This document shows, piece after piece, positions 1-64,000 of a stretch of 64,000 nt of DNA (positions are counted from its first letter, which is position 1; the number at the start of each line of letters is the position of its first letter). The notes below the pieces were generated by a model, which had not been told where the DNA came from, searched no databases, and saw nothing but the letters and a program-made list of their open reading frames with translations. Source of the stretch: Paramacrobiotus metropolitanus (lineage: Eukaryota > Tardigrada > Eutardigrada > Parachela > Macrobiotidae); assembly GCF_019649055.1 (NCBI RefSeq), contig NW_026570268.1, positions 744,001 through 808,000 of the forward strand, written 5' to 3'. The position numbers were made by a program, and so were the translations under genes.

Positions 1-272
1 ATTAATAAAGAGCCATAACATTTAACAATAATCAGTGCAGAAATAGAAAAAAAACTTGCGCAGATAAATCATCGACAATAAAATGCCGCTATTTTCAGAT
101 CAGCTGGACAGATTCCGTCGACTGTGTGGACTGCGGCTGATGGTGAGCCAGCTTGTGAAAAGCTGGCCGATTGGTGAGCCGATTGTCCTAAACTCATTCA
201 CAGTTTGGCCATTTGTTTGAACAGCCGCCTGTCTGCGGTTGCTTTGTTACTGTGCAGTATGAACTTTACTTA

Positions 273-544
273 CCGTAATTATCGAATTATAAGCTCCCCC
301 CGAAATAGAAGCTCCCCCCGTAATTAGAGCCCACCCTAAGGTTGTTTGAAAGTTATAAGCTCCCCCCGAAATATAAGCCCATGGGCTTACTGTAATTAAA
401 TGCTATATAGCCCATACTAACCAATGCAAAAAAAGCTAGTTTGAAAAATTGAAGCCCCCTCCGAAATACAAGCCCATGCCCGTAATTGCCCCGTGAGACA
501 TTTGAAATATTTGTAACCCTGGGCCTCTAATTCGATAATTACGG
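273..544. mobile_element. MITE with 18-bp terminal inverted repeats, TA flanks
   Basis: The left end reads CCGTAATTATCGAATTA and the right end is its inverted complement (TAATTCGATAATTACGG). Both ends are flanked by TA, as expected of Tc1/mariner-type TA target-site duplication. The 272-bp interior has no ORF and holds several copies of a GCTCCCCCCGAAAT-like unit (near 293, 311, 359 and 456). Seen in sequence: ends and flanks. The superfamily is inferred from the TA flanks alone. Confidence 0.65.
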
Positions 545-867
545 TACATCAGTTACATGTTAATCTACTCACCGACAAATTAAAGTTTTTGATTTAATAT
601 ACGGTTAAAATACTCTTAAAAAATCAGTTTTACATTGATCTTCAACATTTTGTCTGATTAGGAAGTCGCCGACTTACGTTGTTATTTTAATATTCAAATT
701 GTTTTCTTAAATTACACCAGTATGCCAACGCAAGGCAGCTTTCCTTTCAGCAAGTGATTGCCGAAATAAAATACTTTTAAATAATTTGAATTTTCAGCAA
801 TAATAATAATAATTTCTACTAACTAATTGTAATAGCCGCTTAGCAGAATTTCTACTTTAGCGAGTCC

Positions 868-903
868 GTTATGGAGTTCTTAGTACTCTAAGAACTCCAT
901 AAC
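868..903. repeat. perfect 16-bp hairpin with 4-base loop
   Basis: GTTATGGAGTTCTTAG at 868-883 is exactly complementary to 888-903, with loop TACT. It lies in spacer DNA left of the carboxypeptidase gene. No gene is visible in 545-1238, which is otherwise AT-rich and structureless to my reading. Confidence 0.85.
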
Positions 904-1238
904 CTTTGGTGTTTTCTGCGTTACATGCGCTAGCATATAAATTAATGAATTTATTCTATCGTGATCGGACACGATGGATCGTCTGAGCAAAACTGCAGCT
1001 TATTGAACAGCACGGAAACACAAATCACTCGACTGCCCGGCGCCGGCCACCTCCCGCAACAGACTGACCATCTAGAGACTCTGAGAATTCAAATAAAACA
1101 ACATCTTTATAAATGAACGGGAACGAGAGAGACTGGGTGAGAGATGCATAATACCAAAAAGAGTCCAAACACCGAGTGAGAGAGAAAGACAAAAGGGAAC
1201 GCGTCAAACTAAACACCAACTAAACCGCCGCGCACGCC

Positions 1239-4200
1239 TCACTCGTCGTCCTGCGCCAGGAGGGAGCGCGCCTCGGCCCCCTCCCGCCGCCCCGCCCCCG
1301 GGCCCACCCCCGGCTTCAGTCGCGACGGGGAGCCGGACAGGTCCTGCATGCGCACCGGGGTGCGCCGGTTGTTGGCGTTGGCCAAGCCCACCTCCACGTC
1401 CGCCTTGCTGGCCGCCCGTCGCCGCCGCATGTTCACGCAGCACAACACGAAGAAGCCCAGCATCAGCACCGATCCGCCTGCAACCATATCACATCGCCAG
1501 GTTTGTCGTTGAATTTTCAAATAAATTAATTTCTCGAATAACCATGACATCAGTTTGAAAATTATGGATAAGAAATTATTTAACATTTTTTTTGCAAATT
1601 AATCCACAAATTTCTTAACGAGAATATCGAATTTATTTATTGAAATTATTTAAAAATTAATTATTCAAATTTATTTCATATTAACCGCTAATCTCGAATT
1701 TAGTTTTTTACGTTTATGACTGTACCAAATAAACATCCGAATTATTTTTCAAAATATAAATTTTCCAGTTAAATTTCAAAACAAATTAATTTTCCAAATA
1801 ACTCTTAATAAATTAATATTAGCTACAGTAGTTCAAAAATTTTGAAAATTAATTATGTAGGCTGTGCTTACAGAAAAACAGCAGCATGATGCCGAAACCC
1901 AGCCCAGTTGAAATCTCCTCCTGGCCCTTTTTAGTCGTCAGCGCCCCGACCTCCCGCTTGGTGGTGGTGTCGGCCTCCAGCTCCTCCACGGGGCGCTGCG
2001 TATTCAGCCGCACCACCTCCATGTCGAACTGCACCTCATCGCCCGGGCCGGCGGTGGTCATCCCGGCTCCACTGCTCTTCAGCGTGAAGTTGACCACGAC
2101 AGCCGGCGTCTCCGCCAGCACCGTCACCTTGCGGCGCTCCGTCTCATAGCCCTTCTTGTAAGCGAACAACCGGTACGTCCCCGGCACCAACAACCGCCAA
2201 TAATCCCCGTCCACCGCCGACGTCACCACGTGATCGATCCCCTCCACCTGGACACTCACGCCCTCCAACGGCTGCCCCGCCTCGTCGCGGACGAAGCCCT
2301 TGACGCCCTTGTGCACCTCCATCATGAAGGCGATCAGCGGGCGCTTGTTGGCCTCCCAGAAGGATGCCAGGTGCTCGGCGGTGGGGTACTTCCAGCAGCC
2401 CAGCTCCAGGGTGATCTCGAAGGCGTTGCTGTGCAGGTAGTTCCAGTCCTGCATCCCGCCGGCCACCGGGTACCATTTGGCGCCGTTGGTGATGCCGTCC
2501 TTGAAGTACTCCGAGTCCATGTAGCGTCGGCAGGGATGGCCTTCGTACATGGTCTGGTGCGCCTGTGACGGAACGTCAGCCATTAGTACTGTACGTACTT
2601 TAATCTCTTTACTCGTACTTGCTATTATTCCTTGTACTTCCTAGAACGTTCTGTATTATTTTCGGGTGTGTTTTGGTTTTCTACACAGAGGTGCCTTGCG
2701 ACTACACAGTAAGTCCGTGAGTGACAGTATTTTGGGCATCAGTCAGTCGTGATCAGCTTCCTCATTTTAAAATTTGTAATTAAATCTCAACTTTACTGGT
2801 GAAATCAAACACAGGGCGCAATGTATCGAAACATACTACCTAGATTAATACAAGAACGAGTTACAACAGGTAATTAAATTAAATTAAATTTGTATTTAAT
2901 TAAAATTTGTGATTTAGTCTTCGGGGGTTGTAGTATATATAAATAACTTTCATAAGATGTTTTACAAAAGGCAACGCCTAGCGTTCACGCGATCTAGCTG
3001 AAGAAACCATTCCAATTAACGTGAGATGGAACACTTTCCACAATACTCTGAGTTTTTAATTAAATTATCGTCGGACGTGCAGTTTCTCGCTTCGCGCAGA
3101 TTCTTAGACTTAGATGCCGCATTGAGATTATCAGCTCATTCTCTGCCGTTGAGTCAGGTCGATAAGATAGATTATTTACGGCAATTATTCCTATCGTACT
3201 GGTCTCTCCGTTATTTACGGTAATTATTCCTATCGTCACCTGCGAGTACGCCTCGGCCAGCTGCTTGAACACGGCGTCATCCGGGCTCTGACTGTACACC
3301 GCGGGACCGGTGGGGTTCTGCTGCAGGTCATCGAAGGGGTAGTTGGCCACCAGCGAGCCCCCGTGGAGGTTGGCGGACAGGACGAAGGGGTAGCGGCGGA
3401 TCCAGGCCATGACGGCGGCCGTCTCCGGCTGCTGGCGGGCGTTGTCGTTGGTGGTGAGGAACTGGTCGGGGAAATTGCGGTTCAAGTCCACGTTGTTGGC
3501 GTTGCCGCGGCCCTGGACGCTCTCGTAGTCCCCGGGATGGCTGGCCTCGAAGCCGTCGGGGTTCATGGAAGGCAGGATGTGGATGCGGGTGGCGTTGACG
3601 AGGGTCTGGACGCATGGGGAGTCGTGGTAGTTCTCCAGGAGGGCTTGGATTAATAAGAGGAGTAGTTCCCGGCCCACCACCTCGTTGCCGTGCATGTTGC
3701 CCACGTACTTGAATTCCGGCTTGCCTGTACGGGAAATAAATACATCTGTCAAACGTTATGATTATTCCACGGACGATAAATGCCGGCATCTTGTTATGAC
3801 GCACGTCGCATACGTATAAACTGCTTTTCGACGCTGCCTACATTCACGAGCAGCGAGCGGAAGTAATTCCTTCACCCGTGATGGAATCCCGTCAAATAAA
3901 AACGCCTCTAGCATAAATAAATTACTGCTAATGGGATCGGCACGTCTCACCGTTAAATCATGAGTGTAAGAGAAAACAGCAAAGAGAACTTTTTATAAAC
4001 TTCTCAGTAAATCGGTGCTCCATCGACTGGAATAATTAAGATCCTATGCAACGTTAGGAAAATTTACACAACTTCAGGAAAATTTCTTCGTCTTAATGCA
4101 ATCCCAAAAAAATTTACAAAATTCTAAAAATATTACAAAAAGTTTTGGGAAAGCAATGTGCAAAAAAGAATGCAATATATAATTTCCTCGTGATAATCAA

Positions 4201-5186
4201 CGAAGATTAAGCACCCTATGAAAGGCACTGAATGTTACGGAAATAAAACATTCGAGAAAACGAATCAACGGCAAATTCACCACAAATTTCAGTGAAAATT
4301 CAACAAAAAATAGCTGACCAAAATAATGAGAACTCATAAAACGAATTCCAGGAGAAGATGCGAAAAAAGTGCTTTAAAAAACGGAAAATCTTACATCTAT
4401 AAAAAAATGGCACTAAAAATGGAAATTATATTTTTTAAAAAAAGGAAAAATCTTCCATCTGTACAAAATCACACCAAAATCTGAAATTGTATTTTCCAAA
4501 AACTGAAAAAAAAACTGAAAAACCTTCCATCTGTACAAAATCACACCAAAAACGGAAATTTTATTTTTTAAAAAATGAAAAATTGTCCATCTACAAAAAA
4601 GTGACACTAAAAATGAAAATTAAATTAAAAAAAAATTAAAATCGTCGCAGCGCAGAAGCCAAGGAGAAAACCAGTAGCACTCCAAGACATTTCCCCTCTT
4701 ACCCGGCTGGTGCACATTAGGCTGGCTGGAGATCTCCATAACCAGCAGCTGCCGTCCCTGCACACTCTGCCCCACCGTATACAGCCGCGTGATCCCCGGG
4801 AACCGCCCGGCCAGATCGTTCATCTTGGCCAAGAGATCCTGGTAGGAGTGGTACTTGAACTGCTCCTTCCGCGGCTCATGCAGCCAGTCGCGCGCCGCCA
4901 ACGTGGCGTTGCCCCCGAGACACGGGAGAATGCGGTCGATCAGGCGCGGGACCGTGGTCTGGCTGGCGGCGCTCTGGCTGCCCTCCGGGACGCGCTCGTC
5001 CAGGTACAGCTGCGCCGTCTGCGCGTCGTTGGGACGCGGCAGTTGGTTGATCCCCAGCATGTTGTTCATCATCATCTGCTGCTGCATCGGGTTGAAGAAG
5101 GGGTTCTGCAGGCGCTGGCCGCCGGTGGACGCGGTCTGCTCCAGGATCAGCAGGAGGATGGGGAGCATCAACCGGAAGGCGTCCAT
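1239..5186 (-). CDS. M14 metallocarboxypeptidase (CPD/CPE/CPM-like), membrane-anchored
   Basis: Four exons: 5186-4703, 3724-3240, 2562-1872, 1477-1239; lengths 484, 485, 691 and 239 join in one frame to 632 residues. The start ATG is followed by a hydrophobic signal peptide (about residues 1-20) and a Gln/Met-rich linker. The M14 domain carries the zinc ligands H173 and E176 (GNMHGNE) and H282 (SANLHGG), the substrate Arg region DLNRNFPD, and catalytic E376 in [10 protein letters not shown] transthyretin-like domain follows ([20 protein letters not shown]). A C-terminal transmembrane helix (about 543-567), assembled across the last intron, ends in a basic cytoplasmic tail with RRRR. The N/E subfamily removes C-terminal Arg/Lys from peptides. 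It has a single catalytic domain, unlike multi-domain CPD, and a real transmembrane helix where CPM has a GPI anchor. The second intron has a TACTAAT branch-like sequence near its acceptor (2590-2584). Confidence 0.93.
4383..4640. repeat. degenerate ~60-bp tandem repeat in carboxypeptidase intron 1
   Basis: Four diverged units share the pattern CTTCCATCTGTACAAAATC ... CACCAAAA ... GGAAATT followed by a T-run and A-run. They begin near 4383, 4444, 4517 and 4575. All lie in the first intron (3725-4702) of the minus-strand carboxypeptidase gene. No coding content is visible. Confidence 0.6.
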
Positions 5187-7062
5187 CGTCGCAGCGGTTT
5201 ATTCAGTCAATACTGATTATAGGAGATCGTCGTTCGGGCCACTGTCCATCCACCGGACTATCGAGTTCTCTATTAATCTACTAGCACCTACGGAAATTAA
5301 ATTTCTGGACTGTTTTGGGAAATGGTGTGAAATAAAAAGTAATAAAAAAATGTGCAATTAAAACAGTGAATTTCTACAATTTATTTTCCAAAGAATTTTT
5401 CTTATAAGTTATGGGTAATTAAAAACAAAACTGTGATGCAGGAAAATTCGCAGAAGAAAAATGAATGTGTAAAATTATTTTTCAAACCTTTCTGCTTACT
5501 GCTTACAGATGGATAGAGATGAAATTAAAAATAAAATAGTGACAATTTAACAGACAGGTATTTCTGCTACACCATCATTATTTTAAACGGTTACTCCACT
5601 GTGTTTAATTCATACATTTAATTTTCATGAATTTCTTCATCTAAAAATTATTTAAATAACAATTTCAAATAATTCGATATCCTATCGCATCTTGCCAGGC
5701 AGTGCCAGCATCAGGCATGTCAACAAAGATCACGAAATCAAGGAAAATTTTTGAAATATTCTGCAAATATTCCGAATAATTTATAATGCACCCGTTTTTC
5801 TTACCAGATCGCCTGTCCCGATCGTCCCAGTGGCCACAGTAAAAAGCGAGGATCAGCGTGTGTCAAACAGTTTTCCTTTTCATTCTTTTTTACAGGTATA
5901 AAAAATAAACAGGAAGATTAAGAAACGAGAAACTCGGCGCTCGCAAGAGTCAACTGCACATGCCAACAGATTTGCGTTCGGAGTCAGTGACGGATTCCTC
6001 AACGCTTCATTCTTGGAGAGACATCAAATAAACTCCCCACTGCTTCAGTAAATAACAAACGATCAGAGAAAAATTTCCAAATGTCCCAAAGATCAAAGAT
6101 GAAAGGATCTGATCCAAATCAGATCCGGGAGAAATTATCGGATGACGTCTGTCCAATTTGCCAATACATATTGGAAAAGTGGCGTGCCATTACGTCACTG
6201 AACATTCACCAGCTGCCGTACGCACGCTGCGCCGTACGTAGTACGCACTGATTCGTCGTACATCGACCCCACGTAACCGCAGCCAGTTAGCGGCTTTTGC
6301 TTACGCTGCATTTTATACGCTACGTCACACGTCCGTACGAGGGTGTGTCTTGAGACTTGAACTGTCTTCGCTGTGTGAGCGCTTCAGTGACTTCGACTCC
6401 GACTCGCGTTGCATTTGTGTTTAACCGCGCCAGCCAGTCCGAGTCGGTGCAGTCAGCCAGCTGTTCCGTCGTCAGTTCGTGTTGGGTTTGTTTGACTTTG
6501 GAGTTCCCAAAACTGCGCGCGACAACATGCGACTTCAGCCAAAGAACTTTCTAATAACCTAATCTTTGTTGAATAATATTTTGCATTACTGCAGAGTGCC
6601 TATCGAGTTTTTGCTCAGTTTTTACCCTTCTGATTTTCGTCGTTGGTCCGTGTGTTTGACGTTGCAGGCCGAGACGGGATAACGCTGTGTACTGACAGTA
6701 TTGTGAATTTGTGAAGAAAGGAATCGGTTTGCTTGAGGCGCACTTGGCAGCTTGACTGTGGAATGCACTGTTTCATCAGCCAGAAAAATTCAATCAATTC
6801 TTATCCGCCATCTTATCGTTGACCTGTTGAGCGTGCTTTTACGGGATTTTTAAAGTTGGCTCGCATCTCCTACAGCCAAAAAAGCGCGAAAGCTTGGACT
6901 GTTATTGGATCGAGCGATTCGGGAGTCGACAAGAAAATCGGGATTTCGTGGGGTGATGCGTTGGGGCAACGATAAATTATTTTTGGAAAAAGCATTGTGA
7001 AGTCGCCGCGTGTATTCCCTGGTTGAAGCGTGGCGAGGCGATCCCGAGTGCCGTCGTCGGCG
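5187..7062. other. divergent intergenic region: carboxypeptidase / Mondo
   Basis: About 1.9 kb separates the start codons of two divergent genes. The left two thirds are AT-rich with no ORF of note. From about 6180 the sequence becomes GC-richer with repeated GTACG words, and it probably contains the 5' UTR and core promoter of the Mondo gene. I could not place a transcription start. Confidence 0.5.
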
Positions 7063-10000
7063 ATGACATCGACCATGAGCCGGAGCGCGGCGCCCGTGTC
7101 CTCCCTGCGACGGCTGGACGAGCGCGCCTCCCCGGGCAACTCCCGCCTGGCCAGCGCCCTCTCCGGCTCCCGCTCCCCCTCGGCCGGGCGGGGCCCCGCG
7201 CTGCTGGGGGCGACGGGAGTGGGGCATGCTCCAGGGGGCAAGGAGATCATCCACAGCGGCCACTTCATGATGAGCAACGTCCCGCAGGACGAGGACGACG
7301 ACGACGAGAGCGACGAGGTGACCACCGGCTCGGAGGAGCTCCTCAGCGACGCTCCGGAGGACCCGCGCCCGGCTCCCAAGGCGCCGCCGCAGACGGCGCC
7401 GGTGGCCGCCCAGGCCGGCCCCTCCCGCCCCGCCTACCGCGCGCAGCAGGCGCATCTGCCGCGGGGACGCAGCAACTCCATGACGCACGACGGGATGCAC
7501 CGGTCGCGGATGAACATTGCGCCGCAGCAGCAGAAGGGGAAGCTGATCGATTCGTCGCTGAGCAAGCTGTTCGAGTGCATGACGCTGGCCTACAGGTGGG
7601 TGGCGGCATTTACATGTCTCTCTTACTCTGTCAGCCGCCAGTGTCAGGGGAATATAAGTTATATAACTGGTGGTAATTTAGGGCGAAATTGACGTCTCCC
7701 AAGTGGAATAATTTCAAGGGATTGAAGCTCCGCTGGACCATCAAGATCCGGTTGAATAACGTCATTTGGCGCGCCTGGCACATGCAGTGTAATTATTTTC
7801 GGATTAATTACTTTCCTTTATTAAGTTTATTTCTAATTTGATTAACTACACTGCTAATTTAATTTTAAATCTTTTAATTATAATTTTTATAAGATCGCCA
7901 CCATCAGATACCACAAAAAAATCTGTCTCGGCGATTCCGAAAATTTCTGATAATTATTAATTTTTAATTTATTGGAACGTATACAAGTGCGCAGATTTTC
8001 GGCTGGAATTTTAAACATTTGATTTACATAGAAAGATAATGAGGAGATATTTGAGAGTAGAGGCTTAATAACTGTAGCGAATTTTATTTCTTTAAAAAGT
8101 TCACATGCGCCATTAAAACAGGAAAATAATTACGGTGTAGTACGAGTACAGAAGATGTTTGTGCAGTTATCAAGCAAGTGCGGCCGCTGATCGCGCCCTT
8201 CTCCATCGAAGTGGACAACTCGGTGCACAACAAGACGGAGTCGGTGCTGGTGGAGGGCAAGTACTGGAAGCGCCGGCAGTCCATCGTCTCCTCCGAGTAC
8301 CGCCGCTGGCGGCTGTGGTACAAGGACCGCATCTCCGGCGTCCGCACCCGCACCGACAGCATGGGCGCCAGTGTACGTTGTCCTCATCATTTACTACAAT
8401 AATATCTGTATTCGGCTGCTCTGATGAGGTATCTTCACGAGAAAAATTGCTGTAAAATGCAGGCGATGAGCTATGACCCGCACAACGAGGGTATGCTGCA
8501 GCAGCCCTGCCTGGAGGAGCCCATGATGCTGGACGACGTCCTCCTGCCGGACTTCACCGACGCCTTACTGGCCCGCCTCGGCCAGCAGCCCTTCGCCTTC
8601 CCCGATCCCAGAGAAATCGGTATCCGCTATTTCTACCTTTATCATTATAATTTTTCTATAATTAACGTTTATTTGATGCAGCGCAAGCCGGGTACGCGGA
8701 TTTCATCCAGCCGGGACTGTTGCCGCTGCAGCCGTCGCTGGAAGACCTGATGGACACGCTGGAGCCGTTAAACGGTAGGGCACATGCAGCACTAAGCAGT
8801 TCTCTGTCTGAATAACGTCTTTGCTGTGTTGCAGAGTACTTTGCGCAGCAGAATCAAGCGTCGTCCGGCTACAATCCCGTGGGACAATTCGGGATGGGTA
8901 GTTCGCAGGAATTCATATCTCAGGATAATTACGGCGGCTCCGACGCGTACTGGAAGGTCAGTCTGAGCATCCTTGTAACTCTTGTGCATTTATAATTTAA
9001 TTATTATTAATCGTGGGCTGTGTAACTTATTTTGATTAATGATTGCTATTGGTTTTTTAATTATTAGATTAATTTTTTACTGATACTAGTATACTAATTT
9101 TTTATTAATTGCTATAGAGTTATTTCTTGTCGGTTTATTTTACAGCGATTTAACTATTATTAATTTATTCGTATAAATATTATTTTTATAATTCTTGTTC
9201 ATTTATTTTGGCTGTTGTACAGCAATCGCTGGCGCTGCCCGACTACCTGGTCCAGTCCGTCAGCCCCCCGGCGCCCCACCAGCCCTCCTCCAACCCCTCC
9301 CGCGCCCCGCCCGCGGCCGGCACCTCCAGCGCCTACATGTCCGACTACGCCTCTCCACAGTACGCTCCGCCGACGACGTACTCGACGCAGTACAGCGGCG
9401 GCACCCTGGACGCCATGCAGCCCCTCGACACCTTCCGCGCGGGCCCGCAGCATCCACAGAGCGGATTATCGGAGTTCGAGCTGCGCCGCGAGGACATCCG
9501 GCAGCGCTCGCTGTCGGGGCCGACGCCCGGCGGGGGCCCGCTGATCCAGCCGGACGTGCTGGCGGCGCTGGCCTCGTTTGGCCGGTCCATCTCGGCGAGC
9601 AGCGGGAATGTGGCGCAGGCGGGGTACGCGCCAACCGACGCGCAGAGTGGGAGTGCCAGTGCGCCCGTCAGCCGATTGAACTCCATTGTGCCCAATAGTA
9701 ACGCGTTTGTCGTACCGGAAGTGCATGTTAGTGCTTTATATTTTTATTATAGACAGTTTGAGTAATATGTGGAAATTTGGAATTAAATTAATTGACATTT
9801 AATTTGGCATTTGATTTGTAATTTGATTTTTAACTTATATTTTAAATTTAATTTGGCATTTAATTTTTAGCTTTTAATTTACAGTAATTTGGAATTTTAA
9901 TTTTGCATTTAATTTGGAATGCAGTTTGTAATTTAATTTGTAATTTAATTTGTAATTTAATTTGTAATTTAATTTGTAATTTAATTTGTAATTTAATTTG

Positions 10001-12534
10001 TAATTTAATTTGTAATTTATTTTTTAAGTTAATTTTGTCTGTCGTTTAGCCGATCAGCAAAGGCCGGGGTCGCGGCAAGAAAGCCGCAGCCGAGAGCGCC
10101 TCGACGGCGGGCGTCCCGTCTGCGCAGTTCAACGCTCCCGGACGAACGGCTTTATCCGTCACGCTCCCGTCGTCCAACGAGGGATCGACGCTGGCTCGTC
10201 TGCTGACAAGTAAATCTGCGAACCTGAAAGCTGCCGGTTTAAACTCCAGGGATTTTATTTTTGAATAAGCGCGTATTTTTCACCAGGCGGCCCGGTGTTC
10301 CCCGGCGGCGTCATCCAGCCGGCATCGGGATCGCCCTCCAGGAAGAAGCTGGCTCCCAAACCCGCCGCCAACGAGCCCAAAATCCGTCCCGCTCCGCCGA
10401 CGCTGACCAGTGTGGTGCTGCCGGCGGAGATCGTCAGTGAGCCGCTGGTCGTGCCCAAAGTGGAAAACACGTTTCTTCAGGGTACAGATTAATTTTTTTT
10501 TAATTTCTTAATCAGTTTTCGGATATTTTAAATAATTCTGAAATGTTCTAATCCATAGCTGGTTATATACGACTGGTTATCATTATGTTTCCAAGATACT
10601 CGTAACTTTTAATTTCCTAGAGTAAAATTTTAAATTAATTCTGAAATTTGCAGATAAATTTCGAGTTTAAATAATAATATTAATTATTTGCACATTGTAG
10701 ATAAATAGATATTTTTTGAATTTAAAATTTTAGGAATTATGAAAATATTAAAAAATTAGTCTGCATCAAATTGAAAACCATGACGGTTTCTTTTAACTCC
10801 TTTTAACTACACTAATTAATCTGTCTTGTCTGGCTTGTGCTGATCATCACTCTGCCAATTTAAATAAGTTCATAAATCAATTGGGAAATGGGGATGTAAT
10901 TGGAAATTTTGAACAATTATTTCTGAACGTTTATGGAAGTCGGCAAAGTTTTTCTGGATTTATGGCTGTCAGGATGGAAAAAAATAATTACGATGGTTGA
11001 ATATGGATAGATTCGGGGTTGTTCCGGCGGCGCATGGAGGAGTCGGTGGGGGAGCGGCCGCGGAGTCGCGAGAGCCGGCGCATGAACCACATCACGGCGG
11101 AGCAGAAGCGGCGCGGCGACATCAAGAGCGGCTTCGAGATATTACAAGGCATGGTGCCGCAGCTGGCGGCCAGCGCCAGCCACAGCCCCGGCAAGCAGGT
11201 CAGCAAGGCCGTCATCCTGCAGCGCGGCGCCGAGCACATCCACCGCCTCAAGGAGGAGCGCCGCCAGATGCAGGCCGAGGCCGACGCGCTCAAGCAGCAG
11301 ATCGAGGCCATCAACCACGCCGTCACGTAAGCCACGAACACACCATCGGAAACACTGATTTTCTGCGACTAATAATAAATCAAGTTTTAATTTTCTTTAA
11401 TTTATAGAATAGTTTTTAATTTGCGGAATAATTTCTCAGTGCCAAAATTAAAATTTGCAGATAAATTCCAAATTAAGTTCTGAGTCTGTTGAATATTTTT
11501 TTTCCTAATTTTCACAACCGGTACTTGTAAATTTTGTGACTTTTGGTTAGCTTTCAAATTACGGATAAATTTTTATAACATTTCAAATGTTTAATGAACC
11601 ATAAAATTTTTTAATCTTCAAATTTTGTTGCTCCTGTTAAAAGACGGTGGACGGGTGTTTGCAGGGTGTGCCAGCAGCAGCTGCCGGCCACCGGCGCCCC
11701 CGTCAGCAGTCGCGCCCGCAAGGACCGCATGAACGAGATGCTGGACGAGCACATCCGGGCGCAGACCATGCACAACTGGAAGTACTGGCTGGTAGGTGCA
11801 GATGCGTTTCTTACCGCTGCATATTCATTCAACCCGTTCACGCTGCAGTTCAGCCTGACGATGCGGCCGTTAGTCGATTCGTACGCGTCCAGCGTGGCCT
11901 GTCGCGGCGTGGAGGAGCTGGGCCAGAACGTGCTCAACTGGGTGGACCAGCAGTGCACGCTCACGCAGCTGCGGCCCTGTACGTAGCGCTGATTGTCCCT
12001 CACTTAACTTTCGCAATTATTCTGTTTTATTATTATTTATTTTTCTTTAATTTATTCCGTTTTATTATTCATTTTTTATTCTGATTATATTCATTATTAA
12101 TGTTCTTACTAAAATGTCTTTACTGATGCTCATACCGTGACATAACTGTCGTAATTTTTATCATTACGGCCAGCATTGCACAATTAGGAATTTCAAAACA
12201 ACAACCAAAATCAATATTAATAGTTTTTAATTTAAAAAAAAGTTGGGTATTTACTATTTTTATTTTTTTATATTGTTCTGATGCATGGTTGGTTGTTTGG
12301 GGTGGCGCAGTGATCAAGGAGTCGATGCGGAAGGTCAGCACCAGCACGCACATCCTCAGCGACCCCGGCCGCCTCCCGGAGGAGGCCCGCCAGGCCGTCC
12401 AGCCGAAGCCGGCTGCCAAGGCCTACGCCTCGCCCTCCACCTCCTCCTCCACGTCCTCCCTGGGCAACAGCACCACCCTCGGCTCGCCCAACAACACTCG
12501 CGGGTCGCCGCACCCGGGGACGCATTTCTCCTGA
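7063..12534 (+). CDS. MLXIP: Mondo / ChREBP-like bHLH-leucine zipper transcription factor
   Basis: Thirteen exons: 7063-7595, 7682-7788, 8167-8372, 8463-8619, 8682-8774, 8835-8956, 9223-9726, 10050-10209, 10287-10481, 11011-11326, 11665-11791, 11849-11978, 12311-12534; they join in frame to 957 residues. The N-terminal Mondo conserved region is clear: IHSGHFM, then LSKLFECMTLAY joined to KLTSPKWNNFKGLKLRW and NNVIWRAWHMQ, then VLVEGKYWKRR. Next come a proline-rich activation region (exon 7) and a basic helix-loop-helix zipper (RRMNHITAEQKRRGDIKSGF, about residues 715-790). The C-terminal dimerisation/cytoplasmic-localisation domain contains TMHNWKYWL and HILSDPGRLPEE. Mondo proteins pair with Mlx and bind carbohydrate response elements when glucose-6-phosphate is high. 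I chose ATG 7063 because it is the first in-frame ATG; upstream in-frame codons at 7030-7062 include none. Length is close to MondoA. Intron 7 holds a minisatellite. A decayed copy lies at about 25.6-27.6 kb. Confidence 0.96.
9925..10024 (+). repeat. 12-bp minisatellite in Mondo intron 7
   Basis: Consecutive near-perfect copies of TTTGTAATTTAA fill this stretch, between exons 7 and 8 of the Mondo gene. About eight units can be counted; the flanking intron is the same motif in decayed form. Confidence 0.9.
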
Positions 12535-13133
12535 TCAACGGACGGCGAATCGAGGAACGCGCCTTATGACAGTGCCTTGCGACGGAGCGTGTGTGCTTCT
12601 CGTTTATACGACGGATTTTATTCACTGGCGTACCGACAACCGACACGAAATGGCGGAGGCCGGTTGCGGCTGGTGTTTTTGTTTGAGCACATAGGCGTTA
12701 TTTTGAATTCATAGTGTCGTTTGTCGAGTTGGTTATTCAGACCAGAGGAATAATTGTGCGCTGCGTCAAGAATCGCTTCGTGTCACGTGTGGGGTGTGCG
12801 TGCCGAAATTTCTGCAGTTTTTCAATTGCATACCAATTTAAAAGGAAAGTTTATTATTCGGGTCAAACTTGGATACGAGTGTCAGAAATTTATGACTCAA
12901 GTAGGAAATTATTTTATTGGCAATGGCCACCCAAATAACAAGAACTGCAAGTGCTGGCACATTACTTGATACGTAGTTTACATTTTACTGCAGCATTGCA
13001 GTACTTAGCTGTCCAAAGAACTTTTTCCTTCTCTTTTAATAGGCAATAGCCAATGCACACATCGGTATGCTTCCGCAGGTTTACACTAATTAAAATGAAT
13101 AAATTTTAAACATTGAAAAAACACCCATAATCA
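12535..13133 (+). other. Mondo 3' UTR and spacer
   Basis: No ORF of note follows the Mondo stop codon. A possible polyadenylation signal (AATAAA) lies near 13097. The transcript probably ends in or just before the retrotransposon fragment that begins at 13134. Confidence 0.4.
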
Positions 13134-13500
13134 TTATTGATTATTGTAATTCAAAATCTTATGACGTGCATTCAAGATACCCAAAACAGCTGCTGCGTTT
13201 CCTCTGACTACATGTCTTAAAAGGCCGTGGATCGAGGCTCTCCTGTAGCGTCGCGGATCTTCCGGCCAACAACACGAATCAGTTCCGTAAACGATGTTCC
13301 AAAAGTTCCGAACGTCTCCACCCCCAGAGCGTAGAAAAAGTAGCCCAAACCCTCGACGAAAGCGTGCTTCCGCCGCCAAAGACCTTGAAAGAAGCGCAAC
13401 AGGTCGGTCGATACAGGCAAAACGACTGCGCCAGCACAGAAATCCAGCCAGGACACGCAACATCCGTATTTGGGAACAGCATCACCAGCAGCGAACTCAT
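13134..13500 (-). mobile_element. 3' end of a non-LTR retrotransposon (degenerate)
   Basis: The minus strand encodes the C-terminus seen in many animal LINE polyproteins: ALGVETFGTFG, then VGRKIRDATGEPRSTAF, then, after a frameshift, RGNAAAVLGIL. Nothing of the reverse transcriptase is present, so this is a 5'-truncated or decayed copy. It belongs with the pieces at 17981, 24465, 55317, 56030 and 60422. Confidence 0.75.
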
Positions 13501-13728
13501 ATGAAATTTTGTCTCCTGTTCGACCGCCTTTTGTTTGTAGATGCTGCTGCGTAACTCGCTGTCATGCTGTTTTTCGTTAATTTAAGAGAACTTTCAAGAA
13601 ACTGTTACAAAAAGAACATCCATGGACGACTTTAAATATCAGAAAATCAAAACTGGCCGCGATAATACGGCGCAAGCCACTGTCGGCCTGTTATCACCCG
13701 GGAAACATGCAGCGGCTGCACTGCACAA

Positions 13729-13773
13729 CCATAGAAAAGAATAATAATAATACAGTATTATTCTTTTCTATGG
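13729..13773. repeat. perfect 18-bp hairpin, 9-base loop
   Basis: CCATAGAAAAGAATAATA at 13729-13746 is exactly complementary to 13756-13773. It lies in the 13500-14113 spacer, upstream of the first Tudor-like/F-box gene. Flanking bases (ACAACC / GGCACAACC) do not extend the pairing. Confidence 0.85.
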
Positions 13774-14113
13774 CACAACCGTTACGAGACGGCAGTTACT
13801 CCACCGATTCGCGTGCACAGTCTGCAGAACGGCTTGTTCAGAAATCTGACAGTTCTCACTTTTGTGGACTTGCTTTGAGAGCTGATTCTGCTTTTTGTGA
13901 CGAGAGCCAGCTTTCTTTCGTTCTATCATTTGGTATCCTCACAGGCTACGTATTTTCCGTGGAAATTCTCCTGTTTTTGCCACTACCACAGCGTCGAGTG
14001 AGTGGGACTCAGCGTGCTCTGTTCAGTCTCTTGACTGCACGCTGCTGCTGTCTCGTTTCTGTTGGTACGTACTTACATCGTACGCTAACTCTCGGCGTTG
14101 TTTTCGCAGCAGC

Positions 14114-17100
14114 ATGAGCGCAACGCCACGCTTCTATCGGGAAGTGTGGACGGGTGCGCGGGAGACCAACTACGCCAACACGGTGCTGGTGCGGCGCGAC
14201 GGTGGCCAGTGGTGGTTAGGCTACGTTCAGGACGTCCGAGGAAAGGAGCTCCTCGTGGACTTCGATGCCAGCACAGTCCAGCCCCAGTGGATCCATACCA
14301 GTCTCATCTGGCCGCACCACTCACGATATTATACGTTGGATACGTACGTCAACACCGTCGTGCAGGTGGCGCTGCGGGAGCGCCCGGGTGGACCGCTGGT
14401 CTTCCGTCCCGCGCGCGTCGTGGCGCAGTGGCGAAGCGTGTTCCTGGCGGTGTGTCTGGATGAGCAGAAGCCTCAGGATTGCTTCTTCGTGCATGGCAGT
14501 CTGTTCGCGGAAGCCCTACCCGTGCCGGGTGATGGACAGAGTTTCTTCGCGCGCACGGATGGTCTGACGTACACCAAGCACGTCATCCCCTTCCCCGCCG
14601 CCGGCCAGCTGCGCCACGTCGACCACCTGCCGGAATTCGTGGGCCGGGCATGCCAGTTCCGTCTGGGCAGTGGAGAGCGTCTGTTCCGTAATCCGCCGTT
14701 GCTGCGGGTGGAGGGTGGTGGCACGCCGTTCTACGCCGTTCCAGCGTTCCGGGGACTCATCGGGGGAGTTTTTCGAGGAGTCGAAGTAGTGGTGCGCCTA
14801 TTTGTTCGTGCGGGAACGGACTCTGTGACGTTTGTCTGTCTGGAGATGCACAATGCGGCCGTCGGGCGCCGGATGTCCTGGAACGAGGAGGTCCTCAAGG
14901 AGGTCTGCCAGAGTTTCCTGCAGGAGCATTCAGTGGAGAACATTGCCGTCGTACCACAGCAGCTGGAGGGCGGTCAGTGCCTGCGTATAGTCTACAATGG
15001 ACTTCAAAATTTTGTTACATTCGGTCCGGGACCGAATGACCAGTAAAAATAAATGGCCGCGACCAAATGACCAATGAAAAGGGAACGTGCAAGACTTTGA
15101 ACACCTGCACCTTGCGCATTTCCCAACGAAAACCATCAACCGATATACCAAACGCAAGAGAAAAGAATTTTGAGAATTTCGATACCAAACAGGTCATCCT
15201 TTATGAGATCTAAGAGAAAATCGAGCCATTTTAGTTCGTCGTAGACAAAGCACACGATTTCTGTGTGAAAACTGAAATCAAACCGTGGATTCAAATCCTA
15301 TGCTATGTCTATGAGAAACTTTAGATGCGTCGATTTTCTCTTAGATCTCATAAAACACAGCTTGTTTGGTATCAAAATTCTTGAAATTTTTTTCTTATTC
15401 GTCTGAGATATCGTTCGAAGGTTTCCGTTTGGGAAATGCGCAAGATGTCAGCGTTAATGTCAGCAGGCCGATGGCCAGTTCAAAATTTGGCTGTTCAAGT
15501 ACAGAAAAGTGCCTGGTTGCGCGCGTTTTGTGATTATATAAGTGTAACAAAATTTTGAAGTCCATTGTAATGTGAATTATTCGACATGTTTTGCACTGCG
15601 GTCCACGAACGCCTTTTCAGTGTGGTTGCGCGTGCCGGTCAAAAACGGCACGGTATTGTATAGGTTGCTCCACGCTAGAAAACTTGATATTTATTCTTTT
15701 AATAATCTCGTGTTTTTAAGAATAATTTAATCCATGCAGCCGTAAAACGTAAAAAATGAGCACCGTAGCCGTAAAACGCTACGGTAAAACCGTACGTAAT
15801 AGTATGAAAATTTTGTACGGTTTGAGACCTCTAATGCACACGTAGTATTACAGTACTATGCTCATACTCGTATGCTTTTTGAAGGTGCCTCCGGCGGCGG
15901 CTCAAAAGGTGCGGAAGAAGCGTCCATAAAGGAACTGGCGATTCCGATCCTGACGTGCATCCTGACTGGTGTCGATGCGGATGCGCACACTCAGCTACGC
16001 TTTTCCAGGCGAGTTCTCCCAACTGAATGCGTTTGCCGCACGGATTAATATGCAAACTGCATCAGCAGCATTAGCGACACTGTTGTAGTGGTATCTTATG
16101 TTGCTGTCTTTGACCAGGGTGTGCGGGCTATGGAATGAGGTTGTGCGGACATACGGGCAGCGCGTCGTCATCCTGGACAGCGCCCAGATGTGGCCGCAAA
16201 GGGCCTGTACGCACCAATTCTCCTTTGAGATCTATCCCCGCTTCTTCAGGCTATTTACCGCGGTGGACCACGCCGTCACCGCCAACACTGCAGCACTGCT
16301 GCTGCTGGGCGACCGCGACGAGCTTCTGGATGACCAATGGGGGTTGATCGATCTCAAACAGAAAATGAAGATGGTCCGCAGTGTACTGCACACTAAAGGA
16401 ATTCACCTGTCCTTAATCGTGGTGCGGAACAAGGCTGTGGTGCCTGCGGACCCCGGGGATCGCTTTCTAGCCATCAATATCCCTTACCAGGCGGAGTATG
16501 GCATCGATGTCGCCGACGACGAGTACACACTGCGAGCGGTGTCGTACATGATGAGCGTTTGTGATGCGCTGGTCTTTGTCAACTACAAGGCGTCGCGCTC
16601 GATCCTAAGGTCAGCGCGGAACCGCATGTACATCCGCACCGACGAGAATTTCATACCAGCCTCCCTATACACCGACTGGAAAGAGGACTCCCCCATCGAC
16701 GTGGGTGTGACGATTCCGCTGATCCGCTTCCACTGCGACGAAGCCGCCACGGAGCAGCGCCGGCGCTTCCTGGCCGCGGCCAACGACAACTGTCCCGCTG
16801 TGAGGCAGCACGTCCGGGAAAAGATCGCCGGGTTGTTTGCGCGATGGGCGGACACGGTGCCCGATGACGGACGGGCAGGAATGCGCAAATTCCTGCAGCT
16901 GTAAGCAGTTTCTTTGCTATTTGGACGTTTTTTCGCGCTTCGGGCACTTTCGCGATACGGATTCGCGTGGTTGTTTCACCTTACTGTGACCTTAGAAAAC
17001 ATTGTCAATAATTTCGTGTTTTGTTATAATTTAACATTTTCATTCATCTCGTTAACATTTTCGTTAATCTCTGGTGTCCGTAATTACCGTGCAGCGGAAA

Positions 17101-17281
17101 TGATGTTTGTTGTCGAATTAGGTTCAACAGTCTGGGAGCGGGTGATGATGGCCGGCAGTGGGAGACGCTGGATATGCGCCGGCTGGATGTGGGTTTGCTC
17201 AACAACCTGACCTTCGCCGCCCTCAACGGATGCTACCTGGACGACGGCGAAGTGGAAGAAGTCGAGGAAGACAATGAGTAG
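14114..17281 (+). CDS. Tudor-like/F-box protein, copy 1
   Basis: Four exons: A 14114-14972, B 15885-16008, C 16118-16900, D 17122-17281; they join to 641 residues with intron phases 1, 2, 2. Exon A encodes a Tudor/SH3-like barrel (about residues 18-65: NYANTVLVRRDGGQWWLGYV, then DFDAS and QWIHTSLIWPHH). Exon B plus the start of C make an F-box (KELAIPILTCILTGVDAD, then RFSRVCGLWNEVV). Exon C is a long uncharacterised domain ending in RRFLAAANDNCPAVRQHV and MRKFLQL. Exon D gives WETLDMRRLDVGLLNNL and an acidic tail. The B-C intron uses a GC donor (CCAG|GCGAGT). The apparent stop at 16902-16904 overlaps a GTAAGC donor; conservation of exon D in the two paralogues supports splicing. F-box proteins normally recruit Skp1-cullin ligases; that role, and the identity of the N-terminal domain, are inferences. 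Paralogues lie at 54195-58421 and 61070-63681. Confidence 0.85.
14995..15567. mobile_element. fold-back MITE, TA target-site duplication, in intron A-B
   Basis: The element starts CAATGGACTTCAAAATTTTG and ends with the inverted complement, flanked by TA at 14993-14994 and 15568-15569. The arms remain similar for roughly 270 bp: both contain TGCGCATTTCCCAACG-like, GATACCAAAC and TATGAGATCTAAGAGAAAAT sequences in opposite orientation. The whole 573-bp insert is therefore nearly one long inverted repeat. It sits about 20 bp inside the intron, just after the exon A donor. No transposase is encoded. Confidence 0.85.
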
Positions 17282-17916
17282 TCGAGGAATTACGGTGCTG
17301 GTCATGTCCATTCGTCAGTTTTTTCTGGAATTTGTGTGGCATTTGGTTCCTGCTAACCCGTTGTGTTGATGGGTACGTCACTTTTCACGGGGTTTGTGCT
17401 TTAATATCCGGTCACATATAAACTTTAATTTCAACCTTGTACAAGCAAATGCCATTTACAATTTAAAACTCAAATACCGAACAGCTAGAACAAATAAAAC
17501 AGCTCTTCTAGCTCTTTTGAACAATGAGTAGTCGAGGAATTACGGTGCTGGTCATGTCCATTCGTCAGTTTTTTCTGGAATTTGTGTGGCATTTGGTTCC
17601 TGCTAACCCGTTGTGTTGATGGGTACGTCACTTTTCACGGGGTTTGTGCTTTAATATCCGGTCACATATAAACTTTAATTTCAACCTTGTACAAGCAAAT
17701 GCCATTTACAATTTAAAACTCAAATACCGAACAGCTAGAACAAATAAAACAGCTCTTCTAGCTCTTTTGAACAATGAGTAGTCGAGGAATTACGGTGCTG
17801 GTCATGTCCATTCGTCAGTTTTTTCTGGAATTTGTGTGGCATTTGGTTCCTGCTAACCCGTTGTGTTGATGGGTACGTCACTTTTCACGGGGTTTGTGCT
17901 TTAATATCCGGTCACT
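17271..17916 (+). repeat. 250-bp tandem triplication of the gene's 3' end
   Basis: The word ACAATGAGTAGTCGAGGAAT recurs at 17271, 17521 and 17771, an exact 250-bp period. Copies one and two look identical; copy three stops after about 146 bp at GGTCAC, where it meets a LINE fragment. The first copy contains the stop codon of the Tudor-like/F-box gene (TAG 17279-17281), so the 3' UTR is what was multiplied. Confidence 0.92.
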
Positions 17917-17980
17917 GTTTTCGGACTTTGTTGGTCAAATCAAAAACGCAATGCATAAGCAAGAAAATGAACACATTTGA

Positions 17981-18290
17981 CTATAACAGAAAAATTTCGT
18001 TTAGTTTACCTAGCCCTTCCATCGTGCCCAGCACTGAAGCCGCATTTCCCCGCTGAATTTCGATGGACAAACGCTGTCGCAGAAATTCGTGCGAGCGTGC
18101 TTCCCCGGTGTGCTGCTGCAGTTTTTTTCCCAGCTCTTTGATGATGGCGATCGCCGAAGGTCCCCACGGGCCCAGTGTTTCGAAAGCGATCGGGACGAAT
18201 AGGTAGCGGCCGGCCAGATAGAAATATAGTCCTGCTTTCTTTCCTTCTGCCTGCACAGCGGCCGCTCCCGCTGTGGTGGAAGTGGCTTTA
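17981..18290 (-). mobile_element. 3' end of a non-LTR retrotransposon
   Basis: The minus strand encodes AGAAAVQAEGKKAGLYFYLA, FETLGPWGPSAIAIIKELGK, FLRQRLSIEIQRGNAASVLG and then a stop. This is the same C-terminal module as the larger piece at 51704-52650. The reading frame here is open, so this is one of the younger copies. It begins directly after the 250-bp tandem repeat. Confidence 0.82.
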
Positions 18291-20440
18291 AGATACTGTC
18301 ACTGTTTGGTTAGTGACTGGTTACTGCCACCCAGCGAACTGAAATGGTCAGTTGGACAGGACAGTAAGGTTTAACTTTTACTTTTTTTACAGACAGATTA
18401 TCTGTTTAGCAATTCAACGTTGAAATTCCGCTTCTGTTATTGGTACCGTTGAGAACGCTGTTTTGTTTTAACCGGAATTAGCTCTTGAAATGTTTTCGCG
18501 CTTAGAAATTTAAGTAACAGTACACGGTTAACTGGCCCATGAGTTCTGTGATAAAGTCGGGTGCCGTTGGGCGTTGGCGTCACAGCTCATAATGATCGCA
18601 TCGACGCATGCTACACGAGTCAGAAAAGCCAAAGATGAAAGGATGCCGATACTTATTGTCGTGCACTCATGATGGTCATAGTTCGCGATCGTACGACAAC
18701 GCACAGATTTTCATTAAAATAATTGTGTAAATGAGTACATATGCTGTTAAATACGTACTGCAGATCGACAATTCGGTTAATAAAAGTCACCCGGCATCAA
18801 ACTAGTGCGCATGCCCGGAAACTACGTTCGGTGTAGAAACGATTTCTATGTTTGTTTTTGTTTTCAAGATTTGAAGAACTCTTCAGATGACTTGATAATG
18901 AGATTTTGGTACCGCTCCGTACGTTTAAACGTTTGAAGTTTGATTTCACCCACAACTTCGCAACCGGATGTTGCACCCACAAACGGTCTTCACGCCAATG
19001 TATATACAAATCATCTGGCTACACAATGTCATAAAACAGTGCAAAAAACGGTTGGAGTGCGCAAAAGCAAAAGTGTTCGTGCATGTAATTGTACACTAAT
19101 CTGGTTGTTCTGGTACCACGTACCGGGTCACTTCCCAAAATAGAGATATTCGCACAGAAACATCGTAATTTGTGACTGTTTCTTCCGCGGTTACCGGTGC
19201 AGATGCATTGCAACAACGCTCTTTATTATGAAAGTAATGTGGTAATCGCTTTGAAGTCAGCATACAGTATTATGAAACATGCTTAATCCTTCGGGAAACG
19301 TTCAGTCACATTGGCATGCCGCTGCGGACCTCCGATGCGGACATCCTACAAATTAAAGTGCCGGAAAAAGCCAAGACAGAAAGCCAGAAGGTTCGCGGTC
19401 GTGAAAGGTCACCAACTGTATACGGGATATCAGTGCTCGTTCCGTGGCCGCTATTTTCCAGGCGGCTGTTGTGCCGGATGTCCGAAGGGGCAACGCGCAT
19501 AAATACTGCATACGTATAGCAGCTTATGTATCTGTGTATCCGGTAATATGCCGTAATTCACTGAGCGCCTGGAACGAGGAATCGACGTATCGATACAGTC
19601 TGTTTACGGTTACACACGCGCGCGTAGGGTAGGATAACGCGCGTTCCATGAATTGCGGCGTTAACTGTCTTCCAGAGTTTCGCGGCTGGTCATTGCGCAG
19701 CGGGAATCCTCGATGGAAATGAGCGCATACGACGAGCCTCGCCGGTCATAGGTGTGCTGCCGCGGCTGAAATACATGTAGTCCGACAGTGCAGCAACCGC
19801 TGCGCCGGTTCGAAGTGGAACCCCCAAATGCCAAACTAAAGACCATGCCAGCGCCTGAACGTGCATCATCCCGCTGGCTTAATTCCTATTTAAATCCCGC
19901 AGGGCGCCACTGCCCGGTGTGCCCACCTAATCAGCGCACATTCTGGATTCGTGTATTGCGACAGGCACACGCGACGGATGCAGGCAACGTGTGGTGTGCT
20001 GCGTTAATACCGGTGCAACATTTTTCTAATTAAAGTAATTACTTTTTTCACTTATTTCGAGAGGCATGGCTTTACGCATGTGGAATCATTTCGGCAACGG
20101 TCGGGCAAATATCCAGAAATTCACCCTCTCTTCGCATACAGATCTCTTTGTTTTCTGCTGTAAACCGAAATGAAATGTATGCCCAGCTTCGTAATATCTA
20201 TCCTATCGAACAGCACACTTCATCGCCGCTAAGATACCATGACCTTAACGTGGCGATGGTGGCATGATTTTGTTTGTGCTAGTCGCTAAGGGAAAACGGT
20301 TTTGTGGGGTGACCTTTTATAATTCTTTGGGTTTGCTCTCATCGACTGCATTGATAGAAACGTTGACAGTTAACGAAGCCATGGCTAGGATCTTGCGAAT
20401 GTACGTTGGTGCTGTTAGACCGCTGTGGAAAAGGGATTGT
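18291..20440. other. spacer without recognisable genes
   Basis: Only short ORFs occur (for example 19316-19519 and 19788-20033), none with a family I recognise, and none with a convincing splice context. AAAGGTCA lies at 19404 and TGACCTTT at 20310. Confidence 0.4.
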
Positions 20441-20453
20441 AGCGTTAACTCGC

Positions 20454-20550
20454 CGGGAAAAGCGTTGCCGACTGTGAGCATCGACACTAGTCAGGATGCA
20501 CGCCAGGATCGGAATTGGTAGGTCTTTTACGGACGCTTCTTCCACATCCC
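20454..20550 (-). pseudogene. isolated F-box exon B of the Tudor-like/F-box family
   Basis: The minus strand encodes EEASVKDLPIPILACILTSV then RQRFSR, closely matching exon B of copy 1 (EEASIKELAIPILTCILTGV). The exon is followed by the same unusual GC donor (CCCG|GCGAGT). No exon A, C or D was found next to it, so this is a stray duplicated exon with part of its intron. Confidence 0.75.
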
Positions 20551-20924
20551 GTGAACATTCATCGGAGGCTACTTGAAAAGCATACTTACACACTAGTAAG
20601 AGCACAGTGATACCGATATGAATATGCTACGTGCGCAACTGGCACACTACTAACAATTATACTGCAAAAAAAAGTGAAAACATTAATACTTGTACAAGCA
20701 GTTCACATGCATTAAGCGTATTGGCGGCATCAGAAGGAGGGCCACTGCACTACTTTTATCGCGATAATAACTACTTCATTGTAACTTGCAATAATTAGGT
20801 TGTGCATTTTCCCCTTGTAACACAGTAAGCACTTGTGCGACTTGATCGCGTTCCAGAGCAACAGTGCCTTCCTAACCGATTGCACTAGCTACAGGCTGTT
20901 CTGGCTTACCTTGGCACAGCAGTC

Positions 20925-21467
20925 ATGGACGACGAAGGTCCCTGTGGAGGTACTGCGCCGGGAATCAGCCGGCGGGGCGGGGCGTGGCGCTGGTGGCCCG
21001 CGGAACTGCTGCACCCGTCCACCGTGCCATTGGTTGCATCATCGTGCCGTCGCTTCTTCCACGCTGTGGCCGTCGTCCAGGGGCAGGATCAGCGCGGCGC
21101 CGCCTGGACCGACTTGGCCCCCTTGCAGCGCCTCCGCTGGCGTGTGCCTAGCGACTGGTGGACGACGGGTGCGCGGGCGCAGCGACAGGGGGAGAAGATG
21201 GTGACGCTGCCGCGGCGCCGGCGGATTGCACCGGGACGCTTTGTCAAGTACCGTCGGCCACTGCCCGGGGATTGTCAGGGCGCGGCAGCAGCACAACTGT
21301 ATGCGCTGCTGATGGAGACCGACCCCGGGATCGTGCGCGGCGGGGAGGTGGTCGGCATCGACGTCGTGGACGGGCATGTGCAGTATAGTGCGAAACTGTG
21401 CGAAAGTGTTGCGGATGAGCACTCGCCAGACATGCCACAGGTTCGTCAGTACACATTCTACTCGTAA
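20925..21467 (+). CDS. F-box-like protein or exon, uncharacterised
   Basis: An open frame of 180 codons opens at ATG 20925 in GC-rich DNA that looks coding. The N-terminal part (WWPAELLHP, then VASSCRRFFHAVAVV) resembles a short F-box. The rest has no motif I can name; it contains WTDLAPLQRLRWRVPSDWW and a basic stretch PRRRRIAPGRF. The stop at 21465-21467 is immediately followed by AAGA, so CTC|GTAAGA could be a donor and the coding region may continue. It lies just upstream of another F-box remnant at 21906. Real gene versus decaying duplicate cannot be settled by eye. Confidence 0.45.
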   Translation: MDDEGPCGGTAPGISRRGGAWRWWPAELLHPSTVPLVASSCRRFFHAVAVVQGQDQRGAAWTDLAPLQRLRWRVPSDWWTTGARAQRQGEKMVTLPRRRRIAPGRFVKYRRPLPGDCQGAAAAQLYALLMETDPGIVRGGEVVGIDVVDGHVQYSAKLCESVADEHSPDMPQVRQYTFYS

Positions 21468-21675
21468 GAAGAATGTCTAATACTGTAAGCCGAGTGAAGT
21501 GCGCACTATTTCGTCCAGCGTGTTAATCTGCAGCTGTACATGTGCCCTATGTACATTGTACAACCTGTTGGCTAAACTGGCTGAAGAGCGTCAGATATTG
21601 GTAATTCCATAGCGTGATAACAATATCAGGATCTAATTACGGTTAAACAAAACAACATTCTTAACGGTCCCGATT

Positions 21676-21822
21676 ACTGAAGTAGCATTACCACGTTGAA
21701 TTGCTAAAGAGATGTTCTGTTTCAAAAATTCAAGACTACGATTCTCGCCGGTTCGTCGTCTTGAATTTTTGAAACAGAACATCTCTTTAGCAGTTCAACG
21801 TGGTAATGCTGCTTCAGAGCGT
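21676..21822. repeat. head-to-head inverted duplication of a LINE tail
   Basis: About 59 bp on the left (TGAAGTAGCATTACCACGTT onward) are inverted on the right (AACGTGGTAATGCTGCTTCA), separated by roughly 20 bp. The right arm encodes FLKQNISLAVQRGNAAS, the conserved C-terminal LINE motif, so two copies of the same tail face each other. A few mismatches separate the arms. Confidence 0.8.
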
Positions 21823-21905
21823 CAGATTGTCAGTGGCTGTCGTCGGTTGACCGAGTTACTGGTCTGGTTGTACAGGTTCTGGTTGAAGCACTGCACCAGG
21901 CGCTG

Positions 21906-22770
21906 ATGCAGCGCCTTCCCGCCCTGCTGCGCCAGCCGCGGCCGCTTCCGGTGTGCGCTGCGCCGTTGGACGAATGGCGCGCCGTGAAGACGGATGTGTG
22001 GCAGCAAGTGTTCGGCCATCTCGATGCGACGGCGCAAACCAAGTTACGCCCGGTGTGCTCCGCCTGGAACGGTGTGCTATCCTCGACGCGGCGGCGGTGA
22101 CGGCCACCATGGTCATCGAGACGGACCGTAGCCGTCGTCGTACTGAGCTGCAGTACACTCTGACGGCGCCCCTCTTCCACTGCCTGAACCGCTCCACCAC
22201 GCACTTGGTCATCGATACCCGCAGCGGTCCCCTGGACACCATGCACTTCCTGATGGTGGCCGGCCGACATGGTCCATAACGTGGCGCGGACCCGGCCCGG
22301 GATCCGCCTGGCGGCGCTGTACGTGGTCGGCGGCACGAGCGTCCTGCCGGCGTTGGGCGGCTGGGAGGGATCGGCGCACGGGTGGTTCACCTTCCTGACC
22401 CGTCCGGACCCGTGTCGCGTGCACCATCCCCACGGCTGGACGGAACCCTCCTCCACGGATCAAGTGGATGACTTCATCGTCACCACGCGCGGTCTACCGT
22501 GTGCTGCCATCCATTTGGTCGGCTGTCGGGTGTCGCGTCAGTGCGGCCTGTGGTCGCGGCTGAACGAGGCGTGGGGCGCGGCCGAACTGGCCCCGGTGCG
22601 TTTGCCGTTGAGCGGGGAGTGGCCGGCCACGGTGTGGGATGCCATGGAAGCGCCGCTGCCGACGCCCACTGCCGACGAGGCGGACGAGCTACAGGCGCTG
22701 GCCGAGTGGCTGCAAGACATCGCGGCCGACGATAGCGCGGAGCGTCAGCATCACCGCCAGATGGTCTGGA
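21906..22770 (+). pseudogene. F-box gene with two frame breaks
   Basis: Coding similarity runs through three frames. The first has a good F-box (VWQQVFGHLDATAQTKLRPV, then CSAWNGVL) and stops at 22098-22100. The second carries TATMVIETDRSRRRTELQYT up to a stop at 22277-22279. The third runs from about 22271 (HNVARTRPGIRLAALYVVGG) to a possible donor near 22770. No splice sites explain the shifts, so either two small indels disabled the gene or the assembly has errors here. GC content and codon use stay high throughout, which suggests a recent event. The C-terminal domain differs from that of the Tudor-like/F-box copies. Confidence 0.6.
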
Positions 22771-22789
22771 AAGTAGGAGCCATTTTTCA

Positions 22790-23775
22790 AATGTATCATA
22801 TAAGTTATTATATCAAATATTTTTATATGTTATTTATTGATATTTTATATTTTAATATAATTATATGAAATATATCAGATATGTATCAGATATATGTAAG
22901 TATATGTTTTTAATTCCAGATTGTAATTGTATTTCAAATCTTTTCGAAGACGAGCAGAACTGTTTGAATAATGTGATATTTAATTTCTCAATATTTACAA
23001 GGCGAGCTTAGCTCAACAAACATGATCAAATGAAGAATTTGTCCCAGTTACATGGGAAGGGACCGTGCACAATACACTCATTGCATTATGAGCTGTGAGT
23101 GTTATGCAAAGTGTGTACTACTTACACGTACTAGTAATACACTTGCAGTTGCCAGAATCACTGAATCAGGTCGTTTATTTCCAAGTTAAATTACGTTAAA
23201 ATGCCGTACTGTAGCATCATCCGTCGGCTGAGTATCCTGTGTTGCGTATAGATGTTGTGCGTGGGCAGCGTGGCGCAGACCAGCGATCCGCGACCGTCAT
23301 CGCATTACCGCGGGAAGCAGTGGTGCTCGGAGGGACTGCACAATCTCGGCCTGGAGAAACTGTCCCGTAACGCGCTGCTCTCTCTCCTTTTCCTCTGGTC
23401 TTTCGTGCAGAAATCATCCGAGTGATCGTGGAAAGTGGGCGGAGTTAGCGGCGCCATAACCTGGTTTCATTTTGTTAGAATTACCGCTTTTTAACATGTT
23501 CTGAGCCGTGCTGGCTGTGTGATGAGTGTCGGGTTTGCGGCCCGGTGGTGTTTCCCTGCTTTTCTAAGGTTTTGTTTCTGTCACACTGGAAGGTGGTGTA
23601 AGATCTTTAATGTTAGTTAACCCGCCACCGAGGACACACAAAACGTGCAGGCGTTTTCACTCATCTTTAACACGTTAAATCATCCTTTTATACAATAAAT
23701 GCAAACAGTTTATGCCACTTCCGTCGATCGTTCATTTTAAAACCGAATTACACATGTATCAGTATAGAAAAACCG
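22790..23775. other. spacer without recognisable genes
   Basis: AT-rich TATATAAT-type sequence until about 22900, then ordinary spacer. No ORF with recognisable content was found on either strand. Confidence 0.4.
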
Positions 23776-24475
23776 TTGGCTACGCGACTATCACACAACA
23801 AAACGTCTGCAAAACGATCGAGTGGTCCTAAAAAACAAATTAGCCGCTGCGACGAAAAACCTGTGGCGAAATGTCCCACGACGAAATGTTCCGCGACCAC
23901 GTGGGCTGTCACGGTACTGATCGGCTACGCGACAGGTCGTCGCGGGACATTTGGTTTTACGGACACTTCGTCAAAGGACAACCAGTTTTTTGGCAAATAG
24001 TCATATGACTGTTCGTTCCCGTAAATCAGTCGATAAATTTTCGACTCCCCAAAAGTCGCGCAACCAAATATCACACAACAAAACGGCTGCAAAACGAGTG
24101 GTCCTAAAAAACAAATTAGCCGCTGCGACGAAAAACCTGTGGCGAAATGTCCCACGACGAAATGTTCCGCGACCACGTGGGCTGTCACGGTACTGATCGG
24201 CTACGCGACAGGTCGTCGCGGGACATTTGGTTTTACGGACACTTCGTCAAAGGACAACCAGTTTTTTGGCAAATAGTCATATGACTGTTCGTTCCCGTAA
24301 ATCAGTCGATAAATTTTCGACTCCCCAAAAGTCGCGCAACCAAATATCACACAACAAAACGGCTGCAAAACGAGTGGTCCTAAAAAACAAATTAGCCGCT
24401 GCGACGAAAAACCTGTGGCGAAATGTCCCACGACGAAATGTTCCGCGACCACTTGGGCTGTCAAGGTACTGGATC
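23776..24475 (+). repeat. 276-bp tandem repeat, about 2.5 copies
   Basis: The word TCACACAACAAAACG recurs at 23791, 24071 and 24347. The second and third units are 276 bp apart; the first is 280 bp because of an extra GATC near 23817. Units are otherwise almost identical. An 87-codon frame on the minus strand is repeated with each unit, which is a by-product of the repetition rather than evidence of a gene. The array ends at a LINE tail. Confidence 0.9.
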
Positions 24476-24530
24476 ACGGATGCCGCATTGCCCCGCTGTA
24501 TCTCCAGTGAGCAGTGTAGGATGTTGCTAA
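24465..24530 (-). mobile_element. short LINE 3'-end fragment
   Basis: The minus strand reads LEIQRGNAASVIQYL, the RGNAAS motif of the LINE C-terminus, fused directly to the end of the 276-bp tandem array. Confidence 0.6.
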
Positions 24531-25042
24531 GTTTCAAAAGGTCATGAGGTGTGTGGTGTGCAGTAATGCTGATGATTGAGTACGATTTACCAGATGGTAC
24601 CATAGAATCATGATAAGGGCGCGGTAGCCGATTGTCCCCACAGCTTGCGTTACATGTCGCCGGAAATGTGCGGGAAATACTTGCCAGATCCCACCACCGA
24701 AGTGGGAATGAAGACGGATCGGTGGAGTCTCGCGGATGCTTATTATGCATTATGCTGGGAATGGTTAACTGCATGATGGACATTGAGGAACTGCGGATGG
24801 GGGATGTTGACAGCGGCGGAAGGAGTCGAAAGGTCACGGGATACCGGTGACTGTGTCGCGTACTGACTTATTTATGCATATGTGCGAAAAACGCATCCAA
24901 AAAATTAACACCGGGCGCGAAACAGTTGTAGTTTACCAGGACTCTGAATTTTTGCACATGGTCTGTTGGATGACAGAATATCAATTCGCTTCGTACTACA
25001 TATTGTACAGATGTTTGATTTCGTGCGAGTTATTGTACGAGA

Positions 25043-25054
25043 TCTATATATATA

Positions 25055-25147
<93 letters not shown>
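25043..25147. repeat. (TA)n microsatellite
   Basis: About 100 bp of almost uninterrupted TA dinucleotide, with one TATCTATA interruption at the left. The long repeated Tyr-Ile frames on both strands here are artefacts. Confidence 0.97.
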
Positions 25148-25150
<3 letters not shown>

Positions 25151-25599
25151 ATTGTTCTCGTACTCGCATGCTATGAATGACCGGCTGCACGTACATTCGT
25201 AGCCGAATTGTGGTTATAATTATGATGTATCTATAATAATTTTATGGTATCGTACTTGTATTTCACATGTTCATACAGACAAAACGAAGTAGAATTGTTC
25301 CAAAAATACGAGTACTATAAAATAATCGTTCTTATGATCGCAGACATTTTGCTCTTTTCTTGATACCACCTGTAGAACCCGTTCGTTAGATCTGGATACT
25401 TCTATTTTGCAGTTGTCAGTATATACCGGAAGTAGGAATGTCGCTCTTCTATCTATATGCGTTATAGAACTGTAAATTACGTACGTTATATTGTACTGTA
25501 CATTTCTCACCGGCACCAACAACTGACCAGCAGAACGGCATGCAATCCCACCATATATGCCGGTCGCCATTACCACCGCCGTATGTATTCGGCGCAACC

Positions 25600-27570
25600 G
25601 CCGGCCCGCCCACGGACACGCAGACTGGAAGTGCCAGTACGCGCTCGTCACCTGCCGGAACTACCTCGTTTCAAGTAGCAACTTGTTTGTCGTACCGGAA
25701 GTGCAGGTTAGTACGGCATACACTCGGTAAGTTGAAGATGCAAAAAATCGATTTGAAAAATTAAAAAGTAATTGCGAAATTTAAACATTAATTTACCTAC
25801 GTCACACTGAGGTTCTAAATTTGCTTGATATATTATGTCAACATAAATCTTAGAATGCATGAGGTGAATGGGTGTTTACAGAGGGTGAGCCACCCACATT
25901 GGCACACTGCACAAACTGATTTTTTAAAACTTCCTTTCGTCTTCAACAATTTTTTCAAAAACATTACCCGATAGCCTGGGGTATTTTGTACTTGATAAAT
26001 ATATCTGAGCTTAGTAAAAGATGTCTTTCAAAATCCAGGAAGAAAAACCTGGAGCGGGGTAGAAAAACAGTGCGTTTCAAAACTGGAATGCCTTTCGCAA
26101 AACAAATTCCTGAAAATCCCCCTTTACCGATCATTACATACGAAATGCATTAAGATGTTAAAGAATCAATGCTCGTTAAGACAAGTGTAATTCGGTTTTG
26201 ATCAAAGCCATGGTTGAGTTTTTCTGGACGTCGGCTCCCAAAACTGACCGGAAGTCCAGAAAACATCTGCCATTCTCTAACTTATTGTCCATTCGTCCTG
26301 AATTTCATAGAATATCTTCTACAAGCCTGTCTAAATAAATATTTGTTTATATCAAAGCGAAATCGGCATCGGCGGTTTTTTTGCCACGAGTTTCCCACTG
26401 CAAAAGGCAGCCGCTTAATTGAAAGTGTAAATCCCCAATTTTTTAATACTTCTGTTTTTTTCCCTCGGGATCCTGAAAAAGGATTTCACACAACTTTATA
26501 CTTTTTCATATAGCCCTTAAAATCTTCTAAAATTAGAAACTGAATGTGACCAAAAAACTTCTTGCTTCATTTAATAATCATTGAAAAACAAAAATACAAA
26601 GTGAAACGTTTTGTCTGCGTTTTTTTCGCCGGTCGCGGACACTTGTGGTCACTTTATGTCACGTGCGCGCAATATCTTCATGGAAAATTAGTTGTTTTCC
26701 GCTCACAGAACGCTAAGGGAAAAAACTGCATCAGCGAATTTAAAAGAACTTGAGTCTAGAACTCAGAAATAATTTCCTACCAAAAGTGTGCCAATGTGGG
26801 TGGCTCACCCTCTGTATAAGGTGATTCAATATCGTTAGATTCGGGGTTATTCCGGTGACGCGGCGACATCAAAAGAGGCATAGTTTTATTAATTTCCCGA
26901 ATAATTTTTAAGTTGCCGAAATCATTTTTCAATTTCCAAATTTTTTTTTCTTTTCCAAATAAAGTTTGCAATTTTTAAATTTAATTTTCAAGTTTCCAAA
27001 CGGACTGCCGTATTGGCAAATAATTTTTGAATTTTCAGACAAAATTTGTCCAGTACAAATTCTGCCTTTATCTTTAAATAAATTATATTTTCCCAGTTTC
27101 TTTTCTATTCCGAATTAATTCTTAATTTGCGGATTGACGCTTTTCAATTCAGAATTGTTATTCTATTCTGTACCTTTGCATGTTTTTTTTAAAAATAATT
27201 TATAAATTAATAATTTTAATAATTTTTAATAAATTTTTTGTAAATTAACTAGCTATTTTCCATTTTTTTTGCATTCTAAATTAAGTTTTTAATTGCAGAT
27301 TAAAGTTTTCAAATCCAATTCATTAATCTACCTTTAAATTTCTTAATAAAGTTTTAGGGAATAATTCAGAAATTATTAACTTTTCCACTGCTTTCGAGAT
27401 TCAAAATTTGATTGTAAATTTCCAAGTTTATAGCTGAATTTAGAATAATAGAAGACTGATTCAATTTATTCTTTAATTTATGGATTCAAAATGAATTTGC
27501 AAATTTCCTAATTGTTTCCATAATTTACAGACTGCATGAAAGAGATGCTGAACGAGCACATCCAACAACG
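25600..27570 (+). pseudogene. decayed genomic copy of Mondo (exons 7, 10 and 11 remnants)
   Basis: Three collinear stretches match the Mondo gene. About 25618-25712 matches the end of exon 7 and its donor (TTTGTCGTACCGGAAGTGCA). About 26835-26885 matches exon 10 (ATTCGGGGTT, then CGGCGACATCAA with an internal deletion). About 27530-27565 matches exon 11 (GAGATGCTGAACGAGCACATCC). Intron-like AT-rich DNA is kept between them, so this is a DNA-level duplication and not a processed copy. Exons 8 and 9 are missing. A 936-bp transposon splits it at 25879-26814. Confidence 0.75.
25879..26814. mobile_element. non-autonomous TA-flanked DNA transposon, ~31-bp TIRs
   Basis: The left end CAGAGGGTGAGCCACCCACA continues to GGCACACT and is matched by its inverted complement at the right end. 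TA flanks both ends (25877-25878 and 26815-26816). The 936-bp interior has no transposase frame, so it would depend on a Tc1/mariner-type enzyme elsewhere. It interrupts the Mondo pseudogene and is therefore younger than that duplication. Confidence 0.85.
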
Positions 27571-27763
27571 GGAAATACTTTTAAATTCTTGCATTCCATC
27601 CGTAATACTGCCTCATCAAAACATCACACAAAAAATCTTTGGCACAAAAAACCCGGGACAACCTTTTCACCGGTAAAACTGATAAAACTCTTTAAACTAA
27701 AAAAAAATAAATAAAAACACCAAACCGGCCACAAAACCGGCCGCCGCCCCTGGGGAAACGCGC

Positions 27764-28705
27764 TCACGCCTCCGGATATCCGGCTCCGTCGTGGCCCTGC
27801 CCAAACACCTTGGCCACCAGAGCGTCGCGCAGCTGCACGATCATGTCGCGCAGATCCTCGCCCTCGCGGATCAGCACTGCAACCGCGCGATCCCGATCCT
27901 CCCGATGGCTCAGCATGGATTCCATGTCGGCCTGCAGGCGCTGCTCCCGCCCGGCACATTCATCCCGCTTCGCCTTCTCCTCGGTCAACTGGCGGCGCAG
28001 CTCGGCAATCACCTGGTCACGGGCGCGCAGCGCCCCCTTCAGCGCCGCCACATCGCCATCCGGCTGCTCGACCAGGGCGCGCACCGCGTCGTACTGCCCG
28101 CCGGCCTTTCCATCCGCCTCCGCAATGTCCCGGCCCACACCGTCGCCACGCCCCACGGTCGGCGCCCCGGACTCTCCACCATTCGCTCCGGCCGTGTTCT
28201 TGTCTGCAGAGAATCAGCATACAGAATCTCCAATACAAAATAAATAAAACAAATTCCGTAATATTTAACGGTTACTTTATGCATGAATAACGTGTACGGT
28301 GTATATAATTAATTCCAGCATTTTCAAGCTTCGAGGATTATTTAAAATGCTTGTCATTTTATGTATTTCCATTAATTTCTTCATTTAATCCTTATTTTTC
28401 AAAAGCAGAATTCAGACAATAAAATGAACAAAAATAAATTTAATCCCTATTTTCGAAAGCAGAATTCGGAAAATAAATTGAAAATATTCTTAAACTGGCG
28501 ATTTCGTCTCTACATTTCAAATCAATTCAAAAACGAAAAAGACCCAAAACTGTTTACACTGCAATTGTCAACGTACTGAGTGGTGGCAAGCGCGCCAGAG
28601 TTTCATGCGAGGTGGAGAGTGAGACGCGGCGGGGCAGTTTTCGGCAGGCAGCGCGTTTAGAGCCGTTATCCGGGTCGTACGCGCCTGGACCGGGGACGTC
28701 GTTGC
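27764..28705 (-). CDS. coiled-coil protein with SHIPPO-like PGPGAYD motif (HMMR-like, uncertain); 5' end missing
   Basis: Two exons, 28705-28577 and 28203-27764, join in frame through an AAC codon to about 189 residues plus stop. The first begins in phase 1, so at least one upstream exon is missing; I could not find it. The first exon has NDVPGPGAYDP followed by a basic segment CRKLPRRVSL. The second exon is largely helical with heptad-like charge spacing (ALKGALRARDQVIAELRRQL, EEKAKRDECAGREQRLQ) and ends GAGYPEA. A single N-terminal PGAYD motif ahead of a coiled coil is the arrangement of HMMR/RHAMM, a spindle-associated microtubule protein, but this one is far shorter. STPGR-repeat proteins are the alternative. 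It diverges from BAG1 at 29411. Confidence 0.6.
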
Positions 28706-29410
28706 CTGTAAAGAAACCGTTCAGTTGCGAGGAATATTTAGGAATAACAATAATAATCCACGCTAGTTCCTGGTGCGCTAGAGAATCTCCCTCGTACAAA
28801 ATCAACACAACGTGCAATTCGTTAGCGTACCTGGCTTATCGAAGGTACGCTTCATCGGAGCCCGGGGAAACGAAGTCATTGTGGAAGGATATGGCGGGAT
28901 GGGGGAATTGCGTCGCGTCGAGTCGCTCCCACTCCCAGGGAACCCTGCAAACTAGTGCGCAGCACGGTGCGGATAATCGAGTAAATTCTCTATTCTGTGA
29001 AAGACGATCGCAGCAGCACGTCGCAGTGGGCGCAAATAATGGCAAATTACGACATCAGCGCAGAAAACAAACGAGAATTAAAGGACCGCAGTGGAAATTA
29101 AAAGGCACCAGTGGAATTCAATGGAAAATGAACATCATGGGCCCATGGCAAAAAAAGTTAATCAGAACGAGGAGAAGGCTGTTGTACAAAATCCAGGTCT
29201 GTCGCAATACCAACCGCCGATAACGCCAGTTGGGCTGCTGGTGAGTCATGCAGGATCAGACATGAAATTTCGACAAATTTCTACTGAGTTTTTCTTTCAG
29301 CAGGTTTTGCAGTCTTTCTGCTGTACTTTTCGGATTGTTAATTGCGAATGCGCTTCATGTTTTTCGCTGAATGAGTGGATAACTTGTAACGTGGTAATTT
29401 TCTGTGGACT

Positions 29411-30931
29411 ATGTCATCATCCGCTGGGGAATCCTTTGAGAAATTCGTAACAGAGACCGCCAGCAGCGTGGGGGATTTCATCAACCAGACGGGCGATCGC
29501 GTGGCGGATCTGTTGAAGGATGCGGTGGGGATGAAGCGGCCGAGCAGCAGTGAAGCACACGAGATGGGCAGCAGTAAATCCAAGCCGTCCCCCGCCACCA
29601 CCACCGCCCCCCTCATTTCCCCCTTCAACGTGGCGTACGGCGTCAACCCGGGCGGGAAGACGGTGCTGTACCCCGTGGATGTTTCCAAGGCATTCCCCGA
29701 GCACGATGCCATGGCACTGACCGTACACGACCTTCAGCTGCATCTACAGTCCTTGACACAGGTGCCCGTGGCGCGCCAGAGTCTCATTTACAAGGGCGCC
29801 CATCTGCAGGCTGCGCAGCGTCTGGCGGATCTGCAACTGCGCCACGGCGCCAAACTCATGATGCTCGGCCAGGCCGAGGTCCCCCGCGATCCCGACGAGG
29901 TAAGGTATTTTTCCAAAAATATTTTAAAAATAAAAATAATATTCTCAAGACATATGGCCTGTAAACTTTTAAAATCTGTCATTTTATAAATGGGTTTTTG
30001 TTCGTTTTCAGTCTTGCTCTTCTTTCTAATCAAAAGTGGTCATAAAACTAAAATAAAAACATTGCATAATAAGCCAGTTTAAACTAATTAAATATTTTAA
30101 ATTATGAGAATGATAAATAGAGTGTAAGAGTTTGTAAAACAATTATTTTGCCAGGTTATGTTGCAAATTTTAAAGAATTAGTGTTGAAAAAATAAATTTA
30201 AATGAAGAATTAAAGGCCAATATTAAAATTCATATTTCCAATTTAAAAGGTGTATTGTACTGACGATTAATCTGGGCATAAAATTTAAACAAAACTTAAT
30301 AAAAACCAAACCAATTTAAATAGCATACATATTTAAAAGAAAAATAACGATAAATTCAGATTAAAAGATTTTTTACAAATCGATTATTTGTTAATTTATG
30401 TTGCGAACTAGCGTTGAAGAAATTCAGTAGAATAAATTCAGAATTAATACTATTAAATTTAGAATAAATTAAATGGCTATTAAATTCAGAATGGATTAAA
30501 TGGCCATTAAATGTAGAATAAATTTCCGTTAATTGTAGGAGTTCAAGAAGCGTCTGTCGGCGCTGGAAGACGAGATCTCGGCGGTGAGCATGGAGCTGCT
30601 GGAGATGGAGATGTTCCTGGACAGTATTCCGCGCACCGAGAAACCGGCCTTCAAGACGGCCCACACGCGGCTCCTGCACCTCAACGAGGCCCTCATGAAG
30701 ACCGTCATGAAGATCGACGCCGTGGAGATCCCGGCGGAGCGGACGGAGGCGCGCGCCCTGCGCAAAAGTCTCGTGCAGCGCGTCCACGTTGAGATGGCGC
30801 GCGTCGACCGCGCCATCGAGCGCTGCGCCAATTTCCTCAACGTCCGCTCGCGCAGCACCTCCCGCTCGCGCTCCACCTCGCCGTCCGACCGCAAAAACCA
30901 GCCGGACGCCTCCAAAACCGGCGGATCATGA
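29411..30931 (+). CDS. BAG1: BAG family chaperone regulator 1 (Hsp70 nucleotide exchange factor)
   Basis: Two exons, 29411-29899 and 30539-30931, join in phase 0 to 293 residues. Residues about 1-60 are a low-complexity Ser-rich leader. A ubiquitin-like domain follows (about 75-155), ending YKGAHLQ ... LQLRHGAKLMMLGQ. Exon 2 is the three-helix BAG domain (FKKRLSALEDEISAVSMELL, EARALRKSLVQRVHVEMARV), with an Arg/Ser tail RSRSTSRSRSTSPSDRKNQ. This UBL-BAG order is that of BAG1, which binds the Hsp70 ATPase domain, releases ADP and can link Hsp70 clients to the proteasome through its UBL. A likely poly(A) signal AATAAA is at 31342. It is convergent with the ARL6IP4-like gene. Confidence 0.93.
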
Positions 30932-31476
30932 TGGGGGACTGCCATTAATTTTTCCGTTGGATTGGAGACGGTTTCCCGATTTTTCCTGTTTTATTTGGGA
31001 GTTGGTTCGAGAAAATTGTTTAATTTATGTGTGTGGATGGAGATTTGCGAGGTTGCGGAATTTAAGACGTTTTTAGCAGGAGTTTCTCTATTTTTAATTT
31101 TAATCAGCCTTTTTCTTGTTGCTGAAATGTAGGCGATTTGTCACTTGCGGCGGTGTTATTTCGCAGTAAAATTGATGGACGAAATTATCCCCAGACCGAC
31201 GTTGTTTGGTTATTTAATGAATTTGTTTTATTATTCAGCTGACTGAATATTTATCGAATTTCTTAATATTTATTCATCAGTTTTGTTGATTATTTATTGG
31301 CCTTTTGCTTCTGCTGTCCGTTTATCGCATGCAAAGTGCCCAATAAATAAGTAAGTAAAAAACCAGCGGATCATTTCGCAAAATTACCGAATATTCATGG
31401 AAAAGTAGCGCGCAGCGGATAAATGAGAAACTGTACATGAGTCACTGGACAGATCAAAACGAATCAGCATAATAAA

Positions 31477-32474
31477 TCATCGGTGCAGTCCTAAATTCGC
31501 TTGGAAAACAGCTCCGTCGGCTCTTGTAGCGCTCTGCAAAAAATAAAACATTATATTTTCTGGTCTCCTGGTCAATTTACGCAGAGATAAATTAAATTAG
31601 TTAACATTTAAAAATTCCCGTTAATAGCGATTAATTGCCAATTTATGCTTAGAAACATTTTGATTAAAATATCTACTGTTTAATAATAATAAAAAATAAT
31701 TAAGAAGCAATGAACTCAACAAATTTCCAGAAATTCGTATAAAAAACACAAGGAACGATTTCAGCAGTGGCGAAAAAATTAAGTACTAAAATTAAAAACG
31801 AATTTAAAAATAAAAAAAATACTTGCCTTATTAATGGCCAGGTGGCGCTGACGACTGACAATCTCCTCGACGATTTCGCCTGTACCGCGCACCAACCTAA
31901 AAAAATTCGCCGTAAAAATCGTCGCAATCTGGCAGCACGCGGATATACCAAAAGCACGCTGCAGAAATATCCTCGCTTACCTCTGTCGACCCGTGTCCGG
32001 ATCGTAGACCCGTCGGATGACGCTCTGCTGCGCATCCCACTGTTCCTTGGTCATCGGGCCGCGTGGGCGCACGGAAACAGATGCATCTTCCACGGGCGCC
32101 AGGGACGCAGCGTCTGTTTTGCACGGCGTGCCTGAAAATGGCGGGACTTCACTCGCTTCGCTCGGTGCGCTCGCCTTGCGCTTCTTCTTGGCCTTGTGGC
32201 GCTTCTTGTGCTTCCGACGCGAATCCGAAGAGGACGAATCTGAGGAACTGCATACGATAAATCGGTAGTTTACCGATTAGCTGGGAGGAATTATTGCATG
32301 GTCGGTTTTGGCAAGAAAGGAGTGAAACTAGCGATGGAAACACGGAACTTACGTGGATCGGCTGCGCTTGCGTTTCTTTTTCGACTGCTTCAGCTTTTTC
32401 TTGCGTCTCTTCCCCTCCGCATGCTCATTCTGTCCCGCTGCTGCGCTGGTTGGCTCTGGAACAGCGCTATCCAT
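31477..32474 (-). CDS. ARL6IP4: ARL6IP4 (SRp25/SR25) family nuclear protein
   Basis: Four exons, 32474-32353, 32247-31981, 31896-31827 and 31533-31477, join to 171 residues. The N-terminal half is Lys/Arg-rich and Ser-rich (KRRKKKLKQSKKKRKRSRS; RRKHKKRHKAKKKRK), typical of nucleolar/splicing-speckle proteins. The conserved C-terminal domain is clear: GPMTKEQWDAQQSVIRRVYD, then GEIVEEIVSRQRHLAINK joined to SATRADG and a short end. The family is linked to splicing and nucleolar RNA work. Intron 3 uses a GC donor (AATAAG|GCAAGT) with strong flanking consensus; the last exon is only 57 bases. Confidence 0.92.
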
Positions 32475-32929
32475 TGTCAAGGCTTCATACAACGCGTTGC
32501 ATCACCGCATGATCAGTTTTGCAGAAGAAATCGCTTCTCGAGAAAAGTTTCAACTGAAAATCAGCAGAACCGCCAGAACGAAAAATGCTAGGAAATTATC
32601 GAATAAAATCACGCTGCCATGCTGCGGCGGTTACCACTGCGTCACGCACCGGAAGTGTGAAATTTGCGCGTGCATGCTACGTTACGTACGTACTTACGTA
32701 ACGCACCAATTTCATGCGACCAACGACCAGCATTCAGTCGTTGTTTTTCTCCAGTCAATGGAAAAATTTAAGTTTCACCTGACAGCACACGTTTCATTAT
32801 AGACTCATTAATTTACCAAAATGTGAACTGCTTGGATTTTTTACTCAGTTAAAATCAAAAACATTAAGAATTAAACTAGAAAAAAAATTCAATTTATTTT
32901 GTGCATAAATCACTATATTATGATACTTC

Positions 32930-33029
32930 AGTGTTGCTTTAACTGTAGAGCGGCATTGGTTCAGAAAACGTTTTGTATCGGTAAGAGACTGGACGAAGTG
33001 TATTATGTGTTGAAATGATGAACTGCGTG
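32930..33029 (+). mobile_element. LINE 3' tail, KRLDEVYYVLK subfamily
   Basis: The plus strand encodes TFCIGKRLDEVYYVLK and stop. The DNA around GTATCGGTAAGAGACTGGACGAAGTGTA is nearly identical to 60160-60240, including the 3' UTR (TGCGTGATTCTG versus TGCGTGACTTTCTG). Confidence 0.75.
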
Positions 33030-33177
33030 ATTCTGCTGTTAACCTATGTTAATGCGAATAACCCAATTACGGTCCACTTTTTCTTCTTTTCTTATTAATT
33101 TTTTGCCCTCAAATGTAATATGGTTTTATAATTTCGTGTTCAACCTTACCGGCTAGCATACAGATTGTATCCCGTTG

Positions 33178-33227
33178 ATAATTATCGACAAAACAACTAT
33201 TATTATAGTTGTTTTGTCGATAATTAT
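33178..33227. repeat. perfect 23-bp hairpin with 4-base loop
   Basis: ATAATTATCGACAAAACAAC continues to 33200 and is exactly inverted at 33205-33227, loop TATT. No gene adjoins it. Confidence 0.88.
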
Positions 33228-33229
33228 AT

Positions 33230-34660
33230 TATTACAACTTTAAATTTTAACTGTAAAGTAGTGTGCCCGCGCTTGCACTTTTGTTGTTATGGCGGCTATT
33301 GCCCAATAAACACACATTGTTATAGTTAATTAAGTACGGGTGCGTGCGTGTAAACGCGAAATTGCACTGAGCAAATAAAATAATATGTACTCGTCCCAAT
33401 TTTACCGACAATTTTATGGCAAGTAACAAGTGAGTAATTATATAAAGTAGATACCGGACAGTACACGTGCAAAATACAATATTTTTCAATTACTGTACCT
33501 AAATAAAGTACAAAGTACTGCATTTTAATCACGCCGTATGCAAGACACCAGAATAGCTCAACTGTAACGATGCGGCTAGAATTCACACACTGCACACCGG
33601 GAAACCGGTATACTTCATAAACTCTTACTGGCGATAATTAATTTTTAACGATTATTATTCACGCAGGAAAAACTGATAAGTCGCACAAAACTGCAGGAAT
33701 GTTTATGCACACAGGTAGACACATGTTGGCAAAGGTCAAGCACATTGCGTGGAACAATGCAGTGGATGGAGCGATAAGCGTCACCGGTTATCTCCCGTGC
33801 AGCCGCGTGCACACACGTCGGCACCGCTACTGTTGCACGGCGGAACAATGGACGACGCGCGACATAAATCAACCGGCCTATCAGCGCCACTATCGCGCGA
33901 TACCCCACACAATGCCCCAGCGACGACAGCAGCGCTTCCGCCGCAGCTGCGCTCATTTCCTTCGCGCGCACGTCGTGGTCAGCAGTTTTCCCGGATATTA
34001 GCCAATTTATACCGGTGATTTAATATATTTCATATACGGTATGTACGCTTACATTTATATGTTTATAACTATATAATATTATTAATATTTTGCTAATTAT
34101 TTATATTTCATATAACATAGTTATTTCTTATACAATTACATGCACGTAGGTTTTTGTCGATAATTTGTTTTTTTTCATTTTTTCCTTTACATACATATTT
34201 TTATAAATATATTATTTTTTAACTGGGAAATTTGGGTGGGTCACCCACCGTGGGTGTATTGACTATAGATAAATTTATACGCTTTTTGCGCATAATTTAT
34301 ATGCGCATAAAGCGTATAAATTTATATAACCGCGGAATTCCAGTTTTTGTAATTATTATAAGCTTTTACGCGTACATACGCGCATAAAATGAGTTATTTT
34401 TGCTTATACACGTATTTGTTTAAAAAATACGTATTTGTTAAAGATTCATGTAAATTTACATATGTAAAAATGTAAATGTACATATATTTTTACATACTTA
34501 CATTTTTATAACAGTCCGGAACATCCGGCGATTATATTTATATAGTTATAGTTTATATTGTATCTGTATATGCGGCATATACTCTGTACGTATTTTATAT
34601 ACAAATGCGTACATATGCGTTTATAAATATTCGTATATTTTTAATAAAAGCAGGGAATAA
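33230..34660. other. AT-rich spacer upstream of aminopeptidase
   Basis: A GC-richer island at 33700-34000 has open frames on both strands but no recognisable product. From 34010 the DNA is very AT-rich with many TATATA and ACATAT words. An imperfect hairpin of about 25-bp arms lies at 34269-34326 (AAATTTATACGCTTT / AAAGCGTATAAATTT). The aminopeptidase promoter should lie in the right part. Confidence 0.45.
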
Positions 34661-34730
34661 AAATGCCGCCGCGTGAAACCATGCGCGAGGAGGTGACCAT
34701 CACCCAGCGCCGGAAGGCCTCAAACTCCCG

Positions 34731-37700
34731 ATGCTGATCCTGGCCGTCGTGCTGATCGGCTCGCTGGCCGCCATGATCGCCCTGGCCGTCCTCTACTCCC
34801 AAGCGGAGACCGACATCGCCGAGAAGGACAAACTCATCGCCAACCTGACCGCCACCCGCCCACCGGTAGCCCCCACCGAGGCCCCGACCACCGGCCTCCC
34901 GCCCCTCCCGCCCACCTACCGCCTGCCGCGCTCCGTCCTCCCCGAGCGCTACGAACTGCACCTGACGGTCGACATCCCCTTCAGCGACGCCGACATCGTC
35001 AACGGCAGCTCCTTCACCACCCGGGGGCGGGTGGTCATGACGCTGACCGCCCGGGAGGCCGTCAACGAGATCGTCTTCCACGCCAGCCGCGATCGCTTCA
35101 GCGGGCGCATCAACTTCACCGAACCGGACGTCCAGCTGGAGAAACGGGAGACCAACGGGACGCTGACCAACGTCACCTTCGCCGGGCTGCGTTTCGAGAG
35201 CAACGCGGAACTGGCGCGGGTGATCGTCGCCGGCGCGTTGGAGGTCAACGCGACGTACCTCCTGACCATCGCCTTCACCGGCAACGTCGCCACCGAGGAC
35301 AACCAGGGACTGTACCGCAGTTCGTACCGGACGGCGGACGGCACCCGGCGGTGGTTGGCGGCCAGCCAGTTCCAGCCGTACAAGGCGCGCCGGATGTTCC
35401 CGTGCTTCGACGAGCCCGGTTTCCGGTCGGTGATCAAGACGACGCTGCAGTATGATAAGCGGTTCACCATGACGCGCAGCAACGGCCAGGGCACCGTCGT
35501 GGGGGAGGTCAAGGAGGGCGACCGCACCTGGGAGACCATGACCTTTACGGAGACGCCCCGGATGCCGGTGTACCTGATGGCGTTCCTGATCAGTGACTTC
35601 GGGATGGTGTCGGCGACTGCCACCACCGGGGAGCACAGCGGGACGGTGACGGTTATCGCGCAGGAGGCCCTCCTGGGCGAGGCCATGGGAAAACAGGGCG
35701 ATTTCGGGCTGCAGCAGGCCAAGATCATGATCGAGAATTTGAGCCATAACTTCAGCCAGCCATACTTCAGTCTTCTGCCCAAATTAGGTCAGCCGACAGC
35801 TACTAAATATTTATTAAATAGATAACATATAATAAGAAATTATTAAAATATAATAATTATGAGCTTTATTGATTTTACATGTATTAAAATTTATATGTTT
35901 AATTAAAACTTTGTGAAATTAATTTAGTAATTTAAATACAATCTGTAAAGTATAATGCAGCTTTATGAATTTAAAACTAATGTCTTGAATAAAAAATTTA
36001 TAAGGAATTTTAATTAAAAAACATATATGATAATATAAATTTGAAAAATTAATAGAGTAGGCAATACGTTAATAACTTTGCAGGTATTTGTTATAGTGTT
36101 TTAGTATTTTTACCAAATATGATTATGTAACTATATACATATGCGTAGACAACACAGCAATTCCTGACTTCGACGCCGGCGCCATGGAAAACTACGGCCT
36201 GGTGCATTACCGCGAATCGCGTCTTCTCTACCGACCGCAAGTAAACAGCGCTGACGAGAAGCGCAGCATCTCCGCCATCGTCGGCCACGAGCTGGCGCAC
36301 ATGATGTTCGGCAACCTGGTGACCTGCGACTGGTGGTCCGACACCTGGCTCAACGAGGGCTTCGCGCGCTTCTTCCAGCACGAACTGATGTACGACGCCA
36401 AACCCGAATGGGACCTGGTAAGTGGGACACCCTTCCATCGTGACCTTTATATGTCCGACACCCCTGTGACCTTTCTGATCCCCTCCCGTTGTGACCTTTA
36501 CATGTCCCACCCTCCTATGACCTTAGGGACACCGTCCCAAAGTGACCTTTACATGCCCAAAAAACCTTGTGACCTTTCCTTCTAACGTGACCTTTACATG
36601 TCCGACACTGTTGGCCTTACGAACACCGTCCCATTGTGACCTTTACTTGTCTTGACATCTTTTTGACCTTTAGGAGCCCCTCTTCCCATTCTGGGTGACC
36701 CGCGTGGCCTTCGAATCGGACTCTCTGGAGACCGCCCACCCCCTGTCCAACAACGACACCAACACCCTGTCGCAGATCAGCAACATGTTCGACACCATCA
36801 CCTACTCCAAGGGCGCCTCCATCCTCAACATGGTCATGGGCTTAATGGGCCGGCAGCGTTTCTACGCCGCATTGACCCGCTACTTGGCCAACCACAAACT
36901 CGGCAACGTCGTGCCCGATGACCTTTTGCGCCAGTTCACCGCCGAGATGCAAGCCGAGGGCATCGACTTCGCCACGCGGCTGGATTCCTGGATCTACAAG
37001 AGCGGCTACCCGGTGCTGCAGCTGAGCGTCAACAAAGAGACGGGAGCGGTGACCTACCGGCAGCAGCGCTTTCTCTTCAAACGCCACATCTTCAACGAGA
37101 GCGACACGGTGAGCAATCTGGTCAACATCCTGAACGACACCAGCATCGCGCCGGAACTGGATCATTTATGGCACATCCCGCTGACCACCCAACGGCCGGG
37201 AAAGACGGCACAAGAGGGAATGGCCAAGGTCTGCTGGATTACGCAGCGTGAAGGTAACGTCAGAGAGGGCTTTGGGTCGGTGACCTTTCGTAATTTTGAT
37301 ATTGGACAGGAAATTTGGCCAATGCCTGTACCGGCGCCCAGGCGCTAGAGCTACCACCCGCGGGGGGCGCGGTGGCCAACACGGACTGGCTGCTGGCTAA
37401 CGTGCACCAGCATGGCTTTTACCGGGTCAATTACGATTGGGACACGTGGCATCGAATTTTCCAACAACTGGAGACAAACCATTTGGTATGATTTGCCTAG
37501 AAAGAAAATTTTAATTTAATTTAATTTAATTTAATTTATTTTAATATTTTAATTTAATTTAAAATTCAATTTTTAAAAAATAATTTTAAATGTTTACAGT
37601 TGATCGAGGAGACCAACCGCGGCCAGATTATTGACGACGCCTTCAATCTAGCTCGGTACGAAATACATGTGTAATTAATAATTAGAAGATGACCTTTCTA

Positions 37701-39437
37701 ACTTTTTTGACCGAGGCGTTAATTAACACAGATCAGGACAGTTTGGCGTGGATTACGGCGTGGCGCTGCACTCCACCCGTTGGGTGGCCAACGAGAGGCG
37801 CTACAGCCCGCTGGCGTCGGCGTTCGCCGGGCTGAATTTCCTGCAGCGCATGCTGCGTCTGACCAGCTTTTATGGCGACATGAAGGAGTATGTGCAGAGC
37901 CTCCTCCTGTCCGGCACAGAGCCGCTGTACAACGCTGCGGACTGGACCGACGCCTGGGTGGACGAGACCAGCGAGGACTACAACGAGGTGATGCGCCGCC
38001 GGCTCATCCTGGACAACGCCTGCCGCTACGATCTTAAGCAGTGTCTGGATGACGCCTACACCAAATTTGAGGCGTGGTTGGGCAACGGCACGGTGGAAAG
38101 CTTCTCCCAGCTTCCGTAAGACGCTCACATTAATTGCTTCACTTTGCTTTAAGCTGTACGATAGTACTGCGATGCCGAGAATCACCAATGTCGTTGCCGT
38201 TGCGGATTTAAACACTATCCATATATTGTACATTATATTTAGGAGCGGCGAAAGCATCGTCAACACCAAGAATCCCCTTATGTGCTATGGATTACGTCAG
38301 AGCAACGCCGAAGCCTGGGATAAGATGCTGGAACTGTATAAGAACACCCGTCTGCCCATGGTCACGCGGCTGGCGGTGCTGCGGGCGCTGGCCTGTTCCC
38401 TGCAAGCGGACCTCCTCATCCGGTACAGTATATACGTCACACTATGCCATGTTGATGCAGTATAGCTGACTTAAGCGATGCATCGCCAGGTTGTTGGATC
38501 TGACCCTCGGACAAGGCAGCATCATCGCCCACGCCGACGTCAGCTCCGTCTTCGCCTGGGTGGCCGAGTCCTCGCCCATCGGGGAGTCCGTGGCCTGGGA
38601 GTTTGTCCAGAACAACTGGATGCAGCTGCGCGGCAGGTAGACAAACGCCGGCATTTGTATAACGCAGAAATTCATGCTACTTACATCGGCCGATCGTGAC
38701 CTCTAATAAATACGTAAATGACATATGTGAATCGTCATAATGCGTGGATATATACGTGGTGCGTATATCTATATATATGCACTTATTTAGGCGCACATAT
38801 ATATATGTACATGTACATAAATAGGTGCATATATATCTATGCACTGATGAACATGCACATACATATATCGCAAAGCTCACGGTGATTTCGTTATATACAT
38901 ATGTCCAATGGGATCTATGTACTGTTTACATTATATACGTGGATACATAGATCCCAGTGGACATATGTATATATCGAAACTACCGTGACCTTTGTGATAC
39001 ATACATTTCAAACATGCACGTATAAAAACCATATCGAGAGAGACAAAGTAAGGTGTGATTTTCGTGACCTCGGTGATATTTATATGCAAATAATGCAATA
39101 TTGCATCGCGCCAACGACACCACCGTGACCTCTGTATGCTTAATTGCAGTAAAACCGGCATCCTCAGCAACGTGGCCAGCTACTTCCGGACACCGGCCCG
39201 CCACTTCCAGGTAAGCTAAAGCAAACAGTTCACTATAAACGACACTACGATTTCAAATTTCTTTTGCAGTTGCGGAACTTATGGAGCCTGGTCGGACCCA
39301 GTTCGTCGGACGAGGTACCCACCTTCCGGCGCTTACTGGCCCAGACGGAGGCCAACATCGGCTGGTATGCGCAGAACTACCAGACCATACGCACATACTT
39401 CCAGCAGGAGACTGCGGAGCACGCCGGCGTCCACTAA
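34731..39437 (+). CDS. M1 family aminopeptidase N-like ectoenzyme
   Basis: Ten exons: 34731-35787, 36149-36417, 36674-37253, 37310-37485, 37600-37655, 37732-38115, 38243-38422, 38490-38636, 39150-39210, 39270-39437; they join to 1025 residues. An N-terminal membrane anchor ([20 protein letters not shown]) makes it a type II membrane protein with a Pro/Thr stalk. The catalytic domain has GAMEN (363-367) and HELAH (H399, E400, H403) with the third zinc ligand E422 in WLNEGFA. An ERAP1_C-like helical domain follows ([18 protein letters not shown]). The enzyme removes N-terminal residues from peptides outside the cell; substrate preference cannot be read. ATG 34731 is used because it opens this frame. 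An upstream ATG at 34663 starts a 25-codon frame that overlaps it (see findings). Poly(A) signals AATAAA lie at 39551 and 39560. Confidence 0.95.
36418..36673 (+). repeat. array of TGACCTT motifs in aminopeptidase intron 2
   Basis: The 256-bp intron holds nine TGACCTT words, eight as TGACCTTT, often in the longer form GTGACCTTTACATGTCC with 25-40 bp spacing. The last motif forms the acceptor itself (TTTGACCTTTAG). The units look like a diverged tandem repeat of about 30-35 bp. The half-site matches nuclear receptor binding (AGGTCA on the other strand), but binding is not shown. Confidence 0.85.
38893..38972. repeat. imperfect hairpin in aminopeptidase intron 8
   Basis: ATACATATGTCCAATGGGAT near 38895 is inverted near 38952-38971 (ATCCCAGTGGACATATGTAT), with one or two mismatches and a 20-30-base centre. 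The whole intron (38637-39149) is rich in ATATATGCAC and TACATATA words. Confidence 0.7.
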
Positions 39438-39444
39438 ACACCAG

Positions 39445-39512
39445 CGTGACCTTTGCATTTATTCTTTATATATTACAGTGTGACCTTTACACTTATTCCT
39501 TATATATTCACC
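39445..39512 (+). repeat. 34-bp tandem duplication after the aminopeptidase stop
   Basis: GTGACCTTTGCATTTATTCT and GTGACCTTTACACTTATTCC start two consecutive ~34-bp units, each ending TATATATT-A/C-AC. They lie in the probable 3' UTR and carry the TGACCTTT word. Confidence 0.8.
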
Positions 39513-40156
39513 GGCATTTGTACAAACTGCGAAGTTGCGAACAAAATATTAATAAACAGAATAAAATCACCATTAAATCACCGGGAACCGGTCGCTGTGC
39601 TTAATTATTCCATCGGCAGTGAATTAGCGCTGAGTAAACGGTAGTAAAATGCACCGTATGTCCTTAATTAGCCACATGGTGAGCTGCTTTTCAAGTTTGC
39701 CGTGTCCCGCGGCAACGCACGGCATGCCGCGCATCGGTCCGACGTTGGAGGTGGAAGAATACTTTTTCGCTGAGTATTAACTCATGCGGCGTTATAACTG
39801 TAATAATTTTATACCGATGACTCGTTGGGGGATGCACGTGCACGACGTGGCTAATAAAAAAAGTAATAACGGCGATTACCGCGCAGGCAATTAGCGGAAC
39901 ATTGGCTAGCATAATATTGTTTCTGCCTCCTTTTTCCTCGTCGTTTCCACTGATTGTTTCACACCGACGCACATTCTCCGTGTTCATTACGCAGTGTTTC
40001 AGGGGATTATTTTTTCTCCATATACTCTCGCGTCCCATTCAATCATTACTCGGTACTTGTACTTTTAGACAGCCAGATTTTCTAGTTTCTATAGTGTACC
40101 AAATCTATCAGAACCGTTTCTTCGTTATATATATTTATATATAATTTATATTCGTA

Positions 40157-41163
40157 ATGGCTGCGTTGGATGATTCCCGTGTGGTGAAATTTATCCTGCT
40201 GTTCAGTGTGCTGAGCAGCCTGAGCGTGTTGTGCCGCGGCCAGTGCCCGCAAGTGGCCTGCATCCGCTGTATCAATCCCGGCGAACCCAATCGTAAGCTA
40301 TCATTTTCAGGCGATCATTTCTTAATCGCAGAAAAATTCTTATGTTTTTATCCTCTTAAATACGAACTTTCACTCTGTTTCTATATTCCCTAATTAGAAT
40401 TTAAATGAAATAATATTACTGGAATATATATTAGAAATAATTAATATATATTTAACATGAATAATATAAATACAAATTTAATATAAATGAAATGTTTAAA
40501 TAAAAATGTCTAAGATTGTGGTATAATGCGTATGGTTATTAATTAATGTGAAGACGTAATTAAATTCTATTTCTGCACTGTATAGCGGCCGCTGCCAACG
40601 GCTGTCCGGGGTGTCCGCTGTGCCCGACCGGGGCGGGAGACCCGCGCGCCGGCACCGGCGCCTGCATGTGCCCGGCGATGGTGCAGCCGTGCGCCTCCGC
40701 CTTGCCTCCTCAGCTTATTCTTAACAACGCCGGTACGTAACTGACAAGAGTATATAATTATAATATTATTTCCAGGAAGTCGATTTAAGTATTTATACAT
40801 TTATTTGCTACATTTAAATTCCTGGAAATTTCTCCTTTTCTATACTTAATTGCATTACAACAACACGCCATAGCCGAATTAGTGTGAATAAATTAAACAT
40901 GTGCAAGGAAGCAGCGCAACTCAACATATATAACTTTACCGGAAAAACAAAATCGTTTTCTACACATAATTTTTTTTATTTTTAATTTTATTTTTTAGCG
41001 GAATCTTTTTTTACCAGAAGCTTTTTCTTGGGTAGTGAAATCGAATTTTGACAGCGGCCGATCAATATAATATGATATTTTCTTATAATTATTGTACGTA
41101 TATTTTGCAGTTGGCTTATCACCCCTCTTGCCGACGTGTTGCCCGCGGCCGGTGTGCGGCTAA
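40157..41163 (+). CDS. small secreted cysteine-rich protein 1
   Basis: Three exons, 40157-40292, 40586-40732 and 41111-41163, join (both phase 1) to 111 residues. A signal peptide is clear (FILLFSVLSSLSVLCRG). The mature part is Cys/Pro-rich with close cysteine pairs: CPQVACIRC, CPGCPLCP, CMCPAMVQPC, and a final CCPRPVC just before the stop. I do not recognise the family. The exon structure (signal exon ending PN, then a phase-1 exon starting with P-x-x-ANGCP) matches the neighbour at 43225, so the two are paralogues. Disulfide-rich extracellular structural or antimicrobial roles are possible, not shown. Confidence 0.8.
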
Positions 41164-43224
41164 CTGTACAGTGGATGCGCTGCAGTGACCCTGAATGATT
41201 GCTCAACACGACCGTGACGGCGGCATCGATCGGGATAGTTGCTGTATCTGTATATGCGGCTACACGAGGCTGTGACGTAATAACGCCCGCTCTTCACCGT
41301 TTCCATATGCGCTACGCCGGCAGGGCCAGGCGGGTCTCCCAGTTCACCAGCCGCTCTTCATTCGGTGTACGCTTATATTCCGTGCACGATCGGTTTTTAT
41401 ATTTATATACAATTTATCCTCTAAATTATCGACATCACCGCATCACTGCTGGTTTTCGTTCATGTTACATAAAATGCTGATGGATCATTTCTTTGGCAGT
41501 ATTAGCCGCTAGTCAGCTGGAAAAACTTGCTTGTCCGCACTGCTGCACAAATAAAAATCGCCTGAAAACTAGTCGCCCAAGCGGCCGGTACGTGTGACCT
41601 TTACAATGTATATGAGGTATGCTTGGAGAGCCGAGAGTTCAATTAACTCGCGCGATGGAAACAAATTACAGATAATCGCTTACGCAGCAGGAGAAAAACG
41701 GTTGTGTTAAGACAGTACATATGTACAAAAAAAAATTTCTTTTTTACGTAGTTGTTTCATTACTTTTTAACGTACAGTAGATGATGTTGCGAGCAGTAAT
41801 ATATGAAGCCAACAGTGTCACAAGGGACCCTTCGCGCACCATCTCCTCGACTGGATGCACTACCTGTTAACCTCAGCGTCCTGTCGCGTGTAACCTTTGG
41901 TGTATAAAATTTTTACCGTACAGATAGGCCATGGTTTTTACAGTAAATTATGTACTTTGTAGTATCAATAGCTAGATTTACAAGGCAACCTTAATTTTTT
42001 AAAGGACACTACGTATTCCGATCAGGACAGCGTAGAGGAAGTGTTTCTGCTTTAAAGGGTAAAAAATGTCCATGAAAATGGTTGTAATTGGAAAAGATCG
42101 GCTGGCTGTTTCCTGGGGATAACCAGCGACAACAGTAATCAGACCGACGCTGCATCTCACTCAGTGCGTGTGCTCAAGAATGAGCTGGATACCGTTGGCT
42201 GTAGCGATTCAGGCTTTGTCGAGCATTTCTGCAGTACAAATCTTGCCATAAATGGAAATTTGAATACGTAAGTGTGTTCCGCAAGTAAGATGACTGCCGT
42301 TAGCGCTTTAGTTAGACTTTTTATTATTATTATTATTACGGCACAAGAGCAGACGACCCCAAAGGGACTTCAAGTCAGGTCGAACAAAACATTTTTAAAT
42401 GCAATGTAAGGAGTTAAGAGAGACCCACAGACTTGAGTACGAACTTACAGGCAGGTACAGAACTGGCATCAAGAATTTTAGGGTTTTAGGGTCACAGATT
42501 TTTGCCGTACTGAGTCGCTACTGGCACGTGCCGATGTCAGTCGGTTTCCGGTTTGTGTGTTTTTTATTCGTTATTCTTTGTCTTCGTACTCTGTATGTGC
42601 CATTGACGTACATGTACAGTTATCCATTCAATAGAAAAAAGTGACACAAGGATGCATATGCGTTAGTTTTTTAATGTTTTTACTGTTGTAATAAAACAGC
42701 CAGAAGCGACAGTGGATTATAATAAGGACGCAGCCGGCGTAAAATCATGATTTGCAAGCTGCAGAAGACTACCACTTGTGCGAGCATAATTTCACACAAA
42801 TAAGATACAATGCCCAAAAAAACTGCGAACCACAGGCGTATTATTTGCGATTTGCTTTGTACGGCCTCTTTGTTCTCTTAAAAGATGGTGTTTTATACTG
42901 CCATGGCGCAAGCGGATGTCCCTCCCTCTCAGCCTGCAGGCCAAATCAAATGACGACTTTGTAAACTTAATACATACGATATATCCCTATAAAACTGTAC
43001 GTATATACAGTAATACCTACAGTATAATTTTAATAGTACGCGGCGTTATCGACATCGGAAACAGCAAAATGCGTGCAGTTACCTGCGAATTCATAATCGG
43101 GTGAACGAGTGGCTCTACGATTTTGCGTACACAATTTTACGCATCCGGTCCGTTCAGATTACTAACCGCTTGTCAGAAAAATCATCAGTTCCGCCTTACA
43201 CACAGTGTCGCGCGGCAGTTAACG
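41164..43224. other. spacer without recognisable genes
   Basis: Only short, composition-driven frames occur. One TGACCTTT lies at about 41595. A short ATT microsatellite is near 42323. Confidence 0.45.
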
Positions 43225-44374
43225 ATGCGTTGTCCGTGGCGCGTGGATATTACGGCGGTGGTGACCTTTGTTGGCCTCTTGAGCTGCATGCCGGGAACCC
43301 ACCTATTCGGCACCCAATTCGGCCGCTTCCGCCAATTCGACGGCCACGCCTGTCCGGTCACGGAATGCGAGCGGCAACCGCCCTGCGTTCCGGATGACCA
43401 ACCGAACCGTAAGTTCGCGATCGGTGACCTTTTTCAGCGACGGTACAGTGCACACTAACAAAGTAAACTGACTATGACAGCACGTTAATTACTGTACCCG
43501 TGATTGGCTACGCGACGTACATGCCGGATGTTGTTCTGCGTTGCAGCGCAGCAGGCGAACGGATGCCCGCCGGTGTGCCCTACCTGCTCCCTGCAGCAAT
43601 CCGACCAGACAACGTCCGCGCCGGCCGAGGAGCGTCGACCGCCAGCGGGGTGCCCCGCGTACGTCTGTGTGGGCGGGTGCACCGGGGAAGTCGGGCCTAT
43701 CCGTAAGCGCGAAACCCCTGGCGACCATTCTCTGAATAATAATTAACCAGTAAGCTCGATTGTAGTTCCGGGATGCCAACCCCCGTTGTGCCCGTTCTGC
43801 CGCGACGTTCCCCATCCCCCCCGGCAGGGTAGGTTCGCCTCGATTGCACTATCGGGACATTTGGCTGATCTGGTGTGGTGTTACAGGGTCGTGGCGGTGG
43901 CCGCAGGCTAATCCCGATGTCGACCCCTTTCATACGCAAACGCTCGCCCCGCACACCGTCCGCCCATACCCGGACAACCGGCCTAAAGACAATTTCACCC
44001 CTCCGCCACCGCCGACACCGGGTCCCAACCAGCGGACACGTCCGCCACTGCCACCCAACAACCTCCCCGCCCCGGATCCGTCACCGGATACCGTCCGCAC
44101 ACGCCCTTCGTCGTTCCTATGGAGCGGGTCTCCCACCGGCTTCCGTTCGTTTGGAACTAATACCGTCCAGCACGGCCAGGATGGGTTCAGTTCGTTTGGA
44201 ACCAGTACCGCCCAGCGCGGCCAGGATGGGTGGCAGTCGCCGGGTGGCACATCCTTCAACCGGCACTCGGATTTCCGGACCGGGCAGGACTCGTTCCAGT
44301 CGCCAACCAGTTTCAGCGGCAGCCAGACATTTGGGCACAATTTTGGTGGTGGTTTCGGCTTCGGCCGGGGGTGA
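43225..44374 (+). CDS. secreted cysteine/proline/glycine-rich protein 2
   Basis: Four exons, 43225-43408, 43547-43702, 43766-43828 and 43887-44374, join (all phase 1) to 296 residues. After an N-terminal hydrophobic segment (VDITAVVTFVGLLSC) come cysteine modules CPVTECERQPPC, ANGCPPVCPTC and CQPPLCPFC. The long last exon is low complexity: a proline-rich part (FTPPPPPTPGP), two copies of a RSFGTNTVQHGQDGF-like repeat, and a Gly/Phe end (FGGGFGFGRG). The first exons match those of the 40157 gene. The domain mix suggests an extracellular matrix or cuticle component, which is inference. Intron 3 is only 58 bp. Confidence 0.82.
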
Positions 44375-45504
44375 TCTTTTAGTGGCAAGAAAGAAGTAAA
44401 ACGCAGTCGGTGGTTACGGAAACGGGGAAAGTATCCCGTATCTTGAATTTCATGTGCGCTCAGATTTGGCGTCTTAGCTGCTCCGGCAGCTGCCGGTATG
44501 AACCGGCTACCATTTTGTGTGTTCTTCATACGTTTCTTGTCCTCACATTACCGTTGAACTGGAAAAGTGGTAAGAGGTCCACGGGTCAGAAATCTAATAC
44601 TAAAATTAACAAGCTTATTAATAACAAAATTGTTGCTGTTACGTGCACGCCTGTGTGTGTCGGTGTTACTGTGTTGCTCGCTGTCGTTCCCGTTTCTGGT
44701 GATTTAGAGAAAATTTTGAAATGTATTTCTTGTAAACTGGATAAAAAAGTATTACAGCTACGATCTGCCGTCGGCTCTGCAAATCAACAAATAGGGGTTT
44801 TCTCCGTGCTTTGCGCGTGGACGTACAACGGCGCCGGCGCGGGTGACCTTAATAGAATTCTTAGGCTGAACGCCGGCAACCGGTCCGCTTATCGAAGTAG
44901 ATCGCTTATGTAGTCGGTTCTGCTTCTTACCCTTTAGCCTTACGTCCATATGCCACATTCTAAGACGATCGGTGCATAATCGTTTTGTTGCACATCGCAT
45001 CTTTTGTCATCCTGCCGCTGAGTTGTGTATTATTCTTTAACGTCCTCCGAAATACGCCATCGAAAGACATGGCAGACCAATGCTGCAGTCGTATCCTTCA
45101 CATAAAAAAATGAAGAATCGAACGCTGTAAGTGCGCTAGTTGGCCAGTGCTGCATGGATAATGGATACTGATTACTTGTTAACGACACTAACTATCACAT
45201 ACAGCTCGTGAGAAGTGGAACACCGGGTACACTATCTGTGGTGCAAAAAAGGAAACACGTCGAAGTACGTACAATACATATCTGTGCTTATTTTCAAATA
45301 AGAGTATTTTTGTACAAGCTTCTGCTGTTTCCTTCAACAAGCCAGTAATTAAAACTGGGCGGCATTGCAGATCTTCCAGGCCAGTGTCATGCCCCGGCAG
45401 CAGGACGCCCTACGTGGATGAGTATCGCATTCAGCCCGGGCTGGCGCTGAGCCACACCTACTACGCTACCCATCAACCGTCAAAGGTCCCATTTTAAAAA
45501 TCCG

Positions 45505-45903
45505 GCAACCGGTGCCGAGAGCCCCGCCGCTTCCGATTCCGGTGACGGACCAGCGCGATGGCGCGGACAACACGTCAAGTACACTCCGAAGAACAACGGC
45601 TGCAGCCAGTGTATTCAGCCCACGCCGGCAACCGCAGAGCCATCTATGTACCACGTCCGTACTCATTGGTGGAGGGTGACTGAGACACTGACGACCTGCT
45701 CCCGCGCGGTCTGCACCGCGCCCTGCCTGACGCTGTCCACCAGCATCACGCAGACCGTTGTCAACGCCATGTGTGTTGTCGCCGTCACGCCGGTCCTCGG
45801 AGGGACACCAACTTGCACTTTCGACGTGCAAGAGACTACCTATGATTCTGGCATTACTACAGGGCAAGACGGTTCTCCTACCTTCGATTCCCAACAAACA
45901 TAG
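45505..45903 (+). other. possible cysteine-containing exon, unconfirmed
   Basis: An open frame runs ASDSGDGPARWRG to CSQCIQP and then TLTTCSRAVCTAPCLTLSTS and a stop at 45901-45903. Ser/Thr and Cys spacing hints at an exon of a third secreted protein of this cluster, but no start, acceptor or upstream exon could be tied to it. The rest of 44375-46630 shows no gene. Confidence 0.25.
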
Positions 45904-46633
45904 CTAGATCCCGTGACGTCCAGCGGAAGCACTTGCACTTTTTAATAAGCAGTGGCTTTAGTCTATCTTTTCCGTCTGCAGTCATCGTTGTTGCATGCAC
46001 TGCTCTCCGGCATCCTGACGCGTACCGGCGAGAATAGCACATACGACTTGTACGTATCTTGTACAGATACTTAAGTGGCTTTTTTCTATATTTCTGTTTT
46101 TTTCTTTACTACATGTACATACATTTTATTCTTGCACTGGTCTGGCTTATTGACTTTCGGTTGATGTTGTATTACTGTACATTTGACCAATGTTGTAAAA
46201 TGTCTCGACTGTTGTAGTCGATGACCAGCTTGTAAATCTTTATTGGTTTTACGTATGATCGATGCCTGCGCGCATCCCGAAGTCTTATCGCGGAATAATA
46301 GGACGATCAGCATGCTAATCCATGTTAAATTAGGTACTAGGTATCGTCTCTCTCTCTATCAGACTGAGCATTGTGCTTTACGTCCTTGTCTTGACCTGCT
46401 TGCGCATCTTGCTGGCTGCTTATCAGTTGCCGGTTTCATCAAATGAACTGAAACGATGGTACATTCAGTTGAAAGTTTTCACTGCCTAATCGCTCAATGT
46501 TTTGCACACGCACCTAAGGCTATGGCATATCAATCAAGTACTCAGTGACCTTTAGCGAAAAAACTTCCAATCCCCCTAAGCCACATCCGATTATCTCGAG
46601 CGAACTTAACGCTTACTTTCTTCCATCCCGAAA

Positions 46634-48620
46634 ATGACTGGACGTGGTAACCGAGGACGGCAGCCAGCGAAAAGCGCACCCACGACATCCAAAAGGGTGA
46701 AACGGACCACCACCGCCAGTAAGCTACCCACCACGGTACCACCGCGACTCGGAAGCCCAGGAACCGACGGTGCAATCTCTCGCGCAGCAGCAAAAAAAAC
46801 ATCAGGAACAGTTGGACAAAATTTTTGCAACAATGGAGCGTCTGGCACCACCGCCCCCACCACCGCCACAGCCAGCATCACCAGCACCGGAAAAAGTCCC
46901 AGATCCATCAGCACCCCTGCCGCTGTCTCCTTCCTTCAACCTACATATCCAGATCGGTGACTACTTCGGTAGAACCGTGCACTAGACGGATCACAACAGA
47001 CACTCCACCACCCGCAAGCGTAAACGCAGTGAAGATAAAGGTAAACATGGCAGCTCGCAGTCATCTGCAAGCAGTGAATTATCGGACACAATGCCAGTAC
47101 GCTTGCCGGCCCGCGAGCGCACTGGGAGACGCCCAGACGTCTTCAGCCGACTAGGCCCCCTGCGGGGAACTGCTGCCGGTAACACAACCATTCCTCCCCT
47201 CCCGCACCATTTTCCGTCGCTGGATAAGAAGCTCGTAAAAAAGCTGCTCGACCACACCGAATACATTGATCTGGACTTACTCTTGCTGAAGAACCGCGTC
47301 GAAAAACCAAAGAGGCTGGACTCCAAAATGGTTTCGACAACGGAAAGGTCACCATTAAGCCGCAAACGGGAAAGTTCGAATTACCTGTTCCACATCATGG
47401 ATGCGCGGCTTCGGCGTGTTCGCCAGTTACCGCTCTCACACCGCACCGGAACTAAGCACTCGATTCTACAAATACATGGACATAATCGCGTCGTACGTCG
47501 AGCGTGGGGTTCCGACCGCCAACTGGCTCGAGTACGATCGGCAGTTCCGCGCGCACAGGACTGGCCATCCGTACGACTTTGACCAGTGGACTCATCAACA
47601 TCAAGATACGTACACTGAATGCATCCAGAACGCAATGCACGCCGAACGCGAAACGTCGCCGCGACCGGAAAAGAGCGTACAGCACACACGCAGCCTAAGC
47701 AACTTGCTGCACGCTCACATTGCCAGCTCTACCAGGCAGACCTACGTAACGGCCGTCAAACAGTTCTCAGCATTTTGCAGCTCCAGATCCGCTCAGCCAT
47801 TTCCAGCGACGCCGGACATCACCGCGGAATACGTCGCACACCTGTATTCCACAAGAAAATCCCTCCGGACGGTAACCGTTTATCTTGCCGGCATTGACAA
47901 TTACCACCGTGAAGCTGGCATGACATCTTCAACCGGCCACGACATTGTGATTCGCGCCTTGCTAGGCTACAGGCGACTGGCACCACCCAGCGCAGACAAG
48001 CGACAGCCAATCACGCTGGAGATGATGCGATACCTGAAAGACGTCATCCGTTCCAGTCAGTTGTCCCATCATGAGCAAGCATTGTGCTGGGCAACGTTTG
48101 CCCTTATGTACTTTGGTTCCTTTCGGGTAGGAGAAGCAGTATCCCCCGGCACGAGCCACTGCGATCCTCGGCGAACTCTTGTGCTAGAGGACGTGCAATA
48201 TCACGGTAGTTATATCGCCATCCGATTAAAGGTCAAGAAGACCGATCCAACAGGTCAGGGCCATTCCGTAGCGTTGACGGCGACCGGTCATTCCGTGTGT
48301 CCCGTGCAGGCCTACCGGAAGCACCTGGCTCATGCTCAGTTCAGTTCGACAGTTAAAGCACGGCGCTCCTGATCCATCAGGACGGCAGATACTTCACTAG
48401 GCGTTCCGTGGAAGCCTGCCTCCATCGTCTCCTGGAGAGACATCCGGACCAGCTCCGCATCAACACCCACAGCTGCCGCATCGGTGCGGCAATTACCGCC
48501 GCGGTTAACAACGTGCCAGACCGTGTGATCCAACGCGCAGGGCGATGGAAGAGCAACTGTTACACGTGCTACATGCGGACACCGCCATCTACCACGCTGA
48601 ATCCCTACTCCAACGGGTAA
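46634..48620 (+). mobile_element. tyrosine-recombinase element (DIRS/Crypton type), frameshifted
   Basis: An N-terminal gag-like region (46634 to about 47640) includes IDLDLLLLKNRVEKPKRLDS and, after a frame change near 47400, RGVPTANWLEYDRQFRAHRT. A tyrosine recombinase follows: N-terminal core-binding part (SSTRQTYVTAVKQFSAFC), catalytic Arg in FGSFRVGEAV, a Lys region, then after a frameshift near 48365 the HSCRIGAA box (HxxR) and GRWKSNCYTCYMR with the nucleophile Tyr. Such recombinases integrate circular DNA without target duplication. No reverse transcriptase lies between the two parts, so this is either a Crypton-like element or a DIRS element with an internal deletion. At least two frame breaks make it inactive as read. 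Termini were not found. Confidence 0.8.
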
Positions 48621-49446
48621 CAGTTTGTTTGGGGCAGTCGGGCAGAAATTGGATATCGGAAACTCGTTACCGGGGTCGCCTGCACCGACTCCGATTTTGC
48701 GCATGCCCAATTCTGCCGACCTGTTCTCTCTCAGAAACCGCAACGCCGCAGTCGTTTCCACTTACTCGCACCTGCCCAGTGTCCACACACGAACAAAGAT
48801 ACCGCGGCGAACCGAATTTAATCAGACAATAACACTCGAGATGTTTGCGCTTTTCACAGATTTTCCTTCCGTTGCTACTCTCGACTACAGTGTGATTCTC
48901 AGACAACAGTAAAGCGAACACCTGATATCTGCGTAGTGTTACTCGTGAGTCGTGACCAAAGGTCAGTTCTAACTGGAGCAGTGGTCTCATTACATAACTT
49001 GTTGGATCGCCTCTGCTTCCATCTGGCGCTGGTGTTGTGTTACTGCTTTGCAACCATTGGAGACACGTCAACGCATTTCGGATTTTTCTCTTCTTGGTCA
49101 ATCGGATATACCTATTACCTACCCCAGCGGATTCTTCAGGATTCCAGACAGGGATTTCAGAGCATCCAGATAATGCACCTTTCTACCTGCGTTCCATTGT
49201 AATAGATTGATATATAAGCAAGTTGCTGTACCGGTGTCGGTTATCGGTGTAGAAAGGTCATAGTCGCTGAAGCGTACCTACCGTACACGACCGGTGACGA
49301 CAGTCAGAAAAAATTCCACAATTTTGGGCACCCTTAACGCTCGTCTTAACATCATTATTTCTTTACCGATTTCGAGAATTAGAAATCTGCACAGTGAAAG
49401 GCGAGTACGCTTCATCGTCAAAATATTTGCATGCTAAAGATGCAAG

Positions 49447-49523
49447 CCCGAGTAGTGCAGTGATAAGACGTTCGGCTACAGACGCAGCTGGCACAGGTTT
49501 GAGTCCCGTCATCGGCAGAGTTT
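49447..49523 (+). repeat. tRNA-like sequence (SINE head or tRNA pseudogene)
   Basis: GAGTAGTGCAGTGATAAGACG resembles a Pol III A box region and GGTTTGAGTCCC a B box, with the right spacing for a tRNA gene. The acceptor stem pairs poorly (GCCCGAG against CATCGGC), so a functional tRNA is unlikely. Flanking 48625-49446 and 49526-49990 hold no genes I can see. Confidence 0.4.
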
Positions 49524-49994
49524 TATTTCTTCAGTATCTTCCGTAATTCAGAAATTCATATTTAGATTTCATTTATAAAATCAGCAGTGTTCTCCTGTCG
49601 CAGGCGTCCGGCCTTCTGACAGATCCGTTGGTTCACTCCTCCGGGTGTATTTAAAGTACAGCAATAGGCTTGGCTCCACGAACCGTGTAAGAAAACGGAT
49701 AGCAGTAGCACCGTGTAAGAAAACGGACAATAAGTGGACAGCCTGCAGTAAAACAGCAGTGTTATCGGATCGGAGAGAAGGGGGCGCTTGTACAAAGGAG
49801 TACGTATCACGCACTGTTGCACTGTTGTTATCAGACTACGCTCAACGGGGCTTCGCTGTTTTGCAGCGGGGATGATAGGCAGTCGCACAGTGTGCTAAAA
49901 TCTGGCCCGCGCTCATTTTTGTGGCATATATCAGTTTATATCTCACTACACGCACAGCCCCTCTTTCAACAGGCTTATCTTATATATGTACTGG

Positions 49995-51380
49995 TGAATG
50001 AATGAATGAATTTATTTTCCCCAGGACACATAGCCTGGAAGAGACATTATTGTCATGATGTCGCGGGTTAGAAATAATAAAATAATAAAAGTAATAAAAA
50101 CTAAATAAAAAATTTATTAGGTAAAACATTGGAATCGTTCAACTGAAGTTCGGCAATAATCGTAGCGTGCCGTTGTATACATCACGAGCGTCCTTAAGGA
50201 CAAAATATATAAGTTTGGTGATCCAGAACAACACCTTTTTATCATCGTCAGTAACAAACACATTCTGTCTTAGGATATTAAAAAATGAGTCCTTCAGTGT
50301 CGTCCATTCCGGTTTCAGGGCTTCAATATGTGACCAAATTAGTTGACGTCGAGCTTCAAAAGCCGGGCACAGGAACAGACTGTGATTCTCCGTATCCACA
50401 GCCTCGCAACCAGGGCACAATCGTTCGTCGTGTATGTACCCATCCCAACGTCCAGTTTCTATCCGAAAATGATGTCCCGAAGTAAACAGCGCGAACAGGG
50501 CTCTCAAAAGATAGGTAGGGAGAGGTAGCCGCGTTACACTGAACGGCATAGTTGGGTGTACCTGTAACAAGAAAAACAAACGACCGCTTCGAGCAGCGTT
50601 AGCTCGCACTCGCTCTTTTAGAGCTTCCTGAAATTTTCCTTCAATCAGTGGGATAGTTTTTGTGACGTTAACGTTTCTTAGTTCTTCTAACAACATATCT
50701 GGTGTTTTCCAAGAAAAATTAATTACTTCTGCTAGATATTTTAACGCTCGGCGTAACCAGGCTTTTTTTCTTTTGACTGCGTTGTTTATGCTATCAATTA
50801 GACTATTAGTGCTGCCATTAAAAGTGAGCCGTTCGAATAGCGCAGAAGTTTTTTAATAAACGTTAACTGCATTCTGATCGCACGAAAGTGCAGTGGAAAA
50901 GATCCAATGAGGTAGTACAACGCATCGTGAGGGGCATTTGACTTCAATTCCAAGTGACCTTTCCAAGATTTAAGCAAAACTTGTCGACAGATGGGTCTGG
51001 CCCAATCAACTCGGAGCCGAAACAGCTGATACCTCCTACCGTTGCTTCAAAAATCGTTTCTGCCGTTGAAAAACCGTAACCTGGTCGTAAGTTTGTCAGT
51101 TGTTGCTTCATTCTGAAATAAGCCTTTTCACAGCTTCTTAGTCGATGTGCGGCCATTTTACTCAAACACAAATTTTCGTTAAAGACAAGTCCCAGGTATT
51201 TGAACTCCTTAACCTGTTCGACCTGCTGTCCCGATACGTTAAGCTTTAGTATAAACCCACAGAGTTTAGCACCTTTAACTACCATGGTAAACGACTTATT
51301 GATGTTTAAAGTTAAGTCAAAATCTGCAGAAAACTGAGTAACTCGATCAGCTGATAGCGGTTGTGCCGGATCATGACGGG
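49995..51380 (-). mobile_element. 5'-truncated non-LTR retrotransposon, RT thumb and C-terminus
   Basis: On the minus strand the upper part encodes the RT thumb (INKSFTMVVKGAKLCGF, then QVKEFKYLGLVFNENLCLS). After breaks, 50696-50139 encodes the C-terminal region with LPTYLLRALFALFTSG, the cysteine box CPGCEAVDTENHSLFLCPAF, and a stop. The 3' end is a short (TTCA)n run at 50010-49994, typical of LINE tails. The catalytic RT motifs are absent, so the copy is dead. It belongs to a different LINE group from the RGNAAS fragments. Confidence 0.78.
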
Positions 51381-51703
51381 TTTTCTACATGGCCAACTGA
51401 TTTGTTCTTCAAAGAGATTATCTTCCGCAATGTCGAAGGGAGACTATTGTGCGTTGGTGTCGGGTCTACGAAATTACAGAAGCTTCGCTTATTTTTTTCA
51501 TTGAAAAATACATTCGTGTGAAAACTGACACGCAATTAGCAGCCTCCAAAACGGTGGCTGGAAGGCAAGTGCTCTTTTCTAGCGCCCAAGCTTAAAAGCA
51601 GTATTTTTCCACCATACATTAGATTTTTAATTTGTACGATGCTGTTTATTAATAATCATCGCACAGTTATTATGGTAATAAAGAAAGAAACACGCTATAT
51701 TAA

Positions 51704-52650
51704 TCACAACAGCAAAACTTCATTTAAACTATCCACTCCGTCCATCGTGCCAAGGATAGATGCTGCATTTCCGCGCTGAATCTCCAACGATAGTCGTTGA
51801 CGCAAAAACTCATGTGATCGACGTTCTCCTGTGTGCTCCTGAAGTCTTTTGCCCAACTCCTTCACAATGGCGATGGCCGACGGGCCCCAGGGACCCATCG
51901 TCTCAAAGGCAATCGGAGAAAAAATGTAGCGCCCTAGCAAAAAGGCATACCGTCGGGACTTCTTTTCTTCTGCTTGTACAGCAGCAGCACCTGCCGTAAC
52001 CGACGTAGACGGGAGATGGGAAAGGGCCATTGTGTCGACGCACGTCACATCCCATGCCAGACACATTCCTCTTTTCCAGGCGAATGTTGTACAGCCGTCA
52101 GGGCGTTGATCTGTTGTGGAGGGCGTGCCGCGTGGTTCGAGCTTCGCAGGGACACCAGCTGAAATACAGGCGCGGCAAATAATACTGTTAAGCCCACCAT
52201 GGCGCGCATGCCTACCGGCCGAGAAGTTGCATGATAATCCATGGTGGCCCAACTTGTCAACATGCTTGTGGCATTTGGTGCGGTTATGAGGCTCACAGAT
52301 ATCCGCTCCAAGACGCAGGCCAATCGAAATTTCATCGTTTCGTCGTCGAGTAGGTTGCCGATGTGGGCTGAAGGAAGCGCATTGAGCCAAATACCGGCTT
52401 CCGGTCTGGACTGTGCAAGAAGGCGGGCAGTGTTGATGCTGTCGCCACGAAACAAGTCCATTAAAACCGAAACCGACACATTACACAGCGGTAAGTCCCA
52501 AGTTTTCTGAAGCTTTCGGAAGGCAACTTCTGGCACTTCTGGTTGTCGGGCTTTAAATTTCCACAACGCAATTGCTTCGGAAGCGTCCACTGCCGGTAAG
52601 TGAGGAAGCATCGACGATAACAAACAGGATACGGAATGTGTTGTCAAATT
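51704..52650 (-). mobile_element. LINE C-terminus with CCHC finger and restriction-like endonuclease
   Basis: The minus strand first encodes GIWLNALPSAHIGNLLDDET (frame 52647-52045). After a frameshift near 52330 comes GLRLGADICEPHNRTKCHKH and GHHGLSC, a CCHC zinc finger. QRPDG then WKRGMCLAWDVTCVD has the spacing of a PD-(D/E)xK restriction-like endonuclease. The terminal module FETMGPWGPSAIAIVKELGK ... RGNAASILGTM follows. RT itself is missing. In RLE-type LINEs (R2/NeSL-like) this endonuclease nicks the target for reverse transcription. It is the longest member of the RGNAAS family here and shows what the shorter tails derive from. Confidence 0.8.
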
Positions 52651-53279
52651 AATTTATTTTTAATGTGTTGTCAAATTAATTTTCTCGATACAAAAAATAG
52701 CGCCACTATTTTATCAGTCAAAACAACATTCTTGACCAAAGGTCACTCAAGTTGCAGCAACAAATTGCTGTAACTGCAAAGTGCAAATGCTGAAAATTGT
52801 ACAGTTTACACTTTGTGGAAGAAAAATTAAATTAGTGTCCGTTTCTTTAGAAGGGCAGACTTTGCAACTTGTAGGACAAGTTTACGCTCTGTAGAGATGG
52901 TGGTTTTTCGGTTCAACTTGCTCTTGACTTTTCTTGCTCTCCTTGACTCCTACACAGAGAAATCTTTTTAGATGCCAAATGCATCCGGTATAAGTATGCC
53001 CGTTATATCTATAAACAAGCGTCAAATATAAGCAGGCCGTTAGTATCTGCTGCATGACTGCCGCGTACGTATCCCTTATCTATGCACAAGCAATGACTAA
53101 CAGCAAAAAATTGAAAACAACACCAGCCATTAATAATCGATACATATGATGGGAAAACGTGATAACTGAGAGAGGGATGAATCGCGTCTTGTATGTTTAT
53201 CTGAATTTCATTTGCAAATGCATACAAAATATCATCCTGCAGGCCGTTCTAATTAAGTACACGGAGCTAGCAAGCAATC
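52651..53279. other. spacer with a duplicated short unit and a dispersed repeat
   Basis: GTGTTGTCAAATTAATTT occurs twice around 52638-52680. At about 52838-52950 a segment (TTTCTTTAGAAGGGCAGACT ... CTGTAGAGATGGTGG) is similar to 59590-59695, so it is a dispersed repeat of unknown type. AAAGGTCA lies near 52739. Confidence 0.5.
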
Positions 53280-53471
53280 ATGAACGCCAGACAAGCTGCA
53301 ATTAAGGCTGCCGAAGATGCAATGGTCAAAGTGATTAATATTAATCACTTTGCAATGGTTGTGGCAGCCGTGGAAGAATTATTGAATTCTTCTTCTGACA
53401 GCAGCGCATTTCTATCATCCGAACAAGAAGTGGACGATGAAGACAAAGAGTATTCTTGGAGGGTTGTTTAA
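53280..53471 (+). other. small acidic ORF containing a perfect palindrome
   Basis: A 63-codon frame from ATG 53280 reads MNARQAAIKAAEDAMVKVIN and ends with an acidic stretch EQEVDDEDKEYSWRVV. A 24-bp loopless palindrome (AAAGTGATTAAT and its complement) occupies 53328-53351. I recognise no family; a transposase N-terminal fragment is conceivable. Confidence 0.3.
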
Positions 53472-53651
53472 AAGTTCATTAATTGGTACAAATTTAGAAT
53501 TATTTCTGATGGTTACTACGACTAAATCGTACAACGACAGGATGCTGTGAGATGACTTAACGAGACCGTGGCAGTTGAAGAAATAAGCGCCAAAAATGTC
53601 CGCTAGAATGCAAGTCGATGCCTGATATTGGCCATGAATGTGTGTATGATT

Positions 53652-53683
53652 TATAAAACCGAGCTCTTTAGCTCGGTTTTATA
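53652..53683. repeat. perfect 14-bp hairpin with 4-base loop
   Basis: TATAAAACCGAGCT at 53652-53665 pairs exactly with 53670-53683, loop CTTT. It resembles an intrinsic terminator in shape, but this is a eukaryotic window and no T-run follows. The rest of 53472-54194 shows no gene. Confidence 0.85.
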
Positions 53684-54194
53684 ATTCAGCTGTGTATCTG
53701 CTATTTGGCCAATGGTGGCGTTGTTATGATTCAGTTTTTTGTGACTCAGAATCAGTGCATGATAGCCCGCGCACCGGAGCGTTTTTGGCCTAGATATTGC
53801 CGGCAGACGTGTCTTCATACGTGCATATTTGACACTCAACATAGTCAACGTGCAATTCGCTCGATTATGTTAAAGCGCCTCAGTGCATCCTGGTCTGATA
53901 AGACACAGAAGAATGAGAGAGGTCATGCTGAAACTTGCGTGCACACAACGGTCTGTCACTGTACTTCAGGATCTGATTCTGGGTCAATTTTGATTTGGGA
54001 ACTCTTAGTATATTAAATTTTTGAAAAGGGTATTCCTCTGAACCACGGGTTTGCCTTCATTTCCTCCACGGAATGCTTACAGAACTAACAAAAACAACTG
54101 AAGGAGCGGCGATTATCTAACGTTAAATGTTAATTTCGCAAGCCCGAAGCACAATTACCGTAGTACGCTGTCTATCCGTTATCAACTGCATTCC

Positions 54195-57100
54195 ATGGAC
54201 ATTTTCATGCCTTCGTATCCGTTTCGCGGGCTAGCTTGTGGTCCGCGGGAGATCAACTACGGGAACACCGTGCTGGTGCAGCGCGACAATGGTGAACGAT
54301 GGCTGGGATACGTGCAGGACATTGACGCGGACCGGATGTTCGTTAATTTCGATGCGACAACGGCCCCCGCCCAATGGATCCATTCCCGTCATGTCCGGGC
54401 CCAGCGGTTTCTAAACGATGGCCTCTGGTCCGACTACTCCGTGCACCAACAAGTGGCGGCCACCGGCAGTTATCCGGTGCAGGTGGCGCTGCGACGTACC
54501 GCCGACGGCCCACACATATTTCGCCCGGCCCGACTAGTGACGCCAACGGCGGCGCTCGAAATTTTTTTCGTCCAGGTGAATGATGGAACGACGACACGGT
54601 ATCTCGTGGCCCACCAGTGGCAGATTGCCATCACTCTGGCAGCCGATGCGCCGCCCCTTTTTCAGCAAACCAGCGGGCTGTACTATCGCAAGTTCATTGT
54701 TCCCTGGGTGAGCGCTCCGGGCAGACTGAACGTCCAGGCAATACATAGATGCCTAGAAGAAGCTGGAGTCGCATCCAATTTAGCGATGTTTGGAACTAGT
54801 TACAAGTGCAATGCGTATGTGGCCTATCGCGTCTGCGTTCGTGTCATCGGGAATTTCCTGAGTTTTATTTGCGCGCAGTTCCATGGAATTCATCCGAACT
54901 CTCGAGCGGAATGGAATGAGGACATCTTTAGTGAAGCCTGCGCAAAATTCCATTCTTATTTCACACTTTCAGAAGATGTAATGGAGACCTCTGACACAGG
55001 AGTAATTGCCGGTATGTACGTTCTTATCTCGACTAGGGGGACAGCAACGCCAATGGGGCTGTTTTAGGAAACCATCCTTATCTAGTCGGCTGTAAGTTGT
55101 AACAGTTGACGACAAAAACGGCAAGTTTTCGTTTCGTAGTTTTCGTTTCGTAGAAAACAAAAACATGACTAGTTTTCGTTTTAATCTGCACCTATGGCAC
55201 TGTTAGTGAAAGTTAAATTTTTCAGGGTATGTGTTTTTGACTTCTCAAACTTTATCGGTCAAATCATACTTGGGAGCAAAGTAGGGAAAGAAACCTGCAA
55301 ACTACAACAAGAACATCTCATTTAATTTATCCAGCCCTTCCATCGTGCCAAGCACTGACGCCGCGTTACCCCGCTGAGTTTCTATCGACAAGCGCTGTCT
55401 AAAAACTCATGCGAGCGTGCTTCGCCAGTTTGCTGCTGAAGTCTCTTCCCCAGTTCTTTGATAAACTTGGAAGTTCTGACTTGGATTTACAGTATCCCAC
55501 AGCATTTTCTACATATTAAAATGTTCTACATATTAAAAGATGCTCTTAAAGCATCTCAACTCGAATTGCTTACTCAGCGCTTCGAGGGAGCTTACGACTG
55601 TACAGATTGGAAAAGGATGCAAGGTCACGAATCAGCTATGATTACGATCAGGGCCGTAGCGAGGTCCTCGGGATGGGGTCCGCGCAATTTGGCTGCGCCC
55701 GCTTTGAAGTTCGATCGGCGCCCAACGCGCCCATAAATTTCGAAGCCTGCGCCTGTAAAAACGCTTTACTTCGTGCTTTAATAGTTTTAATTAGTAAAAA
55801 TAATTTAATTGTCATAATTATTGACCACCGTACATTAGGCCAAAGGTGCGGCATAGGTCCTGTCTGCGCCCTTTAAAAAATCCAGAAGTTTTGCGCCCGT
55901 GCGCCTTTGCACCAGTTTCGGGTGCAAATTTGATTCAAAGTTGGCCGAGGAGGGGTAGGCGTGCGCTAGTACGCCTATACCCTCGCTACGTCCCTGATTA
56001 CGATTACCAGAAGCGAGAAACACTACTGCGGCTACTCCCATATAAAGTCTACTTCGGCTGCCGCCGGATCCGCAGCAGCGCAGGCGGAAGACCAAAAAGC
56101 CAAGTTATATGCATATCTGGAGGGCCGATACATCTTTGCGCCTCTTGCATTCGAAACTCTTGGACCTTGGGGAAAGTCGGCATCAGTTTTAGTGAAGGAA
56201 ATTGGCAAACGACTACAGTAGCATACTGGTGAGCTTCGGTCAGTCGAATTTCTCCGTCAGCGTTTGTCGATTGAAATCTAAAGAGGCAACACAGCTTCCG
56301 TTCTCGGAACCATGGATGGAGCCGAGAAATTTAAGGAAATTCAAGGCTTGCGATAAAATATATAGAAACACCAGTTTACTGTGCGGCCAGGCCTAATTTA
56401 TTAGACGTCGTCCCGTACGAACGGAAGAAGAAACAAAACTAAAATCAGGTGTCCTTAGCTTCCGATGAATGTGTCTAGTCATCCTACGCGCATGGTGAGC
56501 TAAATAAGTTTAATCTTTTAACGTCCGCACACTATCTGGGCTTGGACCCAATCCGGGGCAGCAGACACAGAACTGGTCAGAACAGGTGGTTACACATGGT
56601 GAACCGCTTCGGCAACATTCATCCGCCTTTAATATCCTTCATGTGTCCTCCAAATTTTCTATATTTTTAAGCACTGCCGTATTCCATCGTATCTCTGAAG
56701 TTCCGAAGTATCCTTTACGCACTCCACTCAAAAACCTAAAAAAATTATCCAGATACATGAAAGATACTCGACAATACAGCAAGAATGCGCTAATTATTAC
56801 TGTAAAAACATGTCTCGAAAAAATTAACGTGTACGAAGTCGTTCATATCTATGCAATTTGGAAGTAGCAAACCGTACTAAAGTTGCGTACGTTTTCTTTG
56901 TTAGCAGTATAAATCATCCAGTTAACAACAGTTACATTGTTACAGCGGTTATACACTACTTGATGATTGCGTAAGCTTAACCGTTTAAAATGGTTAGGTA
57001 GTTATGGCTCCAGTCAACGCGTCTGCGACTAGAATACTTTTACGGTAATAATCCTATGTTTTCGGAAGCAGGAATATCTAGCACGAGCAGGAATGTTTTC

Positions 57101-58421
57101 GGAAGCAGGACAGACTGGCCTAAAATCTACTCCACTTCTGGAATCTCCATCAGATGTTAGAGTACAAAAATCCGGAAATTATGTAATAATAATTAGTATG
57201 ATCCTCCTCGTAGGCAATGACGGATGTATTGGAGACTTGGTGTTGCCGGTTATGGCCAATGTTCTGATCTCTCTGGACCTGTACACTCAAGCAAAAATGA
57301 AAAGGTGACACACTTCCGTACATTATCAGTTTATAGCTTGACCGCTTTCTAAAACTGCCTTGATTATACTCGAATAAGGGTGTTATATCACTTGAAGGGT
57401 GTGCATACTGTGGTGCCAGCTTTTAACAACCAACGTTGCCAGTCTACACGTTGTTCTCGACAGCTGCCTAGTGAACCCGAAGCAACTCTTCACCTCTTTC
57501 GCCGGCGACGATATGTACCTTTTTGCGTGGGCGGTGAACCAGGGCGTTACCGTCCACACCAAAAGTATGACGCTGCTCGACGACATGGCATACACCAATC
57601 TAGCCTTAGTTACCAAAGTCGTGGTCGAACTGCTGACTGCCAGGAAGATTCATCTCCACTACTTCCTTATCAAAGATGGCTTCACGGCGGATGTATTGAC
57701 GACATCCAGGCACCAGTACGACTTTCCTTATCCACATACGGATAACAACGAGGCCGACCGTACGTGGAAATGCTACAATTTAACGAAACTCATCACGATC
57801 AGCCGGCAATTAGTTCTGCGGAATTATGCCGTGGAAGATTTCGTCGAAAGAGTGTGGCTTTTGTTTCCTAACAGCGACTTTCCACGCGATGAAGCCGGAT
57901 ACAACGATTCCGACCGGCACGCTGTAGATCGCAAACTGCCAATAACCATCCCGTTTTTAATGCTGCACTCGACCGATGGAGATGCCGGTATTCTTCAGCA
58001 GTTTATGTTCGCAGCGGAACAGAGCTGTCCTCCCCTTAATCCAGATGTCTACGACCGCGTGCGTTCCGTTCATCGGCGATGGGTGGAGAAACTGGAATAC
58101 CCAGCCCATTGGCGGCGCATCCGACACTTTCTTCAACTGTAAGTTCAGCGCAAAATCTGAACACTTTTCATAGCGTTTTTACCAGTATCGCTCGTTCGTG
58201 CACTTCTGCCGGATGACATCTGGTTTTGTAAAAGGTGTCTACTGTCTAGTATCACTTCCTGTGAATGGGTTCATGGTTTCGCGGAATCATATAGGTACAG
58301 CGGCTTCCGATCCGACGGCAGTATTCTCAATTGGACGGATGTGGACCTGAGGCGGCTGGATGTGAACTATCTTACCAAGCTGGCGGTAGCAGCAATTGAT
58401 ACGCATTTTGTTGCGGTATGA
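54195..58421 (+). CDS. Tudor-like/F-box protein, copy 3
   Basis: Exons A 54195-55011, B 57214-57304, C 57398-58138, D 58295-58421 join to 591 residues with the same 1-2-2 phases as copies 1 and 2. Exon A has INYGNTVLVQRDNGERWLGY and FDATTAPAQWIHSRH. The F-box spans B and C (DLVLPVMANVLISLDLY, then MKRVCILWCQLL). Exon C is the most diverged (FAAEQSCPPLN in place of AANDNCPAV) but keeps HWRRIRHFLQL. Exon D has NWTDVDLRRLDVNYLTKLAV. ATG 54207 (MPSYPFRG) aligns better with the starts of the paralogues and may be the true start. Intron A-B is 2.2 kb and has taken in two LINE tails and a hAT-type MITE. The exon C stop overlaps a GTAAGT donor. Confidence 0.8.
55317..55462 (-). mobile_element. LINE 3'-end fragment in intron of copy 3
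   Basis: Minus-strand DNA closely matches 17997-18142: LGTMEGL, QRGNAAS and TQRLS-type coding with a one-base deletion near 55403 that breaks the frame. It is inserted antisense to the host gene. Confidence 0.72.
55649..55996. mobile_element. hAT-type MITE with 8-bp target-site duplication
   Basis: The ends CAGGGCCGTAGCGAGG and CCTCGCTACGTCCCTG are inverted repeats. Both are flanked by the same 8 bp, ATTACGAT (55641-55648 and 55997-56004). CAGGG ends with an 8-bp duplication are the signature of hAT transposons. No transposase fits in 348 bp. Confidence 0.88.
56030..56355 (+). mobile_element. LINE 3'-end fragment with internal stops
   Basis: The plus strand encodes KSTSAAAGSAAAQAEDQKAK, then FETLGPWGKSASVLVKEIGK, a stop, FLRQRLSIEI, a second stop, and RGNTASVLGTMDG. 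It is the sense-orientation counterpart of the 55317 fragment and is clearly dead. Confidence 0.78.
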
Positions 58422-60060
58422 TGCTTGCAGTAGTGCCTGTACAAATACGACTAGCTGCGATTGAGTATAAAGCTAATATCAATGGCATTTCATGGGATAT
58501 CTTCGTTGATTCTCTTCTTAAGTTCTGAGAATATGTTTTGTGTCTTGGAAGTTTTTAACTTGGTTCCTAAACTTCAGCAAACAACGTCTAGAAACTAGTA
58601 TATACCGGGCAAGTTGTGTTCTCTGAAACCCGTTTTCATAAATGAATAGATAGTGCTGTAAATGCGTCTGCATCTCAAAGAGAATCGATGTGAACTCACT
58701 CCAGTGTACGACAAAACAGGCACATCGGAGCGATCGGAAGCATCACCACTTTCAAAGGGTCGACATGTTTTACGTCCCCTTGCCTTTTCAGTTTGGCTTT
58801 TCACCTTTGCCTTTGCCGCCACTGATACCTTTACCGTCCAAATTTACCTTTGAACAACACTGTTTACCTTTGATTAACCGTCAAAAATGTTACTCACTGA
58901 TTAACCGTTAAGCATAAATTACCGACGACACTTTGCCGTTTCTAGCCTTTCCTGTGTATTTTAGAATGACTAATTTCATATACAAAAAATGTAGTGTACG
59001 TACATCCATACATCACTTTTATTGTGCCAGATGGTAGAGGCTAGATGGTATGCGTCACCAGGCGTTGCTGGGTATGAAGAACGGAGGGACCGGAAGGTCG
59101 TAGGAAGGGATGAGAAGCAAAGGTCACCGAGTTACGCTGCAGTGCAAGCCCGGAGATGACTGCGAATGCCAGTAAAGTTTAAGGGTCAACGGAAAACTTA
59201 GCTGAAAGGTCACCAAGCGGTCTCAAGCTGTTCCTCTCCCGAATGCGCAAAACCATATGCGATCCGAGAATTCAATCTTTTTGAGTGCTGGACTTTAGCT
59301 GCGAGTTGGTATCACAAACGTTTGATTTCCTACTGTGCCTCGCAGGTCTTATGGAATCTTTTGCAGGCGCAGGTGCCTCGACAACAACTTCGTACAACAG
59401 GTACATGTCTCCGAGCATTGGCTAAATTAAATTGTAGTGGTAGTAGTACTAGTACGAGTATACGATGTGGACAAGGTACGCCAGTACACGTCCGGTCAGC
59501 CACACTGCCGTAGTGAAACAGCTGCGAATTCTAAGGGAAGTGGAAACTACAGTTGCTGAAGACTCTGTTTTAACCCTTTGCGGGAAGAAAATATCAGTTT
59601 CTTTAGAAAGGCAGACTTCGGTAAACTTAAGGACAACGCTTTGTAGAGCTGGTAGGGATTTTTGGCATGTCTCGTGTCTTTTCTTGGATTGATAACGTGC
59701 AAAGAACAAGCCGGTTCTTTATTCGGTTAGTCAGCCGCACAATGACAATAAGCCAGGGCAGATTTACAGTGTACAACTTAAGCTTGTCCTGTAATTTCTG
59801 TCGTAAAGGTACAACTAGCGCAAAGTTTGCGCTTAAACCGATCCCCTCGTCACGACGTTTACACATCGGATTGCTTAAATGCACTCCTCAATAGTGGCAG
59901 CATAGTGGATATATGGGGATATCACGGGTTGCGGTGTAAGCGTCTCAGAGCAAAATCTCCCGGCACAACGAAATCGGAGATCGATTTGACCGCTCTTGTA
60001 TCCCATGTGCTTGTATCCCATTAGTTCTAGAATCGCCCGGTCGGTATCACGATGGCAATA
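58422..60060. other. spacer with dispersed repeat
   Basis: No gene recognised. 59590-59695 (TTTCTTTAGAAAGGCAGACT ... TTGTAGAGCTGGTAGG) resembles 52838-52950. AAAGGTCACC occurs at about 59118 and 59207. Confidence 0.45.
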
Positions 60061-60099
60061 AATGACCGGACGGTAATGACCTCGGTCCCCTTCAGCCAC

Positions 60100-60240
60100 G
60101 GAAAGAGTCCACTCAGTTTCTGAAGCAGCGAATCAGTGCTGCTCTAATACGAGGCAATGCTGCTTGTGTACAGGAAACGTTCTGTATCGGTAAGAGACTG
60201 GACGAAGTGTACTACGTACTGAAGTGATTTACTGCGTGAC
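60100..60240 (+). mobile_element. LINE 3' tail, KRLDEVYYVLK subfamily
   Basis: The plus strand encodes FLKQRISAALIRGNAACVQE then TFCIGKRLDEVYYVLK and stop. The last 80 bp are nearly identical to 32945-33029. Confidence 0.78.
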
Positions 60241-60421
60241 TTTCTGTTTCACCAATGTATATTTGTGTAAAATCAATAAATATTCACCTATTATTTACAT
60301 TATTCCAGACTTGACTTTTGATACGAATCGATCCACCATCTATGGCCGATAATCATACGGCGAGAGAGTATCCCGTGGAGTTTTCTCGCGGGGTCTTCTA
60401 TTAAAGCGACGACCCAAAATA

Positions 60422-60736
60422 TTGCAAGCTCGAAAGCTTCCGGTGGTGTTGCACATTTGCCAGGCCAGTAAACGCCGTAAATATCTGTACGCGTTCCTGG
60501 AGCAAATGGGTTACCTAATTTATCCCTTGGCTATCGGAACACTCGGTTTATCTGGCACGGCTTTCGCAGAGTTTATTCGTTTTGTTGGCAGAAAGATTCG
60601 CAGTGTGTCAGGAGAGCCCATTCGACCATTTCTTAAGCAACGTTTAAGCTTACCTGATGTTAAGAAAAATGCTGCCGCTCTTAAGCCTATGCACGAGCCA
60701 GAAGTCCAAAGTCTTTGTGCTTGGGAGCTTGGGTGA
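60422..60736 (+). mobile_element. LINE 3'-end fragment
   Basis: An open frame encodes CQASKRRKYLYAFLEQMGYL, YPLAIGTLG, FIRFVGRKIRSVSGEPIRPF and LKQRLSLPDVKKNAAALK. The RGNAAS position is altered. It is the same module as 13134-13500 but on the other strand. 60737-61069 shows no gene. Confidence 0.7.
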
Positions 60737-61069
60737 GGATTAAGGAACGCTTTAACCCAACAAAACTGGAACTTTTATTTATTAATTTTAATAATTCTGC
60801 ATAATATTATTGCCGGCAAGAGAAATTTAATAGGACCTTCACTTAAAATCCAAACAGCTTCATCCACAGATTAAAAACAATGCTTAGCGTTTCTAATGTA
60901 TAGTTGCACACCTACAAAGTACAGTATAAAAATGTTAATACATAACTCAGTCCAGACAACAGCACGTTACAACAAAGAGTCTTAAGAATCTCGAAGCCTT
61001 AAAAAATTGAAATATGCGGCGGTGCATGTAATCAAACAGGCTGTGGCATTATGTTGCTGCCTGCAAACT

Positions 61070-63681
61070 TCAGCCTTTGTAATACGCATCGAGTGCGGCA
61101 AAGGTTAATTTGTTCAGGCAGGACAAATCCAGCTGTCGCAGGTCGACGTAATCCCAACACTGTGGAATGCCATCGAGACGCACGGCGTTCAACCTACTCA
61201 ATTTACAAATGCCACATTCAAACCCAGGTGCCAAATAGCTCTATGTTTAATGCTTAGTTAAGCCATACCGAAATACGGCATAAAGTGCAAACACGGACAA
61301 TATTTAGACATACTACTTTACCGTTAAGATTTTAATAGCTGCTCTACCTATCATTATTTTATCATTTAAATAGCTATTTTAGCTTCCATAGCTAGCTAAT
61401 CGCGAGTACGTAACGCCTCTGCCGTACTTACATTTTAAGGAAGTTGCGGATCCCCACCCACTGCTCGGGATAGGCCAGTGTCTGCAGCCAGTGGGCCTGC
61501 ACCCCGGCGACCTTCTCCAGCACCTGCTGCGTAACGGCCGGGCAATTGTCATTAGCCGCCGCGACAAAGCGCTGGCACTGCTCCGCGGCTGTCTCCGTGC
61601 AGCGGAAGCGCACAAACGGGATAAACACATCCAGGCGGCCTTCCTCTTCATGCCGCAGAAGAGCATCGTCGCATTCCGGTCCCGTCAGTCCGGCCGTGTA
61701 GAACTGCATGAGCAACAGAGAACTGCTGCCGATGCCATCGGATGCGGTGTAATTGAGCAGCACCAGCGCCTCACACATGCTCGTCAAATACGACAGGTAG
61801 TGGCACTCCAAAATCCCATTATCATCCGGCGCCAGGAACATGAAGGAATCGCCCCCCGACCGGCCCATCTCGTTGCCATTCTTGCCAATGAGCAACGGTA
61901 GGCGGATCGCCTTGTTCTTCAGGATACGGCATATCGCCCACATTTTAGATGTGTAATCGTGCCTATCTGTGTCAAACCGTTTGTCATCGGGCGTTCGCTC
62001 GTCGACCAAAGCCACCGATCGCGTCTCCTGGGAGATGGCTTGCTCCAGTATCGTTCTAAGTTTGTGGTTTGCGAACGCGTTGAAAGCCCAGAATATCGAG
62101 CCATCCAAATCGTCCGTTGTGCAGAAGGAACGGATAACAAAGATGATGTGGCGATGCCGGACGTAGTCGCGCAAAATGAGCCTCCACAACGCGCACACCC
62201 TGTAAGCGGTACAGGGCAAATTCAGTTTATTAATTTACAGTAGGCTTAATACTGAGTTAACCGTATTCAGTATTTTACAAATGGATGCGCCGACAATCTG
62301 CGTACTTGAGCAAAAGCGAAGTACCGAATGTAACCAAGAGATAATTTGACGTTCGTGTTTTGACTTGCCCAATCGAAGCTGATATGACCGGTTTCCCAGC
62401 ATAAAATTTAAAATTCCGAGCATAACCTTTAGATAAGTTAAGTCTATTTAGTCTTTAGTTATAGGCTATTTAGTATTTGGCCTTTAGTTAAAACAACTCA
62501 GCTAACTTACCGGCTGACTTCTAACTGAGAAATTACATCCAGGCCGAGGAAGATACTGGCCAAGATCGCAGCCGGGAGCTCGCAGATGCCCATTTCGCGC
62601 ATATCTGTAAAAATTATTATCCGGTTAACGGTAGCTATAGCAGGCTACTAACAGCATTGGTACATTGAAAGGAAATCGAGTGAATCCGAAAACTTGGACG
62701 TCTTACTTTAAAGGCATAATAATTTTAACATAACCGGAATGCCGAGATCAGCCCTTTGGTTGCTCTACCAACGAAGCACTTACCATGCTGCAAATGGACC
62801 CTGGGCAAGGTAGCGAGCACAATTCTGCCGCCTTGCGTAAATTCTCTTGACAGTTGCTCGGCGAGGTAGCTGTGGCAGACGTCCTTTAGAGACTCTTCAT
62901 TCCAGAGCATACTCCGTCCCCCTGCGTCGGCGTGCACTTCGGCGCAAATGAAAGTGACCGTGTCGATTCCCGCTCGCACAAACACACGGCAAGCGTTATC
63001 AAACTCATAGAAACCGCCCATCTGACGGTGCACTGCCAAGCAACGGAACCAGAATTTAGTCATATGCCCTATGTCAATCCTTTCTAGTCGACAGCTGGTG
63101 TTGCACGGATCGCCAGGGCCGAGCAGAATCTGACAAGCACGAACCAGAAATTTGGGCATAAAGGTTACATCGCGCACCAGATGCGCCGTCTCCACAGCAA
63201 TGACGTGCTTTTTATACAGGAGCCCGTTGGTTTTATTAAAAAAACTTCCCTCGCCATTCGAAGTTGGCAGTAGTGCGGTCAGCTGGCACACCGGCACCAT
63301 GCGGCGTTCAGGTGGAGTGTTCTGGCTTGGTTGATTCAGGCTGACAGGGCAAAACATCCCGTACCGATTCTCAATGACGGTTGCTGGCTGGAAGACGAAC
63401 GGTCCGCCGGCTGTCTCCCGCAGCGCCACGTATACGGGAAGACTCGGCAATGGGTTCAGATAAACTCTAACGTAGTGATGCGGCCACAGATGTTTAGAAT
63501 GAATCCACTCAGTAGTGACCGTACTGGCATCGAAGTCAATGAAGAAATAGTCGCCCTCAATATCCTGAACGTATCCCAACCACCACTGGCCGTTGTCACG
63601 TTGCACCAACACCGTGTTACCATAGTTCATCTGGCGCAGAACCGTGCGACACTCCCGATAATAGCGTAACGTATAAGACAT
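61070..63681 (-). CDS. Tudor-like/F-box protein, copy 2
   Basis: Exons A 63681-62784, B 62604-62511, C 62199-61432, D 61193-61070 join to 627 residues; all introns are GT-AG with phases 1, 2, 2. The N-terminal Tudor/SH3-like domain reads NYGNTVLVQRDNGQWWLGYV then FFIDFDAS and EWIHSKHLWPHH. The F-box is ELPAAILASIFLGLDVISQL then VSRVCALWRLIL. Exon C ends with QRFVAAANDNCPAVTQQVLE and GIRNFLK; exon D gives WDYVDLRQLDLSCLNKLTFA. ATG 63681 (MSYTLRYYRE) is preferred over the in-frame ATG at 63729 because it aligns with copy 1 (MSATPRFYRE). The codon read as a stop after FLKM overlaps a GTAAGT donor. This is the cleanest copy, with ordinary intron sizes (179, 311 and 238 bp). It points towards copy 3 (convergent). 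Confidence 0.85.
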
Positions 63682-64000
63682 GACAATGTTGCGCAGAGGA
63701 AAACTCTGAGTTCCGCTGCAGAGCTGCAAGACGTTTCGACTAAGGGTACTATTGTTCGAGTCCGGTATGCTGATTCTACAATTCGCAGACCAGTGGAGGA
63801 TAAATTAAGGCACTAAACTAAAATAGTCAGAGTGTGACAGCTGGCGAACAAAGGCACACGATCGTGAGAGAAGGCTTTATTGTGATAGCAATAAAGTACA
63901 GAGAACCAAAACACAAAGGGGCTCGATGTGAGCTGTAACATGGAAATCACCGAATGTCAGCTAGTGAATGAGAATGAACGGCACATCGAGCCGAAAGCAT
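63682..64000. other. right edge, upstream of copy 2
   Basis: This should hold the 5' UTR and promoter of the minus-strand copy 2 gene. No other feature is visible. Confidence 0.35.

Follow-up and report, generated by a model that had tools for sequence, protein, structure and literature searches.

Gene models in the window

The stretch of the Paramacrobiotus metropolitanus genome analysed here (the window: 64,000 nt, NW_026570268.1 positions 744,001 to 808,000) contains three related genes, copies A, B and C, and a fourth, broken member of the same superfamily (Table 1). Each of the three genes consists of four exons separated by introns of phases 1, 2 and 2, and all three frames are open, as a first-pass annotation of the window had proposed in describing three intact copies of identical structure. 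Splice sites were picked by eye and then checked. Exon 1 of copy A ends in phase 1 at a GTCAGT donor, the intron 2 donor of copy A is of the GC type (AG/GCGAGT), and the intron 2 donor of copy B is weak (GTGACA). One intron of copy A holds a terminal-inverted-repeat insertion. The motif AANDNCPAV, which the annotation had placed in two copies, is present in A and C. The C-terminal motif DLRRLD had been assigned to all three copies; it is exact in B only, and takes the forms DMRRLD in A and DLRQLD in C.

The broken relative encodes an F-box and C-terminal domain over three overlapping frames, all of which match profile A9, built from a sister subfamily. Its Pfam F-box score (15.0 bits) falls below the cut-off, and its first frame matches DUF2378 at the cut-off of that model (22.2).

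Table 1. Coordinates of the four superfamily members within the window
Feature	Position	Strand	Description
Copy A	14114-17281	+	641 codons, four exons, frame without stop
Copy A exon 1	14114..14972	+	Tandem Tudor/Agenet-like module and middle domain; profile A1 E=3.9e-104 (A is itself one row of A1)
Copy A exon 2	15885..16008	+	F-box, first half; GC donor
Copy A exon 3	16118..16900	+	F-box, second half, and C-terminal domain (AANDNCPAV); sister profile A9 E=3.3e-8
Copy A exon 4	17122..17281	+	DMRRLD
Fourth member, broken	21807..22865	+	F-box and C-terminal domain over three overlapping frames
Fourth member, first frame	21807-22097	+	Profile A9 E=2.7e-8
Fourth member, second frame	21887-22276	+	Profile A9 E=1e-4
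Fourth member, third frame	22254-22865	+	Profile A9 E=2.8e-8
Copy B	54195-58421	+	591 codons, four exons, frame without stop
Copy B exon 1	54195..55011	+	Tandem Tudor/Agenet-like module; middle domain shortened; profile A7 of the sister subfamily E=0.0013
Copy B exon 2	57214..57304	+	F-box, first half; weak donor GTGACA
Copy B exon 3	57398..58138	+	F-box, second half, and C-terminal domain; sister-subfamily profile A9 E=3.5e-9
Copy B exon 4	58295..58421	+	DLRRLD
Copy C	63681-61070	-	627 codons, four exons, frame without stop
Copy C exon 1	62784..63681	-	Tandem Tudor/Agenet-like module and middle domain (Cys/Cys/Cys/His pattern)
Copy C exon 2	62511..62604	-	F-box, first half; joined piece 22.3 bits (Pfam cut-off 20.5)
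Copy C exon 3	61432..62199	-	F-box, second half, and C-terminal domain (AANDNCPAV); sister profile A9 E=8e-5
Copy C exon 4	61070..61193	-	DLRQLD

The N-terminal module

Sequence profiles indicate an N-terminus of royal-family type, as the first-pass annotation had supposed; in place of the single barrel of that description, the module of the window subfamily is probably a tandem pair of Agenet/Tudor-like domains. All eight PDB sequences matched by a first-barrel profile at E<=10 are Tudor or Agenet domains (five proteins; best E=0.004, with a per-domain E-value of just 1.4 for the top match). The tandem reading is adopted because the sister subfamily and a profile merged from both subfamilies support it: the merged profile matches the tandem Agenet modules of FXR1 (E=3.4e-5) and FXR2 (E=6.6e-4) across both repeats, and seven of its 11 hits are to FMRP-family or plant Agenet domains, the other four being CD69. 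First exons of the window and sister subfamilies are collinear across both barrels (hhalign E=0.001, probability 21%), with a score of 18.0 against a best of 10.4 among 98 shuffles. Alone, the sister profile finds FXR1 first in the PDB at E=0.12, adjoined by CD69 and GCN2.

Several searches returned less. Neither individual members nor the consensus reach the Pfam cut-off for Tudor or Agenet, the best scores below it being E=0.001 for Agenet and E=0.0019 for Tudor_4 (consensus). The unrelated model TibC_1st scores similarly (found in 7 of 28 members, best 0.00083; Agenet in 9 of 28, best 0.001), and PUA_4 also appears in the Pfam search with the consensus. A profile of the whole of exon 1 matched no Tudor domain in the PDB, only pieces of PEX5 and Arc; sister members matched neither Tudor nor Agenet in Pfam, and neither PF18358 nor PF05641 had a match when searched against the genome. 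Within the window family, hhalign detected no internal duplication between barrel 1 and barrel 2, and the second barrel alone found no Tudor domain in a profile search.

Three residues of the module, W34, F50 and W59, do not vary among the 28 copies aligned, and F50 aligns in the first-barrel profile match with F32 of FMRP, described as a putative methyl-pocket residue (PMC5430443). If the usual aromatic cage is located from the residue spacing of ADCP1, an arginine (R28) seems to occupy its first position. Together with the failure of every Pfam reader model to reach its cut-off and the reported low-specificity binding of FUS and LSM14A by the FMRP tandem Agenet (PMC5430443), this arginine would suit F-box adaptors whose tandem barrel is a plain protein-binding, nucleic-acid-binding or dimerisation surface that reads no methyl mark. 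We consider that account possible though rather unlikely, given the invariance of the three residues, the strong constraint on the first barrel (dN/dS 0.15) and the report that plant ADCP1 recognises H3K9me by a Y/W/F cage in its tandem Agenets (PMC6318295).

The F-box and the domain that follows it

The F-box of copy C spans exons 2 and 3 as ELPAAILASIFLGLDVISQLEVSR/VCALWRLI. Of 25 paired loci, 24 yielded exon 2, A, B and C among them, and a motif located it at the remaining one. Ten joined pieces were selected from these 25 loci, and seven of them, copy C among them, pass the Pfam F-box cut-off of 20.5 bits. Copies A and B lie below it (12.0 and 13.6 bits), and the joined piece of another relative, C148, has no Pfam F-box score. 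The domain after the F-box is homologous between the window and sister subfamilies (E=9e-12; 2.9e-11 with the F-box removed). With the F-box removed, the real score of 60.8 compares with at most 10.2 in 100 shuffles. For A9 the real score is 76.6, and one of 97 shuffles exceeded it at 129.6; that value is taken as a likely script artefact, because a repeat of the control with 120 shuffles and clean output files stayed at or below 11.6 and the 100 shuffles above were also low. All 15 members of A9 match an F-box by construction, since they were chosen among Pfam F-box hits.

Judged by sequence, the F-box is real, and the claim of an F-box split over two exons holds; in A and B it is sub-threshold, but their downstream domain has homologues in genes with a clear F-box. 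Of 150 scored Pfam F-box hits, 35 have a same-strand sister exon 1 no more than 4 kb upstream, whereas 3 have one downstream and 8 have one on the other strand. None of these 150 hits lies behind any of 140 window-subfamily exons, whose F-box is divided by an intron, which is a caution to annotators. Four matches to Skp1 (from six candidates) were found in the genome.

The low scores of A and B, and the alteration or shortening of their middle domain, would also be expected if these copies and some others had a degenerate F-box and acted without Skp1 as decoys or scaffolds. This seems unlikely: the exons of A and B are still open, and exon 3 of each matches the sister profile (E-values in Table 1).

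Copy number and selection

Three copies, the number given in the first-pass annotation, understates the family: the three genes are real, and the exact exon-1 motif of the window subfamily occurs at 231 sites genome-wide (control 0). The F-box motif of the sister subfamily occurs at 221 (control 0). A genome search with copy C exon 1 gave at least 141 matches (140 of 830 candidates scored), and 125 of the 141 listed lack an internal stop, whereas 16 contain one. Copies number in the hundreds and are clustered, over many contigs of an assembly for which 24,903 genes were predicted (PMC8277472). A pattern scan found no relatives in prokaryote genome contigs or in viral contigs.

Selection on the family is purifying, with pooled dN/dS below 1 in every region (0.15-0.47), and is strongest on the first barrel, the most constrained region measured at 0.15. 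The spread of many copies over many contigs and the inverted-repeat insertion in a copy A intron might suggest a mobile element or repeat that resembles a gene family, its copies mostly dead. Such an origin is very improbable and was rejected: A, B and C share a multi-exon structure with equal phases, 125 of the 141 listed matches are divergent copies with open frames, dN/dS has the range above, and the exons scanned with Pfam show neither a transposase nor an integrase domain.

Hundreds of clustered copies, some of them broken (the 16 with a stop), are also what might be seen in an arms-race repertoire like that of nematodes, in which quickly duplicating adaptors would degrade foreign, viral or transposon proteins, or serve as antidotes in selfish toxin-antidote pairs. 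Expanded, fast-evolving F-box families have been proposed as immune elements, and nematode F-box antidotes are described in the same source (PMC12680543). For the tardigrade family this explanation is tentative and somewhat doubtful, since dN/dS, pooled rather than site-wise, nowhere exceeds 0.47 and conservation, where measured, is highest in the first barrel.

Comparison with known systems

A close parallel is with the FTH/FBA2 F-box expansions of Caenorhabditis, which comprise hundreds of genes formed by tandem duplication, in which a long family-specific domain follows the F-box; F-box gene numbers vary among these species, as with 377 in C. elegans and 1426 in C. remanei (PMC8665587). Unlike those genes, the tardigrade family has a tandem Agenet/Tudor-like module before the F-box, and the first barrel of that module is its most conserved part measured. 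Among 26 window-family and 15 sister members, Pfam found no FTH or FBA_2 domain at E<=1, nor, behind the F-box, the LRR or WD40 repeats of FBXL and FBXW proteins. The Caenorhabditis F-box A2 family likewise arose by fusion of a new N-terminal domain to an F-box gene and then expanded; there the domain was a captured transposase HTH, whereas here it is an Agenet-like tandem, and neither 'tardigrade' nor 'Tudor' occurs in the main text of that report (PMC12062965).

FMRP/FXR proteins share the N-terminal tandem Agenet module, and 3kuf is the best structural match by sequence profile. They differ from the tardigrade family, which has an F-box in place of KH domains (none found by Pfam in exon 1 or exon 3) and hundreds of copies. 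KDM2A and KDM2B, with the layout JmjC-CXXC-PHD-F-box-LRR, also combine chromatin-related modules with an F-box in one protein, and their F-boxes appear among the PDB matches; unlike them, the family gave no JmjC, CXXC, PHD or LRR match in Pfam scans. Plant ADCP1 has tandem Agenet modules as well, three of them, and is not known to carry an F-box (PMC6318295).

Proposed function and significance

Copies A, B and C are members of a multigene F-box superfamily and are most likely substrate adaptors of SCF (Skp1-Cul1-F-box) ligases, a reading to which we assign a probability of about 0.6. Their layout would be a tandem Agenet/Tudor-like module of the FMRP/FXR type, a middle domain, the F-box and a family-specific C-terminal domain. 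The F-box would dock Skp1. Through the well-conserved first barrel, almost every member may be tethered to a single shared class of ligand, perhaps a methylated lysine or arginine carried by histones or RNA-binding proteins. The more variable second barrel, middle domain and C-terminal domain would then set the protein to be marked. Skp1 binding, ubiquitination, ligand, target, methyl reading and SCF function are all predictions from sequence.

A more speculative extension, which we think quite improbable, is that an animal lineage evolved hundreds of reader-guided ubiquitin ligase adaptors, each with a near-invariant tandem Agenet/Tudor module seated on one modified partner in chromatin or an RNP and a variable C-terminal domain that chooses different intruders or targets there, directed against transposons, viruses or selfish genes. 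Such a repertoire would be the proteolytic counterpart of the KRAB zinc-finger or nematode F-box repertoires.

The first-pass annotation knew of no named family of this form, and searches of Pfam, PDB sequences and the open-licence literature matched it to no characterised family; within the scope of the open-licence papers listed, the family is apparently undescribed. Large F-box expansion is of a known kind, and the architecture of a tandem Agenet/Tudor-like module with an F-box appears new. We know of no other large animal F-box expansion with a reader-like module ahead of the F-box. If the SCF adaptor reading is true, the family would join those of nematodes as another large F-box expansion in animals, with some 450 motif sites (231 and 221, broken copies included, the barrel having been found upstream of the second, sister motif for part only) in two sister subfamilies of one undescribed adaptor architecture. 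It would then allow a test of whether SCF ligases with differing targets are guided by one reader module that they share.

Gene models of the three copies

Copies A, B and C, the members in the window of a Tudor/Agenet-like plus F-box gene family, have the common gene structure proposed in the first-pass annotation: four exons, introns of phases 1, 2 and 2, and stop-free frames throughout. With splice sites set by eye, the introns follow the GT-AG rule apart from intron 2 of A, which is GC-AG; the donor of intron 2 of B is weak. Exon 1 encodes a tandem Tudor/Agenet-like module (barrels 1 and 2) and a middle domain, the F-box is split over exons 2 and 3, and a C-terminal domain in exon 3 precedes a short motif in exon 4. 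The sequence AANDNCPAV is indeed present in two copies (A and C); the C-terminal DLRRLD reported for all three is exact in B and altered to DMRRLD in A and DLRQLD in C. Because the copies are so divergent (identity to C is 46% for A and 33% for B in exon 1, and 31% and 24% in exon 3), they appear to be long-separated branches and not recent tandem duplicates. The closest exon-1 match of C, 78% identical, is located on a different contig. Since a tandem repeat begins within the last codons of copy A, the end of this gene recurs downstream.

Features of the window
Feature	Coordinates	Strand	Description
Copy A	14114-17281	+	Four exons, 641 codons
Copy B	54195-58421	+	Four exons, 591 codons
Copy C	63681-61070	-	Four exons, 627 codons
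Element in intron 1 of A	14993-15569		577 bp; 27-bp perfect terminal inverted repeats; internal inverted arms of 111 nt, 78% complementary; like a miniature transposon
Repeat at end of A	17271-17915		Exact tandem repeat, 250 bp, 2.6 copies
Frame-broken relative	21807-22865		F-box plus C-terminal domain, divided among three frames
Carboxypeptidase	3063-3755		M14 exons, ordinary
Tandem repeat	23789-24471		276-bp unit, 2.5 copies
Neighbouring ORFs	29390-30928		Ubiquitin-like and BAG domains; looks like a BAG co-chaperone gene
Aminopeptidase	34680-35822		M1 exons, ordinary
Recombinase-like ORF	47359-48369		Tyrosine-recombinase N-terminal domain (Phage_int_SAM_4, 30.6 bits versus 27); probably derived from a mobile element

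Family size and genomic distribution

The genome searched comprises 169,799,020 bases in 533 contigs, with the window at positions 744001-808000 of contig C48. It contains at least 141 matches to exon 1 of C, counted from 140 of 830 candidates scored, and 125 of these 141 are stop-free inside the match. Exon 3 has at least 151 matches (148 of 691 candidates scored), and W-L-G-Y/F-V-Q-D, searched as an exact DNA pattern, has 231 sites, versus none for the reversed control. The 140 exon-1 places entered are spread over 45 contigs, and one 75-kb run of a single contig (C11) holds 17 of them. Exons 1 and 3 were paired in 25 loci, A, B and C among them; the F-box exon 2 was located by script in 24 and recognised by motif in the last. 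A stop-free joined protein was obtained from 20 of the 25, including exon 4 in 14 cases, and the other five yielded none for want of a donor site. Because the script presupposes 1-2-2 phases, the conservation of phase is a statement about A, B and C.

The probable tandem barrel

A profile of barrel 1 from 28 copies matches eight distinct PDB sequences at E-values up to 10, all of them Tudor/Agenet proteins: FXR1 (0.004), FXR2 (0.0048), four FMRP constructs, Polycomb-like PCL and eggless. Taken per domain, the E-values are less strong (best 1.4), since the two FXR1 repeats contribute jointly to the match. When both repeats of this family and of a sister subfamily (described below) are merged into one profile of 31 sequences, the tandem Agenet of FXR1 is matched over profile positions 16-149 at E=3.4e-5 and FXR2 at E=6.6e-4; seven of its 11 matches are FMRP-family proteins or a plant DUF724 protein, presumably an Agenet protein, and four are CD69. 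Against PDB, neither the whole exon-1 profile nor barrel 2 alone finds a Tudor protein, and the sister profile alone ranks FXR1 first, yet at E=0.12. Under Pfam cut-offs lie the single sequences matching Agenet (9 of 28, best 0.001) and Tudor_4 (8 of 28) and the window-family consensus (Tudor_4, 0.0019); TibC_1st is matched beside them by 7 of 28 (best 0.00083). Sister members match neither Tudor nor Agenet in Pfam, and genome searches with PF18358 and PF05641 gave zero matches. The Tudor-like N-terminus noted at first reading is supported by the profile matches to FXR1 and FXR2; the empty searches and the sub-threshold individual sequences count against it.

Residues N19, W34, F50 and W59 of copy C are invariant in all 28 copies. 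In the barrel-1 profile alignment F50 aligns with the phenylalanine of FMRP 'AFEN', which we take to be F32. FMRP F32 is described as a putative methyl-pocket residue (PMC5430443), and the cage of plant ADCP1 as Y129, W134 and F151 (PMC6318295). Since the counterpart of ADCP1 Y129, judged by spacing, is R28 in copy C, the predicted aromatic cage is at best partial. Further along exon 1 of C, residues 193, 197, 214 and 218 form a Cys/Cys/Cys/His pattern, a possible zinc site, retained in 25, 26, 26 and 20 of 28 copies and absent from A and B.

The F-box and the sister subfamily

Neither half of the F-box alone attains a Pfam cut-off. Joined across the intron, seven of ten pieces chosen by hand score above 20.5 bits, the cut-off of PF00646, among them C (22.3); A (12.0) and B (13.6) fall below it, and one further relative has no match, so that the split F-box of the first-pass annotation is recognised by Pfam in C but is sub-threshold in A and B.

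Pfam F-box matches number at least 150 in the genome, all 150 scored (from 1080 candidates) exceeding the cut-off. Sixteen of these loci were inspected, the eight best and eight hand-picked further down the list, and in seven (L003, L005, L006, L007, L071, L074 and L076) an upstream exon with barrel-like repeats was judged by eye within the 1.5-1.7 kb examined, only partial in L005 and L076. One such exon has at least 193 genome matches (150 of 705 candidates scored). For 35 of the 150 F-box hits an exon of this kind lies on the same strand no more than 4 kb upstream, versus 3 hits with one downstream and 8 with one on the opposite strand; exon 1 of the window family lies so placed at none of the 150. 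For the exact motif R-C-R-R-x-C-x-L-W there are 221 sites, versus none in the control.

The exon-1 profiles of the two subfamilies are collinear across both barrels: hhalign gives E=0.001 at a probability of 21%, and the score of 18.0 exceeds that of every one of 98 shuffles (highest 10.4). Downstream of the F-box the exons of the two subfamilies are homologous (E=9e-12, probability 97%), also when the F-box is removed (E=2.9e-11; score 60.8, with 100 shuffles reaching at most 10.2), and the sister profile matches exon 3 of B (E=3.5e-9), A (3.3e-8) and C (8e-5) among the window reading frames. Because of this homology and these exon-3 matches, we assign A and B, on sequence grounds, to an F-box superfamily although they are sub-threshold in Pfam. 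The sister profile also matches a fourth, frame-broken relative, either a pseudogene or the product of assembly errors, for which Pfam gives no F-box call (15.0 bits) and DUF2378 at the cut-off.

Constraint, comparison and proposed function

Pooled from pairs with dS below 1.2 (112 of 378 for exon 1, 128 of 325 for exon 3), which are non-independent and have near half of their synonymous sites changed, dN/dS is 0.31 overall in exon 1 (barrel 1, 0.15; barrel 2, 0.40; middle domain, 0.36; exon end, 0.22) and 0.40 in exon 3 (0.27-0.47 by part). No region of either exon exceeds 1. What the sequences show is the architecture and that the genes are under constraint, barrel 1 most of all.

The middle and C-terminal domains match zero Pfam families over cut-off in the scans made, exon 3 has zero matches among PDB sequences at E-values up to 10, and no relative turned up when prokaryote and viral contigs were scanned by pattern. 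Open-licence literature, judged by listings, yielded neither a Paramacrobiotus or tardigrade F-box expansion nor an Agenet/Tudor-F-box family. The expansion is comparable to those of nematodes, where 377 F-box genes are given for C. elegans and 1426 for C. remanei, mostly carrying FTH or FBA2 domains in the expansions (PMC8665587).

Four Skp1 matches are present in the P. metropolitanus genome. F-box proteins serve SCF ligases as substrate adaptors. For this family we infer partner, ligand and target as follows: the tandem barrel would anchor every member to one common kind of ligand, possibly methylated, the F-box would recruit Skp1-Cul1, and the C-terminal domain would select the target.
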